In this document: piece by piece, positions 1 to 39,589 of the stretch
How the letters are laid out: every line of letters begins with the position of its first letter
How positions within the stretch are numbered: the first letter of the stretch is position 1
Source of the DNA: Giesbergeria sp.
GTDB lineage: Bacteria > Pseudomonadota > Gammaproteobacteria > Burkholderiales > Burkholderiaceae_C
DNA: 39,589 bases
Reading direction: 5' to 3'
Assembly: GCA_023150295.1 (NCBI GenBank)
Contig: JAKLLE010000031.1
Span: forward strand, 1-39,589
Program-made: the position numbers and the translations under genes
The notes under the pieces: model-generated
Database searches by the model: none
What the model was told of the DNA's origin: nothing
Seen by the model: the letters and a program-made list of their open reading frames with translations, nothing else

Positions 1-1
1 G

Positions 2-94
2 CTGCAGCAAGCGGTGGTTACGCCGCCAGTGACGTATGGGGATGTCGTGAGCAAGAACACCGGGGAGAGCCAATCGGATACCATTGCTGGATGA
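2..94 (+). CDS. possible 3' end of an unidentified gene (partial)
   Basis: A reading frame open from the window edge ends at TGA 92-94 and would encode a 30-residue C-terminus ending in ...SQSDTIAG. It is not recognised. A second frame is open from base 1 to a TAA at 97-99, so the frame choice is uncertain. The base composition is less GC-rich than in the genes that follow. Between this stop and the terminator at 184-217 I see nothing convincing. Confidence 0.22.
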   Translation: MQQAVVTPPVTYGDVVSKNTGESQSDTIAG

Positions 95-183
95 AATAAC
101 AGTATCAATGGGGCTGCTGGAGCTAAATAGATACCCCTTACAAATGCACAGTATTCTGCGGCGATTGCTTGGGCACGCAAAGT

Positions 184-217
184 ACAAAGCCCGAACCGTT
201 GCCAGTTCGGGCTTTGT
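184..217 (-). terminator. rho-independent terminator of the aceE-aceF-lpdA operon
   Basis: A perfect 13-bp inverted repeat (184-196 and 205-217) is separated by an 8-nt loop. On the minus strand it is followed by a short T-rich stretch. It begins 21 bases beyond the lpdA stop, where the end of the pyruvate dehydrogenase transcript is expected. Confidence 0.8.
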
Positions 218-238
218 CAAAGAGGCTTGGCGGCTGGC

Positions 239-2068
239 TTACTTGCGCGCTGGTGGCACATCGGTACAAGACCCATGCGCCACTTCCGCCGCCATGCCGA
301 TGCTCTCGCCCAGCGTGGGGTGCGGGTGGATGGTCTTGCCGATGTCCACCGCATCTGCACCCATCTCGATGGCCAGGGCAATCTCGCCGATCATGTCGCC
401 CGCGTGGGTGCCGACCATGCCACCGCCCAGGATCTTGCCGTGGCCATGCGCCTCTGGTGAATCATCAAACAGCAGCTTGGTCACGCCTTCGTCGCGGCCG
501 TTGGCAATAGCGCGCCCGGACGCCGTCCAGGGGAACAGGCCCTTTTTGACCTTGATGCCTTGGGCCTTGGCCTGGTCTTCGGTGAGGCCCACCCAGGCCA
601 CTTCGGGGTCGGTGTAGGCCACGCTGGGGATGACGCGGGCGTTGAAGGCGGCGGCTGCCAATTCCTTGTTGCCTTGTAGTTCACCGGCAATCACTTCGGC
701 CGCCACATGGGCCTCGTGCACCGCCTTGTGCGCCAGCATGGGCTGGCCGACGATGTCGCCGATGGCGAAGATGTGGGGCACGTTGGTGCGCATCTGGATG
801 TCGACGTTGATGAAGCCACGGTCCGTCACCGCTACGCCAGCTTTGTCGGCGGCAATCTTCTTGCCGTTGGGGGTGCGGCCTACGGCCTGCAGCACGAGGT
901 CGTAGGTGCCTTCGCTCTTGGTACCGTCCAGGCCCTCGAACTGCACCTTGATGCCTTCGGGCGTGGCCTGGGCGCCCACGGTCTTGGTCTTGAGCAGGAT
1001 GTTGTCGAAGCGGTGCTTGTTCATCTTCTCCCAGACCTTGACCAGATCGCGGTCCGCACCCTGCATCAGGCCGTCCATCATCTCGACCACGTCCAGGCGG
1101 GCGCCCAGCGTGCTGTACACCGTGCCCATTTCCAGGCCGATGATGCCGCCGCCGACGATGAGCATCTTTTGGGGCACGCCCTGCAGGGCCAGTGCGCCGG
1201 TGGAGTCCACCACGCGCGGATCGTCGGGCATGAAGGGCAGGCGCACGGCCTGGCTGCCTGCGGCGATGATGGCCTTCTTGAAAGCCACGACCTTCTTGCT
1301 GCCGGTCTTGTCCTGGCCGGTGCCGGTGGTTTCTTCCACTTCGAGGTGGTTGGCACCCACAAAGGCGCCGTAGCCACGCACGATGGTGACCTTGCGCATC
1401 TTGGCCATCTGGCCCAGGCCGCCGGTGAGCTTGGCGATGACCTTTTCCTTGTGGCCGCGCAAGGTGTCCACATTGACCTGGGGCGCGCCAAAATCGACAC
1501 CTGCTGCCGAGAGGTGCGCCACTTCATCCATCACCGCCGCCACATGCAGCAGAGCCTTGCTGGGAATGCAGCCCACGTTGAGGCACACGCCGCCCAACTG
1601 GGCGTAGCGCTCCACCAGAACGACCTTCAGACCCAGGTCGGCGGCGCGGAACGCGGCACTGTAGCCGCCGGGGCCGCCGCCCAGCACCAGCACGTCGCAG
1701 TCCAGTTCGGCGCTGCCAGTGTAGCTAGATGCTTCAATTTTGATAGCTGCTTGCGCAGCACTGACGGGCGCTGGAGCCGTATTTTGCTCAATTTTTTGAG
1801 TGGCGGCGGGTGCGGGTGCCGACACCTCACCAGCCACCTCCAGCGTCAGCAACACGCTGCCCATGGCGACCTTGTCGCCCAGCTTTACCTTGAGCTCCTT
1901 GACCACGCCCGCGTGGCTGGACGGAATCTCCATGGAGGCCTTGTCGGACTCCACGGTGACCAGGCTTTGCTCGGCGCGGATGGTGTCGCCCACCTTGACG
2001 AGTACCTCGATCACGCCCACTTCGTCGAAGTCGCCGATGTCGGGGACTTGGATATCGATCACTGCCAT
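239..2068 (-). CDS. lpdA: dihydrolipoyl dehydrogenase (E3) with N-terminal lipoyl domain
   Basis: This is the E3 subunit of pyruvate dehydrogenase; it reoxidises dihydrolipoamide and reduces NAD+ using FAD. The 609-residue protein has a lipoyl domain at about 1-78 with the modifiable lysine K43 in VESDKASM. A linker at about 80-120 follows, then an E3 core with GGGPGG near 130-135, the redox disulfide C162/C167 in [13 protein letters not shown], and a C-terminal HPHPTLGE active-site motif. E. coli Lpd has no lipoyl domain; this longer form is known in several betaproteobacteria. The start at 2068 has AGGA at 8-nt spacing; an in-frame ATG two codons upstream (2074) is the alternative. The gene begins 13 bases after aceF and is last in the operon. 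The linker codons at about residues 90-116 coincide with a copy of the dispersed palindromic repeat and are AT-richer than their surroundings. Confidence 0.95.
1728..1797 (+). repeat. dispersed two-hairpin repeat, copy inside lpdA
   Basis: This copy has the core TTTTGATAGCTGC-TTGCGC and the tail GGGCGCTGGAGCCG followed by a T-rich end. Head to tail runs on the plus strand, antisense to lpdA. It is open in the lpdA frame and encodes the linker peptide EQNTAPAPV...AQAAIKIEA. It is very close to the copy in aceF: both share GGGCGCTGG and GCC and end in TTTTGCTC. The GCGC stem is weaker here than in the intergenic copies. Confidence 0.7.
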
Positions 2069-2081
2069 GTTCATGTTCCTT

Positions 2082-3434
2082 TCACAGCAGGATGCGGCGG
2101 TAGTCCGCCAGGATTTGGCCCAGGTACACGTTGAAGCGTGCAGCGGCAGCGCCGTCGATGACGCGGTGATCCCAGGTGAGCGACAGCGGCAGCATGAGGC
2201 GCGGCACAAACTGCTTGCCGTCCCACACGGGCTCCATCTGGCTCTTGCACACGCCCAGAATGGCCACCTCGGGCGCGTTGATGATGGGCGTGAAGTAGCG
2301 CCCACCAATGCCGCCCAGGCTGGAGATGGTGAAGCAGGCGCCGCTCATGTCGGCCGGGCCCAGCTTGCCGTCTCTGGCCTTCTTGGCCAGCTCGCTCATT
2401 TCCTGGCTGATCTGGAAGATGCCTTTCTTGTCTGCGTCCTTCAGCACGGGAACCACCAGGCCATTGGGCGTATCCGCCGCAAAGCCGATGTGGAAGTACT
2501 GCTTGTACACCAGGCTGTCGCCGTCCAGGCTGCTATTGAAGTCGGGGAACTTCTTGAGCGCGGCCACGCAGGCCTTGATGAGGAACGCGAGCATGGTGAC
2601 CTTGATGCCACTCTTCTCGTTTTCCTTGTTGAGCTGGACGCGGAACGCCTCCAGATCGGTGATGTCGGCGTCGTCGTGGTTGGTCACGGCGGGAATCACC
2701 ACCGCGTTGCGCGTGAGGTTGGCGCCGCTGATCTTCTTGATGCGGCCCAGTTCCTTGCGCTCCACCGGGCCGAACTTGCTGAAGTCCACCTTGGGCCAGG
2801 GCAGCAGGTCCAGACCCACGCCCGTGCCGCCACCACCCGCCGGGGCCTTGGCGGCCTGGGCCTTGGTCTGCACGCTGCCGGTCATCACGCGCTGGGTGAA
2901 GGCCTGCACGTCCTCGTGCGAAATGCGGCCCTTGGGGCCGCTGCCCTGGACTTCGGCCAGCGGCACGCCCAGTTCGCGCGCAAACTTGCGCACCGAGGGG
3001 CTGGCGTGCGGCAGGCCGCCGGTGGGCGTGCCGGGCTGGTGCGCGGGCTCGGCCACCGCTGCGGCAGCCACAACAGGCGCCGGGGTGGCGGCTGCCGGCG
3101 CTGCCACCACGGCAGGCGCTTCTGTTTTGATAGCTTCTGGCGCTTGTTCTACGGGCGCTGGGGCCGTTTTTTGCTCGGAGTCCCGGGCGGGCGCGCCTGC
3201 GGCGTCGAGCACCAGCACCACCGAACCCTGCTTGACCTTGTCGCCCACCTGCACGCGCAGTTCCTTGACCACGCCCGCGTGGCTCGATGGGATCTCCATC
3301 GACGCCTTGTCCGACTCGACCGTGATGAGCGATTGCTCGGCCTTGACCGTGTCGCCCGCCTTGACGAGCAGTTCGATCACGCCCACTTCGTCGAAATCCC
3401 CGATGTCCGGGACCTGGATGTCCATCAGTGCCAT
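2082..3434 (-). CDS. aceF: dihydrolipoyllysine acetyltransferase (E2 of pyruvate dehydrogenase)
   Basis: E2 is the structural core of pyruvate dehydrogenase and moves the acetyl group from lipoyl-lysine to CoA. The 450-residue protein has a single lipoyl domain (about 1-76, lysine K43 in VESDKASM). An Ala/Pro-rich linker follows, then a peripheral-subunit-binding domain (about 143-180) and the catalytic domain, with the DHRVIDG signature at residues 422-428. E. coli AceF has three lipoyl domains, so this is the short form. The start ATG has GGAG at about 7 nt. The gene lies 17 bases after aceE and 13 before lpdA. Its lipoyl domain closely resembles that of lpdA. Linker residues 86-107 are encoded by a copy of the dispersed repeat. 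Confidence 0.96.
3117..3177 (+). repeat. dispersed two-hairpin repeat, copy inside aceF
   Basis: This copy reads GCTTCTGTTTTGATAGCTTC-TGGCGCTT, a 7-nt loop, then GGGCGCTGGGGCCG and a T run. The stem GCGCTT/GGGCGC pairs with two G-T wobbles. Head to tail is on the plus strand, antisense to aceF. In the aceF frame it gives EQKTAPAPV...AIKTEA, nearly the lpdA peptide. Codons here are AT-richer than in the flanking Ala/Pro linker. Confidence 0.75.
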
Positions 3435-3451
3435 GTTTGTCTCCAGCGTTG

Positions 3452-6163
3452 TTATGCGTACAGCGGGTTGGTCTTGTCGGCCTTGATGCCGTACTTGGTG
3501 ATGGCATCGGCCACCTTGGCGGCGGGCACGCTGCCCTGCTCGCTCAGGGCCTTGAGCGCAGCCACGACGATGTAGTGGCGGTTGATCTCGAAGTGTTCAC
3601 GCAGCTTGCTGCGGAAGTCGCTGCGGCCAAAGCCGTCGGTGCCCAGCACCTTGTAGCCGCGCCCTGCGGGGATGAAGGGGCGGATCTGCTCGGCGTAGCT
3701 CTTCATGTAGTCGGTGGAAGCCACCACCGGGCCCGCATGGCCACCCAACTGGCGTGCCACGAAGGACGTGCGCGGCGCTTCCAGCGGGTGCAGCAGGTTC
3801 CAGCGCTCGCAGTCCTGGCCTTCACGGGCCAGTTCATTGAAGCTGGGGCAGCTCCAGACATCGGCCTGCACGCCCCAATCGGCGGCCAGCAGGGTCTGGG
3901 CTTCCAGCGATTCGCGCAGGATGGTGCCCGAGCCCAGCAATTGCACGCGCTTGTCCCCCTCGGCACCCGGCTTGCACAGGTACATGCCCTGGATGATCTG
4001 CTCTTCGGTGCCAGCGCTCAGGCCGGGCATGGCGTAGTTCTCGTTGAGCAGGGTGATGTAGTAGTACACGTTTTCCTGCTTCTCCACCATGCGCTTCAAG
4101 CCATGGTGCAGGATCACCGCCACTTCGTGCGCGAAGGTGGGGTCGTAGCTCACGCAGTTGGGGATGGTGCCGGCCAGAATGTGGCTATGGCCGTCCTCGT
4201 GTTGCAGGCCCTCGCCGTTGAGCGTGGTGCGCCCCGAGGTGCCGCCCAGCAGGAAGCCGCGCGCCTGCATGTCGCCCGCCGCCCAGGCCAGGTCGCCGAT
4301 GCGCTGGAAGCCGAACATGGAGTAGTACACGTAGAACGGCACCATGATGCGGTTGCTGGTGCTGTAGCTGGTGGCCGCCGCAATCCAGCTGGCCATGCCG
4401 CCCGCTTCGTTGATGCCTTCCTGCAGGATCTGCCCGGCCTTGTCCTCGCGGTAGTACATGACCTGGTCTTTGTCCACCGGGGTGTAGAGCTGGCCCTTGG
4501 GGTTGTAGATGCCGATTTGGCGGAACAGGCCTTCCATGCCGAAGGTACGGGCTTCGTCCACCAGGATGGGCACCACACGCGGGCCCAGGGCCTGGTCGCG
4601 CAGCAGTTGCGTCACGAATCGCACATAGGCCTGCGTGGTGCTGATCTCGCGGCCTTCGGCGGTGGGCTCCAGAATGGCCTTGAAGGTGTCGAGTGCGGGC
4701 ACGGTGAACTGCTCGTCGGCCTTGGCGCGGCGCTTGGGCAGGTAGCCACCCAGGGCTTTGCGGCGCTCGTGCAGGTAGCGCATTTCGGGCGTGTCTTCGG
4801 CCGGCTTGTAGTAGGGCAGCTTGGGCAGTTCGCTGTCGGGAATGGGGATGCTGAAGCGGTCACGGATGTACTTGATGTCTTCGTCGCTGAGCTTCTTGGT
4901 CTGGTGCACGGTGTTCTTGCCTTCACCGGCCTTGCCCATGCCATAGCCCTTGACGGTCTTGACCAGCAACACCACGGGCTGGCCGGACTTGTTGTTGTGC
5001 GCAGCGTGGAAAGCGGCGTACACCTTCTCGGGCTGGTGGCCGCCACGGCGCAGCTCAAACACCTCTTCGTCGCTCATGTGCTCCACGAGCTTCAAGGTCT
5101 CGGGGTAGCGGCCAAAGAAGTTCTTGCGCACGAAGGCGCCGTCGTTGGCCTTCATGGCCTGGTAGTCGCCGTCCAGCGTTTCCATCATGAGCTGCTTGAG
5201 CTTGCCGCTCTTGTCGCGTGCCAGCAGCTCGTCCCAGCCCTTGCCCCAGATCAGCTTGATGACGTTCCAGCCCGAGCCACGGAATTCGCCTTCGAGCTCC
5301 TGGATGATCTTGCCGTTGCCTCGCACCGGGCCGTCCAGACGCTGCAGGTTGCAGTTGACAACGAAGATGAGGTTGTCCAGCCCCTCGCGTGCAGCCAAGC
5401 CGATGGCGCCCAGCGACTCGGGCTCGTCCATCTCGCCGTCGCCCATGAAGGCCCAGACCTTGCGGTTTTCGGTGTTGGCAATGCCGCGGGCGTGCAGGTA
5501 CTTGAGGAAACGCGCCTGGTAAATGGCCATCAGCGGCCCCAGGCCCATCGACACGGTGGGGAACTGCCAGAACTCGGGCATCAGCTTGGGGTGCGGGTAG
5601 CTGGAAAGGCCCTTGCCATCCACCTCCTGGCGGAAGCTGTCGAGCTGCTCCTCGGTCAGGCGCCCTTCCAGGAAGGCGCGTGCGTAGATGCCGGGCGCGC
5701 TGTGGCCCTGGATGTAAAGGCAGTCACCGCCATGGTTTTCGCTCTCGGCGTGCCAAAAGTGGTTGAAGCCCGCACCCAGCATGGACGCCAGCGAGGCGAA
5801 GGAGCCAATGTGGCCGCCCAGGTCGCCGCCGTCGGCAGGGTTGAGGCGGTTGGCGCGCACCACCATGGCCATGGCGTTCCAGCGCATGTAGGCACGCAGG
5901 CGCTTTTCGATGGCGATGTTGCCGGGGCAGCGCGCCTCTTGCTCGGGCTCGATGGTGTTCACATAGCCGGTATTGGCCGAGAACGGCAGGTCGATGCTGT
6001 TCTGCCGTGCATGCTCCAGCAATTGCTCCAGCAGGTAGTGGGCGCGCTCGGGGCCCTCTTTCTCGATGACGGCGGCCAAGGCCTCCATCCATTCGCGGGT
6101 TTCCTGTTGGTCGGCGTCGTTGGCGGCGGGGGCCCCTGTGGCAGTGTCTTGCTGGGCGGACAT
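3452..6163 (-). CDS. aceE: pyruvate dehydrogenase E1 component, homodimeric type
   Basis: This thiamine-diphosphate enzyme decarboxylates pyruvate and acetylates the lipoyl group of AceF. The 903-residue protein matches the homodimeric E1 family (E. coli AceE is 887). The ThDP-binding motif GDGEMDEPES near residue 240 is followed by VVNCNLQRLDGPV. Other family landmarks include GHFASLASM-like AceE sequence near the N-terminus (here GSFASLASMLGAGF). The start at 6163 is chosen because GAGGAG lies 6 nt before the ATG; a longer in-frame extension to 6220 lacks such a site. It is the first gene of the aceE-aceF-lpdA operon, divergent from a two-component system. No PdhR-like GntR regulator is present beside it. 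Confidence 0.97.
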   Translation of the reverse strand: MSAQQDTATGAPAANDADQQETREWMEALAAVIEKEGPERAHYLLEQLLEHARQNSIDLPFSANTGYVNTIEPEQEARCPGNIAIEKRLRAYMRWNAMAMVVRANRLNPADGGDLGGHIGSFASLASMLGAGFNHFWHAESENHGGDCLYIQGHSAPGIYARAFLEGRLTEEQLDSFRQEVDGKGLSSYPHPKLMPEFWQFPTVSMGLGPLMAIYQARFLKYLHARGIANTENRKVWAFMGDGEMDEPESLGAIGLAAREGLDNLIFVVNCNLQRLDGPVRGNGKIIQELEGEFRGSGWNVIKLIWGKGWDELLARDKSGKLKQLMMETLDGDYQAMKANDGAFVRKNFFGRYPETLKLVEHMSDEEVFELRRGGHQPEKVYAAFHAAHNNKSGQPVVLLVKTVKGYGMGKAGEGKNTVHQTKKLSDEDIKYIRDRFSIPIPDSELPKLPYYKPAEDTPEMRYLHERRKALGGYLPKRRAKADEQFTVPALDTFKAILEPTAEGREISTTQAYVRFVTQLLRDQALGPRVVPILVDEARTFGMEGLFRQIGIYNPKGQLYTPVDKDQVMYYREDKAGQILQEGINEAGGMASWIAAATSYSTSNRIMVPFYVYYSMFGFQRIGDLAWAAGDMQARGFLLGGTSGRTTLNGEGLQHEDGHSHILAGTIPNCVSYDPTFAHEVAVILHHGLKRMVEKQENVYYYITLLNENYAMPGLSAGTEEQIIQGMYLCKPGAEGDKRVQLLGSGTILRESLEAQTLLAADWGVQADVWSCPSFNELAREGQDCERWNLLHPLEAPRTSFVARQLGGHAGPVVASTDYMKSYAEQIRPFIPAGRGYKVLGTDGFGRSDFRSKLREHFEINRHYIVVAALKALSEQGSVPAAKVADAITKYGIKADKTNPLYA

Positions 6164-6223
6164 GCGCGTCTCCTCGGGTTGTGGTGGTGGCAATTTAGTG
6201 GGTTCACTCCATTTTTGCACAGT

Positions 6224-6252
6224 TTTTTATTTTTTCAAATAGCGCCACTCAA
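6224..6252 (-). promoter_or_regulatory. candidate aceE operon promoter
   Basis: On the minus strand, TTGAGT (6252-6247) and TAAAAA (6229-6224) are separated by 17 bases. Each matches four of six positions of the sigma70 consensus. The site lies in an AT-rich gap about 60 bases upstream of the aceE start, the only clearly AT-rich spot between the two divergent operons. Confidence 0.35.
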
Positions 6253-6330
6253 TTTTGTATTGTGAAATTCAGAGAAATTCATGCCTCGGCTTCCAAGGAG
6301 GCAAACACCCCCTCCTCTACACTTGAGGAC

Positions 6331-8883
6331 ATGGCACAAACCACGCCGCAGCCCCTTTCTTCCAATGCCCCCGCGACCCTCGTTCAACGCTGGCGCGCCT
6401 GGTGGCGCAGCCTGTCGCCGGTTCGGCAAGACCGCTTTGCCGCCCTGGCCCCCCTGGCGGCCGTTCTTTTGTTCATGGCGGCCATCGTGGCGGCGTTCTG
6501 GTACCTGCGCGTGGAAGAAGGCGAGCGCGAGCAGGAGGCGCTGCGCCGCGATCTGGAATACGCCCAGCAGCGTGTGCGCCTGCGCCTGCTGGAGCGCCAG
6601 GAACAACTCATGCGCATCGCGCGCGACTTGGCCAACCAGGACATGGAGCGCACGCAGTTCGACCAGCGCGCGGAAACCTTGGTCAGCCAGTACCCCGAGC
6701 TCCAGTCCGTCACCTGGATCGACGATCGTGGCCAGGTCCGCGCCACCCATTCCGCACCCACCATTGCAGGCAGCCAGGTACGTGTGGCGGGCGAGGCATT
6801 GCAGGCCGGCAGCCTGACCGCCGACACTTACGCCCTCACGCGGGACCTGCAACAGCCGGTGTACGTGCAGCCCGAATCCAGCGCCAACGCCCCGGCCCCC
6901 TTGCTGCAGTTGCATGTGCCCATGAACGTGCAGGGCAAGTTTGCGGGCGTGGTGCTGGGCGAATACTCCATCGACAGCCTGCTGCGCTACGCGACCCCCA
7001 CCGAAGTGCTGGCGCGCTACGCCGTCACGCTGATCGACCAGAACCGCCAGGTGCTCGCGGGCACGCCCTTGCAGCCGCGCGGACGCGCCGCGCAGTGGAT
7101 GCCCTGGAGCGCCAAGGCCAACGAGTACGAAGTGCCCGTGTCCCCCGTGGGCAATGGCCTGGTGCTGCGCGCGCAGGCCTACCGCACCTCCCTGGGCGTG
7201 GTGGGCAGCGGCCTGTTCTGGCTGGTGGGCACGCTCAGCGCCATGACGGCCTGGATGCTGATTGCCACCTGGCGCCACACACGCCGGCGCATGCAGGCCC
7301 AAAACGCGCTGGTGATGGAAACCAACTTCCGCCGTGCCATGGAAAACTCCGTGCTCACCGGCATGCGCGCCCTGGACCTGCAAGGCCGCATCACCTACGT
7401 CAACGCTGCGTTCTGCCAGATGACGGGCTGGAGCGAAGCCGAGCTGGTGGGCCAGCTGCCACCGTTCCCGTACTGGCCCGAATCGGAGTACGACAACCTG
7501 CACGCCCGCCTGAAGGAAGAACTCAGCGGCAAGACCGTTCCCGGCGGCTTCCAGGTGCGTGTGCGGCGCAAGAACGGCACCTTGTTCGATGCCCGGCTGT
7601 ACGTGTCGCCCCTGATCGACGCTCACGGCCAACAGACGGGCTGGATGACATCGATGACCGACATCACCGAGCCCAACCGCATCCGTGAGCAGCTCAGTGC
7701 CTCGCACGAGCGCTTCACCATCGTGCTCGAATCGCTGGATGCCTCGGTCTCGGTGGCACCGCTGGGCAGCGAGGAGCTGCTGTTCGCCAACAAGCTGTAC
7801 CGCCAGTGGTTCGGCTCGCACACCGGGGGCCACCTGCAACTGGTGGCGCAGGCCGGCGTGCTGCCCACAGCCCCTGCGAGCGCCGAGGACGAAGACGGCC
7901 TCATGGGCCTGCCCACCTCCACGCTGACCAGCGCCAGTTCTGAAAACGCCGAAATTTTCCTGCCCGAACTGGGCAAATGGCTGGAGGTGCGCTCGCGCTA
8001 CCTGAGCTGGGTGGACGGGCGCCTGGCGCAGATGGTGATCGCCACCGACATCACCCCGCGCCGCCTGGCCGAGGAGCAGAGCGCACGCCAAACCGAGCGC
8101 GCCCAATCGGTCAGCCGCCTCATCACCATGGGCGAGATGGCCTCCAGCGTGGCGCACGAGCTGAACCAGCCGCTCACGGCCATCAGCAACTACTGCAGCG
8201 GCATCATCTCGCGCATCCGCTCGGGCAACATCACCGAGGAAGCCCTGCTCACCGCGATGGAGAAAACCGCGCACCAGGCCCAGCGCGCGGGGCAGATCAT
8301 CCAGCGTATCCGCGATTTCGTGAAAAAAAGCGCCCCCAACCGCCAGCTGGCCGATGTGCCCACCATGGTGAGCGAAGCCGTGGAGCTGGCCGAAATCGAG
8401 CTGCGCCGCCACAACGTGCGCCTGACGCACTACGTGGCCGCGCGCCTGCCGCAGGTGATGGCCGACTCCATCCTGATCGAGCAGGTGCTCATCAACCTGA
8501 TGAAGAACGGCGCCGAATCCATCGCCCAGGCCCAGCGCCCGCTGTCCAACCGCAGTGTGGAGCTGCGCGTGGTGCCGCGCCAGGTGGAAGGCCAGGACGG
8601 CGTGGAGTTTTCCGTACAGGACACCGGCAAGGGGCTGCCCCAAGAGGTGCAGGACCGGCTGTTCGAGGCCTTCTTCTCGACCAAGACCGAAGGCATGGGC
8701 ATGGGGTTGAACCTGTGCCGCAGCATCGTCGAGTCCCACCAGGGCCGGATGCAGGCAGAGAACCTCTACAATGGGCCGGAGGTCACGGGCTGCCGGTTTT
8801 CCTTCTGGCTGCCCCTCGCTGCGCCTGCCAACGACACGGCAGACACCGTGGCAAACGCACACCCCCCAAGGACAAACGCATGA
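6331..8883 (+). CDS. membrane PAS-domain sensor histidine kinase
   Basis: This inner-membrane sensor phosphorylates the response regulator encoded next. The 850-residue protein has a membrane segment at about 38-59, a periplasmic region of about 230 residues and a second membrane segment at about 289-312. Cytoplasmic PAS domains start near 329 (FRRAMENSVLTGMRALD) and 460. A HisKA domain has phospho-acceptor H609 in SVAHELNQPL, and the ATPase domain has N726 (NLMKNGAES), DTGKGLP near 764 and GMGMGLNL. The kinase core resembles the FixL/DctS type. The start is uncertain: ATG 6331 has GAGG only 2 nt away, and an upstream in-frame GTG exists at 6262. The ligand is unknown. Placement opposite the pyruvate dehydrogenase operon suggests, but does not show, sensing of a carboxylic acid. 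Confidence 0.9.
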   Translation: MAQTTPQPLSSNAPATLVQRWRAWWRSLSPVRQDRFAALAPLAAVLLFMAAIVAAFWYLRVEEGEREQEALRRDLEYAQQRVRLRLLERQEQLMRIARDLANQDMERTQFDQRAETLVSQYPELQSVTWIDDRGQVRATHSAPTIAGSQVRVAGEALQAGSLTADTYALTRDLQQPVYVQPESSANAPAPLLQLHVPMNVQGKFAGVVLGEYSIDSLLRYATPTEVLARYAVTLIDQNRQVLAGTPLQPRGRAAQWMPWSAKANEYEVPVSPVGNGLVLRAQAYRTSLGVVGSGLFWLVGTLSAMTAWMLIATWRHTRRRMQAQNALVMETNFRRAMENSVLTGMRALDLQGRITYVNAAFCQMTGWSEAELVGQLPPFPYWPESEYDNLHARLKEELSGKTVPGGFQVRVRRKNGTLFDARLYVSPLIDAHGQQTGWMTSMTDITEPNRIREQLSASHERFTIVLESLDASVSVAPLGSEELLFANKLYRQWFGSHTGGHLQLVAQAGVLPTAPASAEDEDGLMGLPTSTLTSASSENAEIFLPELGKWLEVRSRYLSWVDGRLAQMVIATDITPRRLAEEQSARQTERAQSVSRLITMGEMASSVAHELNQPLTAISNYCSGIISRIRSGNITEEALLTAMEKTAHQAQRAGQIIQRIRDFVKKSAPNRQLADVPTMVSEAVELAEIELRRHNVRLTHYVAARLPQVMADSILIEQVLINLMKNGAESIAQAQRPLSNRSVELRVVPRQVEGQDGVEFSVQDTGKGLPQEVQDRLFEAFFSTKTEGMGMGLNLCRSIVESHQGRMQAENLYNGPEVTGCRFSFWLPLAAPANDTADTVANAHPPRTNA

Positions 8884-9506
8884 GCTTGATTCCCAAAAAA
8901 GGAACTGTGTATGTCGTCGATGACGACGAGGCCGTTCGCGATTCGCTGCAATGGCTGCTGGAAGGCAAAGATTACCGGGTGCGCTGTTTTGATTCGGCCG
9001 AGTCCTTTCTCTCGCGCTACGACCCGCGCGAAGTCGCCTGCCTGATCGTGGACATCCGCATGGCCGGCATGACCGGCCTGGACCTGCAGGACCGACTGAT
9101 CGAACGCAAATCCCCCCTGCCCATCGTCTTCATCACCGGCCACGGCGACGTGCCCATGGCGGTCGATACGATGAAGAAAGGCGCGCTGGACTTCATTCAA
9201 AAGCCCTTCAACGAAGACGCGCTGGTCAACCTGGTGGAGCGCATGCTCGACGTGGCGCGCCAGTCCTTTGCGGGCTACCAACAGGCCGCCAGCCGCGAAG
9301 CGCTGCTGGCCAAGCTGACCAGCCGCGAGGCGCAGGTGCTGGAGCGCATCGTCGCCGGGCGCCTGAACAAGCAGATCGCCGACGACCTGGGCATCAGCAT
9401 CAAGACCGTGGAAGCGCACCGCGCCAACATCATGGAAAAGCTGGGCGCCAACACCGTGGCCGACCTGCTCAAGATCGCCCTGGGCCAAGCCGCAGCCAAG
9501 GCCTGA
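8880..9506 (+). CDS. FixJ/DctR-type response regulator (receiver + LuxR helix-turn-helix)
   Basis: This transcription factor is the partner of the sensor kinase. The 208-residue protein has a receiver domain (about 9-125) with acidic DDD near 14-16, phospho-acceptor D58 in LIVDIRM, T86 in FITGHGD and K108 in FIQKPF. A LuxR/GerE DNA-binding domain follows at about 143-203 (LTSREAQVLERIVAG, ISIKTVEAHRANIMEKLG). Its ATG overlaps the kinase stop as ATGA, so translation is probably coupled; AAGGAC precedes it. The best-known relatives control nitrogen fixation or C4-dicarboxylate uptake. The target here is unknown, and the divergent aceE operon is an obvious candidate by position only. Confidence 0.93.
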   Translation: MSLIPKKGTVYVVDDDEAVRDSLQWLLEGKDYRVRCFDSAESFLSRYDPREVACLIVDIRMAGMTGLDLQDRLIERKSPLPIVFITGHGDVPMAVDTMKKGALDFIQKPFNEDALVNLVERMLDVARQSFAGYQQAASREALLAKLTSREAQVLERIVAGRLNKQIADDLGISIKTVEAHRANIMEKLGANTVADLLKIALGQAAAKA

Positions 9507-9566
9507 TTTGCTATTGTTTTGATAGCTGCTAGCGCTTTACCCATAAGCGCCAGAGGCCATTTTTAT
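9507..9566 (+). repeat. dispersed two-hairpin repeat, intergenic copy before folD
   Basis: The first hairpin is GCTAT (9510-9514), a 7-nt loop and ATAGC (9522-9526). The second is GCGCTT (9532-9537), a 7-nt loop and AAGCGC (9545-9550). The tail is AGGCCATTTTT. The copy starts at the response-regulator stop codon and ends 13 bases before folD. Another small inverted repeat, TGATGA-TT-TCATCA (9567-9580), runs into the folD start codon. Confidence 0.85.
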
Positions 9567-9579
9567 TGATGATTTCATC

Positions 9580-10431
9580 ATGACAGCCCAACTGATCGAC
9601 GGCAACGCCCTCTCCCGCCAACTGCGCTCCGACGTGGCCGAGCGCGCCCTCGCCCTCAAGGCCAAAGGCGTGACCCCCGGCCTGGCCGTGGTGCTGGTGG
9701 GGGACAACCCGGCCAGCCAGGTCTATGTGCGCAACAAGGTCAAGGCCTGCCATGACGCCGGGCTGCATTCGGTGCTGGAGCAGTACCCCGCCGACCTGAG
9801 CGAAGCCGAGCTGCTGGCGCGCGTGGAGGCCCTGAACAACGACCCGGCCATCCACGGCATCCTGGTGCAGTTGCCGCTGCCCGCGCACATCGACGCGCAA
9901 AAGGTCATCGAGGCCATCTCGCCCGCCAAGGACGTGGACGGCTTCCACATCGCCAGCGCCGGCGCGCTGATGACCGGCATGCCCGGCTTCTGGCCCTGCA
10001 CGCCCTATGGCTGCATGAAGATGCTCGAATCCATCGGCTACGAGCTCAAGGGCAAGCACGCCGTGGTCATCGGCCGCAGCAACATCGTGGGCAAGCCCAT
10101 GGCACTGATGCTGCTGGCCCAGGACGCCACGGTCACTGTCTGCCATTCGCGCACCAAGGACCTCAAGGCGCAAACGCTGCAGGCCGACGTGATCGTCGCC
10201 GCCGTGGGCAAGCGCAACGTGCTGACGGCCGACATGGTCAAGCCCGGCGCCGTGGTGCTGGACGTGGGCATGAACCGCAACGACGAAGGCAAGCTCTGCG
10301 GCGACGTGGACTTCGACGGCGTAAAAACCGTGGCCAGCCACATCACCCCCGTACCCGGCGGCGTCGGCCCCATGACCATCACCATGCTGCTGGTCAACAC
10401 GCTGGAAGCCGCCGAACGCGCGGCGGCCTGA
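9580..10431 (+). CDS. folD: bifunctional methylenetetrahydrofolate dehydrogenase/cyclohydrolase
   Basis: FolD interconverts 5,10-methylene- and 10-formyl-tetrahydrofolate in the cytoplasm, using NADP+, for purine and formyl-Met-tRNA synthesis. The 283-residue length is typical. Family motifs are YVRNK with Y49 and K53 (the catalytic YxxxK), KDVDGFH, the Rossmann-fold segment [14 protein letters not shown] and the C-terminal [14 protein letters not shown]. The gene begins just after a dispersed repeat. No clear Shine-Dalgarno sequence is visible, and a short inverted repeat overlaps the start. Downstream, prlC follows after 69 bases on the same strand. Confidence 0.96.
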
Positions 10432-10500
10432 TCGCCACGATTCACAAATTCCATGGCCCTGCGCCTTGAAGCGGGCGCAGTCGGCCGTACCATCAGGGCC

Positions 10501-12531
10501 ATGAGCAATCCTCTTCTCGACTTTTCTGGCCTGCCCCTGTTCGACCGCATCCGGCCGGAGCATGTGGCACCTGCCATCAACACCCTGCTGGCCAAGGCCA
10601 ATGCCGCGCTGGAGACGGTGACGGCCAGCGACTTCCCCGCGCGCTGGGACGCCATTGCCAAGGTCTTGGACGTGGCCACCGAGGAGCTGGGCCGCGCCTG
10701 GGGCGCCGTCAGCCACCTCAACAGCGTGATGGACACGCCCGAGCTGCGCGCCGCCTACAACGAGGCCCTGCCGCGCGTCACCGAGTTCTGGACCCGCCTG
10801 GGTGCCGACGAGCGCCTGTATGCCAAATACAAGGCCATCGATCCGAACAGCGTGAACGCCGAACAGGCCCAGGCGCTCAAGAACGCCATCCGCAACTTCG
10901 TGCTCTCGGGCGCCGAGCTGACCGGCGCCGCCAAGCAGCGCTACGCCCAGATCCAGGAGCGCATGGCCGAGCTGCAGCAGAAGTTCAGCGAGAACACGCT
11001 GGACGCGACCGACGCCTTTGCCTATTACGCCACCGAACCCGAGCTCGATGGTGTGCCCGAGGACGTGCGCCAGGCCGCCCGCGCCGCCGCCCAGGCCGAG
11101 GGCCAGGACGGCTTCAAGCTCACGCTGAAAATGCCCTGCTACCTGCCGGTGATGCAGTTCGCCACCAGCAGCGCACTGCGCGAGCGCCTGTACCGCGCCT
11201 ACACCACGCGCGCCTCCGACCAGGCCGAGGGCGATGCCACGCGCTTTGACAATGGCGCACTGATCCGGGAAATCCTGGCACTGCGCCAGGAAGAAGCGCA
11301 GTTGCTGGGCTATGGGAGCTTTGGCGAAGTCTCCGTGGTGCCCAAGATGGCCGAATCACCCACCCAGGTGGTCGGCTTCCTGCGCGACCTGGCCCAGCGC
11401 GCGCGCGTCCACGCCGAAAAGGACGTGGCCGACCTGCGCGCCTTTGCCGCAGAGCACCTGGGCCTCTCCAACCCACAGGCCTGGGACTGGCCCTACATCT
11501 CCGAAAAGCTCAAGGAGGCGCGCTATGCCTTCAGCGAGCAGGAGGTCAAGCAGTACTTCACTACGCCGCGCGTGCTCGCCGGGCTGTTCCACATCATCGA
11601 GACGCTGTTCGAGGTGACCATCCGCAGCGACCAGGCGCCCGTGTGGCACCCCGCCGTGGCGTTCTACCGCATCGAGCGCGGCGGCCAGCTCGTGGGCCAG
11701 TTCTACCTGGATCAACCCGCCCGCCCCGGCAAACGCGGCGGCGCCTGGATGGACGACGTGCGCACGCGCTGGCTGCGCCCCGACACCGGCCAGTTGCAAA
11801 CCCCGGTGGCGCACCTGGTGTGCAACTTTGCCGACGGGGTGGACGGCAAGCCCGCACTGCTCACGCACGACGACGTGATCACCCTGTTCCACGAGTTTGG
11901 CCACGGCCTGCACCACATGCTCACACAGGTGAGCGAGCGCGACGTTTCAGGCATTGGCGGCGTGGAGTGGGACGCGGTCGAGCTGCCCAGCCAGTTCATG
12001 GAAAACTTCTGCTGGGAATGGGGTGGGCTGCAGCGCATGACAGCGCACGTGGACACGGGCGCACCGCTGCCCCGCGCGCTGTTCGACAAGATGCTGGCGG
12101 CCAAGAACTTCCAGAGCGGCATGCAGACGCTGCGCCAGATCGAATTTGCGCTGTTCGACATGCTGCTGCACACCGAGCACGACCCGGCACAGGACTTCCT
12201 GCCCCTGCTCGACCTGGTGCGCTCGGAGGTTGCCGTGCTGCAGCCGCCCGCCTTCAGCCGCACGGCGCACACCTTCAGCCACATCTTTGCCGGGGGGTAC
12301 GCTGCCGGGTACTACAGCTACAAATGGGCCGAGGTGCTCTCCGCCGACGCCTATGCCGCGTTCGAGGAAACCGCCCAACCCGACGGCAGCCACCACCCCG
12401 ACACGGGCCGCCGCTACCGCGAAACCATCCTCGAAGCTGGAGGCAGCCGCCCGGCCATGGAATCCTTCAAGGCCTTCCGTGGTCGCGAACCGAGCTTGGA
12501 TGCGCTGCTGCGCCACCAGGGCATGGCATGA
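10501..12531 (+). CDS. prlC: oligopeptidase A (M3 family zinc metallopeptidase)
   Basis: This cytoplasmic metallopeptidase degrades short peptides, including cleaved signal peptides. The 676-residue protein is close to E. coli PrlC/OpdA (680). The zinc motif HEFGH is at residues 464-468, and a third ligand is expected at E494 in VELPSQ. The start is set by the typical N-terminus MSNPLLDF...RPEHVAPAI; a longer in-frame extension to 10453 does not match the family. A long copy of the dispersed repeat begins right after the stop codon. Confidence 0.95.
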   Translation: MSNPLLDFSGLPLFDRIRPEHVAPAINTLLAKANAALETVTASDFPARWDAIAKVLDVATEELGRAWGAVSHLNSVMDTPELRAAYNEALPRVTEFWTRLGADERLYAKYKAIDPNSVNAEQAQALKNAIRNFVLSGAELTGAAKQRYAQIQERMAELQQKFSENTLDATDAFAYYATEPELDGVPEDVRQAARAAAQAEGQDGFKLTLKMPCYLPVMQFATSSALRERLYRAYTTRASDQAEGDATRFDNGALIREILALRQEEAQLLGYGSFGEVSVVPKMAESPTQVVGFLRDLAQRARVHAEKDVADLRAFAAEHLGLSNPQAWDWPYISEKLKEARYAFSEQEVKQYFTTPRVLAGLFHIIETLFEVTIRSDQAPVWHPAVAFYRIERGGQLVGQFYLDQPARPGKRGGAWMDDVRTRWLRPDTGQLQTPVAHLVCNFADGVDGKPALLTHDDVITLFHEFGHGLHHMLTQVSERDVSGIGGVEWDAVELPSQFMENFCWEWGGLQRMTAHVDTGAPLPRALFDKMLAAKNFQSGMQTLRQIEFALFDMLLHTEHDPAQDFLPLLDLVRSEVAVLQPPAFSRTAHTFSHIFAGGYAAGYYSYKWAEVLSADAYAAFEETAQPDGSHHPDTGRRYRETILEAGGSRPAMESFKAFRGREPSLDALLRHQGMA

Positions 12532-12633
12532 TAAAAAGTGAGCTGGCTGCGCTTGTCATCATTGGTTTTCAGGCACTTTTATGCCTTGAACACCCGTGAA
12601 TCAAGCGCAAGCAGCTATCCATATTGAAGCAAA
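12532..12633 (-). repeat. long variant of the dispersed repeat, after prlC
   Basis: Read on the minus strand, this copy starts GCTTCAATATGGATAGCTGC-TTGCGCTT, the usual head. The middle is expanded: an outer stem (12541-12554 with 12603-12616, 12 of 14 pairs) encloses a second hairpin (about 12564-12575 with 12582-12594). It is about 100 nt rather than 60. It fills most of the 117-base gap between prlC and the next gene and could end transcription, but no clean T run shows this. Confidence 0.7.
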
Positions 12634-12648
12634 CCCACCGGAGGCCCC

Positions 12649-13314
12649 ATGTCCGTTGCCCGCCTTGCCGCCCTCGCCGCCTGCGCCACCGGCGCATTGC
12701 TAGCCACCGCCACACAGGCCCAGCAGGTACACCGCATCGTGGGCCCTGACGGCAAGGTCACCTTTTCGGACCGTGCGCCCGAAGACAAGAAGGCCCAGAG
12801 CACCGTGCTCTCCACCGCGTCCGGCGGCGCCGCCAGCAACCCGGCCCTGCCCTCTGAGCTGCGCCAGGTTGCCAGCCGCTTTCCGGTGACGCTGTACACC
12901 GGTGAGAGCTGCAGCCCCTGCCAGCAAGCCCGCCAACTGCTGGTGCAGCGCGGCGTTCCCTTCACGGAGCGCAGCGTCAACACCAACGACGACCTGGACG
13001 CCCTGCGCCGCCTCAGCGGGGAATCCGCCCTGCCCTTTGGCACCATCGGGCGCCAGCAGCTCAAGGGCTTTTCCGACGCGGAGTGGACACAGTACCTCGA
13101 CGCAGCGGGCTACCCCGCGCAATCGCGCCTGCCCAAGGGTTACACACAGCCCGCCGCCACGCCCCTGGCACCCGCCAAGGCCCCGACAGCATCGGCGCCC
13201 GACGCGCCGCAGGAAGCCGCGTCCGCACCCACTGGGCGTCCGCGGCGCCAGGCACCGCCACCTCCGCCCCCTGGTGCGCCCACGCCCTCCAACCCAGCGG
13301 GCATCCGCTTTTGA
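12649..13314 (+). CDS. exported glutaredoxin-like protein with DUF4124 region
   Basis: The 221-residue protein is probably periplasmic. A signal peptide spans about 1-24 (cleavage after ATQA). A DUF4124-type segment follows (QQVHRIVGPDGKVTFSDRAP), then a glutaredoxin fold starting near 79 with redox motif C88-S-P-C91 in TGESCSPCQQAR and a plausible glutathione-site SALPFGTI (cis-Pro). The tail from about 140 is rich in Pro and Ala, ending in a run of seven prolines and GIRF. The family is common in Burkholderiales, but its substrate is not established; disulfide or glutathione chemistry in the envelope is inference. A GGAGG sequence precedes the ATG. The gene converges on rpiA with only 9 bases between stops. 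Confidence 0.88.
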   Translation: MSVARLAALAACATGALLATATQAQQVHRIVGPDGKVTFSDRAPEDKKAQSTVLSTASGGAASNPALPSELRQVASRFPVTLYTGESCSPCQQARQLLVQRGVPFTERSVNTNDDLDALRRLSGESALPFGTIGRQQLKGFSDAEWTQYLDAAGYPAQSRLPKGYTQPAATPLAPAKAPTASAPDAPQEAASAPTGRPRRQAPPPPPPGAPTPSNPAGIRF

Positions 13315-13323
13315 AGGCAGGGT

Positions 13324-14013
13324 TCAGAAGTTCAGGGTCTTGACGCCCTGGGCCGTGCCCAGAAGGCAGACCTGCGCTTTCTGGTGCGCAAAAATACCGA
13401 CCGTCACCACACCGGGCCACTGGTTGATCTCCGATTCCAGCGCCAGCGGGTCGGTGATCTGCAAACCCGTCACATCCAGAATGTGCTGACCGTTGTCCGT
13501 CACCAGGGGCTGGCCGTCCTTCAGGCGCAGCGTGGCCTGGCCGCCCAGCGCCGCAAAGCGCCGCGCCACATGGGCCGTGGCCATGGGGATCACCTCCACG
13601 GGCAGCGGAAAGCGGCCCAGCGTATCCACCAGCTTGGACTCGTCGGCAATGCAGACAAACTGGCGTGCCAGCGCGGCCACGATCTTCTCGCGCGTGAGCG
13701 CCGCACCGCCGCCCTTGACCATGTGACCCTGGCCGTCGATCTCGTCGGCGCCGTCGATGTACACGCCCAGTTGCTCCACCTCGTTGGCATCCAGCACAGC
13801 AATGCCGATGGCGCGCAGGCGCTCGGTGCTGGCCACCGAACTGGACACCGCGCCGCGCACCTGGTCCTTGACCGTGGCGAGAGCATCGATGAACTTGTTG
13901 ACCGTGGAGCCCGTGCCCACGCCCACAATGTCGCCGGGCACGATGTAGCGCAGCGCAGCCTGGCCGACCAGGGCCTTGAGTTCGTCTTGGGTCAGGGGGG
14001 TAGATGTCGTCAT
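13324..14013 (-). CDS. rpiA: ribose-5-phosphate isomerase A
   Basis: RpiA interconverts ribose 5-phosphate and ribulose 5-phosphate in the non-oxidative pentose phosphate pathway. The 229-residue protein (E. coli 219) carries GVGTGSTV near 31-38, [22 protein letters not shown]-type sequence (catalytic Asp/Glu/Lys of the family), and [10 protein letters not shown]. The start at 14013 fits the family N-terminus, but there is no clear ribosome-binding site. It is divergent from pyrD, with 35 bases between the two starts. Confidence 0.96.
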
Positions 14014-14048
14014 GGGAGAAAATCGGGGGTGAACCCTGAATTATCCCC

Positions 14049-15116
14049 ATGTCACTGATCCCCTACGCCCTCACCCGCCCCTTTCTGTTCGGCCTGGACC
14101 CCGAAGCCGCCCACGACCTGACCATGGACATGCTCGCGCGTGGCCAGGGCACGCCGCTGCAATGGGCCTGGTGCAATGAAACGGTACACGACCCCATCGA
14201 GCTGGCGGGCCTGCGCTTTCCCAACCGCGTGGGCCTGGCCGCCGGGCTGGACAAGAACGCGCGCTGCATCGACGCGCTGGGTGCCATGGGCTTTGGCTTT
14301 GTCGAGGTCGGCACCGTCACGCCCAAAGGGCAACCCGGCAACCCCAAGCCGCGCATGTTCCGCCTGCCCGAGGCACGCGCACTCATCAACCGCCTGGGCT
14401 TCAACAACGACGGGCTGGACGCCTTTCTGCACAATGTGCAGCAGGCCCAGTTCCGCCGCCAGCAAAAGCACCCCATGCTGCTGGGCCTGAACATCGGCAA
14501 GAACGCCGCCACACCCATCGAGGACGCCACGCGCGATTACCTCACCTGCCTGGACGGCGTGTACCCGCATGCCGACTACGTCACCGTCAACATCAGCTCC
14601 CCCAACACCAAGAACCTGCGCGCGCTGCAAAGCGACGCAGCGCTCGACGGCCTGCTGGAAGCGATTGCCGAGCGCCGCGAGCAACTGGCACAGCAGCACG
14701 CCCGCGCCGACGGCACGCAGCGGCGCGTGCCCTTGTTCGTGAAAATCGCTCCCGACCTGGACGAAGACCAGGTCGCCGTGATCGCCGCCACCCTGATGCG
14801 CCACGGCATGGACGGCGTGGTGGCCACCAACACCACCATCGGTCGCAGCGCCGTGCAGGGCATGCGCCACGCCGAGGAAACCGGCGGCCTGAGCGGCGCC
14901 CCGGTGCTGGAGCCGAGCAACAAGGTGATCCGCCTGCTGCGCGCCACTCTAGGCAACGGCTTCCCCATCATCGGCGTGGGCGGCATCCTGAGCGCAGAAG
15001 ACGCACTGAGCAAAATCCGCGCGGGCGCGGACGTGGTGCAGATCTACACCGGTCTGATCTACGAAGGCCCGGCGCTGGTGCAGCGCGTGGCCAGGGCGAT
15101 CAAGGCGGCAGGTTAA
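14049..15116 (+). CDS. pyrD: dihydroorotate dehydrogenase (quinone), class 2
   Basis: PyrD is a membrane-associated FMN enzyme that oxidises dihydroorotate to orotate with ubiquinone, the fourth step of pyrimidine synthesis. The 355-residue length and N-terminal helix ([19 protein letters not shown]) are typical of class 2. Motifs are [36 protein letters not shown] (catalytic serine region, about 181-187), VATNTT and GVGGILS. The 3' end overlaps the convergent yqjK-like gene by 4 bases. Confidence 0.97.
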
Positions 15117-15430
15117 CGCCCGCCCCGCAACTGCATCAACAGCGGCAGAACCACACCCGCCCAGCGCACCAGGCGGCGCGGGCCGGCCACGGCGGCGCCG
15201 GCGGCCACCAAGGCCAGGGCCAGGGGGTGGTCCTTGGCAAAGGCCAGCGCGCGCTGGGCCAGGGGTTCGGCGGCATTCATCGCGGCTTGCTGGCGGGCCA
15301 GTTCGCGTTCTTGCTGCCGCTCCTGGCGGCGCGCGCGCAGGCGCTGGCGCTGGGCAGCCATGCGTTCGCGCAGTTGGCCCTTGCGCTCGGCAATGCTCTG
15401 GGGCGTGAGTGGGAGGCTGGGCTCGGTCAC
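15113..15430 (-). CDS. YqjK-like small membrane protein
   Basis: The 105-residue protein has an Arg/Gln-rich amphipathic N-terminal half (about 15-50) and a hydrophobic segment at about 68-84, followed by RRLVRWAG. The layout and the HP...LVRWA motif resemble E. coli YqjK; function is unknown. It overlaps the preceding gene by ATGA (15427-15430) and overlaps pyrD by 4 bases at its 3' end. It is the last of three genes with the order yqjD-yqjE-yqjK. Confidence 0.78.
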
Positions 15431-15822
15431 AACTGCTCCTTGATCTCGCGCCAGTCGCGCAGCAATTCCTCGCGCGTCAGCGCAAAGGCATTGCTGGCGG
15501 CGTTGGCCACACGCACCAGGGCCGCCAGCGCCACCCCCCAGGCCAGCAGCCAGCCCACGGCCAGCAGCCAGGCCACCAGGGTGCGGTGCGGGCTGTCCCA
15601 GAACTGCACCAGTAGCGCCACGGACAACAGCGTCAGCGCCACCACCATGAGTGCACCCACGGCCAGCGTGAGCAGCAGCAACTGGCGCAGGCGGGCCTTT
15701 TGCTCATGCCATTCCAGCCGGGCCAGTTCGGCGCGGTCCTCGATGGCGATGGCGCCTTCCAGCGCGGCGGCACGCCAGCGCAGGACGAAGGCTTCCAGAC
15801 CCAGCAGCGAGATCCAGTTCAT
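15427..15822 (-). CDS. phage-holin-like (YqjE family) membrane protein
   Basis: The 131-residue protein has two strongly hydrophobic segments, at about 47-70 (LLLLTLAVGALMVVAL) and about 82-105, flanked by charged regions. This is the pattern of the Phage_holin_3_6/YqjE family. Despite the family name nothing here points to a prophage. The start at 15822 (MNWISLLGLE) lies 4 bases after the stop of the DUF883 gene, and the stop overlaps the start of the yqjK-like gene. Its role is unknown. Confidence 0.82.
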   Translation of the reverse strand: MNWISLLGLEAFVLRWRAAALEGAIAIEDRAELARLEWHEQKARLRQLLLLTLAVGALMVVALTLLSVALLVQFWDSPHRTLVAWLLAVGWLLAWGVALAALVRVANAASNAFALTREELLRDWREIKEQL

Positions 15823-15826
15823 GCGT

Positions 15827-16138
15827 TCAGCGGCGTGCCAGAAGGAAACCCACCAGCGCGCCCACCGCCAGCGCGGCACCGGCCACGCGCCAGGGTTCGT
15901 CGTGCGCATAGCGGTCGGCGGCACGGGCGGCGTCCTTGGCCTGGTTGGCGGCTTCCTGGGCGGCGCGGATGGCGGCATCGCGCACGTTGTGCATGCCCTC
16001 GTCCAGGCGGTCACGCAGTGCCTTGATCTCGGGCACGCTGTCCAGGTTCTTGTTGGCCATGAGCGTGCGCATTTCGGAAACAAGCTTTTCCAGTTCGGTC
16101 TGGGTGCTGTGCAGGGAATCGGTGGTCTGAGTCGTCAT
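15827..16138 (-). CDS. DUF883 (YqjD/ElaB/YgaM family) tail-anchored protein
   Basis: The 103-residue protein has a long charged helix (about 10-80) and a C-terminal membrane anchor (VAGAALAVGALVGFLLARR). E. coli relatives YqjD, ElaB and YgaM are stationary-phase inner-membrane proteins, and YqjD binds ribosomes. An AAAGG site lies 6 bases before the ATG. It is the first gene of a three-gene operon that mirrors E. coli yqjD-yqjE-yqjK. Confidence 0.88.
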   Translation of the reverse strand: MTTQTTDSLHSTQTELEKLVSEMRTLMANKNLDSVPEIKALRDRLDEGMHNVRDAAIRAAQEAANQAKDAARAADRYAHDEPWRVAGAALAVGALVGFLLARR

Positions 16139-16263
16139 ACATGCCTTTCGGTGGAACGTTGGAAACTATGCATGCCACACAACACAGGGCTGTGCGCCAG
16201 AGTGGCTCATCTTAACGATCCCCACAGCACCCAGCGTAAAAAACTGTGGCCCACGCAAGGACA

Positions 16264-17364
16264 TCAGGCCACGATTTGCGCCACGTGCTCACCCAGGGCC
16301 AGTGCGCTGGTGAGCCCCGGCGACTCGATGCCAAACAGGTTGACCAGGCCCGGCACGCCATGCGCGGCAGGCCCCTGGACCACGAAGTCGGTGATGGCGG
16401 CCCCTTGCGCATCGAACACCTTGGGCCGTATGCCCGCGTAACCAGGCTCCAGCGCCCCGTCGCGCAGACCGGGCCAGTACTTGCGCACCTCGGCGTAGAA
16501 GGCCTGGCCGCGTGCCGGGTCCACGGCCAGGTCGTCGGGCGCATCCACCCACTGCACGTCGGGCCCAAAGCGTGCCTGGCCGCCCAGATCCAGCGTCAGG
16601 TGCACGCCCAGGCCAGCGGCCTCGGGCACGGGGTAGATCAGGCGCGAGAACGGAGCGCGGCCCGCCAGGGTGAAGTAGTTGCCCTTGGCGTAGCGCGGCT
16701 GCGGCACATGCACAGCGTCCAGCCCCCGGGTGTTGCGCGCCAGTGCGGGTGCGGCCAGCCCGGCGGCGTTGACCACCGTGGCAGCCTGCAGGTGCGTGCC
16801 ATCATTTACTATGATATTCATAGCGCTTTGCGCATATTCCATGAGCGCTACAGCCGAATTGACTGCCAATATTCCTCCGGCCTGCTCGACATCGGCCAGC
16901 AGGCCCAGCATCAGCGCATGGCTGTCCACAATGCCGGTGTCGGGCGAGTGCAATGCGGCCACGCATTCGAGGGCGGGCTCCAGGGCACGCGCCTCGTCGT
17001 GCTCCAGCCATTGCAGTGCCACGCCATTGCCCAGTGCATGCGCCTGCACGGCGCGCAGGGATTCGCGCTGCGCATCGGCGGTGGCCACCACCAGCTTGCC
17101 GCAGCGCTGGTGGGGAATGGCGCGCTCGGCGCAATAGGCGTACAGCAGCTCGCGCCCCTGCACGCACAGCCGCGCCTTGAGCGAACCCTGCGGGTAGTAC
17201 AGCCCGGCGTGGATGACCTCGCTGTTGCGCGCACTGGTGCGTGTGCCAAAGGTGTGGGCGGCTTCCAGCACCAGCACCTCGCGCCCGCGCAGGGCCAGCG
17301 CGCGGGCCACGGCCAGGCCCACCACGCCTGCGCCGACCACCACGCAATCGACTTGCTCTGCCAT
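16264..17364 (-). CDS. FAD-dependent oxidoreductase, LhgO/L-2-hydroxyglutarate dehydrogenase-like
   Basis: The 366-residue protein has the FAD-binding GxGxxG sequence [16 protein letters not shown] at its N-terminus and [16 protein letters not shown] near 41-58, a hallmark of the LhgO/L2HGDH family. It also has [10 protein letters not shown] and a C-terminal [14 protein letters not shown]. Relatives oxidise L-2-hydroxy acids with FAD, passing electrons to the quinone pool; the substrate here is unproven. It starts 6 bases after the amidohydrolase gene, so it is probably last in the seven-gene operon. Residues about 164-187 are encoded by an AT-rich copy of the dispersed repeat with rare ATA/TTG codons, in a region that is variable in the family. 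Confidence 0.88.
16805..16868 (+). repeat. dispersed two-hairpin repeat, copy inside the FAD oxidoreductase gene
   Basis: The first stem is CTATG/CATAG and the second is AGCGCT (16822-16827)/AGCGCT (16844-16849), followed by ACAGCC and an AT-rich tail. Head to tail is on the plus strand, antisense to the gene. It is read in the same frame as the lpdA and aceF copies and gives [16 protein letters not shown]. Confidence 0.65.
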
Positions 17365-17370
17365 GGTGGG

Positions 17371-18405
17371 TCAGCCCTCAAAGCCTTCGAGCACGTTTAC
17401 CGCGTTGGCGCCCAGCTCGGCCGCGGCATAGCCGCCCTCCAGCACGAACACGGTGGGCAGGCCCAACTGCGCCAGCCGCTGCCCCAGGCGCAGGAAATCC
17501 GCCGAGGCCAGGGCAAAGCGCGAGATCGGGTCGCCCTCGAACGTATCGAGCCCGAGCGAGACCACCAGCGCGCCGGCGCCGAAGTCCGCGATGCGCGTGC
17601 AGGCCTGCTCCAGCGCGGCAAACCAGGCCTGCACATTGCTGCCTGCCGCCAGCGGCAGGTTCAGGTTGCAGCCCGCCCCGGCGCCCTCGCCCGTTTCATC
17701 GGCGTGGCCCAGGTAGAACGGGTATTCGGTGCGCGGATCGCCATGGATGCTGACGAACAGCACGTCGGCGCGGTCGTAGAAGATGCTTTGCGTGCCGTTG
17801 CCGTGGTGGTAGTCCACGTCGAGCACGGCCACGCGGGCCGCGCCCTGGTCGCGCAGCCACTGCGCGGCCGCGGCGGCGTTGTTGAGCAGACAGTAGCCGC
17901 CCATGAAGTCCGGCCCCGCATGGTGGCCCGGCGGGCGTGTGCAGCAAAAAGCCGCACGCGCACCGGCCGCCACGCGCGCCGCCGCGCTGGCGGCGGCATC
18001 GGCCCCGGCCTTGGCGGCCTGCCAGCTGCCCGCGGCCAGCGGCGTGCCGTTGTCCATGGAATACAGGCCCAGCTTGGCGACGAAGTTGTCCGGCTCGATG
18101 TCGCTGCGCAGCGTGCGCACGGGCCAGACCGAGGGGAAGGGTTGCACCTGGGCATTGGCCGGGTCCAGCGCCAGCCATTGCGTCCACGCCGTCTGCAGGA
18201 ACTGCAGGTAGCGCGGCGCATGGATGCGTGCGAGCACGGCGCTGCTGTCCTGGTCGGGCGCCAGCAGCGCGTGGCCGCGCTCGGTCAGGCGGGCCTCGAC
18301 ATAGTCGGCGCGTGCGGGCTTCTCGAAGCACGGCACGCGCTCGCCCCGGAAGAACTCATGCACCGGGGCGTGCAGGTGGTGCAGCGGGTTGTGGAAGGTG
18401 ATCAT
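17371..18405 (-). CDS. histone deacetylase family, acetylpolyamine amidohydrolase-like
   Basis: This is a zinc-dependent deacetylase of the arginase/HDAC fold. The 344-residue protein has the active-site histidines H161/H162 in RPPGHHAG, zinc ligands D198 and H200 in LDVDYHHGNGT and D287 in LGLDTFEGDP, and the catalytic tyrosine Y326 in LEGGY. From memory, Mycoplana acetylpolyamine amidohydrolase has H158/H159, D195, H197, D284 and Y323, a constant offset of three. That makes polyamine deacetylation the best guess over protein deacetylation. It lies 30 bases after the racemase-like gene and 6 before the FAD oxidoreductase. Its link to fatty acid breakdown is not obvious. Confidence 0.88.
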   Translation of the reverse strand: MITFHNPLHHLHAPVHEFFRGERVPCFEKPARADYVEARLTERGHALLAPDQDSSAVLARIHAPRYLQFLQTAWTQWLALDPANAQVQPFPSVWPVRTLRSDIEPDNFVAKLGLYSMDNGTPLAAGSWQAAKAGADAAASAAARVAAGARAAFCCTRPPGHHAGPDFMGGYCLLNNAAAAAQWLRDQGAARVAVLDVDYHHGNGTQSIFYDRADVLFVSIHGDPRTEYPFYLGHADETGEGAGAGCNLNLPLAAGSNVQAWFAALEQACTRIADFGAGALVVSLGLDTFEGDPISRFALASADFLRLGQRLAQLGLPTVFVLEGGYAAAELGANAVNVLEGFEG

Positions 18406-18435
18406 GCGCCGAGTGTAAAAGCCGGCGCCAACCAG

Positions 18436-19467
18436 TTACGCGATTTCAGCCCAAGGCAGGGGCCGAGCGCCGTCTGCAAACAGCGGGTGCGCCTGCGCCT
18501 CCTCCAGCGTGAGCACCGGGGTCACGCAGGCATCCGCCTGCGCGAAGCGTTCGCCCCACACGGCCAGTGGCTGCGAGGCCACGAGTTGCGCCACCTCGGC
18601 GCGCAGGGCTGCGCAGTCGGCCGAGCCCGGCAGCTGCCCGCGCTGCCAGTGGCGCTGCACCCAGTCGGGGCGCTCAAAGACTTCGCACGCCACCTTCCAG
18701 AACTTGAACTCCAGTGCGCCCACGGCCAGGTGGCGGCCATCCTGCGTGGCGTAGAAGTTGTAGCAGGGCAGCACGCCATTGAGCAGATCCTCGCCCGCGC
18801 CGGGGCGGCGCCCCAGCAGCGGTGCCAGCATGGCGCCCGTGGCCTTGGGCATGACCAGTTGGGCGTGCAGGCCGTGGACCATGCTCACGTCCAGGTGTCT
18901 GCCCTGGCCCGTACGCTGCATCTCGAACACGGCCGCCAGCACGGCGATGCAGGCCATGGCGCTGCCGCCCGCCAGGTCGCCCCACTGCACGTTGGACAGT
19001 GCCAGCTCACCCGTGGGCGCGCGCATCTGGTCCAGCACGCCTGACAGCGCCATGAAGTTGAGGTCGTGCCCCGCCTTCTGCGCCCAGGGGCCGTGCTGGC
19101 CGTAGCCGGTGATGGACACCATCACCAGGCGCGGGTTCAGCGCGTGCAGCGTGGCCGCATCCAGCCCCAGGCCCTGCAGCACGCCGGGGCGGAAGCTGTC
19201 GAGCAGCACGTCGGCCTCCTGCACCCAGGTGCGCAGGCGATCCAGGTCGGCGCTGCTGCGGAAGTCGATCGTGCGGCATTCCTTGCCGTGGTTGAGCGCC
19301 TCGAACAATGCCGCCAACGGCCGCGCCGGGTCACCCTCGGGCGGTTCCACCTTGACGATGGCGGCACCCAGGTCGGCCAGCAGGCGCGTGGCGAACGGCC
19401 CCGGCAGGTTGCGCGTGAGGTCGAGCACGCGCAGGCCGGACAGCAGTGGTGGCACATCCATGCCCAT
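18436..19467 (-). CDS. CaiB/BaiF family protein, alpha-methylacyl-CoA racemase-like
   Basis: The 343-residue protein has the family III CoA-transferase fold. Motifs are LDLTRNLPGPFATRLLADLG near the N-terminus, GYGQHGPW, GHDLNFMALSGVLD (H134), WGDLAGGS (D164) and LAVGALEFKFW (E253). H134, D164 and E253 align with H126, D156 and E241 of the Mycobacterium alpha-methylacyl-CoA racemase MCR. Racemisation of 2-methylacyl-CoA is therefore more likely than CoA transfer. Such a racemase lets 2R-methyl-branched acyl-CoAs enter beta-oxidation, which fits its neighbours. The ATG overlaps the upstream acyl-CoA dehydrogenase stop as TGATG. Confidence 0.87.
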   Translation of the reverse strand: MGMDVPPLLSGLRVLDLTRNLPGPFATRLLADLGAAIVKVEPPEGDPARPLAALFEALNHGKECRTIDFRSSADLDRLRTWVQEADVLLDSFRPGVLQGLGLDAATLHALNPRLVMVSITGYGQHGPWAQKAGHDLNFMALSGVLDQMRAPTGELALSNVQWGDLAGGSAMACIAVLAAVFEMQRTGQGRHLDVSMVHGLHAQLVMPKATGAMLAPLLGRRPGAGEDLLNGVLPCYNFYATQDGRHLAVGALEFKFWKVACEVFERPDWVQRHWQRGQLPGSADCAALRAEVAQLVASQPLAVWGERFAQADACVTPVLTLEEAQAHPLFADGARPLPWAEIA

Positions 19468-20633
19468 CACAACCCCATCTGTTTCGCGATGATTTCGTTC
19501 ATGATCTCGTGCGTGCCGCCACCGATCGAGAGGATGCGGTTGTCGCGGTACAGGCGCTCGACCAGCGACTCGCGCATGTAGCCCATGCCGCCAAAGATCT
19601 GCACCGCCTCGTCGGTCACCATGGTGGACACCGAGGTGGCGAAGTTCTTGGCCATGGAGACCTCGGCGATCGCCGACTCGCCCGCCTGCATGCGCGCGGC
19701 GCAGCGGTAGGTGTACTCCCGCGCCACGTTCACCTGCGTGGCCATCTCGGCCAGCTTGTGGCGGATGACCTGGTGCTTGGACAGCGGCTTGCCGAAGGTG
19801 GTGCGCTCCTTCACGTAGGCCAGGCATTGCTCCAGCGCGAGCTGGGCCGTCATGTAGGCCATGATGGCCAGGCTCAAGCGCTCGGCCTGGAAGTTGGCCA
19901 TGATGGTGAAGAAGCCCGAGTTCTCCGGCCCCAGCAGGTTTTCTGCGGGCACACGGCAGTCCTGGAAGAACAGCTCGGCCGTATCAGACGCCCACCAGCC
20001 CATCTTCTTCAGGTTGCGCCCCACGGTAAAGCCCGGGGTGTCCTTCTCGATGAGCAGCAGCGACACGCCGCCAAAGCCCGCCTCGCCTGTGCGCACGGCC
20101 ACCGTGTAGTAGTCGGCGCGCGTGCCCGAAGTGATGAAGGTCTTGGAGCCGTTGACCACGTAGTGGTCGCCGTCGCGCACCGCGCGGGTCTTGAGGTTGG
20201 CCACGTCCGAGCCGCCGCTGGGCTCGGTGATGGCCAGGGCGATGATCTTCTCGCCCGCCAGCACCTGCGGCACGATGCGTGCCTTCAGCGCCTTCGAGCC
20301 CGTGCGCCAGACCGGCGGCAGGCCGATGTCCAGCGAGCCCAGGCTGGCAACAAAGCCGCCCGAGCCGCTGCGCATCAGTTCCTCGCTGGCCGCCACCTTC
20401 AGGAACACATCCTGCTCGCCAGACCCGCCAAACTCGGTCGGATGGCCGATGCTCAGCAGGCCCAGGCCGCCCGCCTGTGGGTAGATCTCGCGCGGGAAAG
20501 CGCCCGCCTCTTCCCATTCGTCAATGTGCGGCTTGACGGCCTCGTTGACGAAGCGGCGCATGGTGTCGCGCACCATGCCGTGCGTTTCGTTGAAGTAGTC
20601 GACGTAAACGCTGCTCAATGCCTTGTCACGCAT
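19467..20633 (-). CDS. acyl-CoA dehydrogenase (second in the operon)
   Basis: This FAD enzyme carries out the first oxidation of an acyl-CoA to the trans-2-enoyl-CoA. The 388-residue protein has the signature ITEPSGGSDVANLKTRA, FITSGTRAD, a central ERTTFGKPLSKHQ segment and the C-terminal GGMGYMRESLVERLYRD. The chosen start (MRDKALSS) has GGAGG at 7 nt and overlaps the FadB-like gene by 8 bases. The usual catalytic glutamate of the YEGT type is replaced by glycine (SIGGGTHEIM). By my hand alignment the alternative glutamate of the LCAD/IVD type is Gln, so the catalytic base is not obvious. The chain-length preference cannot be told. Confidence 0.93.
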   Translation of the reverse strand: MRDKALSSVYVDYFNETHGMVRDTMRRFVNEAVKPHIDEWEEAGAFPREIYPQAGGLGLLSIGHPTEFGGSGEQDVFLKVAASEELMRSGSGGFVASLGSLDIGLPPVWRTGSKALKARIVPQVLAGEKIIALAITEPSGGSDVANLKTRAVRDGDHYVVNGSKTFITSGTRADYYTVAVRTGEAGFGGVSLLLIEKDTPGFTVGRNLKKMGWWASDTAELFFQDCRVPAENLLGPENSGFFTIMANFQAERLSLAIMAYMTAQLALEQCLAYVKERTTFGKPLSKHQVIRHKLAEMATQVNVAREYTYRCAARMQAGESAIAEVSMAKNFATSVSTMVTDEAVQIFGGMGYMRESLVERLYRDNRILSIGGGTHEIMNEIIAKQMGL

Positions 20634-22773
20634 CCTCGAACCTCCGGTTTTCCTGCGCCATCTGAACCAGAATGGCCGCAGGCTCAAAGCGCGCGCCATG
20701 CTGCTGTGCCAGTTCGCGCGAGCGCGCTACGAAGCGCTGTACGCCCATGGCGTTGATGAACTGCAGCGCCCCGCCCTGGTGCGGTGCGAAGCCCCAGCCG
20801 AAAATGGATCCGATGTTCGCGTCAGCCACCGAGCGCACCACGTTTTCCTCGAAGCAGCGCGCGGCCTCGTTGGCCTGGATGAACATCAGCCGGTCCACCA
20901 GCTCTTGCTGCGTGGGCTGGTCGGCGCGCGGCGGGTAGAGCGTGGTCAGCTCCGGCCACAGGTTTTTTTCCTTGCCCTGGTAGTCGTAAAAGCCTTTACC
21001 GGCCTTCTTGCCGACACGGCCCATCTCGGCGCACAGCGTGCGCAGCACCGCCTCGCCGGGGTGCGTGGGGTAGGTCTTGCCTTCGGCCTCCAGGTCGCGG
21101 CGCGTCTGGTCGCTCACATGCAGCGACAGGCTCAGCGAGACCTCATCCTGCAGGGCCAGCGGCGACATGGGCATGCCCGCCTTGACGCCCGCCACCTCGA
21201 TGGAGCGCGGATGCACCCCCTCGGCCAGCATGGCGATGCCCTCCATCACGTAGGTGGCGAACACGCGCGAGGTATAGAAACCGCGGCTATCGTTGACCAC
21301 GATGGGCGTCTTGCCGATCTGCAGCACGTAGTCGAAACCGCGTGCCAGCGTGGCGTCCGAGGTCTTCTCGCCCACGATGATCTCCACCAGCGGCATCTTG
21401 TCCACGGGCGAGAAGAAATGCAGGCCGATGAAGTGCGCCGGGCGGCGGCTCACCTGGGCGAGGCCCGTGATGGGCAGCGTGGAGGTGTTGGACGCGAACA
21501 CCGCGTCCTCGCCGATCACCGCCTCGGCCAACTTGGTGCAATCGGCCTTGATGGCACGGTCCTCGAACACGGCCTCGACCACCAGATCGCAGCCCTGCAG
21601 GTCTTCGTAGCGCGTGGTCGGCTGGATGCGCGCCAGCAGCGCATCGCGTTTCTCCTGCGTGGTCCTGCCGCGCGACAGGGCCTTGTCCAGCAGGCCCTGC
21701 GAGTAGGCCTTGCCCTTGTCGGCGTTTTCCTGCGTGGTGTCGAGCAGCACGACGTCGATGCCCGCCTTGGCCGACACATAGGCAATGCCCGCGCCCATCA
21801 TGCCCGCGCCCAGGATGCCCACCTTTTTCACCTTGCCTCGCGGCTGCTTGGCGGGGCGCGACTGGCCCTTCTTGATGGCATTGAGCTGGTACCACAGCGT
21901 GCCGATCATGTTCTTGCTGACCTGCGAGACGATGCAGGCCGCAAAGTAGCGCGACTCGACCTGCAGCGCGTTGTCGATGTCGAGCAGGCAGCCCTCGAAC
22001 AGGCAGCTCATGATGTGCGTGATGACCGGGTAGTTGCCATGCGCCTTGGCGTTGGCCATGGAGGGCGCGATGGCCAGCATCTGCACCACGGACGGACTCT
22101 TGCTGTCGCCGCCGGGGATGCGGAAGCCCTTGGCGTCCCAGGGCTGCACGGGCTTGGGATTGGCCAGGCACCAGTCACGCGCCTTTTGCAGCAGTTCTTC
22201 GCGCGAGGCCGCCAGCTCGTTGACGATGCCCAGGCCCTTGGCCTTGGCGGGGCTCAGCTCGGTGCCCTGGGTGATGAGCTCAAAGCTCTTCTGGATGCCG
22301 ATCAGGCGCGGCAGGCGCTGCGTGCCACCGGCGCCGGGCAGCAGGCCCAGCTTGACCTCGGGCAGGCCGATCTTGGCCCTGGGGTCGTCAATGGCGAAGC
22401 GGGCGTGGCAGGCCAGTGCCAACTCCAGGCCGCCGCCCAGCGTGGTGCCATTGAGGGCGGCCACCACGGGCTTGCCGCATTTCTCCATGCGGCGCAACAG
22501 GGCCTTGAGCTCCTCGCCCAACTGGAAGGCCTGCTCCACCGTGGTGATCTGGCTGAGCTGGTCGATGTCGGCACCGGCGATGAAGCTGGACTTGCCCGAG
22601 GTGAGCACCAGCCCTTTGAGGCCTTCTTCCTTCTCCAGGCGATCGAGCAGCGTGGCAAAACGGCCCAGCAGTTCGGGCGTGAGCACGTTCATGGCGCGGC
22701 CCGGCTGGTCGAAAGTGACCAGACCAACGCCGCTGGCGTCCACTTCGAAAGTGACGAAATCTTGCTGTGTCAT
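20626..22773 (-). CDS. FadB-like bifunctional enoyl-CoA hydratase / 3-hydroxyacyl-CoA dehydrogenase
   Basis: This enzyme catalyses the second and third steps of beta-oxidation. The 715-residue protein (E. coli FadB 729) has an N-terminal crotonase domain (about 1-190) with [14 protein letters not shown] and [20 protein letters not shown]. An NAD-binding domain starts at about 312 ([16 protein letters not shown]), with the catalytic His region [19 protein letters not shown]-terminal 3-hydroxyacyl-CoA dehydrogenase domains follow. The start at 22773 has GAGG at 7-nt spacing, 13 bases after the thiolase stop. Together with the thiolase it would form the trifunctional beta-oxidation complex. Confidence 0.95.
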
Positions 22774-22786
22774 GGGTTCGCCTCGT

Positions 22787-23992
22787 TCAAACGCGTTCGA
22801 TGATGGTGGCGATGCCCATGCCGGCACCGACGCACAGGGTGGCCAGGGCCGTGGACTTGCCGGTGCGCTCCAGCTCGTCCAGCGCCGTGCCCAGGATGAT
22901 GGCGCCCGTGGCGCCCAGCGGGTGGCCCATGGCAATGGCGCCGCCGTTGACGTTCACGCGGTCGAGCGAGACGCCCAGGTCGCGCGCCGTCTTCATGGGC
23001 ACGGTGGCAAAGGCTTCGTTCACCTCCCACAGGTCGATGTCCGACACCGCCATGCCCGCCTTGGCCAGGGCCTTGCGCACCGCGGGCGTGGGGCCGGTCA
23101 GCATGATGGTGGGCTCGGAGCCGATGACGGAGCACATGCGCACCTTGGCGCGGGGCTTGAGGCCGGCCTTGTCGCCTGCTGCCTTGCTGCCCAGCAGCAT
23201 CAGCGCCGCGCCATCGACAATGCCCGAGGAGTTGCCCGCGTGGTGGTGGTGGTGGATTTTTTCGATGGTGGTGTACTTGTCCAGCGCGGTGGAATCAAAG
23301 CCCATGCTGCCCATCATCTCGAACGAGGGGTTGAGCTTGGCGAGCGACTCGACCGAGGTGCCGGGGCGCACGGTCTCATCACGGTCCAGCATCACCATGC
23401 CGTTGATGTCCGTGACCGGCACGATGGAGCGCGCAAAACGCTCTTCGGCCTGGGCCCGCGCGGCGCGGCGGTGGGACTCGGCGGCGAAGGCGTCCAGATC
23501 CTGGCGGCCAAAGCCCTCCAGCGTGGCGATCAGGTCCGCGCTGATGCCCTGCGGAATGAAGGCCGTGCCGCTGTTGACGCGCGGATCCATGACCCAGGCG
23601 CCGCCATCGCTGCCCATGGCCCAGCGGCTCATGGACTCCACGCCACCCGCAACCACCATGTCTTCCATGCCCGACATGATCTTGGCCGTGCCCAGGTTGA
23701 CGGACTCCAGGCCCGAGGCACAGAAGCGCGACTGCGTCACGCCCGCCACGGTTTGCGCCCAGCCCGCGTCCAGCACGGCGGTGCGGGCAATGTCGGCGCC
23801 CTGCTCGCCCACGGGCGTGACGCAGCCCAGCACCAGGTCATCGACCAGCGAGGTGTCGAGCCGGTTGCGCGCCTGCAGCGCCTGCAGCAGCGTGCGCAGC
23901 AGCCACACGGGCGTGGCCTGGTGCAGGCTGCCGTCCTTCTTGCCCTTGCCGCGCGGGGTGCGGACGGCGTCGTAAATATAGGCTTCGGTCAT
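22787..23992 (-). CDS. thiolase (acetyl-CoA C-acyltransferase)
   Basis: This is the last step of beta-oxidation, releasing acetyl-CoA. The 401-residue protein has the nucleophile C91 in [32 protein letters not shown] (active-site His) and the C-terminal CVGAGMG (second Cys). AAGGAG lies 5 bases before the ATG. It follows the first acyl-CoA dehydrogenase by 40 bases and precedes the FadB-like gene by 13. It contains an unusual run of five histidines (H247-H251, in [13 protein letters not shown]), next to the conserved GNSSGI motif near the CoA pocket. Confidence 0.95.
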
Positions 23993-24032
23993 GGAAGCTC
24001 CTTGATGAATGGTTGAATGGACAGGTCTGGCG

Positions 24033-25187
24033 TCACAGGAAGCGCGAGGCCAGTTCCTTCATGATTTCGTTGGTACCGCCGTAGATGCGCTGCACGCGGG
24101 CATCGGCATACAGGCGGGCGATGGGGTATTCCTTCATGTAGCCGTAGCCGCCAAACAGCTGCAGGCATTCGTCGATCAGCTTGCACTGGTTGTCGCTGAT
24201 CCAGTACTTGATGAGCGCCGCGCGGTCCACGCCCAGCTCGCCCTTGAGGTGCGCCACCATGGCCGCATCGACGAGTGCGCGCGAGGCCATCAGCAACGCC
24301 TGGCATTCGGCCAGCTTGAAGCGCGTGTTCTGGAACGCAAAGATGGGCTTGCCAAAGGCCTTGCGCTCTTTCGTGTAGGCCAGCGTTTCCTGCATGGCCA
24401 GTTCCATGGCGGCAATGCCTGCCACGGCAACGATCAGGCGCTCCTGCGGCAGCTCCTGCATGAGCTGGATGAAACCCATGCCTTCTTGCCCACCCAGCAG
24501 GTTGGAGGCAGGCACCACCACGTCGTCAAAGAACAGCTCCGAGGTGTCCTGCGCATCCATGCCCAGCTTGTCGAGGTTGCGACCCCGGCGGAAGCCCTGC
24601 ACCTCATCAGTCTCGACCACCATCAGCGACATGCCCTGCGCGCCCTGGTCCTTGTCGGTCTTGCAGACCACGATGACGAGGTTGGCCAGTTGGCCGTTGG
24701 TGATGAAGGTCTTGCTACCGTTGATGCGGTAGCTCTCACCTTCCTTGATGGCCGTGGTGCGCACGCCCTGCAGGTCCGAGCCCGTGCCGGGCTCGGTCAT
24801 GGCGATGGCGCCAATCAGTTCGCCCGTGGCCAGGCGCGGCAGCCAGCGCTTTTTCTGTTCTTCAGTGCCGTGGTGCAGGATGTAAGGCGCCACGATGCCT
24901 GAGTGCAGCGAACCGCCAAAGCCCGAAATGCCCGCTGTACCCTGGGCCAGGATCAGCACGGCCTCGTGGCCGAAGTCACCGCCCGCGCCGCCGTATTCCT
25001 CGGGCATTGACGCGCACAGAAAGCCATTGGCCCCGGCCTCTTCCCAGGCACTGCGATCCATCATGCCGGCCTGGCGCCAGGCTTCATCCTTGGGAGCCCA
25101 TTGCTCCTTGAAAAAACGGCTGGCCGTATCGAACAGCATCTGGTGCTCGTCGGTCATCCAGGCGGCGGCGAAGTTGTGAATGGCCAT
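24033..25187 (-). CDS. acyl-CoA dehydrogenase (first in the operon)
   Basis: This FAD-dependent acyl-CoA dehydrogenase is the first gene of the beta-oxidation operon. The 384-residue protein has AMTEPGTGSDLQGVRTTA, FITNGQLANL, the ERKAFGKPIFAFQ segment and a C-terminal GGYGYMKEYPIARLYADARVQ. The C-terminal position of the MCAD-type base is Gly (IYGGTNEIM). A glutamate at the long-chain/isovaleryl-type position (AAMELAMQETLAYTK) is present, suggesting an LCAD-like active site. AAGGAG lies 7 bases before the ATG. A predicted TetR operator is about 60 bases upstream of the start. Confidence 0.95.
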   Translation of the reverse strand: MAIHNFAAAWMTDEHQMLFDTASRFFKEQWAPKDEAWRQAGMMDRSAWEEAGANGFLCASMPEEYGGAGGDFGHEAVLILAQGTAGISGFGGSLHSGIVAPYILHHGTEEQKKRWLPRLATGELIGAIAMTEPGTGSDLQGVRTTAIKEGESYRINGSKTFITNGQLANLVIVVCKTDKDQGAQGMSLMVVETDEVQGFRRGRNLDKLGMDAQDTSELFFDDVVVPASNLLGGQEGMGFIQLMQELPQERLIVAVAGIAAMELAMQETLAYTKERKAFGKPIFAFQNTRFKLAECQALLMASRALVDAAMVAHLKGELGVDRAALIKYWISDNQCKLIDECLQLFGGYGYMKEYPIARLYADARVQRIYGGTNEIMKELASRFL

Positions 25188-25246
25188 AGAAAGGCTCCTT
25201 GCAAATAATCGGTTCCATAACGCTTGCCAGCAGGCAGGGTATCTAC

Positions 25247-25262
25247 GGTAATCAGAATTACC
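25247..25262. promoter_or_regulatory. predicted TetR operator upstream of the beta-oxidation operon
   Basis: GGTAAT-CAGA-ATTACC is a perfect 6-bp inverted repeat with a 4-bp spacer, 59 bases upstream of the first acyl-CoA dehydrogenase start. The same half sites and spacing recur at 25426-25441 in front of tetR. I could not identify a convincing -10/-35 pair for the operon around it. Confidence 0.75.
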
Positions 25263-25403
25263 CATCCGATGACCGGGGAAAACCATGGCCATGGCCCAAG
25301 CCTGTCGGGTGCGCATTCTCTAGAAATAAGCAAATCAACGGGTAACGCATCAGTTCGGATGGTGACCAATACGGAACCATTGCGCAAGGTGACGCAAGTG
25401 CAT

Positions 25404-25433
25404 TTCACTGCCAATCCAATCATTTGGTAATAT
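25404..25433 (+). promoter_or_regulatory. candidate tetR promoter overlapping the operator
   Basis: TTCACT (25404-25409) and TAATAT (25428-25433) are 18 bases apart, each matching four of six consensus positions. The -10 lies within the operator. Transcription would begin at about the A of the ATG at 25442, predicting a leaderless mRNA. No Shine-Dalgarno sequence is present. Confidence 0.35.
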
Positions 25434-25441
25434 CAATTACC
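25426..25441. promoter_or_regulatory. predicted TetR autoregulatory operator
   Basis: GGTAAT-ATCA-ATTACC is a perfect 6-bp inverted repeat with a 4-bp spacer that ends on the base before the tetR ATG. It has the same half sites as the 25247-25262 site. A bound regulator here would block its own promoter. Confidence 0.75.
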
Positions 25442-26086
25442 ATGACGGAAAGCCATCGACCCCAAGCCAGCCCCGGCACTACGGAGCCAAGCTCCAGGCC
25501 GCCCCTGGCCGCCATGCGCAGCGACACCCTGGCACGCGTGGAAAAGGCCGTGCTGGAACTGTTTTCCAGCCGCGACTTCCACGAAGTGAGCCTGCACGAC
25601 GTGGCCCGCAGCGCCAATGTGTCGCTGCAGACCATCTACAAGTACTTCGGGAGCAAGGAAGCGCTGGTGTACAGCATGCTCGACATCATGCTGGGCCGCC
25701 TGGCCGAGCGCATGATCGACCACCTGCAAGGTATTGACGACGCGCGCGAGCGCCTGCGCAAGACCTGTTGGGTCACGCTGGACTATATGGACAAGCACCC
25801 GGCTGTGATGCTGCTGATGTTCACCGCCGTGCCCGTGTCACGGCACAAGAACATCGGCATTTACGAGAGTCCGGAGCTGATGGGCGCTTTTCTGGGCGTA
25901 TTCAAAGACGGCCAGGTACGCGGCGTGCTGAACCACCGCGTGTCCAGCAAGGTGTTGCTGGACGTATTCATGGGCATTGTGGGGCGCGTGGTGCTGATGC
26001 ACATCGTGCGCGGCGAGAAACGCCCGCTGACCGATCAGTTCGATGAACTGTTCCACATCCTGTGGCGTGCGATGTCGGCAGACTGA
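25442..26086 (+). CDS. TetR/AcrR family transcriptional regulator
   Basis: This is the likely repressor of the divergent beta-oxidation operon and of itself. The 214-residue protein has a 25-residue leader and then a TetR DNA-binding domain at about 30-75, with the helix-turn-helix SLHDVARSANVSLQTIYKYFGSKEAL. The all-helical C-terminal part probably binds a ligand; an acyl-CoA is the natural guess from context. The ATG at 25442 is chosen because an upstream in-frame TTG would place translated codons inside the operator. It has no ribosome-binding site and the operator abuts the start, so the mRNA may be leaderless. Confidence 0.92.
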   Translation: MTESHRPQASPGTTEPSSRPPLAAMRSDTLARVEKAVLELFSSRDFHEVSLHDVARSANVSLQTIYKYFGSKEALVYSMLDIMLGRLAERMIDHLQGIDDARERLRKTCWVTLDYMDKHPAVMLLMFTAVPVSRHKNIGIYESPELMGAFLGVFKDGQVRGVLNHRVSSKVLLDVFMGIVGRVVLMHIVRGEKRPLTDQFDELFHILWRAMSAD

Positions 26087-26224
26087 TGGGATAGACCCTC
26101 CGTCCTGTTCAACAACAGCTCTTAAGCAGTTCTTGGCCATCGGCTGATGTTCACTCCGCACCGTTTACCACGCTCTTCCACACCAAAGCATTTGCACTAC
26201 ATTTTGCTTTCGAAGAACAGCGCG

Positions 26225-26245
26225 CTGCGGGATTTTCACCCGCAG
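26225..26245. other. small hairpin between tetR and the OmpA-family gene
   Basis: CTGCGGG (26225-26231) and CCCGCAG (26239-26245) form a perfect 7-bp stem with a 7-nt loop. It could help end tetR transcription but lacks a T run. Confidence 0.35.
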
Positions 26246-26269
26246 GTGTGCAACCATACTAAGCGAACC

Positions 26270-26301
26270 AAAAAAAAGCCAGTCAGCACAAACTGACTGG
26301 C
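26270..26301 (-). terminator. rho-independent terminator of the OmpA-family gene
   Basis: The stem GCCAGTCA (26278-26285)/TGACTGGC (26294-26301) has an 8-nt loop and is followed on the minus strand by a run of eight T. It lies 43 bases beyond the stop. Confidence 0.85.
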
Positions 26302-26304
26302 AGT

Positions 26305-26320
26305 ACCCCGCTAGCGGGGT
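26305..26320. other. perfect 16-bp palindrome next to the terminator
   Basis: ACCCCGCTAGCGGGGT is fully self-complementary and lies between the OmpA-family stop and its terminator. It may form part of a double-hairpin terminator. Confidence 0.4.
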
Positions 26321-26343
26321 TTGATTGCGCGTTACGCAGAAGA

Positions 26344-26976
26344 TCAGTTGGCGCGGGTGCCGACCACTTCGATCTCGACGCGGCGGTTCTTGGCGCGACC
26401 TTCCTTGGTCTTGTTGTCAGCCACAGGCTGCTTCTCGCCCTTGCCTTCGGTGTACACGCGGCTCTTGTCGATGCCCTTGGACACCAAGTAAGCCTTCACG
26501 GCTTCGGCGCGGCGGATCGACAGCTTCTGGTTGTAGGCGTCAGAGCCAACGGAGTCGGTGTGACCCACGGCAATGATCACTTCCAGGTTGATGGCCTTGA
26601 CCTTGGAGGCCAGGTCGTCCAGCTTGGCCTTGCCTTCGGGCTTGAGGACAGCCTTGTCGAAGTCGAAGAAAGCGTCGGCAGCGTAGGTCACCTTGGAAGA
26701 GGTGGGTGTAGCGGGCTTGGCAGCCGGTGCAGCGGGTGCAGCAGCGGGAGCAGCGGGAGCAGCCGGTGCAGCAGCGGGAGCAGCCAGGGCGCCGTCGCAG
26801 CCAGGGGCGGCGGTGGCGGGCGTCCAGCCGGCATCGCGCCAGCACAGCTCGTTGGTGCCGTTCTTCCAGACCAGCTCGTTGGAGCCGTTCTTCCAGTTGT
26901 CAACGGTTTGTGCGCCAGCGGCAGTTGCGAGCGCTGCGGAGGCGATCAGCATCGCCACTTTGTTCAATTTCTTCAT
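26344..26976 (-). CDS. OmpA-family outer-membrane / peptidoglycan-binding protein
   Basis: The 210-residue protein is exported. A signal peptide spans about 1-22 (cleavage after AAGA). A short motif is repeated in tandem (WKNGSNELV, WKNGTNELCW) and followed by RDAGWTPATAAPGCDG. An Ala/Pro linker (about 63-92) leads to an OmpA C-terminal domain (about 95-205) with FDFDKAVLKPEGKAKLD, VGHTDSVGSDAYNQKLS and RRVEIEVVGTR. The OmpA-like domain is expected to bind peptidoglycan. There is no beta-barrel, unlike E. coli OmpA, but Burkholderiales OmpA-type proteins share the WKNGTNELCWRD segment. The ATG has GAGGAG at 4 nt. It is divergent from gyrA across a 226-base gap in which I could not place promoters with confidence. 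Confidence 0.92.
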   Translation of the reverse strand: MKKLNKVAMLIASAALATAAGAQTVDNWKNGSNELVWKNGTNELCWRDAGWTPATAAPGCDGALAAPAAAPAAPAAPAAAPAAPAAKPATPTSSKVTYAADAFFDFDKAVLKPEGKAKLDDLASKVKAINLEVIIAVGHTDSVGSDAYNQKLSIRRAEAVKAYLVSKGIDKSRVYTEGKGEKQPVADNKTKEGRAKNRRVEIEVVGTRAN

Positions 26977-27202
26977 GGTTCTCCTCTTGGGGAAAAAGGC
27001 GCAGCAGCAGCGCTGCGTAATCTGACGCAATTGGCGACCATCACCAAAAACGTTCAATTGATTGTGCCATAGCAATGCATTGCTTGCGGGTCAGGCCCTG
27101 GGCAGCGAACCGTGGAGCCACAAAATGGCCCGCACTTGTTGCGCACGCACCACAAGCGCTTGCGCCTAAAATGGACGCCCCTAGCCCCGACCGCCGCACC
27201 CC

Positions 27203-29836
27203 ATGACCCAGTTCGCCAAAGAGACCCTGCCCATCAGCCTCGAAGAGGAGATGCGCCGCAGTTACCTAGATTACGCCATGAGCGTGATCGTGGGCCGGGC
27301 GCTGCCCGATGCGCGCGATGGTCTCAAGCCCGTGCACCGGCGTGTGCTGTTTGCCATGCACGAAATGGGCAACACCTACAACGCCAAGTACCGCAAGAGT
27401 GCCCAGGCGGTGGGTGAAACCATGGGTAAATACCACCCGCACGGCGACTCGGCGATTTACGACACCATCGTCCGTATGGCCCAGCCGTTCAGCCTGCGGC
27501 ACCCGTTGATTGACGGTCAAGGCAACTTCGGCTCGGTCGACGGCGACAGTGCTGCGGCCATGCGCTACACCGAGATCCGTCTCGACAAAATCGCGCATGA
27601 AATGCTGGCCGATATCGACATGGAAACGGTCGATTTCGGCCCCAACTACGACGGCAGCCAGAAGGAGCCCCTGGTGCTGCCCACGCGGCTGCCCAACCTG
27701 CTGGTCAACGGCAGCGCAGGCATTGCCGTGGGCATGGCCACCAACATTCCGCCGCACAACCTGAACGAGGTGGTGGACGCGTGCCTGCACCTGCTGCGCA
27801 ACCCGCAGGCCAGCATTGACGAGTTGATGGAGATCATCCCGGCGCCGGATTTCCCCACCGCAGGCATCATTTATGGTATCCAGGGCGTGAAGGAAGGCTA
27901 CCGCACCGGCCGTGGCAAGGTGGTGATGCGCGCCAAGTGCCATTTCGAGGACATCGACAAGGGCCAGCGCCAGGCCATCATCGTGGACGAGCTACCCTAC
28001 CAGGTCAACAAGAAGACGCTGCAGGAGCGCATGGCCGAGCTGGTGCACGAGAAGAAGATCGAGGGCATCAGCCACATCCAGGACGAATCCGACAAGTCGG
28101 GCATGCGCTTGGTGATCGAGCTCAAGCGCGGCGAAGTGCCCGAGGTGGTGCTCAACAACCTGTACAAGCAGACGCAGTTGCAGGACACCTTCGGCATCAA
28201 CATGGTGGCCCTGATCGACGGCCAGCCGCGCCTGTGCAACCTCAAGGACCTGGTCGAGGTCTTCCTGCAGCACCGCCGCGAGGTCGTCACCCGCCGCACC
28301 GTGTTTGAGCTGCGCAAGGCGCGCGACCGCGGCCATGTGCTCGAAGGCCTGGCTGTGGCGCTGGCCAACATCGACGACTTCATCGCCATCATCCGCAACG
28401 CGCCCACGCCGCCCGTGGCCAAGACCGAGCTGATGGCCCGCCCCTGGGACAGCAAGCTGGTGCGCGAAATGCTGACGCGCACCCATGCAGACGGCGGCGT
28501 GGTCAACGCCGACGACTACCGCCCCGAGGGTCTGGAGCGCACCTTCGGTCTGCTGCAGGACGGCCTGTACCACCTCTCGGAAACCCAGGCGCAAGAAATA
28601 CTGCAAATGCGCCTGCAGCGCCTCACCGGGCTGGAGCAGGACAAGATCGTCGCCGAGTACAAGGAAATCATGGCGCACATCGAGGACTTGCTAGACATCC
28701 TGGCCAAGCCCGAGCGCGTCTCCACCATCATTGGCGATGAGCTGACCAGCCTGCAGCAGGAATTCGGCCAGACCAAGCTGGGCGCGCGCCGCAGCCAGAT
28801 CGAGCACAGCGCACAAGACCTGTCCACCGAAGACCTGATTGCACCCACCGACATGGTGGTCACGCTGAGCCACTCGGGCTACATCAAGAGTCAGCCGCTG
28901 TCCGAGTACCGCGCGCAAAAGCGCGGCGGGCGCGGCAAGCAGGCCACGGCCACCAAGGAAGACGACTGGATCGATCAGCTCTTCATCGCCAACACGCACG
29001 ACTACATCCTGTGCTTCTCCAACCGCGGGCGGCTGTACTGGCTCAAGGTCTGGGAAGTGCCTTCGGGCTCGCGCGGCTCGCGCGGGCGGCCCATCGTCAA
29101 CATGTTCCCGCTGCAGGACGGCGAAAAGATCAACGTGGTGCTGCCGCTGACCGGGGACATGCGCAGCTTCCCGGCCGACCGCTACGTGTTCATGGCGACC
29201 AGCATGGGCACGGTCAAGAAAACGGCACTCGACGAGTTCAGCAACCCGCGCAAGGGCGGCATCATTGCCGTGAACCTGGACGATGGCGACTACCTCATAG
29301 GTGCCGCGCTCACCGACGGCCAGCACGACGTGATGCTGTTCTCCGATGGCGGCAAGGCCGTGCGCTTTGACGAGAACGATGTACGCCCCCTGGGCCGCCA
29401 GGCGCGCGGCGTGCGCGGCATGATGCTGGAAGACGGCCAGAGCGTGATCGCCATGCTGGTGGCCGAGGACGAGACCCAAAGCGTGCTCACCGCCACCATC
29501 AACGGCTACGGCAAGCGCACCAGCATCACCGAATACACACGCCACGGGCGGGGCACCAAGGGCATGATCGCCATCCAGCAAAGCGAGCGCAACGGCAAGG
29601 TCGTGGCGGCCACGCTGGTGCATGCCGACGACGAGATCATGCTCATCACCGACAAGGGCGTACTGGTGCGCACCCGCGTGAGCGAGATCCGCGAGCTGGG
29701 CCGCGCCACCCAGGGCGTAACGCTGATTGCACTGGACGAAGGCGCGCAGCTCAGCGGCCTGCAGCGCATCGTCGAAAACGACGCCAACAGCGCCGACACC
29801 CCCCCGCCGGACGAGGACGCCGCCGCCGAATCCTGA
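27203..29836 (+). CDS. gyrA: DNA gyrase subunit A
   Basis: GyrA is the DNA-breaking subunit of the type II topoisomerase that introduces negative supercoils. The 877-residue protein (E. coli 875) has catalytic Y122 in RYTEIRL and, in E. coli numbering, S83 and D87 in the quinolone-resistance region [10 protein letters not shown]. These are the wild-type, quinolone-sensitive residues. The GyrA box is near 572-578 (QKRGGRG), at the start of the C-terminal beta-pinwheel that wraps DNA. The acidic tail ([11 protein letters not shown]) is short. No good ribosome-binding site is visible before the ATG. It heads a gyrA-serC-pheA-tyrA-aroA/cmk-rpsA-ihfB series. Confidence 0.98.
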
Positions 29837-29854
29837 TGCAGGCGCCGCAAGGCG

Positions 29855-29913
29855 TTTTGCTATTATTTTTATAGCTGCTAGCGCCCTATTGATGGGCGCT
29901 ACAACCATTTTTG
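29855..29913 (+). repeat. dispersed two-hairpin repeat, intergenic copy between gyrA and serC
   Basis: This is the best-formed copy. GCTAT (29859-29863), a 7-nt loop and ATAGC (29871-29875) form the first hairpin. AGCGCCC (29880-29886), a 7-nt loop and GGGCGCT (29894-29900) form the second, and the tail is CCATTTTTG. It fills most of the 86-base gap, ending 9 bases before the serC ATG, which has no Shine-Dalgarno sequence of its own. Confidence 0.88.
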
Positions 29914-29922
29914 ACTCAAACC

Positions 29923-31032
29923 ATGCAACGCCCCTACAACTTCTCTGCCGGCCCGGCGGCCATTCCTGCCGAAGTCCTGGAACAGGCTGCCGCCGAAATG
30001 CTGGACTGGCATGGCAGCGGCATGGGCGTGATGGAGATGAGCCACCGGGGCAAGGAGTTCATCTCCATCTGCGAACAGGCCGAGGCCGACCTGCGCGAGC
30101 TGCTGGTCATCCCGCCGCAGTTCCAGGTGTTGTTCATGCAGGGCGGCGGCCTGGCCGAAAACGCCATCGTGCCGCTGAATCTCTCGCGCGCTGCAACGGT
30201 CGATTTCGTGGTCACCGGCGGCTGGAGCCAGAAGTCAGCTAAGGAGGCGCGCAAGTACGCCGCAGAGGTGAACGTGGTCGCCTCCAGCGAGGACAGCCAG
30301 TTCACCACCCTGCCCGCCCCGGCGCAGTGGCAACTGAGCAAGGGTGCCAGCTACCTGCACCTGTGCAGCAACGAAACCATCCACGGCATCGAATTCCATG
30401 AACTGCCCGACCTGAAGGCCCTGGGTTCGGATGCGCCGCTGGTCATCGACTTTTCCTCCCACGTCGCCTCGCGCAGCGTGGACTGGTCGCGCGTGGGCCT
30501 GGCCTTTGGCGGCGCGCAGAAGAACCTGGGCCCTGCGGGCCTGACGCTGGTGGTGGTGCGCGAGGATTTGCTGGGCCATGCCCTGCCCATCTGCCCCAGC
30601 GCGTTCAACTACCAGACGGTGGCCGAGAACCGCTCCATGTACAACACGCCGCCCACCTGGGGCATCTACGTCGCGGGCCTGACCTTCCAGTGGCTCAAGC
30701 GCCAGCGCGAAGGCAGCCTCAGCGGCATTGCCGCCATCGAGCAGCGCAACATCGCCAAGGCGCAGATGCTGTACGACACGATCGACCAATCCGCGTTCTA
30801 CGTCAACAAGGTGGCTGCCCACTGCCGTTCGCGCATGAACGTGCCCTTCTTCCTGCGCGACGAGTCGCGCAACGACGCCTTCCTGGCCGGCGCCAAAGAG
30901 CGCGGCCTGCTGCAACTCAAGGGCCACAAGTCCGTGGGCGGCATGCGCGCCAGCATCTACAACGCCATGCCCATCGTGGGCGTGCAGGCGCTGGTGGACT
31001 ACATGCGAGAATTCGAGCAGCGCCACGCCTGA
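29923..31032 (+). CDS. serC: phosphoserine aminotransferase
   Basis: SerC is a PLP enzyme that makes 3-phosphoserine for serine synthesis and also acts in pyridoxal phosphate synthesis. The 369-residue protein begins [15 protein letters not shown], the standard family start, with PLP lysine K200 in [11 protein letters not shown] and the family segment [13 protein letters not shown]. No ribosome-binding site is visible: the preceding bases are the tail of a dispersed repeat. pheA follows after 14 bases, so the two are surely co-transcribed. Confidence 0.97.
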
Positions 31033-31046
31033 GCCGCGCCCCACCC

Positions 31047-32144
31047 ATGAACACCCCACAAGCCACCCCTGAACTGGCCAGCCTGCGCGTCCAGATCGAC
31101 AACATCGACCAGCAACTGCTCACCCTGCTGAACCAGCGCGCCCTGGTGGCCGAGCGGGTCGGCGAGGTCAAGAAACGCGAAGGCACGCCCTTCTTCCGCC
31201 CCGACCGCGTGGCGCAGGTGATCGAAAAAATCACACGCGCCAACCCTGGGCCGCTCAAGAGCGCGCATGTCGCCGCCATCTGGCGCGAAATCATGTCCGC
31301 CTGCCTGGCGCTCGAATCACCCCAACGCGTGGCCGTGCTGGGGCCTGCGGGCACCTTCTGCGAGCAGGCGGCGATCGAGTATTTCGGCGGCGCGGCCGAC
31401 ATCGTCTATTGCGCCAACTTCGACGAAGTGTTCCACGCCACGGCCTCGGGCAGCGTGCAGTTCGGTGTGGTGGGCGTCGAGAACTCGGTCGAGGGCGTGG
31501 TCACGCGCTCGCTCGATCTGTTCCTGCACTCGCCCACGCATGTGGTGGGCGAAGTCAGCCTGTTGGTGCGCCACAACCTGCTGCGCCAGACCAATTCGCT
31601 CGACGGCATTGAGGCCGTGCTGGCCCACCCGCAGGCCCTGGCGCAGTGCCAGGCCTGGCTGACCAAGCACCTGCCCCACGCCGAGCGCCGCCCCGTCTCC
31701 AGCAACGCCGAGGGTGCGCGCCTGGCCGCCACCAACCCGGCCTGGGCTGCCTTGGCCAGCGAACGCGCGGCCACGCAGTTCGGCCTGCACATCGTTGCGC
31801 ACGCCATCCAGGACGAGGCCTACAACCGAACGCGCTTTGCCATCATCTGCCTGCCGCACACGCTGGCCATGCCTGCGCCCACGGGCAAGGACTGCACGAG
31901 CCTGATCGTTTCGGTCCCCAACGAACCCGGCGCGGTGCATGACCTGCTGGTGCCGCTGAAGAAGCACGGCGTCTCGATGACGCGCTTCGAGTCGCGCCCT
32001 GCACGCACGGGCCAGTGGGAATACTATTTCTACATCGACATCGACGGGCACCCCTCGCAGCCCCATGTGGCCGCTGCGCTGGAGGAGCTGCGCTCGCTGT
32101 GCGCGTACTACAAGATGCTGGGTGCCTATCCGGTCACGCCCTGA
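31047..32144 (+). CDS. pheA: bifunctional chorismate mutase / prephenate dehydratase (P-protein)
   Basis: PheA converts chorismate to prephenate and then to phenylpyruvate for phenylalanine synthesis. The 365-residue protein has an AroQ chorismate mutase domain (about 8-90, with LRVQIDNIDQQLLTLLNQRA and FFRPDRVAQV). A prephenate dehydratase domain (about 93-270) carries GPAGTFCEQAA and NRTRFAIICL, and an ACT regulatory domain (about 280-360) carries ESRP at 315-318. Phenylalanine feedback through the ACT domain is expected. It sits between serC and tyrA. In the Pseudomonas arrangement a hisC-type aminotransferase lies here, and it is absent in this window. Confidence 0.97.
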   Translation: MNTPQATPELASLRVQIDNIDQQLLTLLNQRALVAERVGEVKKREGTPFFRPDRVAQVIEKITRANPGPLKSAHVAAIWREIMSACLALESPQRVAVLGPAGTFCEQAAIEYFGGAADIVYCANFDEVFHATASGSVQFGVVGVENSVEGVVTRSLDLFLHSPTHVVGEVSLLVRHNLLRQTNSLDGIEAVLAHPQALAQCQAWLTKHLPHAERRPVSSNAEGARLAATNPAWAALASERAATQFGLHIVAHAIQDEAYNRTRFAIICLPHTLAMPAPTGKDCTSLIVSVPNEPGAVHDLLVPLKKHGVSMTRFESRPARTGQWEYYFYIDIDGHPSQPHVAAALEELRSLCAYYKMLGAYPVTP

Positions 32145-32188
32145 ACGCGCGAAAGCCGCCATGCACCGCAACGCAACAAGGACATTGC

Positions 32189-33067
32189 ATGTTTGAACAA
32201 CTCGGGCTCATCGGATGCGGACTGATGGGTGGATCGTTTGCCCTGGCGCTGAAGCAGGCCGGGCTGGTGCAGCGCGTGGTGGGCTACAGCAAGTCCCCGT
32301 CCACCACCGACCGCGCACGCCAGCTGGGCGTGATCGACGTGGAAGCCCCCTCGGCCCTGCTGGCCGTCGCCGGCGCCGATATCGTGCTGCTGGCGGTGCC
32401 AGTGTCGGCCACCGAGGCCACGCTCAAGGCCATCCGGCACCTCGTCACGCCCCAAATGCTCATCATGGACGTGGGCTCCACCAAGGCCGACGTGGTGCAG
32501 GCCGCCGAAAGCGCGCTGCGCGAAAAAGTGGGGTCCTTCGTGCCTGCGCACCCCATCACAGGGCGTGAAGTCTCCGGCGTGGAACACGCCGAGGCCGACC
32601 TGTACAGCGGTCGCCAGGTCATCCTCACGCCTACCGAGCGCACGCTCACGGCACAGTTGCAGCGGGCCCAAGAGGTATGGACGAAACTGGGCAGCCGCGT
32701 TACCAGCATGTCGCCCGAGTCGCACGACGCCGCCTTTGCCGCCGTGAGCCACCTGCCGCACCTGCTGGCGTTCACGCTCATCAACAGCATCGCCGGGCAA
32801 GAGCAGGCCGACACCTACCTGTCGCTCGCCGGCCCGGGCTTTCGCGACTTCACACGCATTGCCGCCAGCGACCCCAAGGTGTGGCGCGACATCCTGCTGT
32901 CCAACCGCGAAGAACTGCTGCGGCAGTCCGACCTGTACAAGCAAACGCTCGAACGCATCGAACACGCCATGCGCCAGGGTGACTCGCAGTCCATCGAGGA
33001 CATGCTCACCTTCGCCAGCGAAACCCGCAAGCACTGGCGCATGGGCGCCCAGCGCAGCAAGAAGTAA
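32189..33067 (+). CDS. tyrA: prephenate dehydrogenase (TyrA family)
   Basis: This enzyme oxidatively decarboxylates prephenate (or arogenate) to give the tyrosine precursor. The 292-residue, single-domain protein has an NAD(P)-binding [13 protein letters not shown] at the N-terminus, [10 protein letters not shown], the substrate-site segment [14 protein letters not shown] and [15 protein letters not shown] precedes the ATG at 6 nt. It lacks a fused chorismate mutase or ACT domain. Whether it prefers prephenate or arogenate cannot be read from the sequence. Confidence 0.95.
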
Positions 33068-33189
33068 CCCGGGGATTTCCTGCGGCGCGGCCCCACACGG
33101 GCGGCGTCTTGAGCGAATCCCGCGCGGCGCATGCCCCAGGGCCGATGCGCTGCCTGCACCGGCCCCAGGGCCATGGACGAACGACACCG

Positions 33190-35220
33190 ATGTACCGCAC
33201 CGCCTTCCTCGATCTGCCGCCCCTGCACGCTGTGGCGGGCGAAGTCCAGCTCCCCGGCTCCAAGAGCATCTCCAACCGCGTACTGCTGCTGGCCGCACTG
33301 AGCGCGGGCCGCACCACCGTGCACGACCTGCTGGCCTCGGACGACACCCGCGTGATGCTGGACGCGCTGCGCCAACTGGGCTGCACCGTCGAGGAAGATG
33401 GCGCACAGGTGCACATCACCGGCCTGGGCGGCCGGGCACCACACTCGCCTGCCCAACTGTTCCTGGGCAACGCGGGCACGGCCATGCGCCCGCTGACGGC
33501 GGCGCTGGCGCTGCTGGGTGGCGCGTTTGAACTCAGCGGCATTGCGCGCATGCACGAGCGCCCCATTGGCGACCTGGTCGATGCGCTGCGCCAACTCGGT
33601 TGCCAGATCGACTACCTGGGCAACGAGGGTTATCCGCCGCTGCGCATCGCCCATGCGGGCGGTGTACCGCCCCTGAAGCTCGATGCGCCCATCCGCGTGC
33701 GCGGCGACGTGTCCAGCCAGTTCCTCACCGCGCTGCTGATGGCGCTGCCGCTGGCCAGTGCGCAGCAGGACGTGGTGATCGAGGTGGTGGGCGAGCTCAT
33801 CTCTAAGCCCTACATCCACATCACGCTGCGCCTGCTGGAGCGTTTTGGCATTGCCGTGGTGCACGACCAATGGCAGCGCTTCACCATTCCGGCCGGCAGC
33901 CGCTACCAATCTCCCGGCGACATCCATGTGGAGGCAGACGCTTCCTCTGCTAGCTATTTCATAGCTGCTGGCGCAATAGCAGCGGGCGCTAACGGCCAAA
34001 ATGGCATCAAAATTTTGGGGGTGGGGCTGGATTCCATCCAGGGCGACATCCGCTTCGTCGAGGCCGCGCAGGCCATGGGCGCGCAAGTCATCAGCGGCCC
34101 CAACTGGCTGGAGGTGTCGCGTGGCGCCTGGCCGCTGCGCGCCATCGAGCTGGACTGCAACCACATCCCCGACGCCGCCATGACCCTGGCCGTCATGGCC
34201 TTGTACGCCCAGGGCACCACGGTGCTGCGCAACATTGCCAGCTGGCGCGTCAAGGAGACCGACCGCATTGCCGCCATGGCCATCGAACTGCGCAAGCTCG
34301 GCGCCAGCGTGGACGAAGGGCCGGACTTCATCCGCGTGACGCCACCTGCCAGCCCGGCGCACTGGAAGGCCGCGTCCATCCACACCTATGACGACCACCG
34401 CGTCGCCATGTGCTTCTCGCTCGCCAGCTTCAACCCCGCAGGCCTGCCCGTGCGCATCGAAGACCCACAGTGCGTGGCCAAGACCTTTCCCGACTACTTT
34501 GAGGCCCTGTTCTCGGTGACGCAGGTGGCGCCGGAGCACATCCCTGTGCTGTGCATCGACGGCCCCACCGCCTCGGGCAAAGGCACGGTGGCGGCGGAGG
34601 TGGCGCAGCGCCTGGGCTACGGTTTTCTCGATTCGGGTGCCATGTACCGCATCACGGCCCTGGCCGCCGCGCGCGCCGGGCTGGCCATCGACGCCGCCCA
34701 CGAAGCCGCCATTGCCGCCCTGGCACGCCAGCTCCCAGTGCACTTTGAAGGCAGCCAGGTCTGGCTGGGCGGCGACGACGTGACCGAAGCCATCCGCACC
34801 GAAGAAGCGGGCATGAACGCCTCGCGCGTTTCGGCCCTGCCCGCCGTGCGCGAGGCCCTGGTTCATCTCCAGCACAGCTTTCGCCGCCTGCCTGGCTTGG
34901 TGGCCGACGGGCGCGACATGGGCACCGTCATCTTCCCCGATGCGCCGCTCAAGGTCTTTCTCACCGCCAGCGTGGAATGCCGGGCGCAGCGGCGCCACAA
35001 GCAGTTGATTTCAAAGGGAATCGACACTACAATCGACAGTCTTCGTGCGGACCTGCAGGCGCGCGACGCCAGGGACATGTCCCGCAGCGTTGCCCCTTTG
35101 AAGCCCGCGCAAGATGCTCTGGTGCTGGAGAGCTCCCACCTCACGGTCGAACAGGCCGTGGATCAGGTGCTCGTCTGGTGGCAAGAGCGCCAGCCCTTCG
35201 TGCCCCGCACGCAGGGCTGA
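33190..35220 (+). CDS. aroA: AroA-Cmk fusion: EPSP synthase / cytidylate kinase
   Basis: A single 676-residue chain joins 5-enolpyruvylshikimate-3-phosphate synthase (about 1-442) to CMP kinase (about 451-670). EPSP synthase motifs are [49 protein letters not shown] and YDDHRVAMC. The kinase domain has the P-loop GPTASGKGT (458-466), [22 protein letters not shown] and [14 protein letters not shown]. The linker is only about nine residues. Such fusions are annotated in Comamonadaceae; in Pseudomonas aroA is instead fused to tyrA. The start [12 protein letters not shown] matches the family; a TTG-started extension to 33109 does not. Residues about 254-276, from [12 protein letters not shown] onward, coincide with a dispersed-repeat copy. 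Confidence 0.96.
33949..34015 (+). repeat. dispersed two-hairpin repeat, copy inside aroA
   Basis: This copy has the core ATAGCTGCT-GGCGC, then GGGCGCTAACGGCCA and an A-rich tail. AGCTAT/ATAGCT forms a stem with a 3-nt loop, and GCTGCT/AGCAGC another. It is in sense orientation and open in the aroA frame. It contains two ATA codons, rare in this GC-rich DNA. It overlaps the conserved EPSP synthase segment [12 protein letters not shown] and supplies the extra residues ANGQNGIK after it. Confidence 0.6.
35005..35033 (+). promoter_or_regulatory. internal promoter within cmk, probably for rpsA
   Basis: TTGATT (35005-35010) and TACAAT (35028-35033) are exactly 17 bases apart, matching four and five of six sigma70 positions. 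It lies in a locally AT-rich patch of the kinase coding region, about 360 bases upstream of rpsA. E. coli rpsA also has promoters inside cmk. Confidence 0.6.
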
Positions 35221-35229
35221 AAAGCAGCA

Positions 35230-35243
35230 GGGCCGCAAGGCCC
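35230..35243. other. GCAA-tetraloop hairpin after aroA-cmk
   Basis: GGGCC-GCAA-GGCCC forms a short stable hairpin 10 bases past the aroA-cmk stop, in the rpsA leader region. It could be an mRNA-processing or partial termination element; there is no T run. Confidence 0.3.
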
Positions 35244-35330
35244 CGCAAAAGGCCCACCCGGCCCCCATCGCGCAGCAGCGCACGGCCAGGTGGTTCACAA
35301 CTTAACCCGCGGAAACACCCGCAAAACCAC

Positions 35331-35358
35331 CGCAAGCAGCTATAAAAACGGTAGCAAT
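35331..35358 (-). repeat. half copy of the dispersed repeat in the rpsA leader
   Basis: On the minus strand it reads ATTGCTACCG-TTTTTATAGCTGCTTGCGG, the first-hairpin half of the element; the second stem is missing. It lies 37 bases upstream of the rpsA start and would be transcribed as part of its leader. Confidence 0.6.
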
Positions 35359-35394
35359 GGTGCTGCCGGAATCCTGTTTGTGGCAAGGAAACAC

Positions 35395-37080
35395 ATGTCC
35401 GAATCTTTTGCCGCCCTTTTTGAAGAATCCCTCCAGCGCACCGAAATGCGCCCGGGCGAAGTCATCACCGCCGAAGTCGTGCGCGTGGAACACAACTTCG
35501 TCGTGGTCAACGCAGGCCTCAAGTCCGAAGCCTACGTGCCAATCGAGGAATTCAAGAACGATCAGGGCGAAGTGGAAGTCCAAGTCGGTGACTTCGTTTC
35601 GGTGGCCATCGGCTCCATCGAAAACGGTTACGGCGACACCATCCTGTCGCGTGACACCGCCAAGCGTCTGGCTTCGTGGATGAGCCTGGAAAAGGCCCTG
35701 GAATCCGGCGAATTCGTCACCGGCACCACCAGCGGCAAGGTCAAGGGCGGCCTGACCGTGCTGGTCAACGGCATCCGCGCCTTCCTGCCCGGTTCGCTGA
35801 TCGATACGCGTCCGATCAAGGATCTGACGCCGTACGAAAACAAGACCATGGAATTCAAGGTCATCAAGCTCGACCGCAAGCGCAACAACGTGGTGCTGAG
35901 CCGCCGCGCCGTGGTGGAAGCCTCCATGGGCGAAGAGCGCGCCAAGCTGATGGAAACCCTGAAAGAAGGCTCCATCGTGCAGGGCGTGGTCAAGAACATC
36001 ACCGAATACGGTGCGTTCGTGGACCTGGGCGGCATCGACGGCCTGCTGCACATCACCGACATGGCATGGCGCCGCGTGCGTCACCCCTCCGAGGTGGTCA
36101 CCGCTGGCCAGGAAATCACGGCCAAGATCCTCAAGTTCGACACCGAGAAGAACCGCGTGTCCCTGGGCCTCAAGCAAATGGGCGACGACCCCTGGATGGG
36201 CGTGGCCCGCCGCTACCCCCAGAGCACCCGCCTGTTCGGCAAGATCACGAACATTGCCGACTACGGCGCGTTCGTCGAACTCGAACCCGGCATCGAAGGC
36301 CTGGTGCACGTCTCTGAAATGGACTGGACCAACAAGAACATCGCTCCCGCCAAGCTGGTTTCGCTGGGCGACGAAGTCGAAGTCATGGTCCTGGAAATCG
36401 ACGAAGACAAGCGCCGCATCAGCCTGGGCATGAAGCAGTGCCGTGCCAACCCCTGGCAAGAGTTCGCGCAAAACACCAAGCGCGGTGACCGCGTCAAAGG
36501 CCCGATCAAGTCGATCACCGACTTCGGCGTGTTCGTGGGCCTGGCTGCCGGTATCGACGGCCTGGTGCACCTGTCCGACCTGTCCTGGAACGAAACCGGC
36601 GAAGCCGCCGTGCGCAACTACAAGAAGGGCCAGGAAGTCGAAGCCATCGTGCTGGCTGTCGATGTGGACCGCGAGCGCATCTCCCTGGGCATCAAGCAGC
36701 TCGACGGCGACCCGTTCACCACCTTCGTGACCGTGAACGACAAGGGCCAGACGGTGACCGGCAAGGTCAAGACCGTGGACGCCCGTGGCGCCGAGATCGA
36801 CCTGGGTGAAGACATCATCGGCTACCTGCGCGCCAGCGAAATCTCCCGCGACCGCGTGGAAGACGCCCGCAACGTGCTCAAGGAAGGCGACGAAGTCACG
36901 GCCGTGGTGGTCAACGTCGATCGCAAGACGCGCAACATCCAGCTGTCGATCAAGGCCAAGGACATGGCCGACCAGAACGAAGCCATGCAATCGCTGAGCC
37001 AGCAATCGGCCCGCGAAAGCGCTGGCACCACCAGCCTGGGCGCCCTGCTGCGCGCCAAGCTGGACAACTCGGACAAATAA
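35395..37080 (+). CDS. rpsA: 30S ribosomal protein S1
   Basis: S1 binds mRNA on the 30S subunit and helps initiation, mainly on transcripts with weak or no Shine-Dalgarno sequence. The 561-residue protein (E. coli 557) consists of six S1 domains; the later ones show the repeated pattern G-x-V-x3-[TS]-x-[YF]-G-[AV]-F-V, e.g. [27 protein letters not shown] and [19 protein letters not shown] lies 6 bases before the ATG, so the more distant in-frame starts are not needed. A terminator-like hairpin follows the stop. The 174-base leader holds a small hairpin and a half repeat. Confidence 0.98.
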
Positions 37081-37105
37081 GGCCTGGGCCCTTTGTTCCA
37101 ACACG

Positions 37106-37143
37106 GGCCGGGCGGGTGCACAATGTGCCCTCCCGGCCTTTTT
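37106..37143 (+). terminator. rho-independent terminator between rpsA and ihfB
   Basis: The stem GGCCGGG (37106-37112)/CCCGGCC (37132-37138) contains an inner GCAC/GTGC pairing and is followed by TTTTT (37139-37143). The T run ends 15 bases before the ihfB start, so ihfB expression needs read-through or a promoter overlapping this hairpin. Confidence 0.75.
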
Positions 37144-37158
37144 CATGCCCTTTTTCCC

Positions 37159-37488
37159 ATGACCCGATCCGACCTCGTTGAAGCGCTTGCCGCACGGTTC
37201 AGCCACCTCACGCAGCGCGACGCCGAATACGCTGTCAAGACCCTGCTCGACGCCATCGGCCAGGCCATGGTGCAAGGCCACCGCATCGAAGTGCGCGGCT
37301 TTGGCAGCTTTTCGGTCAGCCACCGCCCGCCGCGCATGGGGCGCAACCCGCGCAGCGGGGAATCCGTGGCCATTCCGGCCAAGCGTGTACCCCACTTCAA
37401 GCCCGGCAAGGCGCTGCGCGAAGCTGTGGACCAACGCACCGCCGAACTGGAAAACCAACACCAAGAGCCAGCGGGCGCTCCCCGCTGA
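37159..37488 (+). CDS. ihfB: integration host factor subunit beta
   Basis: IHF-beta pairs with IHF-alpha to bend DNA sharply in recombination, replication and sigma54 transcription. The 109-residue protein starts [14 protein letters not shown] and has [11 protein letters not shown] and [12 protein letters not shown], the beta-arm with the intercalating proline, then [12 protein letters not shown]. Its C-terminal tail is about 15 residues longer than in E. coli (94). There is no Shine-Dalgarno sequence; pyrimidine-rich bases and a terminator lie directly upstream. S1 from the preceding gene could help its translation (inference). The position after rpsA is conserved in proteobacteria. Confidence 0.96.
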
Positions 37489-37558
37489 GGTTTTTGCGCC
37501 GCCAGCGTCCAAGCGCAGGGCGGCGGCCCGTAAAATTCCTCCACCACGGGGGAGATCC

Positions 37559-37870
37559 ATGAAATACCTGCTGTGGCTGCTCAAGGCAGCCATTTTTTTC
37601 ACCCTGTTCGCCTTCGCCCTGAACAACCAACAGGACGTCACCGTGCACTTTTTCTTTGGCACGCAGTGGCGCGCCCCCCTGGTGCTTGTGGTGCTCACCG
37701 CCTTTGCCGCCGGGCTGACAACCGGCGTGCTGGGCATGGTGCCCCGCTGGTGGAAGCACCGTGCCGCCGCCCGCCAGGCGCAGGATCAACTGAGCCTGCG
37801 CGATCGCCAAGCGCCCCTGCCGCCCCAACCCGCCCCCACCAACGACAGCGCTCCGCCCCATGGAATCTGA
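37559..37870 (+). CDS. lapA: LapA domain membrane protein
   Basis: The 103-residue inner-membrane protein has two hydrophobic segments (about 3-21 and 39-60) and a basic, then Pro-rich cytoplasmic tail. LapA (YciS) acts with LapB in lipopolysaccharide assembly and control of LpxC. GGGGGAG lies 4 bases before the ATG. It overlaps lapB by 11 bases. Confidence 0.92.
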   Translation: MKYLLWLLKAAIFFTLFAFALNNQQDVTVHFFFGTQWRAPLVLVVLTAFAAGLTTGVLGMVPRWWKHRAAARQAQDQLSLRDRQAPLPPQPAPTNDSAPPHGI

Positions 37871-39020
37871 CTACGTCTGGCTCTTGCTGGGCCTGCCCGG
37901 GGCCTTTATGCTGGGCTGGGCCGCGTCGCGCATCGACCTGCGCCAGCTGCGCTCCGAAAACCGCAGCGTACCCAAGGCCTACTTCAAGGGCCTGAACTTC
38001 CTGCTCAACGAGCAGCAGGACCAGGCCATCGACGCCTTCATCGAGGCCGTGCAAAACGACCCCGACACCTCGGAGCTGCACTTCGCCCTGGGCAACCTGT
38101 TCCGCCGCCGCGGCGAATACGACCGCGCCGTGCGCGTGCACGAGCACCTGCTGCAACGCGGCGACCTCAGCCCCAAGGATCGCGACCGCGCCCAGCACGC
38201 GCTGGCACTCGACTTCCTCAAGGCGGGCCTGCTCGATCGCGCCGAAGCTGCGTTGGCACGCCTGGATGGCACGGATTTCGAGAACCCGGCCCGGCTCGCA
38301 CTGCTGGCCATCTACGAGCGCTCGCGCGACTGGCCGCAAGCCGCCGCCATTGCCCGCAAAATGCACGGCGTGCAGGGCGACTTCAGCGCCCGCCAGGCCC
38401 ACTACCTGTGCGAGCAGGCCACCGAGCGCCTGGCCCAGCAGGATTGCGCCGGTGCGCTGGATCTGCTGGCCCAGGCCCAGGCCATAGCCCCCCAGGCCGC
38501 CCGCCCGCGTGTGGATCTGGCACGGCTGCACATGCAGCAAGGCCGGTGCGACGCCGCCTTTGGCACACTGCGCAAACTGGCCATCGAAACCCCTGCCGCC
38601 CTGCCGCTGGCCGCCACGCTGCTGACCGACGCAGCCCTGCGCTGCGGCAAGGCCGACCAGGCGCAGGCACTGCTGCAAGACCACTACCAACAGTCGCCTT
38701 CGCTCGATGTGCTGGACGCCATCATTGCGCTGCACCGCGCTGCCCACCCCAGCGGCGACGGCCAGGCAGGCCGGGAGTGGTACCTGCGCCACCTGAAAAA
38801 CGACCCCTCGCTGGTCGCCGCCGCCAAATGGCTGGCCGGTGAACGGCTGGAGCACGAGGAACACCACCGCGAAGTCCAGCGCGCACTGGACCACGCCACC
38901 CTGCCCCTCACGCGCTACCGCTGCGCCGCCTGCGGCTTCGAGGCTCGCCAGCACTTCTGGCAATGCCCAGGCTGCCAGTCCTGGGACAGCTACCCGGCCC
39001 GGCGCATCGAAGAACTTTGA
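37860..39020 (+). CDS. lapB: lipopolysaccharide assembly protein B (TPR + rubredoxin-type zinc domain)
   Basis: LapB (YciM) is anchored in the inner membrane and delivers LpxC to FtsH for degradation, setting the LPS level. The 386-residue protein (E. coli 389) has an N-terminal membrane helix (about 4-22), a series of TPR repeats (about 40-340, e.g. SELHFALGNLFRRRGEYDRAV) and a C-terminal metal-binding domain with C355, C358, C369 and C372 (CAACGF, WQCPGC). Overlap with lapA indicates coupled translation. Confidence 0.96.
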   Translation: MESDYVWLLLGLPGAFMLGWAASRIDLRQLRSENRSVPKAYFKGLNFLLNEQQDQAIDAFIEAVQNDPDTSELHFALGNLFRRRGEYDRAVRVHEHLLQRGDLSPKDRDRAQHALALDFLKAGLLDRAEAALARLDGTDFENPARLALLAIYERSRDWPQAAAIARKMHGVQGDFSARQAHYLCEQATERLAQQDCAGALDLLAQAQAIAPQAARPRVDLARLHMQQGRCDAAFGTLRKLAIETPAALPLAATLLTDAALRCGKADQAQALLQDHYQQSPSLDVLDAIIALHRAAHPSGDGQAGREWYLRHLKNDPSLVAAAKWLAGERLEHEEHHREVQRALDHATLPLTRYRCAACGFEARQHFWQCPGCQSWDSYPARRIEEL

Positions 39021-39038
39021 CCCCCTCGGGCCACCGCC

Positions 39039-39401
39039 ATGCTGAAAAAACTCCTCGTTCTGCTCTCCCTGTGCTGCGCCGCCTTGGCCTACGCCGCCGT
39101 CGATGTGAACCAGGCCAGCGAGGCCGAGCTCGACAGCATCAAGGGCATCGGCCCGGCCATGTCGACCCGCATCCTGCAGGAACGCGAAAAAGCCCCGTTC
39201 AAGGACTGGGCCGATCTGATCGAGCGTGTGCAGGGCGTGGGCGAAGGCAGCGCGGCCAGGCTTTCGGCCGAGGGCCTGCGCGTCAACGGCCGCACTTTCA
39301 AGAAGGCCAAGGCCCCCAAGACCCCGCGCAAGCAGCGCCAGGCCCAGGAGCCCGCAGCCGCCCAGGATGTGCGGCCACCGGAAACAGCGGCGAGTCAATA
39401 G
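39039..39401 (+). CDS. ComEA-like helix-hairpin-helix protein
   Basis: The 120-residue exported protein has a signal peptide (about 1-19, cleavage after AYA) and a helix-hairpin-helix region VDVNQASEAELDSIKGIGPAMSTRI...GVGEGSAARL (about 21-80). A basic, then Ala/Pro-rich tail follows. The fold matches the DNA-binding part of ComEA, which holds incoming DNA in the periplasm during natural transformation. A role in competence is plausible but unproven. It follows lapB by 18 bases. Confidence 0.88.
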   Translation: MLKKLLVLLSLCCAALAYAAVDVNQASEAELDSIKGIGPAMSTRILQEREKAPFKDWADLIERVQGVGEGSAARLSAEGLRVNGRTFKKAKAPKTPRKQRQAQEPAAAQDVRPPETAASQ

Positions 39402-39414
39402 TCGTCCAACAGCA

Positions 39415-39475
39415 TTTGCCATGCTTTGCATAGCTACTGGCGCTTATTGGCAAAGCGCCAGGGGGCTATTTTGCT
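39415..39475 (+). repeat. dispersed two-hairpin repeat, copy after the ComEA-like gene
   Basis: The second stem is the longest of the family: CTGGCGCTT (39437-39445), a 7-nt loop and AAGCGCCAG (39453-39461), 9 perfect pairs. Upstream is the head GCATAGCTAC and downstream the tail GGGGGCTATTTTG. It lies 14 bases past the ComEA-like stop and contains the stop of a possible minus-strand gene. Confidence 0.82.
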
Positions 39476-39589
39476 TGCAAATCCAATTCCCAGGCCCGCC
39501 CAGGGTTGGGCGCAGGCATGGCCCGTGACAGTGGCCATCACGGCCCAAGCTGCCATGCCTTGGGTCAGGGCCGGTCGCAAGCGTCCTCC
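39434..39589 (-). CDS. possible 3' end of an unidentified minus-strand gene (partial)
   Basis: A minus-strand frame is open from the window edge to TAG 39436-39434 and gives 51 residues, including a hydrophobic stretch GMAAWAVMATVTG and the end FANKRQ. Family not recognised. The last dozen codons and the stop lie inside the dispersed repeat. It is too short to be sure it is a gene. Confidence 0.3.
   Translation of the reverse strand, partial: GGRLRPALTQGMAAWAVMATVTGHACAQPWAGLGIGFASKIAPWRFANKRQ

Follow-up and report, generated by a model that had tools for sequence, protein, structure and literature searches.

The usual view of dispersed palindromic repeats is that they spread by inserting themselves and that copies within proteins represent inserted peptides. 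The Rickettsia palindromic elements, about 150 bp long, are described in a review as integrating into genes and altering the product (PMC10969869). The Betaproteobacterial repeat element (BRE), of ~90 bp, is reported to lie sometimes wholly inside coding sequences and, in Bordetella, to have 69% GC and at most 29 copies per genome, some of them in tandem (PMC3110155). REPs are given as 20-40 bp long, with a conserved tag (GTAG or CGTC) at one end of the palindrome (PMC3733652). For DNA uptake sequences, with cores of 9 and 10 nt in the account cited, the suggested origin is point mutation of pre-existing sequence and not insertion of the whole sequence (PMC1939737).

A DNA repeat of ~70 nt, with a conserved span of 60-75 nt in copy alignments and covariance-model matches, is found several hundred times per genome in some members of the Comamonadaceae, a family of water and soil bacteria. 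It is built from a GCGC...GCGC dyad, a GCTAT/ATAGC arm and AT-rich flanks. The covariance model (R2) was made from 29 copies, seven of which were later placed inside other genes; the lpdA, aceF and oxidoreductase copies discussed below were outside the training set. In 1.24 Mb of the Giesbergeria sp. genome (61 stretches), 164 R2 matches were reduced to 160 by dropping two cut at stretch ends and two below 24 bits, which extrapolates to ~480 copies per genome. The retained copies comprise 112 intergenic ones (mean GC 0.424), nine over gene ends and 39 wholly in genes. A 14-nt core with at most one mismatch gave 287 genomic matches (132 forward, 155 reverse), compared with 9 for the reversed control. 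Rfam yielded zero matches at gathering thresholds in the whole 39,589-nt window, and the repeat was not found described in the literature on palindromic and dispersed repeats, including those of Comamonadaceae, in a search that covered mainly open-access papers. A conserved RNA structure was rejected, as covariation did not exceed that of shuffles and genes hold both orientations.

Like BRE, this is a dispersed betaproteobacterial repeat with some copies within coding sequence, but it differs in its 42% GC and extrapolated number of ~480 copies. It shares with REP/RAYT systems the scattering of short palindromes in spacers, but is longer than the 20-40 bp REPs and has no link to a Y1 transposase. 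The Rickettsia elements likewise form a palindromic family, intergenic and translated in many unrelated genes in restricted frames, whereas the present repeat spans 60-75 nt and net insertion is absent at the testable genes.

The window, i.e. the whole stretch of 39,589 nt analysed here, contains the following copies and host genes (bit scores and E-values from R2, the latter over 1.24 Mb where so marked).

239..2068, - strand: lpdA, dihydrolipoyl dehydrogenase with an N-terminal lipoyl domain
1723..1797, + strand: repeat copy in lpdA, antisense to the gene; 48.8 bits, E 1.8e-15 (1.24 Mb)
2082..3434, - strand: aceF, pyruvate dehydrogenase E2
3110..3184, + strand: repeat copy in aceF, antisense to the gene; 39.0 bits, E 2.1e-11 (1.24 Mb)
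9502..9576, + strand: intergenic copy that occupies the spacer preceding the gene at 9580-10431, which we take to be folD-like; 74.0 bits, in the R2 training set
12564..12638, - strand: intergenic copy with tandem genes on either side; 30.4 bits
16264..17364, - strand: L-2-hydroxyglutarate-oxidase-like FAD oxidoreductase
16800..16873, + strand: repeat copy in the oxidoreductase gene, antisense; 41.8 bits, E 1.5e-12 (1.24 Mb)
29851..29925, + strand: intergenic copy with tandem genes on either side; 70.3 bits, in the R2 training set
33190..35220, + strand: aroA-cmk fusion, 3-phosphoshikimate 1-carboxyvinyltransferase / cytidylate kinase
33941..34015, + strand: repeat copy in the aroA part of the fusion, sense; 58.1 bits, in the R2 training set
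35289..35363, - strand: degraded, weak intergenic copy, outside the 160; 17.5 bits, E 0.0055
39410..39484, + strand: intergenic copy; 57.2 bits, in the R2 training set

An earlier note, made from the sequence of this window, described the repeat as antisense and read in one frame inside three unrelated genes, lpdA, aceF and the oxidoreductase. The orientation, the common codon phase and the three peptides were reproduced at their places, each copy coding for 26 residues, and an HMM trained solely on 92 intergenic copies recognizes all three (lpdA linker 44.5 bits, aceF linker 34.3, oxidoreductase 34.4). The description of the genes as unrelated holds only in part, since the lipoyl domains of lpdA and aceF are homologous (78% identical over 242 nt) and each of these genes carries its copy in the linker behind that domain, in registers that differ by 21 nt relative to it. 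Within the genus, matches (assigned to their places by hand) occur in the aceF linker of G123 (43.7 bits), G126 (43.7) and G131 (28.1) and in the lpdA linker of G126 (46.1) and G131 (57.6); as the latter two genomes have matches in both linkers, presence does not separate the lpdA copy from the aceF copy, and the two may or may not go back to one copy duplicated along with the lipoyl domain. The third host is less firmly named, the best NCBIfam model (L-2-hydroxyglutarate-oxidase-like) scoring below its cut-off. The note also missed a fourth in-gene copy, that in aroA, which overlaps a conserved 11-residue AroA motif in the alignment with PDB 3nvs.

Across the 1.24 Mb, 38 of 1113 sampled genes (~3%) hold in-gene copies, essential genes among them; the hosts include leuS, dxr, lpxB, fabD and murI. 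The 39 copies, whose frames were counted by hand with one partial copy re-registered, are distributed as antisense phase 0 (16), sense phase 1 (16), sense phase 0 (3), antisense phase 1 (3), antisense phase 2 (1) and sense phase 2 (0). Two frames thus take 32 of the 39, which bears out on a larger sample the frame restriction proposed from three genes. Stop avoidance explains part of this bias: among 107 intergenic copies, in a count confined to copies of exactly 75 nt (10 of the 160 have other lengths), sense phase 1 is stop-free in 74, antisense phase 1 in 51, antisense phase 0 in 42, sense phase 2 in 38, antisense phase 2 in 6 and sense phase 0 in none.

Comparison with orthologues of the same genus that score below 10 bits bears on how the in-gene copies arose. 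Twenty-seven of 29 such comparisons had zero codon difference, and the other two, both of aroA, had three codons; with six set aside for identity below 55% and possible paralogy (trx-like and pteridine-reductase genes), 21 of 23 usable comparisons, covering eight genes, differ by no codon. Where testable, in-gene copies appear, as judged from aligned sequences, to have been written over existing codons while most of the protein sequence stayed the same. This suggests that they are retained for a role of the DNA and not for the peptide. The earlier note's picture of a dispersed palindromic element translated in far from random frames thus survives, but not its account of insertion: where orthologues without the repeat can be aligned, codons were replaced at about the same length.

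The signal itself resides in the DNA. Of the 1113 predicted genes, 34 score at least 20 bits; each of 10 sets synonymously recoded or permuted without changing the proteins has 0-1 such genes. An HMM of intergenic copies alone finds 35 genes in the real set and none in one recoded and one permuted set. Among carriers, codon identity at residue-invariant columns is 0.82 in the motif and 0.63 outside. The codon ATA, which makes up 2.0% of Ile codons, accounts for 13 of 23 codons at invariant Ile columns inside the motif vs 16 of 573 outside. The motif window falls within the gene's top 5% of codon conservation in 7 of 11 genes and outside it in four; the value for the oxidoreductase comes from 14 codon pairs only.

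Taken together, we consider it somewhat more likely than not that the repeat is a DNA-level recognition motif, superimposed on codons and kept by selection or biased recombination. Within genes it would have formed over codons already resembling it, leaving the net length unchanged or nearly so and arising, as we suppose, by substitution and not by replacement of short patches; the peptides and shared frames would be by-products. Not all six frames are stop-free, and among those that are, mainly frames giving tolerable Ala-rich peptides would persist, the Ala/Pro-rich PDH linkers being particularly compatible with the antisense frame. The motif would be maintained at the DNA level, presumably through recognition by DNA-binding or recombination machinery of an uptake or chromosome-organizing type, and would erode once maintenance stops. 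A force of this kind would be visible within essential genes (LeuS, AroA, LpxB, Dxr) as distorted local codon usage.

By analogy, the repeat may formally be likened to uptake sequences (USS of Pasteurellaceae, DUS of Neisseriaceae), which also occur in hundreds of copies or more, in both orientations and more in non-coding DNA, and arise in place, length-neutrally, at tolerant protein positions, a likeness that does not tell substitution from patch replacement. Uptake cores, however, reach only 12 nt (~9-12 nt overall), whereas the repeat spans 60-75 nt and is partly palindromic; the repeat is also sparser, at about one per 7-8 kb against ~1 per kb for USS, and has no significant coding halo. 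Outside the detected copies, coding DNA contained 75 two-mismatch near-matches vs 34 +/- 25 for shuffled patterns, and intergenic DNA showed a slight excess (12 vs 4.5 +/- 3.0 at two mismatches).

Related genomes differ strongly in repeat content. Near-complete carriers have 168-527 core matches, whereas G121 (16) and G124 (19) are near background; G129, sister to these two, falls in between (42). The G121/G124 clade has apparently lost the repeat genome-wide, as can be inferred from this distribution. All 17 comparable Giesbergeria sp. copies are also present in the 92% identical G122, which implies low turnover. A fuller version of the recognition-motif reading is possible but more doubtful: a 60-75 bp motif over the codons of ~3% of genes (38 of 1113) would be actively kept at the DNA level, and the G121/G124 clade would have lost the recognizer and be eroding genome-wide, with G129 half-way. 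We know of no uptake or chromosome-architecture motif as long as 60-75 bp. A single genus whose genomes range from rich through half-eroded to bare offers a setting in which to seek both the force and its protein; if the reading is true, the poor clade is a natural experiment, and comparison of gene content could find the machinery. ComEC does not separate carriers from non-carriers: 42 of 45 genomes have it, and of the three that lack it two are incomplete.

Counted against a DNA-level motif are the three extra codons of aroA and the greater length of FabD, LeuS and MurI relative to PDB homologues, intergenic spacer lengths that differ with and without the element, the missing coding halo, the irregular spacing, the presence of ComEC in carriers and non-carriers alike, and the four of 11 genes without top-5% codon conservation.

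Short-patch double illegitimate recombination is a known process, and functionless element DNA might have been copied in short patches over chance-similar sites, as a single strand or in the course of repair, with selection removing damaging cases only and repeated copying keeping the family uniform. We regard this as unlikely. It would yield length-neutral copies at once and matches the lack of a coding halo and the near all-or-none gene scores (47 genes at 10 bits, 34 at 20), two observations that favour acquisition as a unit; recurrent copying would likewise make the codons of carriers alike. However, native residues are shared along the stretch, as in LeuS (KLSTLDKVAADASVVGA in G121, KLFAIDKIAADASVAGA in Giesbergeria sp.), scores at one and the same site are graded across species, and the 17 copies comparable with G122 include no presence/absence difference.

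That a palindromic mobile element inserted itself into coding sequence and the open frame was then selected, as in the Rickettsia elements, is improbable, although it accords with the occurrence of the repeat in both intergenic and coding DNA and with the restricted frames. In its favour, eight same-genus genomes that have the element show a spacer of 69-94 nt at the 9502 copy, compared with 46 or 30 nt in two that lack it, and insertion may still hold for aceF, whose linkers align too poorly for the length result to extend to them. For the eight genes insertion is contradicted, little or no length being added vs relatives or outgroups: aroA with the repeat is three codons longer than two relatives without it. 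For the three genes of the earlier note the comparison is thinner; median lengths of the LpdA linker are 61 residues in 20 sequences with the motif and 58 in 57 lacking it. For dxr, lpxB and rlmB, 10 of 11 alignments with other families are ungapped in the motif; the remaining one has a longer outgroup sequence. In eight PDB comparisons the length difference at the motif and its surroundings ranges from about -11 to +12 residues and does not approach +24 in any of them, with zero residues added in the oxidoreductase (vs 3dme), +6 in FabD and LeuS and +12 in MurI. The earlier note's likeness to the Rickettsia elements thus lacks its defining feature. The note had held that the same peptides in distant families would mark ancestral protein sequence; other families indeed possess the segment at equal or nearly equal length in lpxB, dxr, leuS, purK and aroA, but the PDH linker peptide is not universal, reaching at least 15 bits in 20 of 81 LpdA and 20 of 117 AceF segments. 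At the genes tested, one repeat has arisen in many genes and few frames without insertion, and same-frame peptides common to unrelated proteins need not be insertions.

Still less probable is mobilization of a REP-type element by a RAYT/Y1 transposase, the genic copies being its remnants. It would fit a dispersed palindrome that is enriched in convergent spacers (26 of 107 placed intergenic copies vs 55 of the 574 spacers that are 60 nt or longer) and depleted in divergent ones (8 of 107 vs 121 of 574), but not the length neutrality within genes, and Y1_Tnp (PF01797) does not follow the repeat (none in G122 with 261 core matches, four in G121 with 16). Finally, chance resemblance of Ala/Pro-rich coding sequence to the motif could account for weak matches in GC-rich linkers, but is very improbable and was rejected as a general explanation, because hardly any matches survive when the same proteins are synonymously recoded or their codons permuted, those in PDH linkers included (40 of 198 at 15 bits or more vs a mean of 0.9 and a maximum of 2 in 20 codon permutations).

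Regular spacing of the repeat was not found, the low coefficient of variation of gaps within stretches being gone once adjacent stretches were joined (0.943 vs 0.901). Counts per 20 kb are nevertheless under-dispersed (variance/mean 0.70 vs 1.56, P 0.001). As a weak hint, the distance to intergenic copies is greater for in-gene copies than for randomly chosen coding positions (median 6.7 vs 4.1 kb, P 0.012).

The element consensus derived from 107 intergenic copies, GTTTATTTGCTATTAAATTAATAGCTGCTAGCGCTTGTTGGACGAGCGCTAGAGGCCAATTTTACTTAAAATCTT, combines a GCTAT/ATAGC arm with a GCGC/GCGC dyad and has a GC content of 42%, compared to 66% in the window. Covariation within it did not rise above that of shuffles, and an Rfam search of the window gave no match to the element. 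Its core, ATAGCTGCTNGCGC, occurs 287 times in the genome at no more than one mismatch, versus 9 occurrences of the reversed control. A covariance model was trained on 29 copies other than the three described in the earlier note, and 61 stretches (1.24 Mb, one third of the genome) were searched with it. Of 164 matches with E-values up to 1e-4, 160 were retained after exclusion of two matches below 24 bits and two that were truncated by a stretch end, which extrapolates to approximately 480 copies per genome. Translation confirmed the three peptides and their positions, and all three copies are indeed antisense in phase 0. The in-gene copies in the window are as follows (E-values for 1.24 Mb searched):

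1723-1797, antisense within lpdA, 48.8 bits, E 1.8e-15
3110-3184, antisense within aceF, 39.0 bits, E 2.1e-11
16800-16873, antisense within the gene of an L-2-hydroxyglutarate-oxidase-like oxidoreductase, 41.8 bits, E 1.5e-12
33941-34015, + strand, sense within aroA, over a conserved AroA motif; overlooked at first reading

Since 7 of the 29 training copies, including that in aroA, lie inside genes according to gene calling, the main tests were rerun using an HMM built only from 92 intergenic copies.

Among 1113 genes called by our own codon-usage script, 39 copies lie wholly within 38 genes; 112 are intergenic, being commoner between convergent and rarer between divergent genes, and 9 extend across a gene end. 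The evidence that copies are evenly spaced is mixed. An NCBIfam family was assigned at E 1e-10 or better to 32 of the 38 host genes, and those above the curated cut-off include AcnA, RecC, LeuS, AroA-Cmk, LpxB, FabD, LpdA, Dxr, HscA, AceF, CCA-adding enzyme, PriA, PurK, MurI, MurG, and GcvP. Another E2 acyltransferase (L016:12475-13755, best models below cut-off) again has its copy behind the lipoyl domain. The EarP gene contains two copies, L167:7042-7116 (+) and 7476-7550 (-), in differing orientations and frames.

The earlier note interpreted the in-gene copies as insertions into coding sequence, each of which would be expected to add about 24 residues. Comparison of eight host proteins with PDB homologues revealed no added residues in the oxidoreductase, Dxr, PurK, and HscA (the last is shorter than its homologue), about +5 in AroA, +6 in FabD and LeuS, and +12 in MurI. 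Codon alignments with same-genus genomes (G120-G131) covered 13 in-gene sites, of which 11 were scored, the lpdA and aceF linkers being left out for poor alignment; two scored sites, in the oxidoreductase and in an unnamed gene on stretch L172, have no non-carrier. In 29 comparisons with orthologues scoring below 10 bits, the net codon difference is zero in 27 and three codons in two (aroA); after removal of 6 rows below 55% identity, 21 of 23 comparisons in 8 genes show no difference, these being drawn from few genomes (mainly G121 and G124) and not independent. In rlmB, FTESFWPVAPPAWVQGAGRVVVLA without the motif (G121) corresponds to FSESFWPLAPAQYAQAAIKIIVLA with it (G128), the same codons being overwritten. 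Similarly, GCC AGC TAC TTC ATT GCC GCC in G124 aroA is replaced by GCT AGC TAT TTC ATA GCT GCT in the source genome with identical residues. In a midpoint-rooted genus tree of 11 genomes, based on a single 13-kb block, G121 and G124 occupy nested positions, and their lack of the element would most simply be explained by loss. Because such a loss would by itself fit an old insertion too, the outgroup comparison matters: in other families, 10 of 11 alignments of dxr, lpxB, and rlmB are gap-free in the motif and the eleventh is longer, the length thus being native. Where this can be tested the element is not an insertion, the test being thin for aceF and lpdA.

The signal resides in DNA. With all predicted genes randomly recoded synonymously, or their synonymous codons permuted within genes, so that proteins are unchanged, 0-1 genes reached 20 bits in each of 10 sets, versus 34 real genes; the intergenic-only HMM gave 35 versus 0 and 0. 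In residue-invariant columns, codon identity among carriers is 0.82 over 1243 pairs inside the motif, compared to 0.63 over 35620 pairs elsewhere. In particular, ATA, a rare codon (2.0% of Ile codons), is used for 13 of the 23 codons in motif columns with invariant Ile, compared to 16 of 573 in such columns elsewhere. The motif window is in the gene's top 5% for codon conservation in 7 of 11 genes, the exceptions being leuS, purK, pteridine reductase, and cca; the oxidoreductase value is based on 14 pairs.

Selection for a stop-free frame, as proposed earlier, accounts for only part of the frame usage. In a tally of the 39 in-gene copies by hand (one partial copy, on L168, re-registered), 32 fall into two frames, sense 1 and antisense 0 (16 each), followed by sense 0 (3), antisense 1 (3, all at a gene end), antisense 2 (1), and sense 2 (none). 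For the 35 exact 75-nt copies the corresponding numbers are 15, 14, 3, 2, 1, and 0. Among 107 intergenic copies, however, the open frames are sense 1 in 74, antisense 1 in 51, antisense 0 in 42, sense 2 in 38, antisense 2 in 6, and sense 0 in none; the bias exceeds stop avoidance alone, given how little antisense 1 and sense 2 are used despite their frequent lack of stops. Two in-gene copies (L142:6099-6173 and L145:4213-4287) use the frame closed in all 107 intergenic copies, with Glu codons at the consensus stop positions.

Core matches in the genus span from background (15-19) via 42 up to 527: G120 527, source genome 287, G122 261, G123 258, G125 246, G126 221, G128 169, G131 168, G130 84, G129 42, G124 19, G121 16, and G127 15 (reversed controls at most 11; G127, G128, and G130 are incomplete). 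Among 120 genomes of the family, one per other genus, five have 430-790 matches and most have few. Scores at the same site are graded across genomes, e.g. from 49.5 to 17.9 bits in dxr. In the compared blocks, matched by hand from coordinates, all 17 comparable copies are common to the source genome and G122 (two are weak copies outside the 160; those at 29851 and 39410 were not comparable). With one copy as blastn query, no hit was obtained among 50,697 phage records and three among 72,556 plasmid records, two from Comamonas and one from Diaphorobacter.

Overwriting is thus length-neutral at eight genes, DNA-level conservation holds in most genes tested, and one clade nearly lacks the element. 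A putative cellular DNA-binding or recombination machinery may recognise it. The main rival explanation is patch replacement, in which copies of the element overwrite chromosomal sequence. The nearest formal parallel is provided by uptake sequences, for which an in-place origin by point mutation has been suggested (PMC1939737); however, the great length of the element, the finding that coding DNA shows no significant halo of near-matches, and the lack of a ComEC pattern following the element count against simple uptake drive. The likeness to RPEs drawn in the earlier note fails where testable in their defining feature, in-frame insertion (described as in-frame integration in PMC10969869). The BRE of betaproteobacteria is a different, GC-rich repeat (PMC3110155).

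The three genes of the earlier note are not all unrelated, as lpdA and aceF share a homologous lipoyl domain. In 80 named relatives and the window, linker segments of at least 15 bits were found in 20 of 81 LpdA and 20 of 117 AceF, all 40 antisense, whereas after codon permutation the average was 0.9 among 198 segments. With the motif, the LpdA linker has a median length of 61 residues (n=20), compared to 58 without it (n=57), and the aceF copy is also present in G126 and G131. The Ala/Pro linker, a near-match on the antisense strand when read in one frame, thus takes up the motif often, hence two of the three initial cases in PDH linkers. In other genera, PDH linkers contain peptides resembling other repeat families (AceF on L048; LpdA on L106 and L074; LpdA/AceF on L065 and L072), namely PPPQPSPLPGEGSK, PPPQPSPVTGEGSK, VIASEARQS, and SVER-type stretches, and several repeats may use these linkers as landing sites. 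One record (L101, CALQKH020000001.1), titled Akkermansia muciniphila, has a Comamonadaceae-like pdh locus with 81% LpdA identity and is probably mislabelled or a mixed bin. In Limnohabitans sp. Rim28 (L102:5001-7719), the lpdA match spans 2719 nt versus the usual about 1830, perhaps with an extra internal stretch of about 880 nt.

A second dispersed repeat of another family, about 100-160 nt long, occurs at L024 about 11122-11253 and L172 about 3547-3711, with many copies 73-91% identical in G122, G123, G126, and G131. Finally, a segment of at most 190 nt at L172 about 7833-8022 recurs with 78-97% identity at a small number of further sites in G122 and G131.
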